From Lepidostoma basale (taxonomy: Eukaryota > Arthropoda > Insecta > Trichoptera > Lepidostomatidae), in the NCBI GenBank assembly GCA_022606425.2, contig JAHDVF020000174.1:62001-126000 (forward strand): a stretch of 64,000 bases of DNA, written 5' to 3'. The notes under the pieces were generated by a model that was not told the origin of the DNA, searched no databases, and worked only from the letters and a program-made list of their open reading frames with translations. A program made the translations under genes and the position numbers. This document shows, piece after piece, positions 1 to 64,000 of the stretch (the stretch's first letter is position 1; each line of letters opens with the position of its first letter).

Positions 1-96
1 CTTTAATAAATATGTGCGCAATAATAATTTTCATCAATTAATAAAATGTATGAGAAAATCATTACAAAATATTTTGATGTAAATTCATTTTTATGC

Positions 97-98
<2 letters not shown>

Positions 99-142
<44 letters not shown>
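99..142. repeat. (CA)n microsatellite
   Basis: An uninterrupted run of about 22 CA dinucleotides. The bases on either side, to about 308, are ordinary AT-rich sequence with nothing recognisable. Confidence 0.97.
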
Positions 143-144
<2 letters not shown>

Positions 145-308
145 TATGTTTGTTATCACAGACACACTTAAAAATTACGATAGAAAAAACACGCCTCAAA
201 TTGTGGTAAGCGATAACAAACGTCAAAGAAATATGTTATTTTAAGTTGGGTATCTTCAGGCAGTAGTTGAAGTTATCTTCCATACTCATTTATGTTGTAT
301 ATTATTGT

Positions 309-570
309 AACTAACTAGCCATCACACCGTCTCTCCGAAGGGGTGGGCAGAAAGAATGGACTGCCACACATTTCTTTCCGGGGATACTTTCTCCGACTCC
401 TAACGTGGCCGAGATTCAATATTTGATTTATTTGATCGTGCCACCATTTTCTCGGTATTTCTATATTTATAGTTTCACATACATCGTTAAAATATACTTT
501 TTTTCACCGTTCTTTTCATATATCCAAACCACCATGATGATGCTTTGTCTCATAAAAATAATTAGAATGA
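309..570 (-). mobile_element. LINE-A 3' fragment
   Basis: Read on the minus strand this ends in the LINE-A 3' signature: the GGCAGTCCATTCTTTCTGCC block, a CCTTCGG hairpin-like patch, GATGG and one or two GTTA units. Upstream it keeps the segment for the conserved W-H-D-Q-I block of the C-terminal domain, then becomes deleted and diverged. No intact reading frame remains. It is a 5'-truncated dead copy. Confidence 0.85.
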
Positions 571-689
571 TGTCAAACTTTTATTCATTAGTATTTAATA
601 CAAAGAAAAACATATTTCGCCATGAAAAGGTATTATGAAACATTTTATAATACCTTACCAAGGTGCAAGTTGACATTCCTCTAAAATAT

Positions 690-770
690 AATAAATCTTC
701 TGCAAAAACAGACGTTTTCAAAATAATTAATTATTTAATATGGAGTTTTACATCATTGTTCAAGAAAGAA
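690..770 (+). repeat. PalA half-element
   Basis: Matches one terminal arm of the dispersed palindromic family PalA: the ACAGACGTTTTC block, ATTAATTATTTAATATGGAG and the terminal CATTGTTCAAGAAA block. The hairpin centre is missing. Confidence 0.75.
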
Positions 771-1074
771 ATATAATAATAAATTGGATTTTAAAGTAAT
801 ATTTTATACCATCTTGCTCTATTCACAAAATGTATTATTTAATTATTAAATATAATAAATGCCTCATTTTGTTTTTTAAGACACTAAGAGAGGACAGCCC
901 TCTTAAACAAATGGGCTGTTTAAGTAACTTAAGTGTCCAAATAGAAAAAATGTAATTATTAGAATTGGACGAGCATTTAGTAAAAATAGGTATATAAGAA
1001 GATATTCTATTAAAAAAAACAATCAGGGAAGGACAAGATTTTTGTGTGTATAAACAACTAATTAATGATAACTC
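771..1074. other. AT-rich, no gene seen
   Basis: Low-complexity AT-rich sequence. A short minus-strand open frame (835-1098) has no recognisable domain and partly overlaps the next LINE fragment, so I treat it as chance. Confidence 0.6.
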
Positions 1075-1388
1075 ATCTACATTCACACATCGTGACATAC
1101 AAGCTCGTCGATTGTTCCTACTTTGAACATGGCAACCTTACGGTAATTGATTAAATTGGTCATGCCATGTCTTTCTTCCTCAATTTCTTGTTCCATTCAT
1201 ACTACAAGTTTAAACCATTTTCCCTCATCCATTCGATCCATATTTCCAAACCATCTAAGTGACCCTTCTTAATTTTATTTAGGACGCATTCAGCCGCCCA
1301 CATTAGTTTCTTACTCAATCATTACGAATTCTATCATACATTGTTTTTCCGCACATTCTTCTTGGTGACCTCATTTCTACGGCAATGA
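1075..1388 (-). mobile_element. LINE-A C-terminal fragment
   Basis: A minus-strand fragment covering, in order, the 'MRSLRRMCGK' block, the 'SLRWFGHMERMD' block and the 'GRPRKTWHDQI' block of the LINE-A protein, with frameshifts throughout. It resembles the subfamily seen at 52198-52823 and 61157-62093. The extreme 3' end is absent. Confidence 0.85.
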
Positions 1389-1744
1389 AAACTGTTTATT
1401 TAAAAAGAGCGATTTATTGTAAATTCTATGAAAAGCATTTACCTTTTTTGATATGAAAGGTGCTTCCACATGTGGTATTACTGAAGATATAATTCACAGC
1501 GCTCCTGAAAACGACTAAAATTCGCTCAAACATTCCACCACATATAAGTAGCAAGAGAAAAGTTAAGGTTTACCATTGAAAAAAAGAATAAGATTACTAT
1601 TTCAGCATTCAAATTTCTTCACACGGATATAAAATTCTCAAGTTTATCATATTAGTGAATCAAGTACATTACGAGTAATTTTAAAAATTCTCCATTTAAA
1701 ATGGTCATATGAAATTATCACTGTTTAAACCACCTAAGTTCAAA
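1389..1744. other. no gene; small shared motif
   Basis: No coding signal. A block near 1460-1480 (AAAGGTGCTTCCAC plus TGTG) recurs at 21622-21640 and resembles the GTGCTTCCACTTGTG arm of the PalB palindromes at 4950 and 38040, so this may be a decayed PalB flank. Confidence 0.5.
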
Positions 1745-2092
1745 CTTCAGGGGGGAGTAAGGGGGATCCTATTGACTCTTCGAGGGGTACATGGCCATCA
1801 CCGTGGTGATGACCATGCTACGCTGCAGGACTGATCTGATCCCAAGTACCTATCCACACCTCCTCGACTTTGGCCTTCCCTGGAAACTATGCGAAATGTT
1901 AGAGATCGAGTGTGAATAACCTCGGTGGATAATATTGATGCATAGGCTAACGTGGAAGGACACCTCGCCAACCCGTCTGGCAAGCGTGGCGTTGTAATGC
2001 CAACCACCCCCCGTATGACATGTCATACATGGAGAAATATGGGGGAGGCCTATGTCCAGCAGTGGACGACAACGGCTGTTAAAGAAGAAGAA
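1745..2092 (+). mobile_element. RTE-type LINE 3' fragment
   Basis: The 3' end of an RTE-like retrotransposon. The last block (about 2040-2075) reads as the typical RTE C-terminus 'GEAYVQQWT', followed by a (GAA)n tail at about 2080-2095. The upstream part is frameshifted. Stops in all frames exclude function. Confidence 0.8.
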
Positions 2093-2194
2093 GAAGTTCA
2101 AACTAGCTTTGTTGCAGAGTTCGAAGAAATATATAATCAGAAACCAACTGATTATTCTGATTAAACCTGATATTCCAAATATATCTTTTTTTCG

Positions 2195-2570
2195 TATATT
2201 AATATATAGGTGCCTTCGCTCAATATTCAAGATCTTTTGGCCCCAAACAGTAACAAATGACGTTCTCTGGGCCTGGAAAACGAAAAGCCAATCAGAGAAA
2301 CAAATCGCTAGACGCAAATGACTGTGGATCGGTCACAACCTCAGACTGCATCGCTCAGGGCGCACTAGACTGGTCTCCTATGGGTAAAAAGAGAAAGCGA
2401 GGCAGACCTAGAGCCACCTGGAGAAGAACCCCGTAGGACAAGATTAAAGCAGGCCTCACTTGGGATGATGTTAGGCATCAGGCGTGCGATAGAGTCGACT
2501 GGAGAAGGTTTCTTGAGGCCCTGTGCACCATGGAGGTGTGACAGGACAACAAGAAGAAGAACATCTGTAG
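2195..2570 (+). mobile_element. LINE-C C-terminal fragment
   Basis: Frame-shifted remnant of a non-LTR C-terminal region: 'FKIFWPQTV', then 'QIARR', then 'RAT' and 'WRRFLEALC', ending in a (GAA)n-type tail near 2550-2562. The same family is present at 58893-59400 on the opposite strand, where the segment order is the same. This family is widespread in invertebrates; I do not assign a clade. Confidence 0.8.
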
Positions 2571-3450
2571 GTAGACACCTTATTTTAAAATACAGGGTTA
2601 TTATTATTATATTTAATTCACATTTCAAATATATTATTTATGTAGAATCATTTTATACACATAAACGTATGTTATTGAAATTTCTAACATGTTCGATATT
2701 TAAATTTAATCTTGCCCTATTTCGTCGATTATTTTCATCTCCGTACTCCATTCACATCATTAATATTATTTGTATATGTTCTCATCAGTATGTCTTCGTT
2801 AATGCATTTCACGTCCTTAAACTTAAGCAGTAATTGTATTATAATTTTGTTCTTAATGATTTATTTCGTTCTATGCTGTTTTCAGAAATCAGCATTTAAA
2901 CTTCTGGTATACTATATATCGATTTATGAACCATTTTATATTTGTGTAATTCTGACATATTGTCTTTTGCCACTGAGTCCTATGCTTTACTTGACCCATC
3001 GCAGATTTAAATTGGGTGCAAGTACTCGTCTGATTAATCCCAATGAGCTTGTTTGGCTCATTAGAATACAGAGTCTTGTATTACATATTAACATTCCTAA
3101 GAATTGACAATAAGGACATATATTTTATTCACTAACAATAAGATTAAATTCAAAACTGAATTCTCACTTTCATAGACATATGCATAAAATCAAAAGTTCA
3201 AAGTATTATATATAAAGACTCGATAATTCAATACAGCAATGTAAAATTTTAATTGAATAAACAAAACAACATTATAAGAAAAACACACCAAATAGAATGC
3301 AATAAATGAATACGTTTTTTTAAATCGCAAAACTTAAAATTACAGTTTTGAAAATATGTCAGTACTTTCGAATTGTGTACTTAATTTGTGGTATTATATT
3401 ATTTATAAAAAATACAGACTTAAAATAACAAACAAAACTCATTTAGTTTG
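2571..3450. other. AT-rich spacer
   Basis: About 0.9 kb of AT-rich sequence. Open frames at 2465-2833 and 2712-3107 are rich in F, I, L and Y from AT-bias and show no domain; I do not call genes here. Confidence 0.6.
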
Positions 3451-3456
3451 TTTTGT

Positions 3457-3496
3457 TACCCTGTCGAAGCTCTGGTGGGAGCGAAACCGGTTGGTA
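3457..3496 (+). ncRNA. hammerhead-like motif, core variant
   Basis: Stem I TACC (3457-3460) pairs with GGTA (3493-3496). The core is CTGTCGA (3461-3467), one change from CTGANGA at the conserved A. One extra A follows, then stem II GCTC/GAGC around a TGGTGG loop, GAAA (3483-3486), palindromic ACCGGT and a GTT cleavage triplet. A related decayed copy is at 4163-4205. The altered core predicts weak or no activity. Confidence 0.6.
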
Positions 3497-3739
3497 TTAT
3501 AAAACAAATAATGTGGTGTTAAAATAAATTATAATACGTCAATGCTTTAATTTATTTTTAATTTTGAAAAATATTCTTTTAGGTAAATCCATAATAAATT
3601 ACATTATAAAAATATTTATGGGTTTTTAATTTCTTTTCGGATAAATTTACTTAAAGGGTCGTAAGTACACGTATAATATATAGTTTAAATGAGTATAGTC
3701 TCGTATTACCTGTTGTCGTTGATACAGTAAATCTCAAGA

Positions 3740-4068
3740 ATTAATTGTATCTCAATAGAGACGAAGATGCAAATTGGAAACAGAATATGGTTGATCTAGG
3801 TGTTTACAGGACTTATGGCCTGTCATTGGTTGGGTTAAGCGCACGCTTTATGTAATACAACATTCCCCATTCCACATTTTTTTCTTAGGACCACAATGTC
3901 TGACAAACTTTTGGAAGTTGTATATATGTTAATCTCTAATACTACTCTTTACGTTGTAGTTTATGCAATCTACATACTGACGCCATCTATGAAGATTTGT
4001 GTTTATTAAGCATTAAGCAGAATATCTTTTTAACACAATGTGAAAGGCTACCGCCATTGTATACATTT
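3740..4068 (+). repeat. repeat U, copy 1
   Basis: First of three copies of an unclassified repeat of about 300 bp; the others are at 46775-47013 and 51252-51575, both inverted relative to this one. Shared landmarks are TTAATTGTATCTCAATAGAG at one end, a GTTGGGTTAAGCGCACGC core and a GAAAGGCTACCGCCAT end. No open frame, no clear terminal inverted repeat. Confidence 0.8.
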
Positions 4069-4162
4069 AAAAAAATGTTGTAAAAAAACAGTAAATCTCA
4101 TTTCTGATACCTGTTTGTGGTATGACATTATTCAGATAAAAAAAACTCATTTGGTATGTTTC

Positions 4163-4205
4163 GTTATCCTGGCGAAGTTCTAGTGGGAGCGAAACCGGGT
4201 GGTAT
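4163..4205 (+). ncRNA. decayed hammerhead-like motif
   Basis: Duplicate of the 3457 motif with its AT-rich 5' flank (ACTCATTT and GTTACC-like blocks). The core reads CTGGCGA and the last stem base is changed, so the ribozyme fold would be lost. It shows that a unit of at least 100 bp was copied, not just the hairpin. Confidence 0.5.
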
Positions 4206-4209
4206 TATT

Positions 4210-4717
4210 TGTATATATGGTAAATATTTATTTGCATTTTCAAAAGTACGCTTATATGCTGATTTTTATTTCATTTAGTGTATTGTTATTAAGTACGTTA
4301 TCAAAAAGTATTCATTATGAGTGATTTGTTCGTCCGAGTATCTGTCAACTTTTAAATGAATCTATATGGAGGTCAATGAAAGAGTTAAATATTTCAATAC
4401 AATGATCGTGGTATCCATACGATGATTCAATTGAATTTAATACAAGTAAATTGTGATTTTTACACGCAATGAATTTTCGATATAAGGTCTTGCAGTGCCT
4501 AAAATATCAATAGGAGAACAACATCTTCCATTACAGAAATAGTGTATAAATTTTTTTTTTAAATGATAAGAGAACACCGGATATCAACCTTCGGCCTCGC
4601 TCCAGCGACTAGTTACATTAACAAATATTTAAGACCTAATTTATTGATCATGAGATTTAATTCATTTCGGATTATATTATAAAAATTAAAATAAAACATT
4701 ATGTTAACAATATTTGA
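4210..4717. other. AT-rich spacer
   Basis: No gene, repeat or structural signal that I recognise. Confidence 0.5.
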
Positions 4718-4862
4718 TAATCCATTGTTTTGGCACTTTGATATTTCAACATTATTAACTGTTCAAATAAAACTCTGTTATAAATATCACAATTGATTAT
4801 ATTTTGTCGCGACAGCTGTTTCGCTAACCAATGATAGCATCGTCAGGTTTTACAATCAACTG
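4718..4862 (-). repeat. PalR hammerhead-bearing repeat
   Basis: Member of the repeat family also seen at 12776-13432, 14275-14400, 39705-39770, 53570-53790 and 56760-57215. Landmarks are CCATTGTTTTGG, a TATTTCAACATTA block, ATCACAATTG and the ACAGCTGT-type hammerhead motif at 4804-4860. No coding capacity. Confidence 0.75.
4804..4860 (-). ncRNA. hammerhead ribozyme candidate, intact core
   Basis: On the minus strand: CTGACGA (4846-4840), one extra T, stem II GCTA/TAGC (4838-4835 and 4826-4823), GAAA (4822-4819), palindromic ACAGCTGT (4819-4812) and C at the cleavage position (4811). Stem I is interrupted: TTGT pairs with ACAA and TTGATT with AATCAA around an internal loop. All core positions match the hammerhead consensus apart from the extra base after the core GA. 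Confidence 0.65.
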
Positions 4863-4879
4863 ATTGTCAACTAATCAAA

Positions 4880-5165
4880 TTGTTAACAATATAACAATGA
4901 AAAAAAACAAAAAATTGTTTAAAAATTTCTTTATTATTATGTATTTAGTGTGCTTCCACTTGTGTTTATGTTCGACCGGTTTCGACAGCTTGCTGCCATC
5001 TTATCTCGTCAGAAGATGGCAGCAAGCTGCCGAAACCGGTCGAACATTAACAAAAGTGGAAGCACCCTAAATACATAAAAATAAACAAATGTTGTGAATT
5101 TTTTTTTTGTTTTCATTTTTTAAAATGAACTTCTACCAAGATATTTCAATTAAAAATATTAATTA
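4880..5165. repeat. PalB palindromic element
   Basis: Arms of about 62 bp (from about 4938 to 5000 and 5010 to 5078) mirror each other with few mismatches around a short spacer. Each arm carries GGCAGC/GCTGCC, GAAA and ACCGGT, the hammerhead-like module of this family; the core half reads CAGAAGA, so it is imperfect. A short open frame across 4864-5070 is only the palindrome translated. Confidence 0.8.
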
Positions 5166-5890
5166 TGTTCACAATATACAATTTTTTTTTGTTGAATTCC
5201 ACAATTCTTTCTGATGGTTAATTAGTTAGCAATTAAATAAACCATTCATTTCAACAGCATTCACAGCGGCCACTCGTGAAATTTTTTCATCATATCTTAA
5301 ATCTAATTAGAGCTTATTCCAAAAAGGGTCGCCATTTTCTCTGAATTAGTTCCACAACCCCTTAATCCGAATGCAAGTTTGGTGTCGCCTCGACCGCAAC
5401 CCAAATTGATTTATTAAAAATAAAACACAAAAAAACTTTCTCTTAGCATGTCTCCCTTTTATATCCACAACTAAAGCTTGGGGGGGATAGTGGTGTTGGC
5501 TGTAGAGCTTGGTCGTTTCTCTGACTATCTGGAGAATAGATCAGTATTAGCGAGGTATTGTAGGGGATTGGACTGTCGATCCAATATTTGTTTATGTTTT
5601 ATCTCGACAAAGTGGACAGCCGCCTTATCGAGAAATTTATCGCGAACTTTTAACTAAAGGTGTTGTAATCGTATTGAAATTTTATAACATCTTTTGACAG
5701 GTAATGATGATTGACAATATTGACATTATCTTCTATTAGACTGTTACTTTTATGAAATGTCTGCTTCTTAATGACAAAAAACACAACTCAGACGAAGCAA
5801 ACCTTGGAGCTGCCAAAGACGGATGAAAGTAAAATAAAAAATAATTAAATTATATCCATAAGAAGAATGTGAGGGAAAATGGTATATGAC
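5166..5890. other. no gene seen
   Basis: Mixed-complexity sequence. The 5440-5640 part is less AT-rich and appears single-copy in this window, but has no reading frame or RNA signature I can name. Confidence 0.5.
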
Positions 5891-5894
5891 AGAA

Positions 5895-6164
5895 GACGAC
5901 CTTCGTGGCCGAGTGGTAAGTGCATTGACTGCCACCCCGAAGGTTCCGGGTTCGATTCTCGGCGAGGGCAGTGTGATTGTCACACTGTCTTTGGTCTGGT
6001 GTAGAATTCACGTGACAATAAAATGGCGATAGATTAGCTAGTAACCTATCACATGTCACGAGAATCACTATGATAGCTATAATAATACCATTTACATCGA
6101 TTTGGCTCATGCTGTCATGATGTAAAGATCGATTCAACAAAATAATAATAATAATAATAATAAT
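5895..6164 (+). mobile_element. SINE-1 (tRNA-derived), near full length
   Basis: The head has a pol III A box (TGGCCGAGTGGT, about 5906-5917) and B box (GGTTCGATTC, about 5949-5958) in tRNA-like spacing. The body follows (GTGTGATTGTCACACTGTC, then CACGTGACAATAAAATGGCG) and the tail is (AAT)n. Its last about 60 bp, from the TTTACATCGATTTGGCTC block on, resemble the 3' end of LINE-E at 44190-44250, the probable source of its reverse transcriptase. Other copies: 6969, 16298, 27298, 32030, 43590, 47682, 54735. Confidence 0.9.
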
Positions 6165-6268
6165 ACAAAGATTTTCTACACATTCGTCTAGGAGATTTCA
6201 TTTCTACTGCATTTATTCTATTTTCATCCTTCTTTGGCCTGTTCCATGCTTCGCTTCCATACAAATTA
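6165..6268 (-). mobile_element. LINE-A internal fragment
   Basis: A short minus-strand piece coding remnants of the 'YGSEAWN' to 'MRSLRRMC' block. It abuts the (AAT)n tail of SINE-1, so the SINE probably landed next to or inside it. Confidence 0.8.
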
Positions 6269-6892
6269 ATATATGTATATAATAATAAATAAAGATGTTT
6301 CGTATGCACACAATTACAAGAAATACAATAAAAATGGGATGATTGTTTTCACTTAAAAAGGGCGGTGTTATCTAAATAACAAATATGTTCTATTTTAAAT
6401 TATTAATCAGAGTTTAATAAAGGCGTTTTATGAAACCCAAAACAAACCTTTATAGGGTGCTTTTCCGCAATATGCTTCAAATGAGAATTCAGAATTCAAA
6501 CAGTATTTATACTACGACTAATGAAAATTCGGGGAAAATGTTATCCATTCAAAATGGTTAGTCATTGTGGTAAGTTAACATCGTTAAATGATCCGGTAGT
6601 GTACAGTTCGACCATCATAGACTCCAAATGCTTTTAAGCTTAATGCCCTTATCTGATCCCGACTGCAATATCGGCATCCCAGTGTTCTACCCGCTAGGCC
6701 TAATTATTGGGGACATAATGACTGTGAAAGCTGTCAAATATTTTGTGCCCAGATAATAATCACTTAGTCCAATAATTCAAGAAATAAGTTACCACAACTA
6801 CTTGTATGAATTGTTTACTCTTGAGTTGTTAGCCACTGTCAAATAATATTTGAAAGTATAACACTTATTTATAATATCTAAAACAATTTTTT
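6269..6892. other. no gene seen
   Basis: AT-rich, no open frame of interest, no match to the other repeats in the window. Confidence 0.5.
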
Positions 6893-6968
6893 ATTCTTCT
6901 TCTTCTTCTTCTGCTTATAGACCTTTGGTCTGTTCCTGAAATCAGGCTGGCCTCTCTTGGGAAGTTGA
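6893..6968 (-). mobile_element. LINE-D 3' end
   Basis: On the minus strand this reads CCAAGAGAGGCCAGCCTGAT, then the ACAGACCAAAGGTC block and a (GAA)n tail. It matches the 3' end of LINE-D at 59515-59585. Confidence 0.8.
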
Positions 6969-7126
6969 AAACATGTGATAGGTAGCTAATCTATCGCCAT
7001 TTTATTGTCACGTGAATTCTACACCAGACCAAAGAGAGTGTGACAATCACACTGCCCTCGCCTGGAATCGAACCTAAAACCTCCGGGGTGGCAGTCAATG
7101 CACTTACCACTCGGTCACGAAGGTCG
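6969..7126 (-). mobile_element. SINE-1, 3'-shortened copy
   Basis: Minus-strand SINE-1 with A and B boxes (near 7110 and 7070) and body, but ending at the TAGCTACC region without the usual tail. It abuts the LINE-D 3' end. Confidence 0.88.
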
Positions 7127-7371
7127 TATAGTTATTGTCAACATAATGTTTTTTTTTTCGATTATTATCAGAAAGCGTCGAAAGCCCAAAACCAAATAAT
7201 AACAAAACAAATTTGAATTACTTTATTAATGAATTAATTTATAATGATAAGTAAAGAGTTCATTTGGAAATAAATAATAAAAAATAATTATTTTTTTTTA
7301 AAGTAAAAAAGCGATATAACAGAGTAGTCCAGCAATAAATATTAAGGGCGTGAACTCAAAATTTCGAATCT

Positions 7372-7625
7372 TTAGTAAATTCGTAACTTTTCGGAACGAG
7401 CCAATGAAACGTTCATATTTCTGAATTCCGAGTAATGATGATACCAAATGACTAATGACAGAGTGATCGGTGGTATCCGCACAATGAATGCAGCCGAAAA
7501 GCGAATTCCGCTTCCGGTGGACTTCCGGCCTCCATCGGAAATGGTGATGCGGAGGGAAAAATGGTGAATGGCACGTGACCAGCGTGCGCCTCTATTTCTC
7601 CTCGGATTCAAAATGGCAGCATTTT
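7372..7625 (-). other. GC-richer island, unknown
   Basis: A 79-codon minus-strand open frame (7372-7611) lies in sequence clearly less AT-rich than its surroundings and not repeated in the window. The translation (basic, with MNPRRNRGARWSR at its start) matches no family I know. It could be a single-copy exon or noncoding element, or chance. Confidence 0.3.
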
Positions 7626-7784
7626 ACCAGGTCCAGGGTATAGATTTTTTTATGAACGAGAAAACATAGTAAATTAATTACATTTGTTGTTATTTCTGTT
7701 ACAACTACATATAATGGTTACCAAATAAAATCTGTACATGTTTATTAGACGGTAATATCATACTATATAGTTAATTTAAATTTA

Positions 7785-7830
7785 TATTGTACCGTGTAAA
7801 ACTCCGGTTGGAGCGTAACCGGTTGTTATT
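7785..7830 (+). ncRNA. decayed hammerhead-like motif
   Basis: ACTCC/GGAGC hairpin followed by GTAACCGGTTG, the decayed form of the GAAACCGGTTGG module at 3483. Core positions are lost. Confidence 0.4.
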
Positions 7831-7978
7831 GAGAAGTATTTTTTGCTTATTTTAATTATAAAATCAAAATAAAATATCAGTTACTGATGCCCTAATGCTT
7901 TTTTATATAACAATACTTGTAATCATTAAATTCTCGACTTTTTTTAAATGAATAACGAAAACAGTATTTTTTCTTTTA

Positions 7979-8021
7979 ACTACCCTGAAGAAGAACACAA
8001 CTGTTCGAAACTAGTAGTAGT
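7979..8021 (+). ncRNA. hammerhead ribozyme candidate, intact core
   Basis: Stem I ACTAC (7979-7983) pairs with GTAGT (8017-8021), with one bulged C. The core CTGAAGA is 7985-7991, then one extra A, stem II GAACA (7993-7997) with TGTTC (8002-8006) around CAAC, GAAA (8007-8010), palindromic ACTAGT (8010-8015) and A at the cleavage position (8016), giving a GTA triplet. All core elements are present. The overlapping open frame 7948-8166 is an AT-rich shadow. Confidence 0.7.
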
Positions 8022-8299
8022 GGTGTCTCATAATAAAAGTGTGGTTATACAAAATAAAAAGAAGTTTTTTTTTTTTTTTTTAAAACATTATTTAAAAATG
8101 TCAACACAAAGTAAACTTCAAAAAGAATTATTCTTCAATAATATATTATCTACATCCCAACGTTAACATAAATAGTACGAAAATATGTTAATTACTCGTA
8201 CATTACAGTATCGTAGAATTTTTTTTTTTTTTATAAAAATTTATTTAAGTTTTCTATTTTAATAAACTTAATTTTATATGATAATCAAATGATTTTACT

Positions 8300-8545
8300 G
8301 AAATCTCTTGATGGATGTTCATTTTAAATAATAATTAAATAAAACGATGTTTTTTAACTACTTCCACTTTTGTCTTTATTTAGACAGCGACCGGTTTCGC
8401 CAGGCTCGCTGGCATCGACAGACATCGACCAGTCTGTCGATGCCAGCGAGCCTGGCGAAACCGGTCGCTGTCTAAATAAAGACAAAAGTGGAAGTAGTTA
8501 AAAAACATCGTTTAGTTTAATTATTTATTTTATATTATGATTTTT
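8300..8545. repeat. PalB element with perfect 79-bp arms
   Basis: Arms 8345-8423 and 8432-8510 are identical when one is inverted: 79 bp with no mismatch around an 8-bp spacer. Each arm carries the module GCCAG/CTGGC, GAAA, ACCGGT, C, with the core variant CTGTCGA. The outer flanks (AAATAATAATTAAATAAAA on one side) recur at 29135-29390 and 40680-40910. No coding capacity. Confidence 0.95.
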
Positions 8546-8562
8546 TGTTCAAGAATGAACCA

Positions 8563-9544
8563 AAATGGACCAGATTTTTGCACTTCGCAATATGACAAAG
8601 AAGTTTTTGGCAAAAGATCGGAAACTTTTCTGCGCGTTTGTAGATCTGCAAAAAGCGTATGACCGAGTTGACAGAGAAAAGCTATGGAAGCACAAACTGA
8701 TACGAGCAGTTGCTTCCCTTTATGAAGGAAGCACCGCGTGTGTCAGAGTAAACGGGGCTTTCACTTCTTGGTTTGATATCACAATAGGTATCAAAAAGGG
8801 TTGTGTAATGTCCCCGTGGTTGTTTAATCTATACATGGACAAGTGTATGAAAGAATTAGATGGCATAAACGCTGGTGCGAAAATGAACGATATGCCCATC
8901 AACTGTTTGTTGAATGCAGACGACGCTGTTTTAATCGCTTACAACATGGACGATCTACAAGTCCTAGTGTCAAGAATGTACGAAGTATGCAATAAGTATG
9001 ACATTGTGATGAACGTGTCAAAGTCTAAAGTGATGGTATTTGAAAAGGAAGAATGTATGACGGATTGTGACATAAGTGCCAACGGTGAGAAATTAGAGCA
9101 TGTTACCGAATTTGTTTATCTAGGAAGCATGTTTACAAGAGATGGAAGAATGGAGAAAGATATCGGAAGAAGGGTGGAGCTGGAAACAAAATAAATGGTG
9201 CACACAAAGTCATTTCCGCAAATAGAAATATATCGACTGAAGCAAAGATGGCAGTGCAAAATGGAGTTCTAGTCCTGACCCTTATGTATGTAAGTGAAGC
9301 TTGGAGTTGGCAGAAGAAGGATGAAAGTAGGATAAATGACGTAGAAATGAGGTCACTAAGAAGAATTTGCGAAGAAACAATGTATGATAGAATATCAAAT
9401 GATGAAGTAAGAAAGGAATGTAAGGCGGATGAATACGTGATAAATAAAATTAAAAAAGGGTCACTAAGATGGTTTGGACATATGGAACGAATGGATAAGG
9501 GAAGAATGGTTAAAAAGATATATGCAATTAGTGTGAATGCAAAA
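8563..9544 (+). mobile_element. LINE-A reverse transcriptase fragment
   Basis: Encodes the palm of a non-LTR reverse transcriptase. Motif A region is FVDLQKAYDRVDR (residues about 26-38 of the 8565-9194 frame), the B region is GIKKGCVMSPWLF, and the catalytic box is NADD where LINE-A elsewhere has YADD (61157 copy). NVSKSKVMVFEK follows. A frameshift near 9180 moves the C-terminal part (YVSEAW, RWFGHMERMDKG) to frame 9248-9586. There is no endonuclease domain and the 3' end is lost where PalA begins. A dead fragment. Confidence 0.92.
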
Positions 9545-9740
9545 AATATTTATTTAAAACGTCTGTTTTCTAGAAATTTATTGTAATTTATAGGAATTAC
9601 ATAATATTTTCCTTTCTAAGGCATTATCAAATATTGATAATGATTATCAAATGTCGAATAAAACAATTGATAATGCCTTGGCGAAACATGTCATTCCCAT
9701 AAAGTATTAATAATAAAACATTTATAAAAATGACGTTTTC
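9545..9740. repeat. PalA palindromic element
   Basis: Two arms of roughly 75 bp centred near 9640-9650, each with the AATGCC / GGCGAAACATGTCATTCC module. It truncates the LINE-A copy to its left. The hairpin (TTGATAATGCC, CTTGGC, GAAACATGTC) is hammerhead-like but its core differs at two positions. Confidence 0.8.
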
Positions 9741-9788
9741 ATTCGTATTAATTATTTAAATGTGTATTTTTACAAAGTTGTTCTAGTA

Positions 9789-10305
9789 ACAATAATAAAA
9801 TAACTAACTAACTAACTAACCATCACGCCGTCTCCCCGAAGGGGTAGGCAGAAAGAATGGACTGCCACACTTTTTTTTCCTGACGTATTTCTCTCGATTC
9901 CTCAACATTCATACATCGTGTCATGCACGCGCGTCGATTTCTCTGACTCCTCACATGACCGACATTCAATATTTGATTTATTTGATCGTGCCACGTTTTC
10001 CTCGGTCTTCCTCTATTTCTGGTTCCATTTACATCATTAACATATAATTTTTTTACCATTCTTTCTTCATTCATTCTTTCCATATGTCCAAACCATCTTA
10101 ATGATCCTTCATTATTTTGTTCATGACACCATCATTCGCACCGCATTCACTTCTTATATTTTCATTCGACACTCTATCATACACAGAGTATCCACACATT
10201 CGTCTAAGAGATCTCATTTCTTCTGCATTTATTCTACTTTCATCCTTCTTTTGCCAGTTCCATGCTTCGCTTCCATACATAAGGGTCAGTAATACAATAA
10301 TAAAA
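9789..10305 (-). mobile_element. LINE-A copy with 12-bp target duplication
   Basis: A 5'-truncated minus-strand copy (9801-10293) flanked by the direct repeat ACAATAATAAAA at 9789-9800 and 10294-10305. Its 3' end (left) carries (GTTA)n, seen here as (TAAC)n. It encodes the C-terminal region from MYGSEAWNWQ through GRPRKTWHDQI to the CRQ-like end in two frames (9823-10083 and 10098-10280). Truncation plus target duplication is the signature of target-primed reverse transcription. Confidence 0.93.
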
Positions 10306-10779
10306 GTTAAGTAAGCATATGATCTGAGCTATGTGCTTTATGTGATAATGGCATAAACTTATTAAGTGCCAAATGACTCCCAAGTGTATTGTCTGAGAGT
10401 TAATACGAGTATTCCAGTATGTGTCTACTGGCCCAGTAAAGAACGACTAAGTATAATAATACTGTGGAGGAGTCCTTCTGTGTAGTGGATAACTTATTTC
10501 CACATTTGTACCTCCGGCCATTATGTTAGTAAATAATCCTTTCTCTCTGTATTGTAATCCTTTTAAGCCCTCTCCAAATTCTTCTCTCGTCTGTTTTTAT
10601 TTCCTTCGGCCAGAATAAACACGCGGCAGATGGACCGATGGAGCTATTTCTCTGAAGCCGATACGCGCACTCCCTCCGCACTGATACTGACATTAGGGTA
10701 AGTTGATACGTAACAAAATTGATAAAAATACATTTAAATATAATAATGGTTGTAAAAATAATGTTGTTATTCGAAAGTA
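10306..10779. other. no gene seen
   Basis: Moderately complex sequence between 10490 and 10700, single-copy in this window, without a convincing reading frame. Confidence 0.5.
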
Positions 10780-10930
10780 CATTGTAAATAATGAAAATAA
10801 AAAGAAATTGTAAGAAATCTTTTTAAATGTATATTTAATTAAAATTCAAAAATATTTGTGTTCGGCAGCTCGCTGCCATCTTTTGGTATGAGTACCTACA
10901 TAAATTTTTGCTAAATAGTGGGGGGTTGAA
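10780..10930 (-). repeat. PalB fragment
   Basis: Minus strand reads AAAAGATGGCAGCGAGCTGCC then GAACAC: the stem II hairpin of the PalB module, with GAAA and ACCGGT lost. The left flank (AATAATGAAAATAAAAA) also occurs at 43255. Confidence 0.55.
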
Positions 10931-10984
10931 GTTTAACACTGTGAAATTCCATTATGACGATTTTTTTTATGAATTAAAACACAA

Positions 10985-11100
10985 TTTTTTCCACTTCGGA
11001 ATATATTTTTCTAGTTCATATCGTTCTCCCGATGATGAAGTTGTAACCCTTTGAAACACGCGTGTCGAGAAAAATAGATCCAAAAGTGGAAAAAACAATG
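10985..11100 (+). ncRNA. hammerhead-like motif in larger inverted repeat
   Basis: Stem I TTCTC (11026-11030) with GAGAA (11069-11073); core CCGATGA (11031-11037), one change from the consensus; extra T; stem II GAAG (11039-11042) with CTTT (11051-11054); GAAA (11055-11058); a 10-nt palindromic stem III ACACGCGTGT (11058-11067); C at 11068. An outer pair of 12-bp inverted repeats (TTTTTTCCACTT and its complement near 11085-11096) encloses it. A related decayed copy is at 41921-41975 on the minus strand. Confidence 0.6.
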
Positions 11101-11390
11101 GTGTGACAAGGTTCAAACAGTATTACTAATATTAATGTTATTATCATTAGATTTTTTTTTGTAAAAAAAATTGTAGTTTAATTTGTAAATATAATTATTT
11201 TTAGTTTCATGTCACTCTGTCATAAAACTTACTATGGTTAGACCAAAAGAATAAAGATTCTAAATATCGGAATTGAGGTCAAAGATGATGAGATTCGCAA
11301 AAGTTTGAGAAAGGTTTTGAATTCATACTCGTATATCCAGAAAAAAGAAAGCTACAATGAACACTAAATGTGCAAAATGGTGGTCACTTT

Positions 11391-12163
11391 TACTAGGGTC
11401 ATTCATAAAATAAGGTTCCCATATTTTTTTAAATATACAGCTTTATTTATTTTCCTTAGCATTATACATCAATTTAAAGCTTAAAAGTTACTCTATTTTT
11501 CTACATAATCGCCGTTTCTGTCTAAACACTTTTGCAGACGATGCTCCAACTTTTGTATCCCCAAGTCATAAAATACGGCCGCCATTCCTCTGAGAAATCG
11601 AATAACCTCTTCTTTGACTTCATCATCAGTTTGGAAGCGCATTCCACGCAAGTGTTTCTTTAATTTTGGGAATAAGTGGTAATCGCTAGGGGCTAGGTCC
11701 GGACTGTAGGGTGGGTGGGGCAAAACAGTCCAGCCAAAATCTGTCAGCAGTTCTTGAGTTTGATTTGAGACATGAGGTCGAGCGCTCAACACGTTTCTGC
11801 TTGTGGTTTTCTGTGAGGATTCGTGATACTCACCGCGCACACACCTTTCGATAGTCTAATTTTTCAGTTAACATTTTGTGAATTGTGGTGTTGGAAGTCC
11901 CAGAAATACGAAGAGCAAATTCGTTAATGGTAATCCTCCGATCCTCAAGCATTATGCTCTCAATTTCGAATCTGGCGGAAACAGCGATAGGAAGCTCCAT
12001 CTTCGATGGCTGCCAGGCCGACACTGAGGAGTGTAGCGTGGCGGGAGCCGCAGGGATAGAGAGTGGAGGAGTTGATGAGTCAGCCAGTGTTGCCAGATTC
12101 CTCCCAGCGCACCGCTATTTTTTTGACATCATAGGGAACCTTACTTTACGAATTACTCTCGTA
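11391..12163 (-). mobile_element. mariner transposon, internally deleted
   Basis: Imperfect terminal inverted repeats of about 28 bp (11393-11420 and 12134-12161, sharing TAAGGTTCCC) are bounded by TA on both sides, the mariner target duplication. The minus strand codes an N-terminal helix-turn-helix part (12024-11830, FEIESIMLEDRRITINEFAL) and a C-terminal part (about 11820-11493) with the mariner third-aspartate motif YSPDLAPSDYHLF and the end GDYVEK. The middle, including the first two catalytic aspartates, is gone: after KVCAR the sequence jumps to ARPHVSNQTQELL. At about 770 bp versus about 1.3 kb it is a non-autonomous deletion derivative. Confidence 0.95.
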
Positions 12164-12234
12164 TATGGAACTTAAAAACTCTATAAAGATATTTAGTAAA
12201 TTTTATAATATATATTTACATATATCATTGTGAA

Positions 12235-12325
12235 CAGTTAGAGTTCAGCCCCCTAGAACGGGTTATCCCAGTTGGGAGGTATTTAAACCATGTACTTGGT
12301 AAATTCACAATAAATAAATAAATAT
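12235..12325 (+). repeat. repeat V, copy 1
   Basis: The block CTAGAACGGGTTA, TTGGGAGGTATT, CATGTACTTGGT and an (AAAT)n tail recurs, inverted, at 62385-62470. The (AAAT)n-like end suggests the 3' end of an unidentified LINE or SINE. Confidence 0.65.
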
Positions 12326-12775
12326 AGCTCTAAACAAATCTGTTATGTTTTTCTTTTTAGTACGATTATTTTTTTTAAATAATAATATTTATACTGAGAA
12401 AATGAGTAGACCATTATGAATCTAAAGATAACAAAGTTTCTAATTTTAATGCCTTTTCTATATAATGCATACAAAATTACTCTTGAATCGATTTTTCACC
12501 GTGTGGACTCAGCATTACGTCCCCTGTACACTCGCCTCTCGTCACTCCCTGTCACTCGCCACTCGAGCCATGAATGGAGAATGTATTTATGCATGAGACA
12601 ATAATCACTTTGTTAGACCACTCTATCTATCAATGTAATTTTAATAGTCAAGAAATATAGCTACGATATGAAGGAGGTGAACCCAAAAGTAGGCTGTATC
12701 TGTGTAGCACGCACTCACGTGGGTACTACACTACTGAACTAGTTTTTGTACAGAGTGTTAAAAACTTTAAAATAA
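12326..12775. other. no gene seen
   Basis: AT-rich apart from 12490-12600, a more complex patch with CACTCG repeats. Short frame 12416-12604 has no recognisable domain. Confidence 0.5.
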
Positions 12776-12884
12776 TAATTAAATAGGCCATTGTTTTGGC
12801 CGAAACACTATGATACTTTAACATTATAAACTGTTAAATTAAAAAAACTTTGTTTTATGTATCTCAATTGTTACGAATGTAAAC

Positions 12885-13090
12885 GTCAGTTTTCTAGAAG
12901 TTTTATTATATTTTACGGGAATGACATGTTTCGTCCTTCTAAGGCATTATCAAATGACATTTGATAATGCCTTAGAAGGGCGAAACATATCATTCACATA
13001 AAATATAATAAAACTTCTAGAAAACTACATTTACATTCGTATTAATTATTTAATATGGAGTTTTACACCATTGTTCAAGAAACAATAAAT
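12885..13090. repeat. PalA palindromic element
   Basis: Good example of the family. Two arms of about 75 bp face each other around a centre near 12958; each contains TTCTAGAAGTTTTATTATAT, the GACATGTTTCG block and AAGGCATTATCAAATG. The right end adds ATTAATTATTTAATATGGAG and CATTGTTCAAGAAAC. The hairpin TTGATAATGCCTTAGAAGGG followed by CGAAACAT is hammerhead-like with a decayed core. Confidence 0.85.
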
Positions 13091-13116
13091 ATCACAATTG
13101 TATTTTTATTTTACGT

Positions 13117-13160
13117 GACAGCTGTTTCGTCTACCTATGTAGACATTATCAGGAGTTACA
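13117..13160 (-). ncRNA. hammerhead-like motif, one core change
   Basis: Minus strand: CTGATAA (13152-13146; consensus CTGANGA), extra T, a 6-bp stem II GTCTAC/GTAGAC around ATAG, GAAA (13128-13125), ACAGCTGT (13125-13118), C (13117). The distal stem I pairs ATTGTA with TACAAT. Compared with 57108 and 4804, stem II differs in sequence but keeps complementarity. Confidence 0.6.
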
Positions 13161-13499
13161 ATAATATACCAAATGATTTTCTTGATTTTTCGAACCTCTA
13201 TGTATATTAGTTCCTAAGTCAATTTGAATAATTTCTTTTGACATAATTTTAAAGTGACTATTTATAGGAGAAAATATTAAAGGTGGAAAATATAATAATA
13301 ATAATCATAATAATAATAAACATTAATTAGAAGGAACAAACACACATAACATAGAGTCAAAAATGATGAAACACAATAAATTAAAGACGATAAACAATAA
13401 AAGAAAGTAGATTACATTAATAAGAAAGGTGACAAAAGTTTAAGGTAGCATTATTTTTTTTGGCTAGATTGTATAGAGGAAAAGTTTTTATGTACTATA

Positions 13500-14056
13500 C
13501 ACTTATTTGGAAGTGAAGCTTGGAGCTGGAAAAATTTGGGTGAAAGCAGGATAAACGCCGTAGAAATTAGATCACTAAGAAGAATGTGCGGGAAAATGTT
13601 GTATGATAGAATACGGAACGATGAAATAAGAAATGTAAGGCAGATGACTGCATCATGGATAAAATTAAAAAAGGATCCCTGAGACGGTTTGGACATATGG
13701 AACGAATGGATGAGAGTAGAATGGTTAAAAAGTTGTACACAAGCAGCGTGAGTGGAAAAAGAAACCGAGGAAGACCGAGAAAAACATGGCATGACCAAAT
13801 TAATCAATTACTAAAAGGCGGTCACATTCAAAGTCGGAATAATCGACGAAACCGAGGAAGACCGAGAAAAACATGGCATGACCAAATTAATCAATTACTA
13901 AAAGGCGGTCACATTCAAAGTCGGAATAATCGACGTGAACACATGGTACGATTTATGAATGTAGAGGAAGCCCGAGAGGTATGCCAGGACAGAGCATTGT
14001 GGCGACCCATCCTTTCTGCCTACCCCTCCGGGTAAATGACGTGATGGTTAGTTAGT
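13500..14056 (+). mobile_element. LINE-A copy with in-frame 87-bp tandem duplication
   Basis: 5'-truncated plus-strand copy running from the 'GSEAWSW' block to the (GTTA)n tail (14043-14056). The longest frame (13655-14035) codes KKGSLRRFGHMERMDESRMV, then the GRPRKTWHDQINQLLKGGH block twice, then the C-terminus. Units 13761-13847 and 13848-13934 are identical, 29 codons each, so the duplication keeps frame. There is an upstream frameshift near 13630, so this is still a dead copy. Confidence 0.93.
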
Positions 14057-14094
14057 TACACTAATTTCATACAATATTCCTAAAAAAAAAATAC

Positions 14095-14255
14095 TGTTCA
14101 TATGTATGTATACACAAGCATATTTTTTTAATATATGCACACTCCTAGACAAATCTATTTGTAATATTTAGCCATATAAAAAGACTACGTTAAAAAAAAT
14201 AACTAGAATTTTGATGATGACTTCATTTTGCTAAACGCTAAAATATATTGTAGCT
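14095..14255 (+). repeat. repeat W, copy 1
   Basis: About 150 bp shared with 16922-17080 in the same orientation: TATGTATGTATACACAAGCA, CACACTCCTAGACA, ATATTTAGCCATA and AATTTTGATGATGACTTC. Unclassified. Confidence 0.75.
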
Positions 14256-14274
14256 TTTGAATAATTAAATTTAA

Positions 14275-14400
14275 TAAATAATAATTTGACGAAACGGCTG
14301 TAAAATAAAAATACAATTGTGATACATAAAACAAAGTTTTTTAATTTAAAATTTTAAAATAATAATTGTTTAGTATTGACATTATCATCGTAAGATGCCG
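14275..14400 (+). repeat. PalR fragment
   Basis: Starts at GACGAAACGGCTGTAAAAT, the downstream half of the PalR hammerhead (decayed), and continues into the ATACAATTGTGATACA block shared with 12840-13110 and 57160-57215. Confidence 0.65.
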
Positions 14401-14714
14401 GGGTATTTTTTTAAAAAGGTACCTGTACATGTTTTTGTAGGTTTATGCAGATTTTTATACGTGACAGATGCTCGACAGATGTATGTCTGTCGAATATTTC
14501 AGCTTTACCCAAAAATTTAAGCACAAATTTTAGTGTCACGAAATATTTTTTCTTTAAAGAAGTTTATATTACATATTTGAAAATGAGATTTCAGTTTAAA
14601 ACAAATTATATTTTAACATCACAATTTGATGTATATTGCGTTATCGTGATATATAGCCCTTACTTTTTTTAATTTTATATATTATATTATTCTTCTGAAT
14701 ATAATAGAATATAC
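14401..14714. other. AT-rich spacer
   Basis: Nothing recognised except a short inverted pair CGACAGATG and TGTCTGTCG near 14470-14492. Confidence 0.5.
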
Positions 14715-15290
14715 GATTGGGCCGAGATAACCAAACCGCAGAGCTAAAAAGAAGAATTGGACTAAGTTGGGCAGCTTTCGGAAACATGAGTTACATCCTT
14801 AAAAACCGGAAAATACCGATCAACCTGAAACGAAAAGTCTATGAAGCCTGCGTTCTGTCAGTGGGTACTTATGGTCTTGAAACTGTAACATTGTCTAAAC
14901 AAAGTGCCGAGAAACTACGAGTGACCCAAAGAGCCATGGAAAGATCCATGTTTAGAATAAGCCTAAGAGACAGAGTCAGAAACGATACGGTGAGAGAAAA
15001 AACAATGGTCACTGACATCCTCCACCGGGTGGCGACTCTAAAATGGCAATAGGCAGGTCACGTAGCCAGAAGCCCAGACGAAAAGTGGACAAGAAGACTA
15101 CTGACTTGGAAACCGTGGACGGCAAAGAGAAGAGCAGGGCGACCGCAACTACAGTAGAAGGATGATCTGAACAGACACGTCGGAATAATCTGGATGCAGT
15201 CTGCACAGATCAGAGTGACATGGAAGCGAATGGAGGAGGTCTTTGTCCAGGAGTGGACGGGAATAGGCTGAGAAAGAAGAAGAAGAAGAT
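14715..15290 (+). mobile_element. RTE-type LINE C-terminal region
   Basis: Frame 14717-15052 codes the RTE C-terminal region: RIGLSWAAFGNMSYIL, VLSVGTYGLETVTLS, EKLRVTQRAMERSM, SLRDRVRNDTVREK and VTDILHRVATLKWQ. A stop at 15050 interrupts AGHVARSPDEKW, and the end 'FVQEWT' with a (GAA)n tail lies at 15240-15288. It is the unoccupied paralogue of the RTE copy at 30665-31920, which carries a LINE-A insertion. Confidence 0.92.
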
Positions 15291-16140
15291 TATATTATTC
15301 ATACCTTATTTTTTTACAATATAAATATTTTAAACTAAAAGATTTACTTTAAGTACTAGAAACGGTCACTCGGAATTTTCTGGTTGTTTATTTTGATTAT
15401 AAAAAAAGTAGAGTCGCATAAATTCAAATTGTTTTAAAAATAATTCAAAAAAGATTTTTTGCCACTCTGCCACGAAGGTCGACGTTTTCCCTACACGCGC
15501 TTAATATTTTTATTATTCTTCTAGTTATCAGAAAGTTTGTCTCCTGATCCAAGACGCGTAGGTTCAATCATTGACACGACCTAGATTTTTATCTATCATT
15601 TGATTTAATAATAAGATTTTTTAATAATAAAATATTTTAATGTAAACATCAAATAAAACAACACCCTGTAGCTATTTTTTTCTATCCAATGTCACTATCA
15701 CCCATCAACAATTCCGACTGAAACACAAGCACTGGTCATCCAATGGGTCGCAGCTGCTGCGATCGATCAAACAGTGACCGTTTATAAACAAAAGTCCATT
15801 CTGTGGGCGACCTAATGTTCCCATTATATCTCTTTAACAACGCGCTCATTTGTCAGATCATAACCGGAGGATAGGACGGATTTTATCTGCGGTCGTAATT
15901 GATCAGTTCGGAAGGAGCAAACGACGTTTCCCAGTGACCAGAGCTGATGGATAATCTTGTATCTCAATTCATTTGTTTTGGAACGTGAATAGTTTATTTA
16001 AATCATATTTTATTAAGTCATACAACAAATTGACTTCATACCATATTCCTGAAGAAAAATACATTTATTCGATGTTCGCCATATTTTGTTTTGTAGATGT
16101 TTTATTTGTCTTTTCCTTTTGTGTATAATTTATATATACA
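15291..16140. other. no gene; single-copy-looking stretch
   Basis: A fragment of the SINE-1 head in minus orientation is at about 15465-15485. The part 15660-15950 is of normal complexity and not repeated here; no reading frame or RNA signal recognised. Confidence 0.5.
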
Positions 16141-16162
16141 ACAATTACTTTAAAAAATTCAA

Positions 16163-16216
16163 TTTATAAATCAGACATGTTTCGGACAACCGGTCCTTCT
16201 TCAGTGATATTATAAA
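16163..16216 (-). ncRNA. hammerhead ribozyme candidate in Penelope-like terminal repeat
   Basis: Minus strand: stem I TTTATAA, T, ATCA pairs with TGAT, TTATAAA (4 plus 7 bp with one bulge). Core CTGAAGA (16204-16198), extra A, stem II GGAC/GTCC, GAAA (16183-16180), palindromic ACATGT (16180-16175), C (16174). Every consensus element is present. It lies downstream of the GIY-YIG remnant on the same strand, the position known for hammerheads in Penelope-like elements. A decayed relative is at 62625-62720. Confidence 0.8.
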
Positions 16217-16297
16217 GATACATATTTAAAATATTATAAAAAAAATTACAAATATTATCATTTTTATCAGATGTTATAAAGATATATTTTGGAACGT

Positions 16298-16544
16298 TTA
16301 TTATTATTATTATTATTTGGTTGAATCGCTCTTTACATCATGACAGCATGAGCCTAATCGATGTAAAGGGTATAGCTATCTTAGTGATTCTCATGACATG
16401 TGATAGGTAGCTAATCTATCGCCATTTTATTGTCACGTGAATTCTACACCAGACAGTGTGACAATCACACTGCCCTCGCCGGGAATCGAACCCGGAACCT
16501 TCGAGGTGGCAGTCAATGCATTTACCACTCGGCCACGAAGGTCG
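16298..16544 (-). mobile_element. SINE-1, full-length copy inside Penelope-like element
   Basis: Complete minus-strand SINE-1: tRNA-like head at the right end with B box GGTTCGATTCCCGG, body, LINE-E-like tail and (AAT)n at the left end. It splits the Penelope-like element, so it inserted later. Confidence 0.92.
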
Positions 16545-16921
16545 TTTTGTTATAACAAATATTATGAATCAATTTAAATTTTAAAATAATAATTTAAAGT
16601 TCTTATTGGGGTTCATGTTATTACTTACAACAAAGGTAATAAATCAAATATCGGGCTTGTTAATTTTATTTGATTATTTATAACATTTTCTTTATTTTTA
16701 ATTGCTTTTTTAATTTCTCAAATTTCGAGATTGCTCAAAGTTATACTTCTATTATTAACATGCAAAATTTCAACGCCACTATCTTTATTAAATTAATGAT
16801 CTTTTTCAATGAGGTGATTAGCAAATACTGAAAAATTATTATTAGAGAGACATCTTATGTGCTCTTTTATTCTTAATTTAAAATTACGCCTTGTTTTACC
16901 TGTATAAAAAATATATTGTTG

Positions 16922-17080
16922 ATATGTATGTATACACAAGCATATTTTTTTTAATATATGCGCGCATTGCACACTCCTAGACATACCTATTTATAATATT
17001 TAGCCATAGAAAAAGACTATGTTAAAATAAAAAGTAACATGAATTTTGATGATGACTTCGTGTTAACTGGTAAAATATTA
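16922..17080 (+). repeat. repeat W, copy 2
   Basis: Same block order as 14095-14255, with small indels such as the added GCGCGCATTG. It truncates the Penelope-like frame at 16920. Confidence 0.75.
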
Positions 17081-17452
17081 TTTTTTTAATAAAATGTTAT
17101 TATCAGTAGTAATTTTGTGGTAATTTTCACTTAATTTAAATAAATTTAACGGAGCAGTTCGGCGATTCAAATGTAATGTATGTTTGAAATAATGTCTATA
17201 TTAATCTGTTTAGTTCGGAGATTGTATGAAAAATTCTTAAACAATTGATTAAAATCGTTGATGTGAGTCTTTCAAATACAAACCATTTACATTTATAAAA
17301 ATTGAAATGATGAAAGAAAGTATGGATGTGGTAAAATATTAAATGAAAAAATAATTACTTATGCCAATATCGTCAAGGAGAAAACTTAAAAATAAACGTA
17401 GACGAAGAAAAAGAAATGAGTAAATCAACCAAATGTCAAATGTTAACCGTAC
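17081..17452. other. AT-rich spacer
   Basis: Nothing recognised. Confidence 0.5.
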
Positions 17453-18250
17453 GAACTAACTAACTAACTAATCATCACACCGTCTCCCCGAAAGGGTAGG
17501 CAGAAAGAATGGACTGCCACACTTTTCTTTCCTGACATATTTCTCTCGCTTCCTCAACATTCATACATCGTGTCACACGCGTGTCGATTTCTCTGCACGT
17601 GACCGACATTTAATATTTGATTTATTTGATCGTGCCACGTTTTCCCCGGTCTTCCTCTATTTTTAGTTCCATTTACATCGTTGAAATATACTTTTTTACC
17701 ATTCTTTCTTCATTCATTATTTCCATGTGTCCACACCATCTAATGATCCTTTCATCATTTTATTCATAACACCATCCTTCTTTTGCTAGTTCCATGCTTC
17801 GCTTCCATACATAAGGGTCGGAATAAGAACACCATTGTGCACTGCCATTTTAGTTTTTTTGGATAGGTTTTTGTTTGCGGTGACAACTTTAAGTGCACCA
17901 TTCACTTTTGTTGCCTGCCCCAACCCTTCTTTCAATATCCCTCTTCACTCGCCCATCTTTTGTAAACATCTAACTAAATACACGAACTCATCTACTTGCT
18001 CCAAATTGTCACCATTCACGCTAATGTTGCAGACTGTCATGATTTCTTCCTTTTCAAAAATCATTACCTTGGACTTATTCACATTCAACATCAGATCATT
18101 TCGCATGCATACCTCATACATACTGTTCACCAGGACTTGTAGTTCATGCTCGTTGTCTGCAAGTAGGACAGCGTCATCCGCATACAAGATAATGTTTATG
18201 ACACTCCGCTCATTTTGGCACCTGCATCCAACCCTTTCAGCACTACAAGT
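17453..18250 (-). mobile_element. LINE-A copy
   Basis: Minus-strand copy with (TAAC)n at its left (3') end. Coding remnants include MYADDAVLLAD (reverse transcriptase catalytic box, frame 18187-17945), MNVNKSKVMIFEK-like, VYLV and the C-terminal GRPRKTWH region. A deletion near 17765 removes the middle of the C-terminal domain. The YADD box is intact, but frameshifts make it non-functional. Confidence 0.9.
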
Positions 18251-18394
18251 CGGTAAAACTAACGTAAGGTGTTATTGAGAAATGAGTCAGAATATAATAT
18301 TGTGCTGTCCCATATTTTCTAATTACCCTACCGATAACTGGTGTGAAGGTAAATAGAAGAATAGAAAATAATAGAATGACAGAAAATAATACAA

Positions 18395-18560
18395 TACAGC
18401 TGATGGCGTCCATTGCTGGACATGGGCCTCTCCCATACATCACCACACAATCCTAGCTTGCGCTTTTTGCATACAGTCACTTACAATTTTCCCTACAACA
18501 TCAGTCCATCTTATGAGAACCAGGTATCCCGCATTTGTCTCCTCTGCATCTCATGTGCTT
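18395..18560 (-). mobile_element. RTE-type 3' fragment
   Basis: Minus strand ends in GAGAGGCCCATGTCCAGCAA and TGGACGCCATCAGCTG, a common 3' end of insect RTE elements ('AYVQQWT' region). Confidence 0.7.
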
Positions 18561-18695
18561 CCCACTGTATCTGTAGTGTTTTTTTTTCTTTTTATCTATC
18601 ACATAATGTTTTTGAAATGTTCGTGTATTATAATATAAACAATATTTTGTTTATTTATTCAATAAAGTACAGCGGAACATAGAAAGAAAATAGGG

Positions 18696-19164
18696 TAGAT
18701 TAAATGTGGTCTGGCACTACCTTGCTGTTGCGGTATTTAAATGTAAGTCCAGGATGGACCGGAGACAGGCCCAGGGAATGTACGAGCGCAGCTACGCCCT
18801 ATAATAGCCTCGATATGTGGCGGGAACTATTATGTTCCTTTTAAAAAAATAGTCCATCTTGTGGGGGGCTCCTCTTACTTCTTCTGTCTTCACAAAGTGT
18901 CCATTTTAATTATTTATTGTAAGATAACATACAGCGATTGTTAAAACACATACAAATGAACAAACATACAGTTAAATAAAGACATAGAAGGTTATGTCCG
19001 CTTACCCGAAGCTGTTATAGGACGCAGCGGCACCATTTCGTCAGCTTCGTTCATACAATCTTTAGGCCCGCCCTCCATCCACGCGGGACTTACATTAGCT
19101 GGAGAATGCACCATTCCAGGAAAAAAGCAATAGACAAAAGGGTATTAAGATCACATTTAATCTA
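18696..19164. mobile_element. possible small DNA transposon with short TIRs
   Basis: TAGATTAAATGTG at 18696-18708 is repeated as its exact complement at 19152-19164, extending to 17 bp with one mismatch. The 469-bp interior is more complex than the surroundings and has no transposase frame. No clear target duplication, so the class is unknown. Confidence 0.5.
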
Positions 19165-19199
19165 GTTCAATAATTCACTAATAAATAAATAATAAATAA

Positions 19200-19450
19200 T
19201 GTCCATTTTACTACACTTCTTGTCCGTCTTTGGTTTCCCAGTTTGGCAACATGACCCGCAAAAGACAATGTGAGTTTAGCTACCCTTTCGGCGACATCCA
19301 TTACTCCTGACCTTTTACCCAGTCTGAGAGTTTTATATTTAGCATGAATCTTTTACGTTTCCTCTGTGCTACACGGAATTTCCTAATAGTCGATTCGTGA
19401 TTGTAAGCGTTTCTGCTCCATACATCAGATCTGGATACTGTATCCTTAGA
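19200..19450 (-). mobile_element. diverged LINE fragment
   Basis: Minus strand reads in one frame TIRKFRVAQRKRKRF and then KLSDWVKGQE, similar to the RTE block 'LRVTQRAMERSM ... SLRDRVRN'. Preceded by a 'MYGAETL'-like stretch. Very diverged. Confidence 0.55.
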
Positions 19451-19504
19451 TTAACGAAATAGAGATACTTAGGAAATTGAAAAAAACTGTGTTCATTAAT
19501 CACA

Positions 19505-19566
19505 AAATATTTAAAAAATACGACATGTTTCAGAGGATACCTCCATCTTCAGGTGTAAATATATAA
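19505..19566 (-). ncRNA. hammerhead ribozyme candidate in Penelope-like terminal repeat
   Basis: Minus strand: core CTGAAGA (19552-19546), extra T, stem II GGAGG with CCTCT (one G-U), three-base loop TAT, GAAA (19531-19528), ACATGT (19528-19523), C (19522). Stem I has AC/GT next to the core, then an internal loop, then ATATTTA with TAAATAT. The same module at 35852 differs in stem I and stem II. Confidence 0.75.
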
Positions 19567-20110
19567 TAAATACTAAACGAATAAAAAACGCATAAAAATT
19601 CGATACAATAATTTAAATTTAAACCTGTGCTAATTGTTATAGGTACCTACTTATGATTATTTTTTATCAGTAAAAACTAATAAATAATATAATATTAAAC
19701 AATAATAATACATAATGATAATATAAAAATATAAAAATTGTAATTTAGAAAAAACATATATTTGAAAATACATAATTTATACAGGAAAAAAATTATTAGT
19801 TTGCATATGATTGGGAATGAGAGCTTGGGAGACTAAAAGTAGACAAAGTATTTCAGTTTTATTAATTATTATTATAATTATGTTTTCTTTTATTAATTAT
19901 GTTTTCACCCATACTGGATCACCCAATTTCACCGACTTGAGGATTTCTAAAGTTTCATATTGTTTGTAGAAATATTGTGTCATTTTTATCGAAACTATGG
20001 TCAAATTCAATACAACTGTTAGCCATCTCAGATAAAATTGTATGTTTGGTGAAAGCTTGTTTGTGTTCGTTGATACGTGTTTTAAACGTTCGTCCTGTCC
20101 TGCTTGTTTT
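19505..20110 (-). mobile_element. Penelope-like element 3' part with GIY-YIG remnant
   Basis: Minus strand 20105-19985 translates as TSRTGRTFKTRINEHKQAF, then TILSEMANSC and FDHSFDKND, the GIY-YIG endonuclease of Penelope-like elements. A stop follows near 19965; the C-terminal part and a long AT-rich terminal repeat follow, with the hammerhead candidate at 19505-19566. The AT-rich repeat is shared with 35852-36180. The element is cut off at 20110. Confidence 0.85.
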
Positions 20111-20129
20111 TTTTTAATTATGTAAAAAT

Positions 20130-20962
20130 TTATGACCCTGATATATGGAAGTAAAGCATGGAACTGGCAGCAGAAGGATGAGAGCAGAATAAATCGGGGG
20201 GAGATGAGATCCCTTTGCCGTATATGTGGTAAAACGATTTATGACAGAATTTCAAATGCTGATATAATAAAGGAATGTAGAGCAGAAAAGAGTATTATGA
20301 ACAAAATTATGAAAGGATCACTGCATTGGTTTAGATATATAGAACGTATGGATGAAGAAAAATGGTTTAAAAAAATATACGATAACGATGTGAATAGAGA
20401 ACGAAGTCATTGAAAACCGAGGAAAACATGACATGATCAATTAATCAAATTTAAAAACTAACTAACTAACTAACCATCATGTCGTCTCCCCGAGAGGGCT
20501 GCCACACTTTAACCGATGCGGCACTCCATCCTTCTCTTTTCGCTCCGCGAGAGATGCGGTGTGATGGGTTGCGCACCTCATCGCCACCAATAGGCATCTC
20601 CCGCGCACACTTCGATCGTCCAACGTCCACAAAATAAATCTAAAACAAATTATATAAAATACAATGATAAAAAATAAAATAACAAAATAAAAATAATTTA
20701 ACACATGTTCTTTTAGATGGTGCACTTGTCGTCAGCTGGACGATCCCGACATTTGTGTTTATTAATTTTATAATCCACGTATCCATCGTTTTTTTTTTTC
20801 AAGTTTTAAAGCTCGGCCATATTAGAAACCGAAAGAATCGATGTGCGTGAATGACTCGCTGTATGAATGTGAAGGAATCTAGAGAGGTGTCAGTATCGAG
20901 TAGTGTGGCGGTCCATTATGTCTGCTTACGGGGGAAACTGCGTGATGGTTTGTTGTTACAAT
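20130..20962 (+). mobile_element. LINE-A2 copy split by SINE-A
   Basis: Left part 20130-20456 codes YGSKAWNWQQKDESRI, MRSLCRICGKTIYDRISN and an altered W-F-R-Y-I-E-R-M block. Right part 20800-20962 resumes at the 'GHVRS' region and runs to the GATGGTTTGTTGTT end, the (GTT)n tail typical of LINE-A2. The gap is filled by the minus-strand SINE-A. Joining the two parts gives a continuous but frameshifted LINE. Confidence 0.85.
20457..20799 (-). mobile_element. SINE-A copy 1
   Basis: Minus strand, from right: GGATACGTGG block, an AT-rich middle, the conserved body (GTGTGCGCGGGAGATGCC, GCGATGAGGT and GCGCAACCCATCACACC blocks), then a 3' end equivalent to LINE-A ending in (GTTA)n. The LINE-like end has a 30-bp deletion (GAGAGGGCTGCC). 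GAGGTTCGCAACC in the other copies resembles a pol III B box with one change. It has no coding capacity and is likely moved by LINE-A machinery. Confidence 0.8.
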
Positions 20963-21780
20963 GTAAACTCATCATATCTGTGTCGCATTTAAATTCGAAT
21001 CAAATGTTCGTTTGTTCTATTGATAATGGAAGACCTTACCTATTCAGAATGTTCACAATCAACCATATTCGTATAAATTTTCCCATTGTAGTAAATATAA
21101 ATATTATATGGATTACATACGAATGTGGGTATAATTCACCGCACAGTGTTCTGAGTAATGTTTCAGAGACGAATCGTATTACGTACTCGGGAATACAGTA
21201 TTAACCCGTGAACAAACATTGTGTAAATCCTTGTTGATTTTTCGATCATGACATTCTCTTCGTCTCCTCCCGATAGGGAGTGAAGGACCAGAACGGGGGA
21301 AGGTCTGAGGTCTGAGGAGGTGTACTTAACTTCACCCGGGAAACTGTTCGTGGTTCCCTACGGCGGAATTAAATTTTAAAATGGTTGGTTCGACCCGCGA
21401 CTCCCACCCAAATACACGCTCTCTCAAACGTTCTCAATGGTACATGTGTTCAAATACACGTGTCCCTGTTTCAAATTCATGGTGCTCTTAAATTAGCGGA
21501 GCTTTAAAAAATTCTTAGGTGACTATAATATATTGTATAACATTTTTTTATATATATAACGACTTAAAACTAAATTTTTATTTTTATATATAATATATGA
21601 CGACGCACGGAAGGTCAAGAAAGGTGCTTCCACGTGTGATGTTTTTGCATTATAACTATTACAATGTGCGGGTCATGTCGCCCTACGAATTGTCCCAGTT
21701 CATCGTAATATTACGCAAAATTATGTCTTAAGGATCTAAAGTTTTTTTGAGTTTATAAGATACATTATACAACAACAACA
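20963..21780. other. no gene seen
   Basis: Frame 20851-21204 begins inside LINE-A2 and has no domain. The part 21230-21430 is GC-richer, single-copy in the window and unassigned. Confidence 0.5.
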
Positions 21781-22690
21781 ACAACAAACCATCACGCCGT
21801 TCCTCCGCAGGGGTAGGCAGAGAGAATTGACCACCACACAACTCTATCATGGCATACCTCTCTAGCTTCCTCTACAGCGAGTCATATACGCACGTCGATT
21901 CTTCCGGCTTCTAATATGACCAACCTTTAAAATTTCATTAATTTGGTCATGCCATGTTTTCCTCCGTCTACCTCGACTCCGTACTCCATTTACATCGTTA
22001 ACGCATACTTTTTAAACCATTATTTCTTCACCCATGCGCTCCATATGTCCGAACCAACGCAGCGATCCTTTCATAATTATGTCCATAATACCTACCTTCT
22101 TTCGCTCTACATTCCTTTCTAATGTCAGCATTTGAGATTCTGTCGTACATCGTTCTACCACACATACGTCTTAAGGACCTCATCACTACCGCATTTATTC
22201 CGCTCTATCTTTATTCTGCCAGTTCCATGCTTCGCTCCCTTACATAAGGGTTGGGACCAGATCTCCATGGTGAACGGACATTTTCGCTTTCATTGATAAA
22301 TTGTTGTTTCCAATAACTATTTTTAAAGCTCCATTCACTTTGTTAACCTCACCAACCCTTCTTTAAACATCACTGTCCGTTCGACCATCCGCTGTGAACA
22401 TGCTACCTAAATACACAAATTCCCTCACCTGTTCCAAGTTCTCTTCGTTCACACTTATATAACAAACTGTCAATAGCTCTTCCCTTTCAAAAACTAACAT
22501 CTTTGACTTCCCGATATTCACCATTAAATCGTTTGACTTCCATATCTCATACATTCTTGAAACCATGACTTGTAATTCGTCCGCACTATCCGCAACGAGA
22601 ACCGCATCGTCCGCGTAAAGCAGACAATTTACCGACAAATTACTCATCTTAGCCCCAGCATTTATACCTTTAAGTTCTTTCATAAACATG
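21781..22690 (-). mobile_element. LINE-A2 copy, (GTT)n tail
   Basis: Long minus-strand copy whose 3' end is (GTT)n, seen as ACAACAACAACAACAAC at 21772-21787. Frame 22746-22363 codes FMKELKGINAGAKMSNLSVN, the box CLLYADDAVLVADS, NIGKSKMLVFERE and EFVYLGSMFTADGRTDSDV. The C-terminal region lies in other frames down to 21800. YADD is intact; frameshifts inactivate it. Confidence 0.9.
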
Positions 22691-22829
22691 AACTGCAAAT
22701 CTAGTCTGCCGCAGTTTGAAACCATTTTGGACAGCAAATGTAGCAAGCCGTACTATAGGAGGTTTAACAGCGGAAAACAACCGATAAAAATTACGACCAA
22801 TAATAAGAATAAAGGTGGAAATATGAATG

Positions 22830-23985
22830 GAAACGTCTGCCTTCTTGGAGTTATTTTAGATGGAATGACATGGTTCGTCTTTCTTAGTCATTATCAAATG
22901 TGTTATTTTATCTAAAATATAATAAAACCCCTAGATGTCATTTCATTTTATTAACAACCCTCCTGACGACTGTCTTCCCCTCCAGTCGGACATTGATAAT
23001 ATTATTAACTGGAGTCACAGTAATAAAATGCAATTCAATGTCTCTAAGTGCGTTATGCTATATTTTACTAGAGCATTGAGAACTTTGTATCTAAGATACA
23101 CAATGAACAACCAGCAACTAGCACATGTATCTACGATGAAAGATCTTGGAATCATTTATGAGAGTAGGCTGACTTTTCGGGCGCATATCGAGAGGATTTG
23201 TGACATTGCACTGAGGATGTTGGGCTTCATCGTCCGGACCGGAAGAGTTTTCAGAGATCCCAATGTGCTCAGAGTTCTATACAACGCGTTGGTTTGGAAC
23301 AGACTCGAAAGTGGTTCTGTGATATGGAGTCCTCACGAGGCAATATATTCCGTTATGCTGGAGAGGGTTCAGAAAAAAATTAATTCTGAGGTATCTCTAC
23401 ATGAGGGAGTATGGTAGTTATCCCACGGCATTTATTTTGGGAATACTCGGAACCAATTCTCTACAGCTTTGAAAAGATGGGCATCTCATTACCCATTTTT
23501 TTTAGATTAATCAGGGGATATTTCGAGAACTCGGCTGTGCTAAAGGGTGTTGGACTTTTTGTCCCTGATAGATATCTCCGACAACGACAGCACAGATAAT
23601 TTTACCTACCGGCTGCCAGAACCGATCTGCTTCTGGTGACACCGGTGAGAAGAGCAATTAGTCTACTGAACGCGGTCTCCTCTGAGATCGACGTCTTTCA
23701 TATTAGTTAAGGTACGTTTAGGGGACAAATACTCTTGGCTTTAGAAAGTATCTTGTCTTCTTAATGTCGAACCATCTCTAATGCGTCCTGGTATTATGTT
23801 GTATTTTTATAATATTTTACCTGTACTCAATAGATGCCTTAAACATTTTGCTGTTTGTAATGTCTTTTGAGTAAAAGAACGAGTTTTGATTTGATCTACA
23901 ATATAATAAGACGGACGTTTTCATTTATATTAATTATTTAATATGGAGTTTTACATCATTATTCAAGAAACCAATAAATAAGACT
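22830..23985. repeat. PalA element split by LINE-F
   Basis: PalA sequence is recognisable at 22830-22935 (AACGTCTGCCTTC, GAATGACATGGTTCGTC, ATTATCAAATG) and again at 23900-23985 (GACGTTTTCATTTATATTAA and the ATGGAGTTTTACATCATT end). LINE-F lies between. AATATAATAA occurs at both junctions (22916-22925 and 23900-23909), a possible target duplication, though that string is also part of PalA. Confidence 0.7.
22926..23899 (+). mobile_element. LINE-F (jockey-like) 3' part
   Basis: Frame 22935-23417 codes the post-palm region of a jockey-type reverse transcriptase: DCLPLQSDIDNIINWSHSNK, MQFNVSKCVMLYF, MKDLGIIYESRLTFRAHIER, LGFIVRTGRVF and SVIWSPHEAIY. It continues frameshifted with GVGLFVPDRYL and the 'FYLPAARTDL', 'RRAISLLNAVSSEIDVF' blocks. 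The 3' UTR ends in (TTTGA)-like units. The 5' ORF, endonuclease and catalytic box are absent. Confidence 0.85.
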
Positions 23986-24600
23986 AATGATAGTTAAAGG
24001 TTCATGTATACTTACTACATTCTAACTTCAATTTGCCTTGCATACGATTGTCGTGGCTATCCAAAGTACTGGCTGGTGCTGAGGCTCTCCCCATTTATCT
24101 TGTTCGATAACTTAATATTACAATAAAGTCCTCGTAGATGGAGTATTTCGGTTCGGTCACGTTAACAAAGGCAGTACAGCACTCCATACATCTTTGAGAC
24201 AGAAGACGAAAATGGAAACTTCTCGAATTCCCGCCAAAGCGTAATGAAGTTCGGATATTGTGTTTAAATTTCTGAGCGACCCCACGAAGAAACCGCGTTC
24301 GGCTTTGTCCAGGCTGGAGTAACCTACACCCACTTGTAGCGCGGTCTGGAATGGAGTTTCGAATCTTGATGATACTAACATATTTGATTATTTATTCAAG
24401 CGACCAGTCTGTGGTTTAATGTAGATGGCATGCAAGCAATATTATAAGAAAACTTATTCCAAATACTGAAAATCCCGACATAAATAAAATAATAACAGTG
24501 TATGCAAACTATAAACTAACAATTTCTCGAGTTAAATTGACATTACAAGACTAAACGCAAATTTAATACAAGAGTTCAAAATCTCTTTTAAAAATTCTCC
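23986..24600. other. no gene seen
   Basis: The minus-strand frame 24157-24381 (74 codons) lies in moderately complex sequence but shows no domain I recognise. Confidence 0.45.
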
Positions 24601-24639
24601 CCGATAGCCCACCACGCAGGATGCTATCTCCTACCATAA

Positions 24640-25216
24640 CTGCATCCTGTCACTGCTCCTCTTTTCTTCCCCTCATCTTGACCATTCTTTTTTCATGCAT
24701 TCATTCCATGTGTCACATGGAATCACTTCTTATATTTGCACTTGATACTCTATCATATGTAGATTTACGACACATTCGTCTGAGAGATTTAATTTCTTTT
24801 GTATAAAATAATAAATGCAGAAGAAATAAGATATCTATGACGAATATGTGATAAATCTGTATATGATCGAGTGTCAAATGCAAATACAAAAAGTGAATGC
24901 GGTGCGAATGAAAGTTTTACGAACAAAATAATGAAAGGATCGTTAAGATGGTTTGGACAAGTGGAAATAATCAGTGAAGAAGGTATACTCGTATGTAAAC
25001 GACGTGAACGAAGCTAGAAATAGAAGAAGGCCGAATCAATCAAATATTTAATAATGTATGAATGTACAGGAATCGAAAGGTGTATGCCAGGAGAGAACAG
25101 TGTGGCGGTCTTTTGTTTCTGGCTACACCACCGGGGAGACGGCGTATTGGTTAGTTAGTGCATTTATTTTACTTTCATCCTTCTTTTGCCAGTTTCGTGC
25201 TTCATTTATTTTATGT
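24640..25216. mobile_element. LINE-A fold-back copy
   Basis: A minus-strand segment (24640-24810, 'MRSLRRMCG' to 'ECGAN' blocks) is followed head-to-head by a plus-strand segment of the same region (24812-25150) that runs to the 3' end (GGGGAGACGGCGTATTGGTTAGTTAG). A further minus-strand bit (25158-25216) codes the 'SWQKKDES' block. The 24812 junction makes a diverged palindrome. Confidence 0.8.
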
Positions 25217-25945
25217 AAAACAATGTTTAGATTATTCATATAGGAGTTCATACATTTATTTAAACTTTTTTCTCGTAATTCCTATGCTACCTCCTCTTCG
25301 TATATCCATTAGCCTCGCGAATGTGAAAATCATAAAATATTTTCACTTTTTTGCACGTCCCTGTATCTTTGCTCCCCGCAGCAATAAACTGTTTCACGGT
25401 AGGCAGAGAATTCTTTCATTTGCGCAGTACCTGACGTATCACTTTAGCGCTGCACTAAAGCCAGGCCTGCAGACAATGAAGAAGCAAGTAAACTTGTCCC
25501 CCAGCTTTTAAAAAAGTTATTTAATTTGCACGGCCATGTTATGTTGCACGGGGGCACCATAAAATGGCGTCTGTCGGCGCTGTTTATGACCCTGCGAGTA
25601 ATTATTTTTCATAGTCTCACGCTACCTACATACTTAAGTATTATATCATATTACGTAAGTTAACAATCTTATGTAAGATCTACGTGTATATAAGAACATG
25701 TCGTAAATAAGATTTTATGTAAGTTGTTTGTTTTTTATACCAATAACTTAATAATATCAACATTGTTATAACCACCTGGAGAGTAATTCTATGACACAAA
25801 TTGTGTTTTGTGATTTAAAGTTCTTTGGTAGGTACGAATTTCTTTAACATTAAAAAAGTTATATGAGTATGACGAAATCTTCAGAATGTCAATCTTAGAT
25901 ATAAAAAATAGCCAGTGTAGAGAATTCATTGTATCTTGAACAATG
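25217..25945. other. no gene seen
   Basis: Frame 25158-25511 starts in LINE-A sequence and has no domain. The remainder is AT-rich. Confidence 0.5.
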
Positions 25946-25949
25946 ATGA

Positions 25950-26240
25950 GGTTCTCAGCAGAGTTGAAGAGAATAGGCTGGACTCGTATTGAACACCATA
26001 GCGGAGAGGCGCGCGAGATGGATTGGTCATGTGTTGCGACACGAATGTTTCCTGCATGATGGAGGGAATGGTCGAGGGATCGATTGGCAGAGGACGACCT
26101 CGCCAGGAGTACCTAGACCAGATTTGCCGAGATATGGGCTGCACCTCTTATACGGAGTTGAAGAGAGTTGAGAGCGGAGTAGAAGATGAGATGCGTCGCC
26201 TTGCTACACAGACCAATCACTAAATTGAGACCGGAGAGGA
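25950..26240 (+). mobile_element. LINE-E 3' fragment
   Basis: Codes ERRARWIGHVLRH, FLHD, then GRGRPRQEYLDQICRDMGCT and SYTELKR, ending TNH-stop, across frames 25989 and 26023. The same blocks (RRARWIGHVIRQEGLLHAI, RPRREYLEDL, SSYADFKR) occur at 43763-44290. Confidence 0.85.
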
Positions 26241-26244
26241 GAAG

Positions 26245-26375
26245 AACAATGATGTAAAACTCCATTTTAAATTATTAATACGAATGAAAACGTCTGTTTT
26301 GTAGAATTCTTATTATGTGCTATGGGAATGAAATATTTCACATTGCTAAAGCATTATCAAATGTTATTCCAATAA
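26245..26375 (+). repeat. PalA half-element
   Basis: Runs from AACAATGATGTAAAACTCCA through AACGTCTGTTTTG to AAGCATTATCAAATG and ends soon after the centre. Confidence 0.75.
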
Positions 26376-26385
26376 AATAGTGAGT

Positions 26386-26720
26386 TTATGAATTCGAAGT
26401 AGCGAAAATACGAACCCTACGCTCCATCGCAGGCAAAACCCTCAGAGATCGGATCAGAAATGAAACGATAAGGTTTGATTGTGGTGTTGAAGACATAATG
26501 AGATGGAAAAGGCAGAAGGCGCTTTTGAAGAGACCACGTGGACCCCATGGAGAATACAAGAATTGCAAAAATCGTTTAAGATGAAAACCCAAGCAGCAAG
26601 ACACTACCAGGAAAGCCCCCAAAAAGATGGAGAGATGGCTAAACATCATCATCCCAGGACAACTCACCGTCACAAACAGGTCATACAACCTAAACTAAGA
26701 GGAATAAGAAGAAGATGATG
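26386..26720 (+). mobile_element. LINE-D C-terminal fragment
   Basis: In one frame: EVAKIRTLRSIAGKTLRDRI, RNETIRFDCGVEDIMRWKRQ, then frameshifted remnants and an AAGAAGATGATG end. Matches LINE-D at 29600-30112 (REICEVEDIIRWSRQRK). Confidence 0.8.
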
Positions 26721-26782
26721 AATTCGATGGCTTGGTTACCATCAATACTGGTCAATGTTTAATTGTTATACATAATCATATA

Positions 26783-27033
26783 GCACGTTGAAAACAAAAG
26801 TGACACTATACAAAAGTTTCAATTTTTCAGTACGGTCATTTAATGTTTTTGTGAAGTCAATAACTTGACTGTGAATAGAAATATATCTAATGTTGTTATT
26901 TTATATATTAGTTTAGATATTATTCTATCAGAATCTAGTTGATTTTAATTAGGTTAATAAGCAGGCAAAACTTTAAATGACCGTACTGAAGAATTGAGAT
27001 TTTTGTATAGTGTCACTTTTGTTTTCAACGTGC
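26783..27033. mobile_element. MITE with about 64-bp terminal inverted repeats
   Basis: 26783-26848 and 26970-27033 are inverted copies of each other with few mismatches (starting GCACGTTGAAAACAAAAGTG, then ACACTATACAAAA and CAGTACGGTCATTTAA). The 251-bp element has no coding capacity. No target duplication could be read, so the superfamily is open. Confidence 0.85.
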
Positions 27034-27297
27034 GATTTATTACGTGTAGTAGATCGATATACGACAGAATCTCAAATGCTGATATAAGAAATGAATTTAG
27101 AGCGGAAGAAGGTATTATGAACAAAATTATGAAAGGATCGCTGTGTCGGACATATGTAGCGCATGGATAGAGAAAGAATGGTTAAGAAAGTATACGTTAA
27201 TGATGTAAATGGAGTACGGAATCGAGGCAGACCGAGGAAAACATGGCATGATCAAATTAATCAAATTTTAAAGATTGGTCATGTTAGAAGTCGGAAG

Positions 27298-27631
27298 AAG
27301 ACGACATTTGTGGCCGAGTGGTAAGTGCATTGACTGCCACCCCGAAGGTTCCGGGTTCGATTCCCGGCGAGGACATTGTGATTGCCACACTGTCTTTGGT
27401 CTGGTGTAGAATTCATGTGACAATAAAATGGCGATAGATTAGCTACCCATCACATGTCACGAGAATCACTATTTTTTTTTTTTAAAAGACTAATATCAAG
27501 GATTTACATCAATGATATTAGAATTTATTTTACAATCTTCAATGATAGCTATAATACCCTTTACATCGATTTGGCTCATGCTGTCATGATGTAAAAAACG
27601 ATTCACCAAAATATTAATAATAATAATAATA
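27298..27631 (+). mobile_element. SINE-1 inside LINE-A2, itself interrupted
   Basis: tRNA-like head (TGGCCGAGTGGT; GGTTCGATTCCCGG), body and LINE-E-like tail with (AAT)n. Between CACGAGAATCACTA (27470) and ATGATAGC (27541) it is interrupted by a SINE-2 fragment. Three elements are therefore nested here. Confidence 0.9.
27471..27540 (-). mobile_element. SINE-2 3' fragment
   Basis: Minus-strand SINE-2 tail: poly-T at the left, AAAAGACTAATATCA, then GATATTAGAATTTATTTTAC. 5'-truncated. Matches 27843-27950 and 63395-63480. Confidence 0.75.
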
Positions 27632-27770
27632 AGCGTAATAATCGACGTGCGTGTATGACTCGCTGTATGAATGTGGAGGAAGCTAGAGAGGTGTGCCAAG
27701 ATAGAGTAGTGTGTCGGTCCATTCTCTCTGCCTACCCGTGTGGCGAAACGGCGTGATGTTTTTTTTTTAT

Positions 27771-28060
27771 CTATTGTTGTCAATTGAAATCAATTGTTGT
27801 TAATTGATATCAATTGTTGTCAATTGTTATCAATTGTTGGTATTTTTTTTTTTTTATAAAAAAAGACTAACATCAAAGATTTAAATCAATGATATTAGAA
27901 TTTATTTTACAATCTTCAATATGAGCAGAAAATAGCTCATTATTATGAAGAAGGATTGTTGTTAATTGTTGTCAATTGTTATTAATTGTTGTTAATTGTT
28001 GTCAATTGTTGTCAATTGTTATCATTTGGAGTTAACTGTGTCAAATAATTGTCAATTGTT
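27771..28060. repeat. CAATTGTTGT minisatellite
   Basis: Irregular array of about 10-11-bp units based on CAATTGTTGT and TTAATTGTTGT, 27771-27842 and 27955-28060. A SINE-2 fragment (27843-27950, minus) splits it. Confidence 0.9.
27843..27950 (-). mobile_element. SINE-2 3' fragment in minisatellite
   Basis: Longer 5'-truncated SINE-2 than at 27471, reaching GCAGAAAATAGCTCATTATT and AAGAAGGA. ATTGTTG lies next to both junctions, but the array itself supplies it. Confidence 0.75.
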
Positions 28061-28520
28061 ACGAAATGATCTACAACCTCGATTCCAACAGGATGAAATA
28101 AAGCTCATCTGCCAGGGCACATCGGTTATGTTACTGGATACCATAAAATTCATTTTGCGCCACCATGCACAACGATATTCATGATTGACACATCCCTAGG
28201 TACACAATCTTTCACCTTCACGTGTATAATATCTCCAGCGGGCTCGGAATATTTAATTCAATATTATTTATGTAGAAACAGATCTATCAAAAGTTTATTT
28301 GTATTAAGATGCTGTCACGTCAAACGTCAACCTCTGAACTCTATAGCACCTCACGAATTCTTCGCGTCAGGGGTTTCGTTTCAGACTCATCTTCATAACC
28401 TTTATATTTATTTCTCTCTGTACCACTGACATAACCAACGCTTTCAAAATTAAAATAAAAAAATGTATTTGTGATCAGAAAGGTGTTATTTTAACCCAAA
28501 CAAACATCTATAGAGTATAA
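28061..28520. other. no gene seen
   Basis: Moderately complex and single-copy here. Frames 27996-28184 and 28181-28429 show no domain. Confidence 0.45.
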
Positions 28521-28524
28521 TTTT

Positions 28525-28835
28525 ATGTTTTCAAATGTTGATATCAGGAAGGGATGTGAAGGAGAAGAAAGTATTATGAAAAAAATATGAAAGGCTAACT
28601 GCGATGGTTTGGACATATGGAATACATGCATGAAGAAAAATAATGTTAAAAAAGGATACGTTAACGGTGTGAATATATAGCGGTGTCGAGGAAAACATCG
28701 CATGACCAAACTAATCAAATATTAATAGTAAGCTATGTTAGAAGTCGGAAGAATTTACGTGCGTGTATGACTTGCTGTATGAATGTGGAGGAATCTAGAT
28801 AAGTGTCAGAATAGAGAAGTGTGGCGGTCCATTAT
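28525..28835 (+). mobile_element. LINE-A2 fragment
   Basis: Plus-strand, strongly decayed: 'SNVDIR', 'RWFGHME', 'KTWHDQ'-like and 'CMNVEESR' regions, ending at GTGTGGCGGTCCATTATTAA without the tail. Confidence 0.8.
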
Positions 28836-29134
28836 TAATTAATTAATTTATTTATTTACTTTTAAATTTATTGTATTATGGGCAGTGATATCAATAACAT
28901 ATAATAAGGGAAAATAAAACAATTTAAAAAAATAAAATAAGGACAATTTCATGCTACCACAAATATAAAATAATAGTTAACAGTTAACAGACGACAGTAT
29001 GAAACAAGATTGAAGTTAAGCTAAAGCAAAATGAGGATAAGCAAAATAATTAAGTGTTCAAAAAAAATAATACTAGTGAAAATAAAGAGAAAAAAATGAA
29101 AATGAAAATAAAATAAAAACAATAAAAAGTAAAT
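28836..29134. other. AT-rich spacer
   Basis: A-rich low-complexity sequence. Confidence 0.5.
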
Positions 29135-29390
29135 AATAATTAAATAAAACGATGTTTTTTATAACTACTTCCACATCTGTCTTTATTTCGACAGGGACCG
29201 GTTTCGCTAGGCTCGCTGGCATCGACAGACTGGTCGACCATAACATGGTGCCTGGAGCCTGGCAAAACCGATCGCTGTCGAAATAAAGACAAATATGGAG
29301 TAGTTATAAAAACATCGTTTTATTTAATTATTATTTGAAATGAACTTCCATCGAGAGATTTCAGTTAAATCATTTGATTATCTTAATGAA
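29135..29390. repeat. PalB element, diverged
   Basis: Same layout as 8300-8545: TAATTAAATAAAACGATG, ACTACTTCCAC, GACCGGTTTCGC, then the mirrored arm ending CATCGTTTTATTTAATT. Arms have diverged (CAAAACCGATCGC in the right arm), so one hairpin module is broken. Confidence 0.85.
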
Positions 29391-29599
29391 AAGTAATATA
29401 TTACAAAGCTTTTTTGCATAGAATTATATAGATACCGAGTGATGACGCACGAGTTAATTCCTGTCATTACTGACATACGATGTGTGTACATACATTTCTT
29501 GCACCCATTATATATTTTTTGACGTTTAATTTATGATAAAACCATTTTCTAACCTGAGCTTTGTTTTGTTTTATGGAAATGACATGTCATGGCAATATC

Positions 29600-30112
29600 A
29601 CGTTTATGAACATGTAATCTGGTTATAGAAAATCAACCCATAGAACAGGTCAGGACTTTCAAATATCTAGACATAGACCTGGTTGGAGGAGCTGATTGCG
29701 GGAAGAAATACAAGCCCAAGTAAACAAGACAGCTGCAATCTCTGGCGCTCTAAAATCCACAATATGGAAAAACAAAGACATGGCCATTAAGAGTAATATG
29801 AGAATCTATAAAGCATGCTTAAGACCATTAATAACATATGGCGTCGAAGCAAGGGCAGACACATCGCGTGAGGAACACCAGAATAAGAGAGATATGCGAG
29901 GTTGAGGATATTATAAGATGGAGCAGACAGCGAAAAATAATGGACACCACCAGACACCCCTATAATGCATTGCATAATCAGCCTCGTGGGACTCGTCCTC
30001 TTAGAAGACCACCTAAAAGATGGAAGGACAGCTGGGAGTCTACCTCACAGGAGGAGCAAGACTCTTGAAAACAGACCACATAGATCTACAACATGTAAGA
30101 AGAAGAAGAAGA
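29600..30112 (+). mobile_element. LINE-D C-terminal region
   Basis: Codes IEQVRTFKYLDIDLVGG, then NKTAAISGALKSTIWKNKDM, RIYKACLRPLITYGVEARAD (frame 29696-29905), then after a frameshift IREICEVEDIIRWSRQRK, PLRRPPKRWKDSWESTS and a (GAA)n end at 30098-30111. The reverse transcriptase palm is missing. Confidence 0.85.
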
Positions 30113-30660
30113 TAATTGATAATTCCTGAGAATGATAAAACGTCATTCTCATAACATGTAATTGGCCTTATTTGAGAACTTCTTTGTGTATTTTTATATT
30201 TACGAGTATACTTATTCGTTGTTTGTTACCCTAAAAATAAATAAATAAATAAATTTGTTACAACATTTTTTTTTTTTATCAAAAACAGCCGTTTTCATAT
30301 TGAAATATATTCAATATCTCTGATTCGAGCAGGGGAACGGCTTCAGGTTAGTTAATTTTTTTTAGTTTTAATACCTTGAAGTAGGTTGAATACCCCTTCT
30401 GAATTAGCACCTACTCCCACTACAAATAGTTAATGGTTAATAGTAACCTCGCATAAGAATACACAGGCGTCAGTTCGGCACCGTCACGGTCGAGTCGTGA
30501 CGGGCGCTGATCGATATCTGAATCACTCCCAGGAATTATCGGCCCTCGGACTCTTCTGGCTTCTCACTGTTCAACGGATCAATTGATTCTCTGGGAATGA
30601 ATCGCCTTGCTGATGTTGAAGTCAACTTATGATCTAATGAAACTCTATACATAATATGAC
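30113..30660. other. no gene; complex patch
   Basis: AT-rich to 30460, then 30465-30640 is of normal complexity (GCACCGTCACGGTCGAGTCG) and single-copy in the window. No reading frame. Confidence 0.45.
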
Positions 30661-30664
30661 ACAT

Positions 30665-31922
30665 TTACTGTGTTCTGCTAGTTGGTACTTATGGTCTTAA
30701 AACTGTAACATTGTCCGAACGACTAACTAACTAACTAACCATCACGCCGTCTCCCCGGAGGGGTAGGCAGAAAGAATGTTCTGTCCTGACCTGACATACT
30801 TCTCTCGATTCCTCTACATTCATACATCTTGTCATGCACGCACGTCGATTTCTCCGACTCCTCACGTGACCGACATTCAATATTTGATTGATTTGATCGT
30901 GCCACGTTTTCCTCGGCCTTCCTTTATTTCTAGCTCCGTTCACGCCGTTCACATATACCTTCTTTACCATTCTGTCTTCACTCATTCTTTCCATGTGTCC
31001 AAACCATCTTAATGACCCTTTCCTTATTTTGTTCATAACACTTTCATTCGCACCACATTCACTTCTTTTACTTGCATTAGTCACTCTATCATATACAGAT
31101 TTGCCGCACATTCGTCTTAGAGATCTCATTTCTACTATATTTATTCTACTTTCATCCTTCTTTTGCCAGTTCCATGCTTCACTTCCATACATAAGGGTCG
31201 GCACAAGAACACCATTATGCATTGCCATCTTGGCTTTTTTGGATAGGTTTTGTTTGCGATGACAACTTTAAGTGCACCATTTATTCTGTTGTCTGCCCCA
31301 ACCCTTCTTTCAATATCCTTCTCCACCCTCCCATCCTTTGTAAACATACTTCCTAAATAAACTAATTCATCCACTTGTTCCAGATTCTCACCGTTTACAC
31401 TAATGTTGCAGCCTGTCATGCTTCTTTCTTTTTTGAAAATCATTACCTTGGACTTATTCACATTCATCATCAAATCGTATCGCTTGCATACCTCATACAT
31501 ACTAGACACCAGGGCTTGCAGTTCGTGCTCGTTGTCCGAACAAAGTGCCGAGAAACTACGTGTGACCCAAAGAGCCATGGAAAGACCCATGTTAGGAATA
31601 TGCCTAAGAGACAGAGTCAGAAACGATACGGCGAGAGAAAAAACAAAGGTAAATGACATTATCAACCGGGTAGCGACTCTAAAATGGCAATGGGCAGGTC
31701 ACGTAGCCAGAAGCTCAGATGAAAAATGGAAAAGAAGTCTTCTGAATAAGAACGCTGGACGGCAAAGAGAAGAGAAGGACGACCGCAACTACGGTGGAAG
31801 GATGATCTGAACAGACACGTCGGAATAATTTGGATGCAGTATGCACAAGACAGAGTGACATGGAAGCGAATGGAGTAGGCCTTTGTCCAGGAGTGGACGG
31901 GAATCGGCTGAGGAAGAAGAAT
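30665..31922 (+). mobile_element. RTE copy split by LINE-A
   Basis: 30665-30720 and 31542-31922 together match 14865-15285 (VGTYGL, then EKLRVTQRAMERPMLGICLR, NRVATLKWQWAGHVARSSDE, 'FVQEWT' end). The LINE-A copy lies between them at 30721-31531. The right part is open from 31403 to 31810. Confidence 0.93.
30711..31541 (-). mobile_element. LINE-A copy nested in RTE, 10-bp target duplication
   Basis: Flanked by TTGTCCGAAC at 30711-30720 and 31532-31541. Minus strand codes EVCKRYDLMMNVNKSKVMIF, NGENLEQVDELVYLGSMFTK, DGRVEKDIERRVGADNRING (frame 31665-31141) and MHNGVLVPTLMYGSEAWNWQ through GRPRKTWHDQINQILNVGHV to ESREVCQ (frame 31228-30731). One of the best-preserved C-terminal domains here. It is 5'-truncated inside the reverse transcriptase. 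Confidence 0.95.
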
Positions 31923-31924
31923 AC

Positions 31925-32030
31925 TGTTTCTTGAACAATGCTATAAAACGCATTTTATTGAAGTTTTAATATATTTTATAAGAATGAAATGTTTCGATTT
32001 GCTAAGGCATTACCAAATATCAAATGTTCA
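31925..32030 (+). repeat. PalA half-element
   Basis: TGTTTCTTGAACAATG start, GAAGTTTTAATATATTTTAT, GAATGAAATGTTTCG and AAGGCATTACCAAAT; stops at the centre. Confidence 0.75.
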
Positions 32031-32160
32031 CTGTCTTACACGTGACAATAAAATGGATTAGCTACATATCACATGTAATGAAAATCAATAATATTGTAAT
32101 ATCTAAGAACAAATTGTAAACAGTAATTGGGTTCAAACGTCCTGTTGTATATATAAAATA
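32030..32160 (+). mobile_element. SINE-1 3' fragment, variant tail
   Basis: CACGTGACAATAAAATGG-like body followed not by the LINE-E-like tail but by AAACAGTAATTGGGTTCAAA and CGTCCTGTTGTATA. The same alternative tail is at 47870-47915 and, inverted, at 35775-35805, so SINE-1 has a second subfamily. Confidence 0.7.
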
Positions 32161-32164
32161 TAAT

Positions 32165-32525
32165 AATTCATTCATTCATTTCTCGGCACTACATCCCGGT
32201 GTGGGACTTGGCCTCCTCCACAACAGTCCTCCACTGACTCTGTCTCTGGCCATCTCTCTCCATTCCCTAGCTCCTTCCATTTTCTCACAATCTTCTTCCA
32301 CGCAATCCCATCTTGTCCTCGGTCTGCCTCTTGGTCTCTCTACGCGAGCACCCATCTATATATAATTTGTGGTGTTCTACCCTCTGGCATTCTTTCCACA
32401 TGGCCAGCCCACCGTAGGCGTTGAGACTTACAGAATCTCACTACTGTTTCCCGGTTAATTAGTTCTTCAAGTTCAAGGTTTCTTTTAATTCTGTAAGTCC
32501 CATCCTCTAGCGTGCGTCCAAAAAA
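32165..32525 (-). mobile_element. LINE-I C-terminal fragment
   Basis: Minus strand codes GHVERMPEG, 'RWVLA' and ESVEDCCGGGQVPHRDVV near the end, in broken frames. A second, shorter copy is at 38895-39020. Confidence 0.75.
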
Positions 32526-33379
32526 TTTTCTCAGTAAAAAAAAATAATAATAAAAATAAAAATTTAACAGTTTTATAAAAGATATATAGTTTTTTTCTAG
32601 AATATCTTGAAATGTGGAAGACTTGAAAGAAGAGTGTTTAATAAGTTGGTGAAATCGCGTAATTTATTTCGAAATCTTACAAAGCATCTCCCATACTAAT
32701 TTGTCATCATCGAACGAGATATATAAAGTCGGTACATGATACGCCTATATTCACACGTGTGTACATATAGAATATACTCGTAGAGGGTAGGAACTGCAGG
32801 TCCCTGGAGTAAGCAAAAAAAGCGGTGTTTATCTATTAAGAATATAATTATTATGTGAAACACAGCTGCTCGGGTCCCTCTGTTCTCTGTCGTCACAACA
32901 TCCTAATTAGAATAACTCAAGACAAGTGAGATATTCAGGGGAGAACGTATGAGTAATACTCGTAACGAACAAGTTATATACGAGTAGTTTGGATCCGATA
33001 AACAATTCTAATATTATTAATCTAAACAAATATTATTAATGTTAAGTGTTAATCGTTAATGTTATTATGTAAAACCGACAAACCAAATCTTGTATTTTTT
33101 ATATAAAAGTAATTAGAAAAATATATACTAGCTACTCTGTAGGTACCGGTAAGAAATAGATGATTAACATAATTGCACAGTATTGTATTTAATGACATTA
33201 CCACGTATCTATAGAAGTTTAATATTTCGAAATATGTTAATAATTGTATTTAAAATATTTAATAATCATGAAATTTGGTCTACTAGTGTGACCATCACAA
33301 AGTTGTCACAAACTTTACAAATTATAAACATATTTTTACTAACATAAATAATATATATTGTGTATTGATGAATATATCT
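32526..33379. other. AT-rich spacer
   Basis: No reading frame or repeat recognised. Confidence 0.5.
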
Positions 33380-33440
33380 GTTTTCTATAAGTTTAATTAT
33401 ATTTTATGGGCTTGACATATTTCATCTTACTAGAGCATTG
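33380..33440 (+). repeat. PalA fragment
   Basis: TCTGTTTTCTATAAGTTTAA, ATATTTTATGGGCTTGACAT and the AGAGCATTG centre. Confidence 0.6.
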
Positions 33441-33529
33441 TAAAATGCCTCACTTGCAGCGATTAAAACTTTTATATAAAATGAAAGCATTTATGTTTAC
33501 CATTAAAATAGTGCATGCAAACTGTAGAA

Positions 33530-33690
33530 ACTAACTCTCTAGGTTCCTCCACATTCATACATCGTAACATGCATGATCGCCGATTCTTCCGACATCGAAT
33601 TTTCGAACGACGAAATAAGGAAGAAATGATTGCATCATAAGTCAAATTAAAAAAGGATTCCTGAGATGGTTTAACATAACATGTATATAA
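33530..33690. mobile_element. LINE-A fold-back fragment
   Basis: 33530-33598 is minus-strand LINE-A ('CMNVEEPREL' region); it switches near 33600 to plus-strand ('NDEIRK', 'KKGFLRWF' regions). A head-to-head junction like those at 24812 and 52356, but between different parts of the LINE. Confidence 0.7.
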
Positions 33691-34261
33691 CAAAAAAATG
33701 GTGGTGGTATATTACAATATATTCAAGAGAGCCGAAAACCAGATTGAAATTTTCGTTTCTTCGTGTCTATGATTAAAGAAAAACAATTTTAGTAACAAGT
33801 GAGATATAAGAAAACAAAATATTCCTACCGGATTCCGCTAGTAGCCCGTGAATTATTGCTCCTTATAATTATTTGTCAGCCTCATCTGCATACCTCGGAT
33901 ACATATGCCAGAGTCTGGGCTGTTGCAGGGGCTAATCTGTTCCGAGTTATTTACTCCGGCTCACATTCCGTCACTCCCCGCTATAGGCCGGTAGCTGGAA
34001 ATAATAAGAAAAGGAAATGGGAAGACAAAATATTATTAATAGCCCTCTATAAATCAAATTAATTGCACCTGAAAATAGGATATGGATTACGCTGGCATCG
34101 CATCATCGTCCGTATCACAGAAATGGCAGATCGTTGTCAAAGTAATTATTTCGTATCGTATAGATACCTACTCATACAAAACACGAGTTGCTAGAACAAT
34201 TTATAATAAACCACATATGTACATCAGACATGCTCTTTGAAAATGTGTCAACCGACATTTC
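33691..34261. other. no gene seen
   Basis: 33800-34010 is more complex (frame 33799-34062) but without a recognisable domain or repeat match. Confidence 0.45.
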
Positions 34262-34560
34262 AAATCAAAACAAATCAGTTTATTACCTCAACAGACATTA
34301 CAAACAATATAAATGTTTAAGGCACATATTGGAGTACGGGTAAAATAATACCAGGAAAGCATGAGACGGTTCGACATAAACAAGACAAGATACTCTCTAA
34401 ATTCATGAGTCATAAGTGTTAGTTTTCCGAACGTACTTTCACTAATATAAAAGACGTCGATCTCCAAGGAGACTGCATTCAGCGGACTAATTGCTCTTCC
34501 CACCAGTGTCACCAGAGGCAGGTTGGTTCTGGCGGCTGGTAGGTAAAACAATCTATACTG
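34262..34560 (-). mobile_element. LINE-F 3' end
   Basis: Minus strand codes FYLPAARTNLPLVTLVGRAI, SPLNAVSLEIDVFYIS, then the 3' UTR with CATTTATATTG and TCAAAACAAATCAG-like blocks that match 23780-23890. Confidence 0.8.
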
Positions 34561-34564
34561 ATTT

Positions 34565-34740
34565 AGAAGCAGGTCGAAATTTTCTTTTTCAGCTTTTCGC
34601 CGCCGTCTTCTGGTGAGCTAGAAGACGACAACAAGCAGAACTGAGCCGAAACTGGTCAGAACTAGAGTAACAAGTGAAATATAACTAAATATGTATTATA
34701 ATTATTTGTATATGTATATATATTTTTTAATAAACTTACA
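34565..34740. repeat. PalB fragment, diverged
   Basis: Arms TTTTCGCCGCCGTCTTCTGG and AGAAGACGACAACAAGCAG, then GCCGAAACTGGTCAGAACTA, a broken ACCGGT module. Confidence 0.55.
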
Positions 34741-34779
34741 TTACTTCTTTCTGAACACTTTTGTTTACACTTCATACAC

Positions 34780-34885
34780 TTATCAGCATCTGACTCTATT
34801 GTACATATAAAAATTACAACACATTTATCTAAAAGATTTCATTTTCACTGCATTTATTATATGCTCATCCTTCTTTTTTAATAAT
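34780..34885 (-). mobile_element. LINE-A fragment
   Basis: Minus-strand remnants of the 'DESRINAVEMKS' region, heavily mutated. Confidence 0.65.
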
Positions 34886-34949
34886 TTGATATCTATTTGT
34901 TTATGATGGAATAAAAGATTTTATTAAAATCATTCAATATTTAACACGA

Positions 34950-35320
34950 ATCTAGAAGTTTCATTATATTTTATGGAAATGATATTTGATAATGCCTTCG
35001 CAAACTGCAATATTTAATTCCTATAAGATACAATAAATCTTATCTAGAAAACACGTTTCCATTCGTATAAATTATTTAATTTCTAGTTTTACATCATTGT
35101 TCAAGAAACACTAATGAACGAATGCGTCCAAGTAATGAATGATACAACAATCTTCTCAAGTAATGACAAATATATTGTAATATTTATTGCATAATACCAT
35201 AAATATTTCATACAAGTAAAATTCACCTCTTTTCTAGAAGTTTTATTAGATTTAATAGGTGTGACATGTTTCTTGCCATTCCCATAAAATATAATATAAT
35301 TTCTAGAAAAAGGAATTCGA
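34950..35320. repeat. two PalA fragments
   Basis: 34955-35110 (TCTAGAAGTTTCATTATATT through TTTTACATCATTGTTCAAG) and 35230-35318 (TTCTAGAAGTTTTATTAGAT to AATATAATTTCTAGAAAAAG). Both palindromes have lost part of the centre. Confidence 0.7.
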
Positions 35321-35774
35321 AATTTGAATACAGAGTAAATTTCTCCTAAAAAATTTGTATATTTCTATTGACTTTCGACTACCGTTGGCAGACTTAAGTT
35401 CCCTGTTTTCTCCGGCAGACGCGGGTGACTTTTTCGTCGTTTCTTGAAAGTATCGAATGTCGACTAATGCATGCAAACAGAATCTATTGTCACGCCAAAT
35501 AGGGAAAAACCGAAGCTTGTCCACATAAAATATAACCGCTTTACTAAAATACACGTGTACTATAGTGTACTATAGTGATTGGCAAATATACGAACACATA
35601 AAAAAAAATTCTTTAGATAATATTACTTACTCCATCAATCAACTTTTTTTTGTTTCAATCCTAGTGAATGGTTTGCATCAAAGTTTATTATATTTGCTAC
35701 TTTTTGGGAAGTCATTTGGGCCTTTTAATGTAGTAATTTCCCGTTACTTTCCACATTCGTAAACAGCATGTATT
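35321..35774. other. no gene seen
   Basis: A minus-strand frame at 35303-35554 (83 codons) has no recognisable domain and begins in PalA. Confidence 0.45.
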
Positions 35775-35850
35775 TGAACCCAATTACTGTATACAACTTT
35801 TTACCTATTGATTCTCATGACATGTGATAGGTAGCTAATCTATTTATTAA
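35775..35850 (-). mobile_element. SINE-1 fragment
   Basis: Minus-strand ACATGTGATAGGTAGCTAAT block and the AACCCAATTACTGTATAC alternative tail. Confidence 0.6.
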
Positions 35851-35851
35851 A

Positions 35852-35912
35852 AAATATTTTAAAAAACACGACATGTTTCGGGGGATACCTCCATCTTCAG
35901 GTGTAAAAATAT
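35852..35912 (-). ncRNA. hammerhead ribozyme candidate, intact core
   Basis: Minus strand: stem I ACAC with GTGT (35904-35901 and 35869-35866), then ATATTTT with AAAATAT further out; core CTGAAGA (35900-35894), extra T, stem II GGAGG against CCCCC with one A-C mismatch, GAAA (35879-35876), ACATGT, C (35870). Compared with 19505 the inner stem I is extended by compensating change. Confidence 0.7.
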
Positions 35913-36180
35913 AATAAAAACTAAGCAAAGAGAGACTAATAAAAAAAGCATTTTAAATTAGATACAACAATTCAAACTTAAAAATTAACCTGGGCTATTT
36001 GTTATAAGTAGGTACTAACAATTAATGTTTAACAGTAAGAACTAATAAATAATATTAAATAATAATAATACACGATGATAATATAAAAAATACATAAAAT
36101 TTTAATTTAGAAATAACATACATTAGAAAAGACATCATTTGTATAGAAATTAATAAATGATTAATTTTCATTTCAATAAG
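35852..36180 (-). mobile_element. Penelope-like terminal repeat
   Basis: Matches the AT-rich terminal region of the Penelope-like element at 19505-19800 over about 300 bp, without coding sequence. Confidence 0.75.
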
Positions 36181-36189
36181 TTAATTTAT

Positions 36190-36480
36190 TACTTCTTGAA
36201 CAATGATCTTAAACTCCATATTATAAACTAACTAACTAACTAACCATCACGCCGTCTCCCCGAAAGGGTAGGCAGAAATAATGGACTGTCACACTTTTAC
36301 TGATGCGGCACTCCATCCTTCTCTTTTCGCTCCGCGGGAGACGCGATGTGATGGGTTGCGAACCTCATCGCCATATTATATATTATAATTAATACAATTA
36401 GAAATGTCTGATATCTGAATGTTTTGATATATTTTATGGAAATGACATGTTTCGCCTTGCTCAAGTATTATCAAATAATA
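36190..36480 (+). repeat. PalA element split by SINE-A
   Basis: ACTTCTTGAACAATGATC and the AACTCCATATTATA block lie left of the insert; AATGTCTGATATCTGAATG, GAAATGACATGTTTCGCC and TATTATCAAAT lie right of it. Confidence 0.8.
36216..36380 (-). mobile_element. SINE-A copy 2, 10-bp target duplication
   Basis: 5'-truncated SINE-A (36226-36370) between direct repeats CCATATTATA at 36216-36225 and 36371-36380. Minus strand ends in the LINE-A-like 3' block and (GTTA)n. The duplication and truncation show it moved by target-primed reverse transcription. Confidence 0.9.
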
Positions 36481-37249
36481 ATACTATTATAACACAGCTA
36501 CATTTTAAAAAATTACGGATGGTGGCATTTCTCTCTAGTGTTTTGAATCACATCGAAGCAGCCAAAGGGTTAATACTAAGTGCACAAGAATCTATAATAA
36601 TATTATTTAATGTGCACTTTCACCAGTGTGCACTTCCATTACGAGTTCCTCGCGAAGTGAGGCGCCCTCGCTATTGTCTTGTCAGCCGTCCCTAAGGCGC
36701 CGCGTCCGTGGCGGGACATCCACTACCGGCGGACTGGAAACAAAACACCTAAAGAGCACTTAGGCTGTTTATCAAATATTTGTGAAACATTTGAGCCTAC
36801 GAAACAAATTTCTGTGTTGAATCGGAAGTTAATGGATGTTTGCCAACACGCCTTTTGACGAAAGCTCCCGAAACCCAAACCGTTCCCGAATGCAGGGGAC
36901 ACGGAGTCCTTTAGCCGTGTCCCATTTTGAGTTTATTGGCACAGGGAACAAAATATTTTTTTATATTTATGTACACATCATAGCATTCATAGACAGGGGA
37001 TGACATTTAATAAAATACATATTTGCAAAACATTGCTTATTTATTGCAACTAATAATAAAAACGAACTACGAGTACATTATTTTGTTTTAAATAATTAAT
37101 ATTCTTTTAAGAAATTTATTTTAAAGAATTTTGACAGGTGTAAAAATAAAATTTTCATTTGTTCCAATGACAATTTGAATAATTTTTTCAATATTCTTTT
37201 AAAGTTCTTGCTGGTGTTGGTTGGTTTTAAGTGCCTAATTACTGCCAAA
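36481..37249. other. no gene; GC-richer island
   Basis: 36520-36950 is clearly less AT-rich (GAGGCGCCCTCG, AAGGCGCCGCGTCCGTGGCG) and not repeated in the window. No frame with a known domain. A possible single-copy regulatory or 5'-exon-type sequence; not supported further. Confidence 0.4.
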
Positions 37250-37737
37250 TAAAAATGTGGATACGTGGAACATTAATTCAATCATATAACAGCTAATTTA
37301 AAAAACGGTGGATACGTGTAACATAAATTAAATAAACACAAAAGTCCGGATCGTCCATGTCAACATGTGCAACATCGGAAAAACATTATGTGCTAAATTT
37401 AAAAAAGGGTGGATTCGTGGAACATAAATTAAATAGACAAATGTGCGCCATCTAAAAATAACATTTTGTATTAAATTATTTTTATTTTGTTATTTTATTT
37501 TATATCATTGTATTTTATATTATTTGTTTTAGATTTATTTTGTGGATGTTGGAAGATGAAGTGTGCGCGGGAGATGCCTATTGGTGGCGATGAGGTTCGC
37601 AACCCATCACACCACGTCTCCCGCGGGGCGAAAAGAGAAGGATGGAGTGCCGCATCGGTTAAAGTGTGACAGTCCATTCTTTCTGCCTACCCTTTCGGGG
37701 AGACGGCGTGATGGTTAGTTAGTTAGTTTCTTTTAAT
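37250..37737 (+). mobile_element. SINE-A copy 3, longest
   Basis: Starts with three irregular repeats of a GTGGATACGTGGAACATAAA-type unit (37257, 37309, 37410), then an AT-rich middle, the conserved body (GTGCGCGGGAGATGCC, GGTGGCGATGAGGTTCGCAA), and from about 37668 the LINE-A 3' end: GACAGTCCATTCTTTCTGCC, CCCTTTCGGGGAGACGGCG and (GTTA)n. Short frames here are shadows. The repeated 5' units are unusual for a SINE. Confidence 0.85.
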
Positions 37738-37814
37738 TAAATTTTTTGGTAAAAGTTTTTTTGAAATAATGAAAACAAACAAAAAATATAATACAATTTT
37801 TTTTTTATTATTAA

Positions 37815-37925
37815 TTATAATAATAATAACAATAATATGCTAACTTTTATAGCACCGTTTTTGTGATGTAATCACCTCAAGGGCGCATTAAGACGTGTTT
37901 TAAATCTAAAAATCATAATTTTCGC
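37815..37925 (-). repeat. repeat X, copy 1
   Basis: Minus strand matches 54370-54478: AATGCGCCCTTGAGGTGATT, ACATCACAAAAACGG and GCATATTAT followed by AT-rich repeats. At 54370 this block sits directly upstream of an intact hammerhead candidate. Confidence 0.75.
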
Positions 37926-37989
37926 CATCGGTTAAAAAGTATAGTGGAACAAAGTATAAATTTTAAATTGGGTATGAAATATGAAAAAG

Positions 37990-38290
37990 ATGGGTTTTCA
38001 GTTTAGATATGAAATCTGTCGGATCATTTATGCATCTATTATTATATATTTAGTATGCTACCTGTATGTGTATAACTTGTGTTTATCGTCGACCGGTTTC
38101 GGCAGCTTGCTGCTAACTTCTGGTCTACCACCACCAGAACCACCACCAGAAGATGGCAGCAAGCTGCCGAAACCGGTTGACGATAGACACAAGTGGAAGC
38201 ACACTAAATATATAATAATAAAGAAATTTTGCATAATTTTTTGTTTTCATTATTTACATTTGTTTTATTTCAATAAACTATTGTATACTA
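37990..38290. repeat. PalB palindromic element
   Basis: Arms from about 38060-38130 and 38140-38210 mirror each other: ACTTGTGTTTATCGTCGACC, GGTTTCGGCAGCTTGCTGC and complement. The right arm reads CAGAAGA, T, GGCAGC/GCTGCC, GAAA, ACCGGT, T: hammerhead-like with one core change. The centre contains a short CCACCACCAGAAC repeat. Confidence 0.85.
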
Positions 38291-38343
38291 AAAATATAAC
38301 TTTTTTTTTGGGTATGATGTTTCAGATTTACTCTGAAACCTAC

Positions 38344-38393
38344 AAACTAACTAACCATCACGCTGTCTCCCCGGAGGGGTAGGCAGAAAGAAC
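38344..38393 (-). mobile_element. LINE-A or SINE-A 3' tip
   Basis: Only about 50 bp: (GTTA)n, GATGG and the CCTCCGG, CTGCC block in minus orientation. Too short to tell LINE-A from SINE-A. Confidence 0.75.
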
Positions 38394-38454
38394 CGAGAGA
38401 CTGTTTATTGGTTTACAAAAATTACAAAAAATATATTACCATTAGTTGTAAATA

Positions 38455-38640
38455 AAACACATGTGACGCCGCAGAGGAAAGGAGATCAGGAAACATCGAG
38501 AGACAGCAGCTGCCCGACTGCCAACATCTTCCCATGCTCCAAATGCCCCAGAATCTGTAAAGCCAGAGATTTTACTCTTCAACCACATCCTCAGACGCGA
38601 CGGAGACAGCCAATGATAACAAGAATTTATGCGATAATTA
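38455..38640 (+). mobile_element. LINE-H zinc-finger tail fragment
   Basis: Codes FPCSKCPRICKARDFTLQPH, a degraded C2H2 finger as found at the C-terminus of one LINE type; compare 57225-57690. Two cysteines and one histidine of the usual set are visible. Confidence 0.6.
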
Positions 38641-38689
38641 TTGAGTTAAGAACAAATACTTGTTATTGCTAAAATATGAGTTAGTGTGG

Positions 38690-38895
38690 GCTATGTTGGA
38701 CGGTATTTAAGGCGTTGCATGGAATGGCACCAGCTTATATATCTAAACTCTGCATCACCGAGAACCTGAATGCCAGACAGTCTACATTACGATCAGCGAA
38801 TTCTTCTGCGATCGATAGATTGTCCGTGCTAAATAGCTGGCCCTTCAGCCTGGAACAATCTTCCACCAGACTTCAAGTGCATTGAGAATTCGTCA
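38690..38895 (+). mobile_element. LINE-G (CR1/L2-like) C-terminal fragment
   Basis: Frameshifted 'FKALHGMAPAYISKLC', 'NARQSTLRSANSS' and 'PSAWNNLP' blocks, the same order as the better copy at 49988-50515. Confidence 0.75.
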
Positions 38896-39020
38896 GAGCT
38901 ACATCCCGGTGTGGGACTTGGCCTCCTCCACAACAGTCCTTCTCTGGCTTCTGTCCCTGGTCATCTCTCTACATTCCTCAGCCCCTTCCATTTTCTCCCA
39001 GTCTTCTTCTACGCAGTCTA
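38895..39020 (-). mobile_element. LINE-I fragment
   Basis: Minus strand codes LDCVEEDWEKMEGAEECREM then VVEEAKSHTGM, matching 32185-32310. LINE-A starts abruptly at its left-hand partner position 39021. Confidence 0.75.
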
Positions 39021-39670
39021 AACTAACCATCACGCCGTCTTCCCGGAGGGGTAGGCAGAAATAATGGAACGCCACACTGTTCTGTCCTGACATACTTCTC
39101 TCGATTCCTCTACATTCATACAACTTGTCATGCACGCACGTCAATTTTTCCGACTCCTCACGTGACCGACATTTAATATTTCATTGATTTGATCGTGCCA
39201 CGTTTTCCTCGGTCTTCCTCTATTTCTAGCTCCGTTTACATCGTTTATATATACCTTCTTCACCATTCTGTCTTCACTCATTATTTCCATTTGTCCAAAC
39301 CATCTTAACGACCCTTTCATTTTTTTTGTTCATAACACTTTCATTCGCACCGCATTCACTTCTTATACTTGCATTTGACACTCTATCATATACAGATTTA
39401 CCACACATTCTTTTGCCAGTTCCATGCTTCACTTCCATACATAAGGGTCGGCACAACAACACCATTATGCACTGCCATCTTAGCTTTTTTGGATTGCCTG
39501 CCCCAACCCTTATTTCAATTTCCTTCTCCACTCTTTCATCCTTTGTAAACATACTTCCTAAATAAACAAATTCATCAACTTGTTCTAGATTTTCACCGTT
39601 TACACTAATGTTGCAGACAGTCATGTTTCCTTATTTTTCGAAAATCATTACCTACCTTGGACTTATTCAC
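39021..39670 (-). mobile_element. LINE-A copy
   Basis: Minus strand, 3' end at left with only one GTTA unit. Codes MTVCNISVNGENLEQVDEFV, YLGSMFTKDERVEKEIEIRV (frame 39624-39274) and the C-terminal GRPRKTWHDQI region in other frames. Two internal deletions (near 39415 and 39495). Confidence 0.9.
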
Positions 39671-39704
39671 ATCCATTATTATTATTATTAAGATATTTAC
39701 TAGA

Positions 39705-39770
39705 TAATCCATTATTTTGGCGGAAACACTATGATACTTCGGCATGAATAACTGCGTATTTGGCAGTTAA
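39705..39770 (-). repeat. PalR fragment
   Basis: Minus strand contains the end block AACACTATGATACTTC and CCATTATTTTGGCGG shared with 12783-12830. Confidence 0.55.
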
Positions 39771-39863
39771 TCCTTTTCGCCTACCGTCTTGAAATATAAT
39801 TTGATTATAACTTCAATGCAATTTTTGGCATGTAGTAAAAACGCGTAGAAAAGTAGTCTCTAA

Positions 39864-40573
39864 TCATAATTAGATGTTGTTTGAAGAATAAAGTCAATCG
39901 CCGTATTTAAAATATGTACTCGTAAAAAGTACAGGGGAAACATTTTTAAAATTCGGTAAATTCTTTAAAAATAATGTTCTTTTATCATTTTTTGTGTAAC
40001 CAATCAGAATCTCGATGAAGAAGAAAAGAGTGGGGGGAGGGGAAGAGAAATTGAAGACGACGCAAAAAGCAGCCGTGATTAACCACAGATGTCAGCGAGG
40101 TGACATAAAATATGTTTCCACTTTGTTGCCCATTAAAAGAAACACAAGTCGGGGTTTGTGTCGGTTTTGTCACTCGCACCAAAGCGGGGATGATTGAAGA
40201 TGTGTTCGGCAGATGATCCTCCAGCGGAAGTTGCTACTGAGCAATATTATTTCAATTAGTGCAAGTCAAAATAATTATTTACCGAAGGGAAATATACCTC
40301 CTCTCGATAGCATATAAATCACTGTGAGATGCTTCAACATTATTTGTAAAAAGTAATATAGATTAGTAATATAGATTTTTGCGTCGTCTTCAATTTCTTT
40401 TCCCTTCCCCTCACTCTTTACGCGAGATTCTGATTGGTTACACAAAAAATGAGAAAAAGAACATTATTTTTAAAGAATTTACCGAATTTTAAAAATGTTT
40501 CCCTTGTCCTTTTACGAGTACATATTTTAAATACGGCGATTGACTTTATTCTTCAAACAACATCTAACTATGA
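39864..40573. mobile_element. non-autonomous element with about 200-bp TIRs
   Basis: 39864-40068 and 40376-40573 are long inverted repeats with few mismatches (starting TCATA, TTAGATGTTGTTTGAAGAAT; inner end TTGAAGACGACGCAAAAA). The 300-bp interior (short frame 40015-40197) has no transposase. No target duplication could be read. Only this copy occurs in the window. Confidence 0.85.
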
Positions 40574-40679
40574 AAAGTGATATAGATTCTCTACTTACGA
40601 AATATGTACCTTCGCATTAGATGCGAATTAAAACTGTCAACGGGAATATTTCTTTTTATGGAACTTAATTGCCTTAAGA

Positions 40680-40910
40680 TAATCAAATGATTTTACTGAA
40701 ATCTCTTGATGGAAGTTCATTTTAAATAATAATTAAATAAAACGATGTTTTTTAACTACTTCCACTTTTGTCTTTATTTAGACAGCGACCGGTTTCGCCA
40801 GGCTCGCTGGCATCGACAGACTGGTCCAGTCTGTCGATGTTTAAAAAACATCGTTTTATTTTATTATTATTAAAAAAACATCGTTTTATTTAATTATTAT
40901 TTAATTGCCT
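40680..40910. repeat. PalB element, right arm deleted
   Basis: Left flank and left arm match 8300-8423 almost exactly, including ATTTCTCTTGATGGA-type flank and CGACCGGTTTCGCC. The right arm keeps only CAGTCTGTCGATG then jumps to TTTAAAAAACATCG, losing the hairpin; the terminal ACATCGTTTTATT block is duplicated. Confidence 0.88.
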
Positions 40911-41410
40911 TAGATGAAAGAAGCCACTTAACTTAAAATATTGCAATTTAAAAGTGAATTGAGTGTTGTATTATAATAAAATGATATTGATTTTATTCGA
41001 ATATAAATTCATTGCTCAAAATAATTCTTTTGCTACTATCTCTCGCGGTATTCACATTATATTTCACAGCAGATCTTAAATCTAATGCGACCGAAAAGAA
41101 ACCAGCTCTTAAGAACACGTTAATAATTTCATATTTATTCTGTTCACGGAACTATGTGATCCATTGTTCGGGCGAATGTTCGTTACAATATTATTTGTAC
41201 AATATCGAGTTTCGCCATATGCCTTCGGCTCCATTTTTTCCCAAACACCACACGTCTCGCCTCTGTACGACAGCGGGTGGATTGCTACCGTAGACTTCGC
41301 AGTAGTCAGTGGCGGTACCTACGCGCAAAATAATCAACAATAAAACAACAATCACAAAATCATAAAAATAATTCAAATTTACGAATTACAACACATTTTG
41401 AAAAAAGAAA
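40911..41410. other. no gene seen
   Basis: 41190-41330 is somewhat GC-richer (ACACGTCTCGCCTCTGTACG); no repeat partner in the window and no domain in frames 41012-41293 or 41191-41376. Confidence 0.45.
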
Positions 41411-41414
41411 AACT

Positions 41415-41850
41415 TAACATTACGCCGTCTCCCCGCAAAAAGAAAGAATGGACTGCCACATTTTTCTTTCCTGACATATTTCTCTCGTTTCCTCAACATG
41501 CAAAGCTCGTGTCTTACACGCATGTCGATCTCTTCGACTCCTCCGACATTCAATATTTGATGGTGTCACGTTTCCCTGGGTCTTTCTCTATTTCTAGTTC
41601 TATTTACATCGTTAACATGTATTTTTTTACCATTCTCTCTTCATTCTTTCTTTCCATATGTCCAAACCATTTAAATGTTCATTTCATTAGTTTGTTCAAA
41701 ACACATTCATTCGCACCGCATTCAATTCATATAATTATTAAGCATTTTGAAAATAAACTTATGAATAACCATCACATGGCATTTTTCTTTCTCAAATTAC
41801 ATCTCTGGATTCCCCAAAATTCATACGTCGTGTCAAACATGTACGTGGTT
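41415..41850 (-). mobile_element. LINE-A fragments
   Basis: 41415-41745 is a minus-strand copy with its 3' block damaged (CCCCGCAAAAAGAAAG). 41765-41850 repeats the 'CMNVEEAREI' region in the same orientation, so two pieces lie in tandem. Confidence 0.8.
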
Positions 41851-41879
41851 GCATTTAAATTTGGTGAAATTTAATTGAA

Positions 41880-42030
41880 TAAAAACATTATTTTTTCAAC
41901 TTTTGAGTTTATTATCTCGGCATGTTTCGAATATTTTACACCTTCATCATTGGGAGAACAATATCAACTTTATCATGAAGGTGTAAAGCCTTTAAAACAT
42001 AGAGAATAAATAACTCAAAAAAGTGTTCAA
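41880..42030. repeat. fold-back with decayed hammerhead-like motif
   Basis: The minus strand at 41975-41921 reads TTCTC, CCAATGA, T, GAAGG, TTC, GAAACATG, CC, GAGA: the same layout as 11026-11073 with core and stem III changes. A second half in plus orientation follows (CATGAAGGTGTAAAGCC). Confidence 0.5.
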
Positions 42031-42374
42031 AAAAAAAATCGTCATTATAGAATTCCACAATATTTACGCCATATGTTTTTCAAAAAAAAAAAAATTATTG
42101 CTTTAATCTACCATGTTTTTCACAGTCTGTCTCTTTTTCTTGCTCTATTTAAAACGTTAACGTACATGTTTCTGACATGTATTGATTAAAATAAAAAAAA
42201 TTATCTACCAAACGCGAACTCGCTATTCAGGGATATTTTTTTATTTGAAATTACATAATAAAAATAATTTTGTTTACTATTTACGAAAATCGTGTATCAT
42301 TTTTTTTATATCGTATATATTTTACCTTGCAAATATCTGAATTTATTTTAATTTCAGAATAACAAATATAAATT

Positions 42375-42530
42375 GAAGAAACCGTGGCATGATCAAAACA
42401 ATAATAAAAAAATTTCGACCACGTTAAGAATCGAAGAAATAGACTTGTGCGCTTGACTCAAGAGGAACAGTGTAGTGGGCCGTCATTTTTGCCTACCCCT
42501 TGGAAGAAATGGTCAGATAGTTTCTTTTAT
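42375..42530 (+). mobile_element. LINE-A2 3' fragment
   Basis: 'KPWHDQ', 'DHVKNRRNR' and the final ATTTTTGCCTACCCCTTGGA block, strongly decayed. Confidence 0.7.
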
Positions 42531-43254
42531 TTTAATTTCAAACAGTTAAATAATTCTGAACGCCACTGCTATACTAAAAATGTGTTGTAAATGAAAAAGT
42601 AAATTTTTCGCATAAACACATTTTTGTGAAGAGCGTGTCTGCATTGAAACATAATATAATTTTTTTGCCCGCATACTAAAGAAAGTAGTACCTTATATCT
42701 TCAAATTTATATCTTGTCAGAACTGTTCAAAATCTAAAAAAAAAACTCAAATAAAAGATTCCGATATAGATTACGAGTAATTGAATAACTTCAAATGTAT
42801 TTATTGTTTCATAAACAAGCATGCAAAACCCAACAAATCACCCTTCCAACAATGTTTCTTACCTCCGTAAGCCAAGATACAAGTTTCAGTCAAAGTCCTT
42901 ATGAAGTATTTAATATTGATAAAATCAATTGTTTTCTACATTTAATAGTGTTTTCTAGGAACTTCGTGTTTCTAGAAATTTGATAATAAACGGCGCCCTG
43001 GAAACGACAGCCAAACCAAAAACCGCGACCAAAGTCGGTCTTCCTTCCACCACAATAGCAAGAGAAGAGGAGATATATGTTTTTTAGGACCATCCACACA
43101 AAACTAATTGCCATTGACACGACGAAGAAGAAGATTTGATAATAACATAGCAAAAAGAAACATGTTACTTCAATATTTTAAAATAAGACTTCTAGAAAAC
43201 TAACGTCAAGTGTGATTAATTTTGATATTTGAAATTTTATGGTAGAAGTTCATT
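42531..43254. other. no gene seen
   Basis: AT-rich. 42990-43135 ends in GACGAAGAAGAAGATT and may be another LINE 3' tip. A PalA scrap (TTCTAGAAAACTAACGTC) is at 43188-43206. Confidence 0.45.
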
Positions 43255-43450
43255 GTAAATAATGAAAATAAAAATTAAAAACAGAAAAAATATTTTTTGA
43301 ATGAATAGGTATTTTGTTAAAATCCACAAATGTAGTATTCGACCGGTTTCGGCAGCTCGCTGGCTACATTAGTGGATTTTAAGTAAATATACTTTTCTTT
43401 TTTAATTTTACAAACAAATATGTTTTCATTGTTTACTCAAGTGTGTTCAC
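43255..43450. repeat. PalB fragment
   Basis: AATCCACAAATGTAGTATTC, GACCGGTTTCGGCAGCTCGC, TGGCTACATTAGTGGATTTT: a PalB palindrome whose centre has collapsed, leaving one copy of the ACCGGT module. Confidence 0.7.
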
Positions 43451-43589
43451 AAACAATGCTGATACAATTTAAAATATAATCTAGAAACGTAAGTTTTCTA
43501 CCTTTGAATGATTTATCACAACCGTATATCTTCCATATAATGTTGTATAATAATCCTTGTAGAAAACTGATAACTTCAAATATAACAAA

Positions 43590-43692
43590 CTTGACGACCT
43601 TCGTGGCAGAATCCAAAAATTATGACTGTCACACCGAAAATCCCGGGTTCGATTCCCGGTGTCGATAATTAAATAGCTATATGAAGGTCGAA
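43590..43692 (+). mobile_element. SINE-1 head fragment
   Basis: tRNA-like head with an altered A box (GTGGCAGAATCC) and an intact B box GGTTCGATTCCCGG. The body is missing. Confidence 0.75.
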
Positions 43693-43699
43693 AATAATA

Positions 43700-44285
43700 T
43701 AATCAAATAATACAGACCTAAAACTGAGGATATTCCTCATCAATACTTATGTATGGAGTATCTTGATGTACGGCTGCGAGACATGGTGCCTATCCGAAAG
43801 AGATAAACAGAGACTAGAGACTTTTGAGATGTGGTCCTATAGAAGACTATTAGGAATTTCCTGGAGACACCACATCACGAATGAGGAGGTTCTTCAAAGA
43901 ATCGAAGGAGTAAGGCACCTGCTCAGGACCTTGTCCGAAAGGCGTGCAAGATGGATCGGCCATGTAATACGTCAAGAAGGCCTCTTGCATGCCATAATGG
44001 AGGATATGACCGAGGGGACAAACTCTAGGGAACGCCCACGCCGAGAGTACCTGGAGGACCTGTTGGTGGACGTGCGCTGCTCATCATATGCAGATTTCAA
44101 AAGAGACGCACAAGACAGGGAAGAATGGAAGAGAAGAATAGAAGAAATTGCTGCAAACCAATCCCAGGATTTAAACTTTCTAACTATGAATCTATACCGT
44201 TTATACGATTTGGCTCGCGCTGTAATGATGTTAAGAACTATTCAACAGAACAAAGAAATAAGGCACGGATGTCTTTTTGTCTATG
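43700..44285 (+). mobile_element. LINE-E C-terminal region with 3' tail
   Basis: Frame 43763-44290 is open for 175 codons: MMYGCETWCLSERDKQRLET, FEMWSYRRLLGISWRHHITN, EEVLQRI, SERRARWIGHVIRQEGLLHA, RPRREYLEDLLVD and SSYADFKRDAQDREEWKRRI. After the family stop position, 44190-44250 matches the SINE-1 3' tail (CGATTTGGCTC, GCTGTAATGATGT, ATTCAACA). It is the only sizeable LINE frame here without an internal stop, but it lacks endonuclease and palm. Confidence 0.85.
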
Positions 44286-44289
44286 GTTG

Positions 44290-45020
44290 ATTCTATAAAA
44301 ATAAATTGTCCAAAATTGTTTATGTACCTATATGAAAAAAAAAACAATTTGAAATAGTGTATTTAAACTGATAATAATTGGAGTGAGGAATATCTGTAAT
44401 TTTTAAGGTTATTATGTTGATATAAAAAATGAAGATAAGACTTTTAAATTATTTTTTTATTTAATCGCCAAAACATCAAATAATACTCTGCACGTGTAGG
44501 TACATCAGTGAAACAACGTCAAAGAAAATCGCGGATCAGCAAAAGATGGATCTGTTAATAAATTAGATTACCTACCTCCTTACCAAGTAAGCGAAATCCT
44601 TTTTATTATCCAAATAGTGAGTCTTCGGGATTCCGTCTGACTGGAGGATGAGATGAGCAATAGGGGGAGTAAAGGTCTAGAGATGATACACGAGAGAAGC
44701 TTAGATAAGCAGGACAAGGAGAAAGTAACAATGCCAATAGAAAAGGGTCACTGCTTACTGTTACTTAAACTTCACAAAGGATAATAATATTCTGATAACG
44801 CTCATGTATCCAAATATACAAATATATAGGTTACGTATAATGTGATTAGTTTTATTTAGATTTCTTATTTTACACGATTCACACTTGTTTACAAACGAGC
44901 AGAATATTCACAAATCACTATATGTATATTTTTTGTGTGTTTCTTCGTACAGAAATACTAAACAGTTTGTTATCTTCCATTCATAGGAATGCCTTTTATA
45001 CTAAATATAACTTAACACTT
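44290..45020. other. AT-rich spacer
   Basis: No gene or repeat recognised. Confidence 0.5.
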
Positions 45021-45024
45021 ATCA

Positions 45025-45170
45025 CTATCCTGACATTTGATAATGCCTTAGAAGGGCGAAACTTGTTATTCCCATAAAATAAAATAAAACTTCTAGAAAA
45101 CTGACGTTTTTATTCGAGTTAATTATTTAATATGAAGTTTTACATCATTTTTCAACAAACCATAAATAAA
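45025..45170 (+). repeat. PalA half-element
   Basis: Starts at the hairpin (TGACATTTGATAATGCCTTA, GAAGGGCGAAACTTG) and runs to the TTTACATCATTTTTCAACAA end. Confidence 0.8.
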
Positions 45171-45516
45171 TATAACTGATTTTTGGATATTTACTCTTAG
45201 AATTTCACTACGATAATTTCAAGATTTTGCAAAACAAATTGATAAAGCCAATGTTATTTTTACAATACAAGATATTTTGATGGTACAATGGTTTTGTTTC
45301 GATGGATTTTTACAATATAGAGAAGTGTAGCAATCCATCTTTTCTGCCTACTCTGAAAATAATAAAATCACCGTTTTCGCTACACTTCCAGCATAAAAAA
45401 ACAAATCCAAAACATCCTCTAATAACTAGAAATCAATTGCTATCAAAAGTTATCGAACGTAAAACTTAATAATGTAGAAACCTACATATAATTATCACTA
45501 TTTAAAATAAAAAATT

Positions 45517-45560
45517 CTGCACTAAGGGTGTTTGACGTTCGAAACATGTTAGTGAAAATG
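45517..45560 (+). ncRNA. decayed hammerhead-like motif
   Basis: CACTAA pairs with TTAGTG across GGGTGTTTGACGTTC and GAAACATGT. Stem I and GAAA/stem III are present, but CTGANGA is missing. A LINE-A2 scrap lies just upstream at 45318-45356. Confidence 0.4.
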
Positions 45561-45674
45561 CAATGAAGTTTTGCGAAATAACATTTTTTTAATTGTTCAA
45601 ATGTGAATCCACAACACAAATTAATGGCGAATATAGACGAAATCTTATATCATTGTTCAGGAAACACATAATGT

Positions 45675-45860
45675 TAACAATAACAACAACATCATCACGC
45701 CGGTTCCCTGGAAGGGTAAGTAGAGAGAATGGACCACCACACAACACTATTCTGTCACACCTCTCTAGCGTCCACCATATTCATAAAACACGTCGATCGA
45801 TCCGACTTCTAACATGTCCGATCATTAAAATTTGATTAATTTGGCAATACTATGTCATTT
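45675..45860 (-). mobile_element. LINE-A2 3' fragment
   Basis: Minus strand ends GGCGTGATGATGTTGTTGTT, the (GTT)n type. Preceded by the GTTGGTCCATTCTC-type block. Confidence 0.8.
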
Positions 45861-46774
45861 TAATTGTTAATTTGTAGTACAATCGATGTAACGAAACTCA
45901 ATTTAACAAATTCGACGGCGTTACACGTGTTTTTAAATCCCCTTGGACAAGCCATGGCATGCCAACAAACCTAAATATACTCGTATAATATCAAATCACT
46001 AAATATACCGATTTTTTTTTAAACCCCTTGAAAGTCGTAACGAGGTTCCACTGTCCAAAAAGGTTAAGAAAGCAATGACTACTTGTGTAGGTACTGCATA
46101 AACCTTAATATTTTTATTTCTTAATTTAGATAATGGATATTGTGCTCTTGTTGAAATTGGATACTCATCAAAATACGAGTATATCCGTTTACAAAAAATA
46201 TAACTCATCAATATTCATTAGAAATCCAAAGGTTCGAACACAAAACTCTTGACCCTTTTTAAACAATTGATTAGCGGCTAAGTATAATATTCCGGATCAC
46301 CCTTTTGGTTCTCAGGTCACCAACATCATCTGGGTCCGGCGGATGATCTCTCGCGAGATAGGAGTCTGTGTCCCGGGAGTGTCCGGTAATCAATTACGGG
46401 CGCCGAATCTTTCACCTTTCCCGATCAGATAAGTCTCTTCTCCCCTCGAGGAGAATGTAAATCTTCCCTAACAATGATAAATTCCATCTACAAATGGACA
46501 GACGGACGCTGGAGGGACGAGAGACGAGAGGCGAGAGTAATTTAAGTAATGCAACGTGAATTCTGTTTGTCCTTTGTGATTGGCATTCTTTTTTCCCTTT
46601 ATATTATATTATTAGTGTAGTCTTAAAACCAGTAAGGGCTTTTGTTAAGATGGGACTATGTTTGATATTATTTTTTTACATCATATTTAAAACATATAAA
46701 ATTTTAAGAAAATCCTCTGTCTTTATATTTTATTTACAATTTTAAATATAATATTATAACATATGTAATCAAAA
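45861..46774. other. no gene; complex patch
   Basis: 46290-46560 is of normal complexity and single-copy here (GGGTCCGGCGGATGATCTCT), with no recognisable frame; the rest is AT-rich. Confidence 0.45.
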
Positions 46775-47013
46775 TCTTCATAGATGGCACATTGAAACTG
46801 ACTTATGAAATCTGGCATAGGACTTTAACATATATACAACTTCCAAAAATTTGTCATACATAGTCATAAAGAAAGGTGGAATGGGGAATGTTGTAATTAC
46901 ATAAAGCGTGCGCTTAACCCAACCAATGACAGGTCATAAGTCCTGCAAACACCTTGATCAACCATATTCGGTTTCCAATTTGCATCTTCGTCTCTATTGA
47001 GATACAATTAAAT
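46775..47013 (-). repeat. repeat U, copy 2
   Basis: Inverted relative to 3740-4068; shares AAAGCGTGCGCTTAACCCAA, CAATGACAGG and the terminal TTGAGATACAATTAA block. The CTACCGCCAT end is missing. Confidence 0.8.
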
Positions 47014-47164
47014 CATGAATTGATAACCCACGGTGGGTGAAATCCAGTAGTCGTATACAAGTATAAGTATACATTCACAAAAATATATTTATATTATTTA
47101 CTAATTTATTTGATATACAGAAATTCCTAATTTCACATATTCAAAATTTATTAATTTTACAAGT

Positions 47165-47622
47165 GGAAAATTTGTTAATTTAGAAAGTATGTTGACAAAG
47201 GATGGGAGAGTAGAGAAGGATATTGAAAGAAGGGTTGAGCGCAATTGTAAATAGTGCACTTAAAGTTATTGTATCATCCCAAACAAAAGTCTATCCAAAA
47301 AAGCTAAGATGGCAGTGCACAATGGTGTTCTTGTGCCGACCCTTGTTTATGGAAGTGAAGCATGGAACTGGCAAAAAGAGGATGAAAGTTGAATAAATGC
47401 AGTAGAAATTAGATATCTTATAAGAATGTATGGTAAATCTGTATATGATAGTGAATGAAAGTGTTAGTAATGAAAAGTCATTTAGATGTTTTGGACACGT
47501 GGAAAGAATGAACGAGAAGCGAGAGAAGTACGTCAGGACAGAACAATGTGGCGGTTCATTCTTTCTGCCTACCCCTCTTGGGAGATGGCGTGAAGGTTAG
47601 TTTGTTAGTTAATTAGTTTTAA
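47165..47622 (+). mobile_element. LINE-A copy
   Basis: From the 'SMLTKDGRVEKDIERRV' region through MAVHNGVLVPTLVYGSEAWN to the 3' end (GGGAGATGGCGTGAAGG, then GTTAGTTTGTTAGTTAATTA). The C-terminal domain has a large deletion after 47475. Stops and frameshifts throughout. Confidence 0.88.
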
Positions 47623-47681
47623 TTAAATAAATAAATAAAATAACTAATAATTTACAAATATCCTTATATAACCTTATATAT

Positions 47682-47915
47682 CGACCACCTTTGTTGCAGA
47701 GTGGTTACAAGCTCTGACTTCCATGCCGATGGTGCTGGGGTTCGATTCCCGGCGATGGCAGTGTGATTGTCACACTGTCTTTGGTCGGGTGTAGAATTCA
47801 CGTGACAATAAAATGGCGATAGATTGGCTACCTATCACATGTCACGAGAATCAATATAATAGCTAAAAAATAAAAATGGTATACAGTAATTGGGTCCAAA
47901 CGACCTGTTGTGTAC
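47682..47915 (+). mobile_element. SINE-1, alternative-tail copy
   Basis: Head with A box TTGCAGAGTGGTTACAAG and B box GGTTCGATTCCCGG, body, then the GTAATTGGGTCCAAACGACC tail instead of the LINE-E-like tail. Confidence 0.88.
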
Positions 47916-48430
47916 AAAAATTTTTTTTATTGGAGGTACAATGTCAATATAAATAGTTAATAAACCATGAAAAGTCATTGTCAATACATTTTCAGTAGAT
48001 GTACAGTTATATGATGTAAATAATACAACGTTTTTGAACAACGAAAAATGTATTCGAAATTTGAATATCTTTATAACCTTTTATTGTACACGTTCACAAC
48101 AAGTAATGTCGGAGACTTAAATATCAAGATTTTATCTTAATCGAGAGCTCAGCGACCGGACAGGAGCATGTAGATGAAATTAGATCCTCGGCCATACTTC
48201 ACAAGGCGGTGAAAACAAAGTGAGGCACAAAGTGCTATTTTTTGTACGTGACGAGAAAGTTCGCTCCCAGAATACTGATGGCCCGAGGTGCAATAGGTAC
48301 TGAGACAAATTTTCGAACACGCCTAGCAATACTAATTAGAAGAAGTAAGGGGTAATTGCCAGGGAGAATCTTGAAAACTTTGATTTAAAGGTCGGTACTG
48401 GTTTACAAAATTACTAACTAACTAACTATT
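47916..48430. other. no gene seen
   Basis: Mixed sequence. A lone (CTAA)n run at 48415-48428 might be the trace of a LINE-A tail. Confidence 0.45.
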
Positions 48431-48439
48431 TCATTTAAC

Positions 48440-49043
48440 TTCATTTCATTTATTTATTTTAAACATATCTAAAGCATTACAGATTTTGTTTACCAAGACA
48501 CTAAAGATACAAGTTAGTACAATAATATACATAATAGATACAATTCACAATAGATCAATAAAAAGAGCGAGAAACATAAGATGCTTGGCAAATTAAGAAA
48601 AAAAATATACCATACAATTATAATGAAGATAGTACTTCCCTCAGATGAGCCAAACTATCACAAAATATGTCAAACTCCGAGGTGATACGATTAAGCAAAG
48701 ATATTGCTCTACCTACCGGCATAACCATTGGCAGGTTGGTTCTGCATCGTGGGAGATAAAACAATCTATGGCCCCTTTGTAGAAGATAATTATCAGGGAC
48801 GAACAGACCTACATCACTCAGGATTTCTGAGTTGTGTATACAACCGCCTATCAGTCGAAAGAAATGGACACCCAAGTGAATGTCTCGTCTCTTCTCGAGT
48901 GACTGGTAGCCTAGCATCCCTAGCAAGAATTCAGTTGGAAAGAGCCACGGGTAATATCCATACTCCCTAAGATAGAGGTATCGCAGAATTTTTTTCTGCA
49001 CCCTCTCCACCATCAGGGAATATCGAACCTCATGCGGCGCCCA
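48440..49043 (-). mobile_element. LINE-F 3' part
   Basis: Frame 49013-48618 is open for 131 codons: VERVQKKILRYLYLREYGYY, FLLGMLGYQSLEKRRDIHLG, HFFRLIGGCIHN, VGLFVPDNYLLQRGHRLFYL, PRCRTNLPMVMPVGRAISLL. This is the C-terminal region after the reverse transcriptase of a jockey-like element. It is cut at 49043, where LINE-A begins. Confidence 0.85.
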
Positions 49044-49049
49044 GAAAAT

Positions 49050-49987
49050 GGACTAACCATCACGCCGTCTCCTCCAAGGGGTAGGCAGAAAGAATGGACT
49101 GTCACACTTTTCTTTCCTGACATATTTCTCTGGCTTCCTCAACATTCATACATCGTGTCATGCACGGCGTCGATTTCTCTGACTCCTCACAAGGCCGACA
49201 TTCAATATTTGATTTATTTGATCGTGCCACGTTTTCCTCGGTCTTTCTCTATTTCTAGTTCCATTCACATCGTTAACGTATATTTTTTATACTATTCTTT
49301 CTTCATTCATTCCTTTCATATGTCCGAACCATCTTAATGATTCTTTCATTATTTTGTTCATAACACCATCATTCGCACCGCATTCACTTCTTATATTTTC
49401 ATTCGACACTATCATACACAGAGTATCACACATTCGTCTAAGGGATCTCATTTTTACTACATTTATTCTACTTTCATCCTTCTTTTGCCAGTTCCATGCT
49501 TCGTTTCCATAGATAAGGGTCGGTAGAAGAACTCCATTGTGCACTGCCATTCTAGCACTTTTGTATAGGTTTTTGTTTGCGATGACAACTTTAAGTGCAC
49601 CATTCACTTTGTTGCCTGCCCCAACCCTTCTTTCAATATCCCTCTCCACTCGCCCATCTCTTGTAAACATACTACCTAAATATACGAACTCATCTACTTG
49701 CTCCAAATTTTCACCATTCACGCTAATATTGCAAACTGTCTTGATTTCTTCTTTTTCAAAAATCATTACCTTGGACTTATTAACATTCATCATCTGATCA
49801 TTTCGCATGCATACCTCATATATATAATACAATTCACCAGGACTTGTAGTTCATGCTCCTTGTCTGCAAGTAGGACAGCGTCATCCGCATACAAGAGACA
49901 ACTTACTGACACTCCGCTCATTTTGGCACCTACATCCAACATTTTCAGCTCTTTCATACACTTGTTCATATATAGAGTAAATAACCA
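49050..49987 (-). mobile_element. LINE-A copy
   Basis: Minus-strand copy of about 940 bp. It includes YTWLFTLYMNKCMKELKMLD, SCLLYADDAVLLADKEHELQ (catalytic box intact), NVNKSKVMIFEKEEIK, EFVYLGSMFTRDGRVERDIE, VHNGVLLPTLIYGNEAWNWQ and GHMKGMNEERIV in frames 50047-49790 and 49832-49287, then the C-terminal domain and 3' end at left. Frameshifts at about 49795 and 49285. Confidence 0.92.
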
Positions 49988-50515
49988 CGTATAATATATA
50001 ATATGCCGGATGCCGGACAACCCAAGAAGCAACTGGATAGACTGCAATCCATTATGAATGCTGCAGCAAGATTAAAATTCACCCATATAACCTCAATGCT
50101 TTATCGACTTCACTGGCTCAGGTTACCTGAGCGAATCGACTATAAACTGTGTCTACTTGTTCACAAGGCCTTACATGGACGAGCGCCCCACTACCTCACA
50201 GAACTTTGCAAGCTGACAGATTTGAACCCTCGACAGTCAACTCTACGATCCTCGAAGGAAGAAGCAACACACAAACTTCTCGTCCCGCGGCGCCAAGGAG
50301 CTTCAAACTTCGCAGATCGCGCTTTTGGCATCGCGGGACCGACGGCGTGGAACAAGTTGCCCTACAATATCCGCAATCAAGACGACGAAGGAGTGTTCAG
50401 AAGCTCTCTTAAAACTTTTCTTTTTAAGAGAAGCTTTCCGGACGTTGAGCGCCCTTGAAGTGAATCTCTCACAAAAATGGCGCTATATAAATCATCATCA
50501 TCATCATCAATATAG
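49988..50515 (+). mobile_element. LINE-G (CR1/L2-like) C-terminal region
   Basis: Frame 50003-50458 is open for 151 codons: LDRLQSIMNAAARLKFTHIT, LHWLRLPERIDYKLCLLVHK, ALHGRAPHYLTELCKL, TLRSSKEEATHKLLVPRRQ, FADRAFGIAGPTAWNKLPYN and SLKTFLFKRSF. The 3' end, ATGGCGCTATATAAATCATC with (ATC)n, is typical of CR1/L2-type elements. Fairly intact, so probably a younger insertion, but it lacks the reverse transcriptase palm. Confidence 0.9.
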
Positions 50516-51251
50516 TTTATCATGTAATCTTTATTAAATCGGTTTTTATATTAATATTTTTATCAAAAATCTGTATCTACTTAAATTAATTACCTTAATC
50601 ATTCAATAAAGGAATCCGTTTGTTAAAATCAAAACGAAATTATTAAAAATATGAATCTTTAATTAAGTATTCCGCAAATTACATCCTACTTTTCAATAAT
50701 TGAGAAGTTTTCTTGAAATTGAGAATAATTTTATCGCGAGGCTAATTATTGCGTAATTTGAAAATTCTTAAAAAACTTTTCCGCTTTGAGAAGCAACACC
50801 AGCCAAAGAAAAAATATTTTCAATGGAAAATTTTATCGGCGCCCGATTATTATCTAATAATAAAATTTTGTGTTGGTCTCCTATCAACTTAATTTAAAAG
50901 AAGAAGGGTGAATAATAAAAACAAAGTATTTATTTACATTTCTTCAAAAGAAATTTGTTAAAAGCACTCGATTTTAATCCGATGGAATTGTTTACCGTCA
51001 TCATATACTAGGTTTTAAAGCAATTTTTTTTTAATTTATAATATTTTTGAAATGGTGTGACGTGTTGTTTTTGTTGTCTTGTGAGCAGTCATATCATATT
51101 CTTAAGACAACATTTTGAATGTATACAAATACTTGTAGACGAATACGGGATTTTACCCATTGCGGGTTATCATTTCAAGGATGAATGTTATAAAAACAAA
51201 AATTGGTCCATGTTAAAAATAGCATATAAATTGGAGTGACATCTCCAAGCG
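50516..51251. other. AT-rich spacer
   Basis: Nothing recognised. Confidence 0.5.
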
Positions 51252-51575
51252 TTATCTAGCAATACGTTAATGGCGGTAGCCTTTCACATTGCGTTCATAA
51301 AAAGATCTGCTTAATGCTTAATCCAATCTTCATAGATGGCGCTAGTGTGTAGATTGAAATATAACATGTGATGTTTGGTGTTACATAGTAGCATATATAC
51401 AACTTCCAAAAATTTGTCAGACATGGTGGTCGTATGAAGGGTGGAATGGGGAATGTTGGATTATATAAAGCGTGCGCTTAACCCAACCAATGACAGATCA
51501 TAAGTCCTGTAAACACCTCGACTACCATATTCTGTTCCCAATTTGCATCTTCGTCTCTATTGAGATACAATTAAT
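51252..51575 (-). repeat. repeat U, copy 3
   Basis: Most complete inverted copy: CGTTAATGGCGGTAGCCTTT end, CTTCATAGATGGCGCTA, AAAGCGTGCGCTTAACCCAA and terminal TGAGATACAATTAA. Confidence 0.8.
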
Positions 51576-51700
51576 CTTCTTTAGCCTTCTTCCTTCCACT
51601 GCTGGATATAGACCTCTTCCATTTTTCTCCACTCGTCCCTTTTTAGTTCATTCCGCTTCCAGGAATTTCCAACTATACTGTCCTTCCATAAACACATCAT
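51576..51700 (-). mobile_element. RTE-type 3' fragment
   Basis: Minus-strand 'GLYPAVEGR' style end with the CAGCAGTGGAAG-like block; adjacent to repeat U. Confidence 0.6.
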
Positions 51701-52184
51701 CTATTTACAGAAAAACTATGATCGAGTTATCAAAGAGTTCCCTAACGAAGGAATGTGTTAGTAAGAATCCATATAAGCCGTAAACCAGTTACGTTCTTGG
51801 CTGGAGGCGAACTTTGATTCTGACTTCTGACCCTACACTGAACTATAAATATAATTATAACGTTCTTAATGAAATCGTTTACTTCACGAATCGCAGCAGG
51901 TACTTTGTTAGGCGAGAGGTCGGGAGCGCACGCGATCCGGGGGTTGAGGAAATCGGGGTTGGTGGGTAGGAGAGTGTGAAAATGATTGGTGACTGAAATG
52001 TTTTTCACATTTCAACCCCATGAAACAGCTTAGTAGTAAAGAACAATTTCTTATAGTTTACTTTGTATACCTAATATATTCATACCATTTTTTTTTTGTT
52101 AAAAGTTTTAAGTTTGAAACGCTTTTACGCGGTGTGTTTTTTAAGTAAGTACCATTTTGATATTTAAAAAGAATAAATAAGTTT
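51701..52184. other. no gene seen
   Basis: Frames 51472-51783 and 51742-52008 have no domain and overlap repeats in part. Confidence 0.45.
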
Positions 52185-52836
52185 GTAGTTCGATATGTAT
52201 GGAAGTGAATTATGTATGATGTATGGAAGTGAAGCTTGGAGTTGGCAGAAGAAGAATGAAAGTAGGATAAATGCCGTACAAATGAGGTCACTAAGAAGGA
52301 TGTGCGGAAAAACAATGTACGAAAGAATATCTAATGATGAAGTTAGAAAGGAATACGCTTTACATTCCTTTCTTACTTCATCATTAGATATTCTATCATA
52401 CATTGTTTTTCCACACATTCTTTTTAGTGACCTCATTTTTACGGCATTTATCCTACTTTCATCCTTCTTCTGCCAACTCCAAGCTTCACTTCCATAATAA
52501 AATCCATGGATAAATAAAATCAAGAAAAGGTAACTAAGATGGTTTGGACATATGGAACGAATGGATGAGGGAAGAATGGTTAAAAAGATATATACAAGTA
52601 GTTTGAATGGAAAAAGAAGTCAAGGAAGGCCAAGGAAAACATGGCATGACCAAATTAATCAATTACTGAAAGGTGGCCATGTTCGAAGTAGAAACAATCG
52701 ACGAGGGTGCATGTCACGATGTGTGAATGTAAAAGAGGCATGAGAATTATGCCAGGATAGAACCATGGCGATCCATCCTCTCTGCCTACCCCTCCAGAAA
52801 ACGGCGTGATGGCTAGTTAGTTAGTAGTTCGATATG
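52185..52836 (+). mobile_element. LINE-A fold-back copy with 13-bp target duplication
   Basis: Bounded by GTAGTTCGATATG at 52185-52197 and 52824-52836. Inside, a plus-strand segment (about 52210-52356: MYGSEAWSWQKKNESRI to SNDEVRKE) is followed by its own inverted copy (about 52357-52497), then plus-strand sequence resumes (GHMERMDEGRMVKKIY, GRPRKTWHDQINQLLKGGHV) to the (GTTA)n tail. Since all of this lies inside one target duplication, the inverted segment arose during or after a single insertion. Confidence 0.93.
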
Positions 52837-52989
52837 ACAAGTGTCTTAATATTGGTGGTAATTATATGGAAAAGTAAATAAAACGTATAAAAATAAAATT
52901 GTCACAAAAAGTTTATTACTTTTTATCAATATCAAAACGGTACTTACTTAAAAAAACACGTTGATATTTTACGTATCACAATTTATAAT

Positions 52990-53310
52990 ATTTTTAATTG
53001 TTTCTTGAACAATCATGTAAAACCCCATATTAAATAATTAGTAAGAATGAAAACGTATTTTTTCCTAAATAATTAATGCATATGAACCTGACGGTGAATT
53101 TAAATAGAATATACTAAATAGACACTTTATATGGATATTATCAACCGTACAACAATGAACAATGAATAGAAGTTTTATTATATTTTATGTAAATGAAATG
53201 TTTCGCATGTCTAAGGTATTATCATACGCTGACATTTGATAATGCCTCAAACAGGCGTAACATGTCATTTACATCAAATATAATAAAACTTCTAAAAAAA
53301 ACAGACGTTT
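52990..53310. repeat. PalA element
   Basis: Left end TTGTTTCTTGAACAAT at 52999, then after unrelated sequence the palindrome 53168-53310 with TTTGATAATGCCTCAAACAG and GCGTAACATGTC hairpin variants. Confidence 0.75.
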
Positions 53311-53429
53311 GCCTTCGTATATTCAATACGCTTCTATTTAATTTTTTCACCACTTTATTTTGTTTTATCGAACTAACCCATTTCACCCCCACCGAAGCTT
53401 TGTCAAACATTCTGTTTCACAATTTGTTT

Positions 53430-53490
53430 CAGTTTGTTTTTATAACCCAGATGAATCTCTCGAGGGAACGAAACCGGTTGGTTCAATTAA
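53430..53490 (+). ncRNA. hammerhead-like motif, one core change
   Basis: Stem I AACC with GGTT; core CAGATGA; extra A; TCTC/GGGA hairpin; GAAA; ACCGGT; T. Same layout as 3457. Confidence 0.5.
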
Positions 53491-53569
53491 ACAAAATAAA
53501 AGTGTTAAAATTATTGTTTATAATTGCACACCACAATTTAAGTACTTCATACGAAATCTATAATTTATT

Positions 53570-53790
53570 TTAATGAGATAGTCGTGACAGCTGTTTCGCC
53601 AACCTATGTTGGCATCATATGGTGTTACAATATACTGCTGTTTGTAACACCTGATGTAATAAACCTATACGTTGGCGAAATAGCCGTCGTGAAAATCTCG
53701 TAAAATAATTAATTGTTGTACTTATGTGAACAGCATTTCAAAATTAAAACATTTAATAATGTTGAAGTATCATAGTGTTTCGGGCAAAAC
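53570..53790. repeat. PalR inverted pair
   Basis: Minus-strand hairpin at 53585-53630 (ACAGCTGTTTCGCC, AACCTATGTTGGC) and plus-strand hairpin at 53640-53690 (ACACCTGATGTAATAAACC, GTTGGCGAAATAGCC) face each other, then the GAAGTATCATAGTGTTTCGG end. Both cores are damaged. Confidence 0.7.
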
Positions 53791-54285
53791 AATGGAATAT
53801 CTAAATCGAATTACATTACAAATTCTTCGCTTTATTTTGTTACGTAAGCGTTGGTATGAACGTTTTATTGTATTCTGCCACACGTGTATGAAATCGACAA
53901 AACGCTTCAAACTGCAGCAAAGTTTTTTCTTTTACAATAAACAGTTCACTCATTTCGCCGTCGTGCCACTGTTTTGCTGGTCTCGGAAAACACAATACGC
54001 CCCTTTACTGACGTTATCGGATATTATCGTAAACGTGCTTCATTACCGCGGATTATTCAAATACAAAAAGGGCGCCGGAGTTATCGTCGGCGATTTCCAT
54101 CGGGGGGTGTGAAGGAAATTTATGAAAGGTCAAATTATTTTATTACTAAGTATTTAAATTCCGAAGAAAACGTATGAATCATAGTACTTACGCATAGAAT
54201 GTCGGTTACTTGAAAATAATCCAAGGCTGGCAAGACTAAAGTAAATTTTTGAAGGAGAATTTTAAATACTGTTTTATCCGCATTA
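53791..54285. other. unassigned, GC-richer patch
   Basis: 53870-54120 is more complex than its flanks. Frame 53726-54112 (128 codons) starts in PalR and frame 53974-54177 overlaps it; neither shows a known domain. Possibly a decayed single-copy or transposon sequence. Confidence 0.35.
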
Positions 54286-54289
54286 TTTA

Positions 54290-54480
54290 TTAAGTATATT
54301 TACAAAACAAAAATATGGTTATCTACATGTTTCGAAGTTGACCTCTTGTGGGATATACGAATACAATACATAATGCGCCCTTGAGGTGATTACATCACAA
54401 AAACGGCGCTTAAAAATTAAGCATATTATATTTATTTTTATTATAATTATTATTTCTATTATTATTATTATTATTATTAT
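54290..54480 (+). repeat. repeat X, copy 2
   Basis: Contains AATGCGCCCTTGAGGTGATT and ACATCACAAAAACGGCGC shared with 37815-37925, then an (ATT)n stretch. Its left end has a decayed minus-strand hammerhead half (ACATGTTTCGAAGTTGACC at 54327-54345). Confidence 0.75.
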
Positions 54481-54505
54481 CATTATTATATTACACAATG
54501 CCACA

Positions 54506-54553
54506 TTTACACCTGATGACGGAGGAGGTTGCCTCCGAAACATGTAGTGTAAA
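54506..54553 (+). ncRNA. hammerhead ribozyme candidate, best match
   Basis: Stem I TTTACAC (54506-54512) pairs without mismatch with GTGTAAA (54547-54553). Core CTGATGA (54513-54519), one extra C, stem II GGAGG (54521-54525) with CCTCC (54532-54536) around AGGTTG, GAAA (54537-54540), palindromic ACATGT (54540-54545), and A at the cleavage position (54546). All consensus bases are present. It lies directly downstream of repeat X and could be the terminal ribozyme of a Penelope-like or related element whose coding part is missing. Confidence 0.82.
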
Positions 54554-54567
54554 CCTTTTTTTTGTAA

Positions 54568-54662
54568 AAAGGCGGCCATGTTCGAAGTCGGAACAATCGA
54601 CGAGCGTGCGTGTCACGGTTCGTGAATGTAGTAGAGACTCGAGAGTTATGTCAGGATAGTCA
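54568..54662 (+). mobile_element. LINE-A fragment
   Basis: 'GGHVRSRNNRRACVSRFVNV' region only, followed by truncated GTTATGTCAGGATAG. Confidence 0.75.
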
Positions 54663-54734
54663 GTTATTATTGAATTGTAAAATTATTTAATAAATTAAGT
54701 TAAAAACTAATTATGCAGTATTAACGCCATAACC

Positions 54735-54912
54735 TTTAATAACAAAGTGGCAAATAGTACAATTGACCCACCGAAGGTCCCTGGTTCGATTCCCGGCGAT
54801 GGCAGTGTGATTGTTACAGTATTTTTGGTCTGGTGTAGAATTTACGTGACAATAAAAGGGCGATATGTTTACTAACTATCACATCTCATGAGAATCAATA
54901 TAATAGAAGTAA
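54735..54912 (+). mobile_element. SINE-1, diverged copy
   Basis: Degraded A box, B box GGTTCGATTCCCGG, body with several changes, ending after CACATCTCATGAGAATCAAT. Confidence 0.82.
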
Positions 54913-55064
54913 AAAGCGATTTCACAAAATATTATAGTAATAAAAATAATTAACAACTAAAAACTAAACTAAATTAAAAATCTAAATTTAAATATTACGT
55001 AAGCTGGTAAAATCTTTTACTATTTATTTCTACTTAAACATTAATGTAAAATTCCATTGGAGAA

Positions 55065-55195
55065 ATTGAGTGTTTCTTGAAAAACAATGTAAAACTTCAT
55101 ATTAAAAATCGATAAAAACGTCTGTTTTATAGAAGTTTTTCTGTATTTTAGAGGAGTGACATATTTTAACATGCTAGGTCATTAAACTATAGGAA
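55065..55195 (+). repeat. PalA half-element
   Basis: TGTTTCTTGAAAAACAATGT, AAAACGTCTGTTTTATAGAA, GAGTGACATATTTTAACATG. Confidence 0.7.
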
Positions 55196-55439
55196 ATCTG
55201 GTAAGTACGAGTATTTTGCTTCTGAATATCGAGCTATTGCAAGTAAGTTTCTGATCACATGTGTTAATCCAAATTGTCTTATCAATGTTTGAAGTACTGA
55301 ACTTTAATAAAAATAAATTATTGGAATTTGAATCGTCATTATTAAATGTTCTTTATAATAAAATTTATTGACCTTTTTATATGTATCAAAAGCACAAGTA
55401 ATTTAAAATATCATACAATAAACATGTTATTAAATACAT

Positions 55440-55570
55440 ATCTTGGAGACCATCAACAAGGTGGAGGATGACATTCAGCGACATTCTGGTAGAAACTGGA
55501 AGCAGATAGTCCAGGAAACAGTGACGTGGAAGCAATTGGAAGTGAGCGGTGTTCAGGGGTGGACGTCGAA
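55440..55570 (+). mobile_element. RTE-type C-terminal fragment
   Basis: In one frame: KVEDDIQRHSGRNWKQIVQE, TVTWKQLEVSGVQGWT, the RTE end. Confidence 0.7.
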
Positions 55571-55734
55571 ATATCTGTACATAAAGAAAATAATAAAAAT
55601 ATTTTGATATATTGAATATAATAATACAATCAAAAATATTGAAATAAACATGTCTTATTTTATAGATTTTTTGTACTTATTTCACAACATAAGAATTACG
55701 CCACTCTGAATTACGTCATTCTTACTTATTTACT

Positions 55735-55990
55735 TATCAGCTGTTTGTCGTGCACTGATGAACGTAGGCCTCTCCCAAACCACCCCATTACCATTATCTA
55801 TTGCCACTCTAATCCATCAGCGGACAGGGGGACGTCCAACTCAATGAAATCCTGCGTGCGGTCTCCACTCCACGAACCATCTACCCCATTGGCTGTCGGT
55901 CGTCCGACAAATATGGCCAGCCCACCGCCATTTCAACCCACGTTTCCTCAGAGCCACCTCAGTCACCATGGTTTGTTGTAGAATAAATTC
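55735..55990 (-). mobile_element. RTE-type 3' fragment
   Basis: Minus-strand 'GMAVGWPYLSDDRQPMG'-like and final GGAGAGGCCTACGTTCATCA, CACGACAAACAGCTG block. Confidence 0.65.
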
Positions 55991-56759
55991 GTTTCGAATT
56001 CTGTCTCTCGAGGTTATTCCAAGCGTGACTCTTTCTTTGAGCGACCTGGAACGTATACACTAGACCCCTTTTCAGCGTCCACGTCTTGACTTAGTAAGTC
56101 ATAGCTGGCAAGACGCACTAGTTGAGGACGTTCATGTAGGAATAGGAGTATTTGAGATGCGAAGATATGACGCAGTTTCCCAAACACCGCCCAATGCGTC
56201 ATACAAATGATATAATAACACAACCACATAGCTATTACTTCGTTTGATAGCAGATTAAATATCATACGTACTTATTTATTCATTATTTTTATATTATCTC
56301 AAAATTATGTTATGTGATGGTACATATCTTGTACGATAAAAGGGAGTCAGTGAGCAGCGAGCAGTGAACGCCCTGTCTTGGTGGCTAATGTATCCCTTAA
56401 GGGATTAGGGTACAAATTTAAATTTAAATAACACTGCCACCCCCTGCCCCCTTACCGAGGTACATGGGACTCCCCAAGCAGTGATCGTCCGAGGACCCTC
56501 CACTATCCTTTCCTCGAGTATATTTTTATATGAAACATTCATAAAGAATTCCTGACTAGGGAATTTGGCGATATTGGATATCCGATTAAAAATACAGTCA
56601 CATACATAGAATATGTAAGTGTTAGTGTACACGTGTAAACAGGAGTAAGCAATTGGTGCCTACGTATCAAATATGTATGAACTATCTATTTAACTTGATG
56701 TGAGCATGTCTCTTTAACATTTTCTTAGTTCTTATTTATTTTTTTAAATGTTTATATTA
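55991..56759. other. no gene seen
   Basis: Minus frames 56014-56265 and 56405-56632 show no domain. 56030-56160 and 56330-56520 are more complex than average and unassigned. Confidence 0.45.
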
Positions 56760-57215
56760 TATAAATGTCACCATTAATGTAATCTACTTCATGTTATTTT
56801 TTATCTTTTTTAATTTATTATGTTTCATCGTTTTTGACTCTATTCTATGTGTAATTGTTCCTTCTATTTACTGTTTTTATTATTATTATTATATTATTAT
56901 TATTTTATTATAATTTTTCCACCTTTAATATTTTCTCCTATAAATAGTAACTAGCCGTTCTTTTAATTAAATTATTTAGGTACCTCTCTTTAGGTACTAC
57001 TCAATTTCAGCAAGAACTTCAAAATTATATCAAAGAAATTATTCAAATTAACATAAATTAACATAAAGGTTCGAAAAATCACGAAAAATTGACAGTTGAT
57101 ATACTGTTGTAACACCTGATGATGTCAACATAGGTTGATGAAACAGCTGTCGCGTAAAATAAAAAACAATTGTGATACAAAAATAAAGTTATTTAATTTA
57201 ACAGTTTAAAATGTA
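56760..57215 (+). repeat. PalR hammerhead-bearing repeat
   Basis: About 450 bp: ATTAATGTAATCTACTTC, TTTTTGACTCTATTCTATGT, CCACCTTTAATATTTTCTCC, AAGGTTCGAAAAATCA, then the hammerhead at 57108-57158, then ACAATTGTGATACA. The upstream 300 bp match 13181-13432 inverted, so the hammerhead belongs to a defined longer repeat. Confidence 0.8.
57108..57158 (+). ncRNA. hammerhead ribozyme candidate, intact core
   Basis: Core CTGATGA (57116-57122), extra T, stem II GTCAAC (57124-57129) with GTTGAT (57134-57139) around ATAG, GAAA (57140-57143), palindromic ACAGCTGT (57143-57150), C (57151). Inner stem I is weak (C-G plus partial pairs); TTGT and ACAA pair further out. Confidence 0.65.
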
Positions 57216-57224
57216 TAAATATGT

Positions 57225-57690
57225 ATTGAGGCTGCCATCATCCATAGACAACTGCGCTTGGCTGGTCATTAGAATGCCTGAAACAAGACTCCCAAGGAAA
57301 ATTATGTACTCTAACTGACCCAGGAGAAACGTTCATTCGAAGGTCAGAGGAAATATATCAAAGACTACCTAAAAGCAAACCTGCAAAGGATTAACATCTA
57401 ATGCTGGGAAGAGACTACAGAAGACAGACCTCGATGGAGAATAACAGTACACAAAGGCGCACAGGACGTTGAAGCGCAGCGCAGAGATAACGCCGCAGAG
57501 TAGAGGAAGAGAAAGGAGAGACCATCAGGAGACCGTGGCGTCTCCACTGCCTACGCTTTCCCCTACCATAGATGGCCCAGAGTTTGTGGGTCCAGGATTG
57601 GGCTCTTTAGCCACATGTGGACCCACAACCGTGAAGGACAGTCTTCCGGACACGAAGGACAGCCGATGATGATGATAATGAGGTATTAAC
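57225..57690 (+). mobile_element. LINE-H C-terminal region with zinc-finger tail
   Basis: Frameshifted: 'RQLRLAGH', 'LTQEKRSFEGQRKYIKDYLK', 'ANLQRINI', 'DRPRWRITVHKGAQDVEAQR', and the finger end 'GSRIGLFSHMWTHNR'. Such a C-terminal C2H2 finger with FGSRIGL-like spacing belongs to a widespread LINE family. (GAT)n tail at 57667-57680. Confidence 0.8.
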
Positions 57691-57694
57691 TATC

Positions 57695-57780
57695 TATTTA
57701 AGTTGATGTTATTATTATTATTTTGTTGAAAAACTCCTTACATTATTACAGAGCGAGCTAAATCGATGTAAAGGGTGATA
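57695..57780 (-). mobile_element. SINE-1 or LINE-E 3' tail
   Basis: Minus strand: CCCTTTACATCGATTTAGCT, CGCTCTGTAATAATGTAAGG, TTCAACAAAATAATAATAAT. Closer to the LINE-E version (CTCGC, GTAAT) than to SINE-1. Confidence 0.7.
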
Positions 57781-57784
57781 AAAA

Positions 57785-58465
57785 AGAATATCAACGGAAA
57801 TATACATAGAACCTTATGAATAGAAATATGCCAGTTATTTCCTTGCTGCCCTTATCGTAAGGGTATTCACGAATTCGCCATAATTGCATCCCAAAGAGGT
57901 CTATCTTTTTTGCAACCTCATTTAAAAGACGAATCGCTTTCAATACAGGAGAACTTCGAAGGGCCTCTGTGCGGCAATTTTGGGGCATAAAATAATACAT
58001 GCCCCCTTGCTCTGCTATAACTATGGGGAACGTATAGATTTAGTTTTCTCAGTATTCCTGGATTGTAAATATCTCCGGATAAAAGTTTAAAAAAATGCTT
58101 ACCTAGAAAGATCATTCGACGAGTTTCGAGAGTGTTGAAATCCAACATTCCTGCAAGAAATAGTGAGGGGTACAAAAAAGGATAATAGTTTTATTCCCTG
58201 AGGTATAAATATCCCAAAAATTGTTTCTGGATCCTTTCTAGTTCCAAAATGACTGTTCTTTCTCTGGGGTCCCAAATGATAGAGCAGTACTCCAAGTTAC
58301 TACGAACCAGCGTTTCATACAGTCGACGAATGGAAAAAGATCTTGCGTTCCGTAGAACAAAACCAAGCATTTTGTTGGCTCGCGTGAAAATATGAGATAG
58401 ATATAATTTAAATGTGAAGTTGAACTCAAACGTGATACCCAGATCTTTAATATGATCAACCGTGA
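57785..58465 (-). mobile_element. LINE-F 3' part, diverged
   Basis: Frame 58469-58191: VDHIKDLGITFEFNFTFKLY, NKMLGFVLRNARSFS, IRRLYETLVRSNLEYCSIIW, ERIQKQFLGYLYLRE; then 58175-57918: FLAGMLDFNTLETRRMIFLG and YVPHSYSRARGHVLFYAPKL. The region after the reverse transcriptase palm of a jockey-like element. Different subfamily from 22926 and 48440. Confidence 0.85.
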
Positions 58466-58892
58466 TCAACTCTATAACATTTTTCTTAGTTCTTATATAT
58501 TTTTTAAATATGCATTATAAGAGCTGTTCAATTTCTATTTTTCGATCCTACGAAGGAAAGGATGGTTTTAAAATACGCGATTTCATAAATAAATCTTGGC
58601 TTAACTTGTGCTCAAAAACTCTATGCTGTCTATTTTCGAAGTCCCTTTATATTTATTCAACATTATAAAAACAGTAAAATAACGTGCCACATCTGCCTAC
58701 CTCTGACTTGAGCTTGAAACGCAAATATGTAACACATGTGAGAACATGCTGATACAAACTAAATCAGAATTCGGTGTCCTAATACACGTGAGTTCCAAAT
58801 TTAAAATAATTTAAATAAGAAATAACTGACGAACTATCGATCATTATGCAGTTTTACTAGACCAGTGATAGTTTAACTTTCAAACGTTATTT
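58466..58892. other. no gene seen
   Basis: 58470-58500 repeats ATAACATTTTTCTTAGTTCT, also present at 56718-56740; otherwise nothing recognised. Confidence 0.45.
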
Positions 58893-59400
58893 TTAATATT
58901 CTTCTTTCTTCTTCTTTTTGTCCTGTCACACCTCCGTGGTGCATAGGACCTCAAGGAACCTTCTCCACCTAACTCTATCGCATACCTGATGCCTAACATC
59001 AGCCCGAGTGAGGCCTGGTGCCTTAACCTCGTCCTGCAGGGCTCTTCTACAGGTGGCTCTAGGTCTGCCTCGCTATTTCTTCCCCCCCTAAGGGACCAGT
59101 CTAGTGCGCCCTGAGCGATGCAGGCTTGGTTCCGTCTCAGAGTGTGACCGATCCACTGCCATTTGCGTCTAGCGACTTGTTCTCTAATTGGCTTTCGCCT
59201 GCCATGGTCCAGAGAACGGCATTTGACACTGTTTGGGGCCAATAGATCCTGAATATTGAGCGAAGGCACCTATTTATAAACACCTGGAGTTTTCCAATAA
59301 CGTCCCTGGTAGATTTCCAAGTCTCACATCCGTAAAGCAGTACGCTTTTAATGCTACTGCTGAATATTTGGAGCTTGAGCTTTCTCGAAATGATACTGGA
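58893..59400 (-). mobile_element. LINE-C C-terminal region
   Basis: Minus strand codes KLQIFSSSIKSVLLYGCETW, FINRCLRSIFRIYWPQTVSN, AVLWTMAGESQLENK, then after a frameshift VARRKWQWIGHTLRRNQACI and the rest to the (GAA)n end at 58895-58916. Same order as 2195-2570. Confidence 0.88.
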
Positions 59401-59585
59401 ATACCATAGATAGATCCCACCAGAATCCCACACGCTGTGGCGCATCAGATTCCTGTTGGCTGCCGTCCCCCCGGAAGACCGCCGAAGAGATGGAGAGATA
59501 GTTGGGAGTCAACCTCCCAAGAGAGGCCAGCCTGATTTCAGGAACAGACCAAACGTCTAAAAGGAGAAGAAGAAGAAGAAGAAAA
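59400..59585 (+). mobile_element. LINE-D 3' end
   Basis: 'RPPKRWRDSWESTSQ' region, GAGAGGCCAGCCTGATTTCA, ACAGACCAAACGTC and (GAA)n. It abuts LINE-C in opposite orientation. Confidence 0.8.
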
Positions 59586-59589
59586 CAAC

Positions 59590-60104
59590 TGACTTCTACA
59601 TCGGTATAAAAAAAATACAATACACAAAATACACACTGCAGAGCCCCAAGGCTCCACGGAGCACACTTTGAAAACAGCGGAATTAACGTGTTCCCAAAAT
59701 TTATTCGTTCATATTTTTATATTATTTCATGTCACGAGTATTGCTTCAGTTTTGTTGGGAACCTCATCCACGTGCACCCTGATCCTTAATACGCTACGAG
59801 AGATGCAGAGTGTAGATAGGTACTAGGTTCTAACGCTATCCTATACGGTAATCCCGGGCGGGGGAATGTTTGCCAACAGTCGCATATTTGTCAAAATGCC
59901 AAGGGACTGGGATTGGATACAAAAAATGGGAATATGTCATCTGATCCCCGGAATCTCTGCATCGCATCCTCCGAAACGGAAATGTCAATTTGTCTTTTCT
60001 TAATTATTATTATATGGGCGCATGCTCAGGATGTACGGTACATTTACATACGTGATCTTAGGTAAACATATACATATTGTAAGTACGTACGATATATGCT
60101 ACAA
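59590..60104. other. no gene; single-copy-looking stretch
   Basis: 59820-60000 is of normal complexity (ATCCCGGGCGGGGGAATG) with no frame or repeat partner. Confidence 0.45.
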
Positions 60105-60195
60105 ATCAAATCAAATCAGTTTATTTACTCAAAAGACATTACAAACAGCATAAATATTCAAGTCATCTATTGAGTACAGGTAAAATATTATATAA
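60105..60195 (-). mobile_element. LINE-F 3' UTR
   Basis: Minus-strand end ATTTGATTTGATTT, preceded by GTCTTTTGAGTAAATAAACT and ACCTGTACTCAATAGATG, matching 23800-23895. LINE-A begins at 60196. Confidence 0.8.
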
Positions 60196-60690
60196 AACTA
60201 ACTATCTAACCATCACGCCGTCTCCCCCAATGGGTAGGCAGAAAGAATGGACTGCCACACTTTTCTTTTCTGACATATTTCTCTCGCTTCCTCAACATTC
60301 ATACATCGTGTCATACACGCGCGTCGATTTCTCTGACTCCTCACATGGCCGACATTCAATATTTGATTTATTTGATCGTGCCACGTTTTCCTCGGTCTTC
60401 CTCTATTTCTGGTACCATTTACATCATTAACATATAATTTTTTTACCATTCTTTCTTCATTCATTCTTTCCATATGCCCAAACCATCTTAATGATCCTTT
60501 CATTATTTTGTTCATGACACCATCATTCGCACCGCATTCACTTCTTATATTTTCATTCGACACTCTATCATACACAGAGTATCCACACATTCGTCTAAGA
60601 GATCTAATTTCTACTGCATTTATTCTACTTTCATCCTTCTTTTGCCAGTTCCATGCTTCGCTTCCATACATAAGGGTCGGTAGAAAAACA
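60196..60690 (-). mobile_element. LINE-A copy with open C-terminal frame
   Basis: Frame 60671-60213 is open for 152 codons without a stop: MYGSEAWNWQKKDESRINAV, MRSLRRMCGYSVYDRVSNEN, GSLRWFGHMERMNEERMVKK, RNRGRPRKTWHDQINQILNV, GHVRSQRNRRACMTRCMNVE and a final SAYPLGETA at the 3' end. Nearly identical to 9801-10293, so both are recent. 5'-truncated. Confidence 0.93.
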
Positions 60691-61146
60691 CAATTTTTTT
60701 CATTCGTAGGTAAAATAGGGCTAGGCGACCCCGTGTCTGCAGCAGACTACAGCCATCCCTCAGGAAGAGACAGCATCCTGCAGTTTGCAGCAGACGTCCT
60801 CGTAAAGTGCCTAATTTATATTTATGTCCAATAACGCTGACTGAGTGTTAACCGTAAACTGTTTTAATATTCCAAATACTTCTCCTTCCTCGGGGCTGCC
60901 TAATGCACTTGAGAAGGGATTCAGGGCTCCCGGGGGAGCAGTTCAGATTCTTGAAAATCTCATTTTTGTATGAGTTTGCCCTGTAATAAGGTTTTACTAG
61001 TTCATTGACAATGTAGTTGTGCCTACACATACACATAGGCCTACGTAAATAGAAACATATGCACGAACAAGAGAAGATCAAGATTTTCAAATAAGCACAA
61101 TTCAAACAAAAAAATAATTATGCAATGTAATACGGTTCAACAATAA
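60691..61146. other. no gene seen
   Basis: 60720-60950 is more complex and unassigned; the rest is AT-rich. Confidence 0.45.
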
Positions 61147-62103
61147 TATCGTATTAACTAACTAACTAACTAACTAACCATCACGCCATTTCCCCGGAGG
61201 GGTAAGCAGAGAGGATGGATCGCCACACTGGCCTGTCCTGGCATACCTCTCGAGTTCCTCTACATCCATACATCTTACCATGCACGCACGTCGATTGTTC
61301 CGACTTCGAATGTGGCCGCCTTTTAGTAATTGATTAATTTGGTCATGCCATGTTTTCCTCGGTCGTCCTCGGCTTCTTTTCCCACTCACGCTGCTTGTGT
61401 ACAACTTTTTAACCATTCTACTCTCATCCATTCGTTCCATATGTCCGAACCACCTCAGGGATCCTTTTTTAATTTTATTCATGATGCAGTCATCTGCCTT
61501 ACATTTCTTTCTTATTTCATCGTTCGATATTCTATCATACAACGTTTTCCTGCACATTCTTCTCATTTCTACGGCGTTTATCCTGCTTTCATCCTTCTTT
61601 TGCCAGCTCCAAGCTTCACTTCCATACATGAGGGTTGGCACTAGAACTCCATTGTGTACTGCCATCTTTGCTTCTGTGGATATATTTCTATTTGCAGTAA
61701 TGACTTTGAGTGCGCCATTTATTTTATTCCCAGCACCAACCCTCCTTTCGATGTCTTTCTCCATTTTTCCGTCTCTTGTAAACATGCTTCCCAGATATGT
61801 AAATTCAGTAACTTGCTCCAATTTCTCGCCCATCGCACTTATATCACAAATCGTCATACATTCTTCTTTCTCGAAAACCATCACTTTAGATTTAGACACA
61901 TTCATCACCAAGTCACTCTTTTTGCATGCCTCATACATCCTTGACACTAAGGCTTGCAAATTTTCTTTACTGTCAGCGATTAACACAGCATCGTCGGCAT
62001 ATAACAAACAGCTGACTGACAAACATATCATCTTAGCACCAGCGTCTATGCCTTCAAGTTCTTTCATACACTTGTCCAAGTATAGATTGAACGTATCGTA
62101 TTA
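61147..62103 (-). mobile_element. LINE-A copy, longest open frame, 10-bp target duplication
   Basis: Element 61157-62093 between TATCGTATTA repeats (61147-61156 and 62094-62103). Frame 62079-61174 is open for 301 codons: MDKCMKELEGIDAGAKM, SCLLYADDAVLIADS (catalytic YADD), NVSKSKVMVFEKEECM, EFTYLGSMFTRDGKMEKDIE, MAVHNGVLVPTLMYGSEAWS, SLRWFGHMERMDESRMVKKL and GRPRKTWHDQINQLLKGGHI; a late frameshift replaces the end after MDVEE. Reverse transcriptase motifs A and B and the endonuclease are missing, so it cannot move itself. Confidence 0.95.
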
Positions 62104-62310
62104 TCATTTTTGAATAAATCAAATATTGAATGTCGGCCATGTGAGGAGTCGACGAAAAATCGACGCGCGTGCATGACACGATGTATGAATGTTGAGGAAG
62201 CGAGAGAAATATGTCAGGAAAGAAAAGTGTGGCGGTCCATTCTTTCTGCCTACCCCTTCGGGGAAACGGCGTGATGGTTAGTTAGTTAGTTAGTTTGTTA
62301 TCATTTTTGA
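62101..62310 (+). mobile_element. LINE-A 3' copy with 13-bp target duplication
   Basis: Only the last about 180 bp (62114-62297), 'GHVRSRRKIDARA' to (GTTA)n, between TTATCATTTTTGA at 62101-62113 and 62298-62310. The minus-strand copy at 61157 inserted beside its left duplication. Confidence 0.93.
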
Positions 62311-62334
62311 TAAACTTAAGGCGTAAGCTCTGTG

Positions 62335-62470
62335 AAATTATACGAATGAAAACGTCTGTTTTTTAGAAGTAATATTATTTATTTATTGATTGATCATTCA
62401 CCAAGTACGTGGTTTCAATACCTCACAACTGAGGTTACCCGTTCTAGAGAGGCATTTTTCTCACTCTATA
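62335..62470. repeat. PalA scrap and repeat V, copy 2
   Basis: 62338-62370 is a PalA end (TACGAATGAAAACGTCTGTT). 62385-62470 is repeat V inverted relative to 12235-12325. Confidence 0.65.
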
Positions 62471-62600
62471 ATCTCAATATATAAAATACAAATTTAGGGA
62501 ACAATTAATGAACAAGGGGAAGAAAACATATCTTAAAATGTAATATTTTTTTTCTATATTCGCCTTAACTTTGTGTTGCTGTTTGTATACTACACACACT
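62471..62600. other. AT-rich spacer
   Basis: Nothing recognised. Confidence 0.4.
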
Positions 62601-62604
62601 TTAT

Positions 62605-63045
62605 AAAAAAATATTAATTAAAAACCAAACATGTTTCGGATACACAAGCCCTTCAGCGATATTATATAAATATAGATATTTAAAATATTTTTAAAAAAAT
62701 TCACGTATTGTTGTAACCATTAGTATTAGCTAGGTATATTTTTAGTTGTATTTAGTTCATTATTATAATTTTCTAAAGAAAGTGGTATACTAATTAAGCG
62801 GGTCAACGTGGAATGGAAAGCTGAATTTTTATGTGAGATCGGATGGTTGGAAGTATCGTGAATAATATTGTCTGTATACGTCGGTTTACGATAAATATTT
62901 AAATCACCTTTTATCTGTCAAAACTGACCACATTTGTGATTTTTTTTTTAATATTTTTAATATTTATATTAATACATAGTAAGAGCCTGTGTGTCCGAAA
63001 CAAGTTGGGTTTTTAATTTTTAAATTTTTTATAATGTGTGTGTTG
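62605..63045. repeat. inverted pair of Penelope-like terminal repeats
   Basis: 62625-62720 (minus) resembles the terminal repeat at 16163-16230: CTGAAGG, a broken stem II, CCGAAACATGTTT. 62925-63030 (plus) has AAGAGCCTGTGTGTCCGAAA and CAAGTTGGGTTTTTAATT. Both hammerhead cores are damaged. Confidence 0.6.
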
Positions 63046-63234
63046 TATATACAAAGTATATAAAAAAAGAAACAGTAATAATTTTAAATTAATTGTCCTA
63101 TAGAATATATTATAATACTATTTTAACACTATTTAAAACTAATTACCTACCTGTTTTTTTTAAGTATACTACATTCAAGCTGGCCTTTTTTTAATGTCTC
63201 TGAAATAACATAGTTTTGTGTGCATAAATGACAG

Positions 63235-63385
63235 CTTTGTTCATTATATTATATTTAATAGAATGACACGTTTCGCCTGTCTAAGGTATTATAAAAAAAT
63301 TAGCATTTGATCACGCTATTCCCATAAATTATAATAAAAAACCTAGTAAACAGACTTTTTCATTCGTATTAATCAATACATTAGC
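63235..63385. repeat. PalA fragment
   Basis: AATGACACGTTTCGCCTGTC, TAAGGTATTATAAAAAAATT, then AACAGACTTTTTCATTCGTA. Confidence 0.75.
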
Positions 63386-63394
63386 ACATTTGTT

Positions 63395-63575
63395 TTAATT
63401 AAAAGACTATTGCCCAGTATTTAAATCAATGGTGATTAAATTTATATTAAATTGCCTTTAAATTAGCAGAAAACAGCTCATTATTATGAAGAAGGAATCT
63501 GGTCGTGTCTAGGCTTGAACCCAAGTCCCCTGGAGTCGAGCGTTCTGCCCCCCAGATCACCACCCGGTTTGAATA
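63395..63575 (-). mobile_element. SINE-2 (tRNA-derived), full-length copy
   Basis: Minus strand starts at about 63575 with a tRNA-like head: GGTGGTGATCTGGGGGGCAG (A-box region) and GGGTTCAAGCCTAGAC (B box). The body follows (CCTTCTTCATAATAATGAGC, GCTGTTTTCTGC) and the end is the AGTCTTTTAATTAAA tail. Truncated copies are at 27471 and 27843. The head resembles a tRNA but lacks a clean acceptor stem. Confidence 0.75.
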
Positions 63576-64000
63576 TTTAAGACCCTTATAAAATCTGATA
63601 TATGATTCGGCCTGAATAATTGTATAATAAAATGTTTACTAGACTAAAAGTGGATTTTTTCCGCACTCTGCCGACGTCATATAATCGGTTTGATTTTAGC
63701 AACTAGTTGTTTACATCGTACACGAATTGAAACATTAATATATAATGAGGCTTAATTAACGTCGTAACCACTACACAAGAAATCTGAATTAATGTAACTA
63801 GATTCTGACATCTATCACACTTCCCGATCTGCACCGTTATTAAGAGAAGATTGTATCCTTCATCTGTTGAAGGTTATCATGAGAAGGATATAATTAATTA
63901 CCTGATGCACCTGTAAAGCAAACTACTTTAACGCTCGAATGTTTCATCTTGTTGTGAAATTAACTTTGATAAACAAAACAAATTGATTTACGTTTAATAC
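63576..64000. other. no gene seen
   Basis: AT-rich; no repeat or reading frame recognised to the end of the window. Confidence 0.45.

Follow-up and report, generated by a model that had tools for sequence, protein, structure and literature searches.

Hammerhead-like hairpins in Lepidostoma basale DNA look like the 3′ ends of Penelope-like elements

Penelope-like elements (PLEs) reportedly carry minimal type I hammerheads, as described by Cervera and de la Pena in 2014 and by Lunse et al. in 2017. Passages of three papers describe such motifs as having type I order without a closed stem III, with action as dimers proposed, and place them within PLEs as well as scattered through non-coding DNA (PMC7761336, PMC6155905, PMC6466107); a passage of one terms their role in vivo a mystery (PMC7761336). 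In the Poseidon element PAc of Anolis carolinensis the start codon lies at stem II, preceded by C3 and G8, reverse transcription starts internally at two sites 30–40 nt apart that define the tail, and both target strands are cut and extended (PMC11167929). For the Penelope elements of Adineta vaga, passages of PMC3846280 report inverted pLTRs that are mostly head-to-head, palindromes at the junctions, target site duplications (TSDs) of 8–10 bp and a 31-bp tail on one inverted pLTR. Metazoan retrozymes, as a section of PMC7229834 presents them, carry type I hammerheads in short non-coding repeats arranged in tandem.

The window analysed here is a stretch of 64,000 nt from the caddisfly L. basale (contig JAHDVF020000174.1, positions 62,001–126,000), for which at least seven sites with CTGANGA in hammerhead order, and about ten more near-matches, had been proposed. 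The pattern CTGANGAN{8,30}GAAA matches 11 times in the window, compared with 3.77 ± 2.03 in shuffled sequence, where 11 was reached in 0 of 100 shuffles. Requiring the core, a stem II of 4 bp or more and GAAA gives seven rows (100 shuffles: mean 0.16, maximum 2), and completing the strict motif, defined as CTGANGA, stem II, GAAA and a palindromic stem III, with a palindrome of at least 6 nt keeps all seven, with 0 rows in 100 shuffles. Six rows have CTGANGA in hammerhead order (54513+, 19552−, 16204−, 7985+, 57116+ and 4846−); the other, 5012−, was dropped as a hammerhead, being the loop of a large family I palindrome with an accidental CTGACGA. A further site, 35900−, fails the strict script solely through one A·C mismatch in stem II and, with the six strict rows, makes seven sites. 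All seven have the core CUGANGA ... GAAA and, after stem III, an H at the predicted cleavage position:

54506–54559, plus strand, core 54513: family E hammerhead with 7-bp stem I, GGAGG/CCTCC stem II and ACATGT stem III (motif search, family profile).
35848–35907, minus strand, core 35900: family A hammerhead with one A·C mismatch in stem II (motif search, profiles).
19500–19559, minus strand, core 19552: family A hammerhead (strict motif, profile).
16110–16210, minus strand, core 16204: family C hammerhead and tail (strict motif, profile).
7978–8031, plus strand, core 7985: family F hammerhead with ACTAGT stem III (strict motif, profile).
57108–57204, plus strand, core 57116: family B hammerhead and tail, with ACAGCTGT stem III (strict motif, profile).
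4763–4854, minus strand, core 4846: family B hammerhead and tail (strict motif, profile).

A sequence profile built from these seven recovers all of them, as its construction dictates; its further, weaker sites lie at 0.003 or higher. With family profiles (E ≤ 1e-3) the window count rises to 25 sites, of which 14 are on the plus and 11 on the minus strand, so that "about ten more" was if anything too low; 110 sites are identified in 264 kb of the L. basale genome. The family I sites found have CTGTCGA in place of the canonical core, which most family D copies lack as well. Apart from the seven, the window contains:

13058–13160, minus strand: decayed family B site with compensatory stem II GTCTAC/GTAGAC (profiles).
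14286–14346, plus strand: partial family B match (family profile).
53563–53629, minus strand: left arm of an outward-facing family B pair (profiles).
53643–53739, plus strand: right arm of the same pair (profiles).
62569–62661, minus strand: decayed family C site, left arm of an outward pair (profiles).
62985–63073, plus strand: decayed family C site, right arm of the same pair (profiles).
8333–8522: outward-facing family I pair, core CTGTCGA, arms 8333–8416 minus and 8439–8522 plus (family profile).
29138–29329: outward-facing family I pair, arms 29138–29223 minus and 29250–29329 plus (family profile).
40731–40814, minus strand: family I site, core CTGTCGA (family profile).
5015–5076, plus strand: family I-like arm of the palindrome at about 4893–5120, which holds the accidental CTGACGA of 5012−; the opposite arm, 4939–5000, matches family I at E 0.0024 only.
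11021–11102, plus strand: family D site, core CCGATGA (family profile).
41884–42025: outward-facing family D pair, arms 41884–41961 minus and 41972–42025 plus (family profile).
3453–3529, plus strand: family H site, core CTGTCGA, ACCGGT stem III, at the start of the interval originally predicted (family profile).
4161–4208, plus strand: family H site (family profile).
53442–53509, plus strand: family H site (family profile).

The compensatory changes claimed for stem II are borne out: in ten representatives, picked by the analyst as one per family, 39 of 40 pairs are standard, compared with a mean of 22.9 and a maximum of 32 in 10,000 partner shuffles. Stem III is self-complementary and loopless, with palindromes found across the strict rows, and stem I pairs poorly in family B and, when strictly registered, in 7985+. 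Exactly one extra base separates A9 from stem II in 28 of the 30 strict rows in 264 kb, the other two being a row with two extra bases and 5012− with none; this feature is absent from the original prediction. Among dimer folds the double hammerhead was the minimum-energy fold in none of the seven evaluated and was near the minimum in one. On the strength of their sequence, the window hairpins are predicted ribozymes, namely minimal type I hammerheads or decayed descendants of these, but at least one abundant family (I) has a changed core base, so that not every such hairpin need be a ribozyme.

The proposed check with Rfam covariance models fails over the window, where four scans, including searches at E ≤ 10 and of two short cut-outs, returned zero hammerhead matches. 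In our view this result comes from the lack of a closed stem III and from the additional base ahead of stem II. The Rfam type I model is unsuited to the present variant; the Rfam models assume a stem III that is closed or longer. In the whole genome one Hammerhead_1 match lies above the cut-off (73 of 94,533 candidates scored), and it constitutes weak support since its alignment borrows CTGAAGA from far upstream over a 72-nt insertion. Some of the other Rfam names returned for the window (STnc400, mir-9191, MNV 3′UTR) fall on PLE family I palindromes. A single match in a phage-collection search was judged to be chance, and a padded protein query gave no match.

The predicted link to Penelope elements is supported within and outside the window. 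Three window sites have a PLE-like coding relic upstream of them in the same orientation; these relics are short, and none matched a Pfam family:

16796–16957, minus strand: GIY-YIG-like endonuclease relic, 592 nt upstream of family C 16204−.
19958–20113, minus strand: GIY-YIG-like endonuclease relic, 406 nt upstream of family A 19552−.
62729–62917, minus strand: PLE-like reverse transcriptase (RT) thumb relic between both family C arms (coding comparison).

Approximately 330 bp upstream of 19552− are common to 35900− at 78.5% identity, and the RT relic has 150 scored matches, with frames of up to 873 aa. All 11 PLE loci fetched from elsewhere in the genome have PLE frames and the motif at both outer ends, with a CTGANGA core in ten and CTGTCGA in one (L037). 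A single family G insertion (C753:29484–33296) comprises two inverted arms of 1,265 bp that are 99.5% identical and a 782-aa open stretch with RVT_1 at 4.7e-13; a search with this frame gives 2,462 relatives (E ≤ 1e-10), of which the best one with a name comes from A. carolinensis (54% identity). Its YVGQTARTIKKRTSEH-type motif is in place, its Pfam GIY-YIG match (E 0.061) is below the cut-off, and two of its relatives carry GIY-YIG (P0044, PF01541; P0088, by name). Families A, C, G, I, X and Y are linked to PLEs by coding evidence; families B, D, E, F, H and K yielded no coding piece, and their filing as PLEs rests on motif, layout or both. Motif-bearing repeats without coding sequence exist, as originally predicted. 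They look less like independent families built around ribozymes than like the terminal 3′ portions of several PLE families, comprising pLTR, hammerhead and tail, in copies that are mostly 5′-truncated and often paired head-to-head. The best reading of the "non-coding families" is that they are PLE insertions truncated at the 5′ end.

Same-family neighbours within 500 bp face outward in 23 cases, are tandem in two and face inward in none (strand shuffles: mean 6.3, maximum 15); within 1 kb there are three inward and four tandem, and one listed family B pair is inward. All 14 scored insertions have the hammerhead at both ends with one long and one short tail, within a TSD of 12–18 bp. Such duplications occur in 11/11 fetched PLE loci and in three family G insertions, and cross-locus comparisons (n = 110) reach at most 11 bp. 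In the 264 kb, exact direct repeats at 25 pairs of differing age were compared with a control, which they exceed in two family G pairs only. In one family A pair (C844:706574/706841) both arms seem to end at about the same place. The pair junctions are palindromic and vary in sequence between pairs, a check on, and the ground for rejecting, the possibility that the pairs are copies of one palindromic master.

These observations are consistent with hammerheads sitting in the 3′-terminal region of endonuclease-bearing PLEs. A9-U-G is an AUG in several families and in family G opens the PLE frame, which accounts for the additional base that precedes stem II. Being a loopless self-palindrome, stem III can close only between two RNAs. 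As the structure of the copies shows, reverse transcription begins roughly 85–130 nt beyond the core start, so that even the shortest copies keep the motif and dispersed "non-coding" copies result; location near the end where copying starts would be a simple reason for dispersed minimal hammerheads in non-coding DNA. Outer ends that both bear hammerhead and tail, long or short, inside one TSD suggest that both target strands are primed. RNA self-cleavage and its purpose we infer. We regard this explanation as a whole, with 3′-terminal hammerheads, double-strand priming and sometimes two templates, as very probably correct. Counted against it are the lack of Rfam support in the window, relics without Pfam matches, a GIY-YIG match below cut-off, unfavoured dimer folds, the inward and tandem neighbours within 1 kb, the inward family B pair, older pairs mostly lacking a TSD above control, the arm ends at C844:706574/706841, and the RT start of PAc in vitro, which showed no difference between strands (PMC11167929).

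Both arms might instead derive from one template through self-priming, as proposed for Adineta PLEs, with one cDNA folding back and copying itself. The palindromic junctions of varying sequence fit this, as do the 6 of 11 fetched insertions that are symmetric about their own centre and the arm differences that are mostly private (6/12 in a 406-nt segment). However, in three of seven typed insertions (L036, L038 and L039) the two arms differ in their allele of a polymorphism that recurs at independent loci, and two of these insertions (L038 and L039) are among the symmetric ones; 4 of 12 arm differences match such shared alleles, where about 0.1 would be expected, and the TSD encloses two tails of unequal length. 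Shared alleles of this kind favour two template RNAs, and the few sites concerned support the view that two arms can derive from different templates; self-priming we consider a doubtful account, though one with several observations on its side.

About equally doubtful is that the motif is kept for a coding or start-codon role, or as an RNA-binding hairpin, its hammerhead likeness being a relic in copies that do not cleave. A changed core is carried by family I (4,075 exact 39-mers in the genome, stems kept) and by part of family D, both of which have spread; in vitro, PAc still inserts when its core is mutated, and RNA ends at its cut were not observed (PMC11167929); set against this, CTGANGA is retained in the best copies of 9/12 families, and GAAA and the palindrome recur despite differing sequences. 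More speculatively, and in our estimation improbably, the conserved job of the fold could be pairing of two element RNAs via the palindromic stem III, not cleavage, with the two-RNA complex priming both strands, one RNA each from different start sites, to give head-to-head copies with long and short tails and at times two haplotypes; if true, this would explain why palindromes of differing sequence recur across the families seen, including family I with its thousands of changed-core copies.

Spread as circular RNA by retrozymes, non-autonomous tandem repeats of ~170–400 nt with type I hammerheads, would fit short, low-GC, non-coding copies with type I motifs, but we reject it as extremely unlikely given that tandem order accounts for just 2 of the 25 same-family neighbours lying within 500 bp, and given the loopless stem III and PLE frames inside young copies. 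Foldback or MITE-like DNA transposons whose inverted ends resemble hammerheads by chance would account for the inverted ends, target duplications and ~190 bp copies without coding sequence, but are rejected, with hardly any probability left to them, on unequal ends (long versus short tail), variable junctions and internal RT frames.

Returning to the PLE reading, this genome holds copies in the thousands, including very young ones, and so allows tests that are out of reach in low-copy genomes: whether an insertion uses one RNA or two, why tails are asymmetric and whether changed-core lineages still spread. PLE hammerheads, head-to-head layout and the tail are already published; new here are the outward bias, the long/short tail counts, the family I core change and the arm alleles. 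Retrozymes are tandem, whereas most L. basale sites stand singly or head-to-head, and they are linked to PLE frames. The tail, the TSD, the palindromic junctions and the head-to-head pLTRs seen here agree with what PMC3846280 reports for A. vaga. Unlike there, copies here number in the thousands, and the arm alleles oppose one-template self-priming; the word "hammerhead" is absent from the main text of PMC3846280. The window sites resemble the minimal PLE hammerheads, as passages of the literature present those, in type I order, open stem III and location both in PLEs and dispersed in non-coding DNA. PAc, the Anolis element, agrees with the present reading in its start codon in the hammerhead, its internal RT start at two sites and the extension of both target strands, family G having its 54% identical relative in that species; in contrast to the absence of an in vitro strand difference in RT start for PAc, a long tail is paired with a short one in 14/14 insertions here.

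The motif CTGANGA..GAAA is over-represented in the window (11 occurrences versus 3.8 in shuffled sequence), and with stem II and a palindrome past GAAA also required, seven rows are found in the window and none in 100 shuffles. Six of these rows are hammerhead-like sites, named here by core position and strand; the remaining row, 5012-, is the loop of a large palindrome and was dropped as a hammerhead site. The seventh site is 35900-, which fails the strict motif through a single stem II mismatch. The original prediction of sites in hammerhead order (CTGANGA, hairpin, GAAA, palindrome) thus stands with six strict sites plus 35900-, as does its claim of stem II covariation: across ten representatives chosen by the analyst, compensatory changes leave 39 of 40 pairs standard (shuffled mean 22.9, maximum 32). 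A single base separates A9 from stem II in 28 of the 30 strict rows in 264 kb. Published work describes minimal hammerheads both within Penelope-like elements (PLEs) and scattered through non-coding DNA, and raises dimers as their possible active form (PMC7761336, PMC6155905, PMC6466107). Here a double hammerhead was the predicted minimum-energy fold in none of seven pairs tried and near the minimum in one; dimer folding is, on these models, only roughly supported.

Family profiles, derived from copies within the very sequence searched and applied at E<=1e-3, place 110 sites in 264 kb. Contig C753 contributes 77 of them over 164 kb, and contig C844, sampled as the location of the sole Rfam match, 33 over 100 kb. 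The window, 64 kb of C753 in a 769 Mb genome, holds 25 of the 110. Comparison across families shows stem III to be palindromic, with a sequence that is not the same in every family. In the genome, an exact 39-mer from family B is present 1,019 times and another, from family I, 4,075 times; the reversed pattern of either occurs 0 times.

Stem III sequence by family
Families A, C, E, X: ACATGT
Family B: ACAGCTGT
Family F: ACTAGT
Family G: ACGT
Families H, I, Y: ACCGGT
Family K: ACACGTGT
Family D: variable among copies

The proposed link to Penelope is supported by same-strand PLE-like coding relics upstream of three window sites of families A and C. Searches with the short window relics matched no Pfam family and gave a single NCBIfam match, due to chance.

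PLE-like coding relics in the window, all on the strand of the site
Upstream of 16204- (family C): endonuclease relic
Upstream of 19552- (family A): endonuclease relic
Upstream of 62655-, flanked by the pair of family C sites of 62.6-63.1 kb: RT relic

Other repeats in the window
5899-5970 (+), 16471-16542 (-), 27304-27375 (+): tRNA-like heads belonging to a SINE family that is dispersed, with more copies by blastn; two exceed the Rfam tRNA cut-off, the third is below it, and one sits between the endonuclease relic and 16204-
8559-9586, 30731-31698, 49287-49850, 60213-62100: non-LTR retrotransposon frame fragments with common motifs WQKKDESRIN / GSLRWFGHMERM
8332-8474 (-): palindrome labelled STnc400 or mir-9191 by Rfam, actually a head-to-head family I insertion; such a palindrome is a source of false RNA-family matches
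13761-13935: perfect tandem duplication in which an 87-bp unit is present twice at 100% identity

The interval C753:29484-33296, beyond the window, is a single family G insertion. Its two arms lie in inverted orientation and match at 99.5% over 1,265 bp; each end bears a hammerhead, and an open stretch of 782 aa contains RVT_1. Scoring of 7,987 candidates gave this frame 2,462 relatives at E<=1e-10, of which the best with a name comes from Anolis carolinensis (54% identity). The relatives and the neighbouring non-LTR frames give the impression of an insect-like host. The next AUG lies inside the hammerhead (CTGAAG ATG), opening METATISETS.., and three of eight fetched relatives' proteins, including those of Anolis and a beetle, start similarly (M..ETS); a start codon within the motif, with an internal RT start, has been published (PMC11167929). 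The family Y PLE copies L034 (contig C887) and L044 (C753:353200-357600) are open over 873 and 858 aa, respectively, and L034 also has an inverted arm of 1,468 bp, 99.5% identical; from these features family Y looks recently active. Many family X copies (L052, C853:1283497 and other loci, read in part) combine equal RT scores with long open frames, which suggests recent amplification.

Same-family neighbours within 500 bp are arranged head to head with hammerheads at the outer ends (outward) in 23 cases, in tandem in two and inward in none, versus a mean of 6.3 outward and a maximum of 15 in 2,000 strand shuffles; different-family neighbours give four outward, five tandem and five inward. Within 1 kb the same-family counts are 26, 4 and 3. 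Outward pairs take in 46 of the 110 sites; two pairs with a slight overlap could be echoes produced by a self-complementary hairpin. Among the matches listed, counted by eye, family I 39-mers form at least 16 outward pairs within 1 kb and no inward or tandem ones, and family B 39-mers at least two outward and at least one inward. Counter to the outward rule, two exact family B motifs at G000:C62:284762-284983 face inward, 183 nt apart.

A search with a 61-aa RT query scored 150 matches out of 370 candidates; among them, 11 pairs lie on opposite strands within 3 kb, every one of them outward by eye. Eleven loci were fetched, comprising ten of these pairs and one single-RT-match locus. With core variants permitted in the scan, all 11 have a motif at both outer ends (CTGANGA in ten, CTGTCGA in L037); all are flanked by direct repeats of 12-18 bp (at most 11 in 110 cross-locus comparisons) and show, by eye, one long and one short tail. 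Three family G insertions likewise have a motif at both outer ends and a long and a short tail, with direct repeats of 12, 14 and 15-16 bp; one, only ~190 bp long, consists of two motifs and their tails. The tail count leaves aside older pairs, with their unclear ends; it also leaves aside the family A pair C844:706574/706841, both arms of which seemingly end alike. Junctions vary in sequence and are often palindromic. Head-to-head pLTRs, tails and target-site duplications are described in PMC3846280.

Whether the two arms derive from two templates was addressed in family X over 406 nt around the RT thumb, in 16 arms of eight insertions and 20 arms elsewhere. At six columns a second allele is shared by two or more sequences; column 20, not a CpG, reads T in 22, C in 12 and is not typed in two, and by insertion is C/T between arms in three, C/C in two, T/T in two and not typed in one. 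Twelve differences separate arms, six on alleles seen elsewhere and six private. Four fall on alleles of the 20 other loci, versus ~0.1 expected (P ~2e-6; 3e-5 at doubled rate). A single column accounts for three of the four, so the excess may also stem from a local hotspot, from gene conversion or from assembly mixing. The family G insertion has six arm differences, and the three within the frame are all synonymous, a weak fit to two functional sources. Arm haplotypes are absent from titles and abstract openings in the literature searched (subscription papers lying outside its scope), which is no proof of absence.

Of the 13 profile hits of family I, 6 have the core CTGTCGA and most of the rest are decayed; all 4,075 exact 39-mers have this core as well. 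It also occurs in the young insertion L037, whose arms are 99.8% identical and which has kept all three stems (I, II, III) intact. Family D reads CCGATGA in five of eight scored copies and CTGATGA in one. Core changes of these kinds would be expected to cripple cleavage. Core mutants of Poseidon PAc of Anolis carolinensis retain insertion activity in vitro (PMC11167929).
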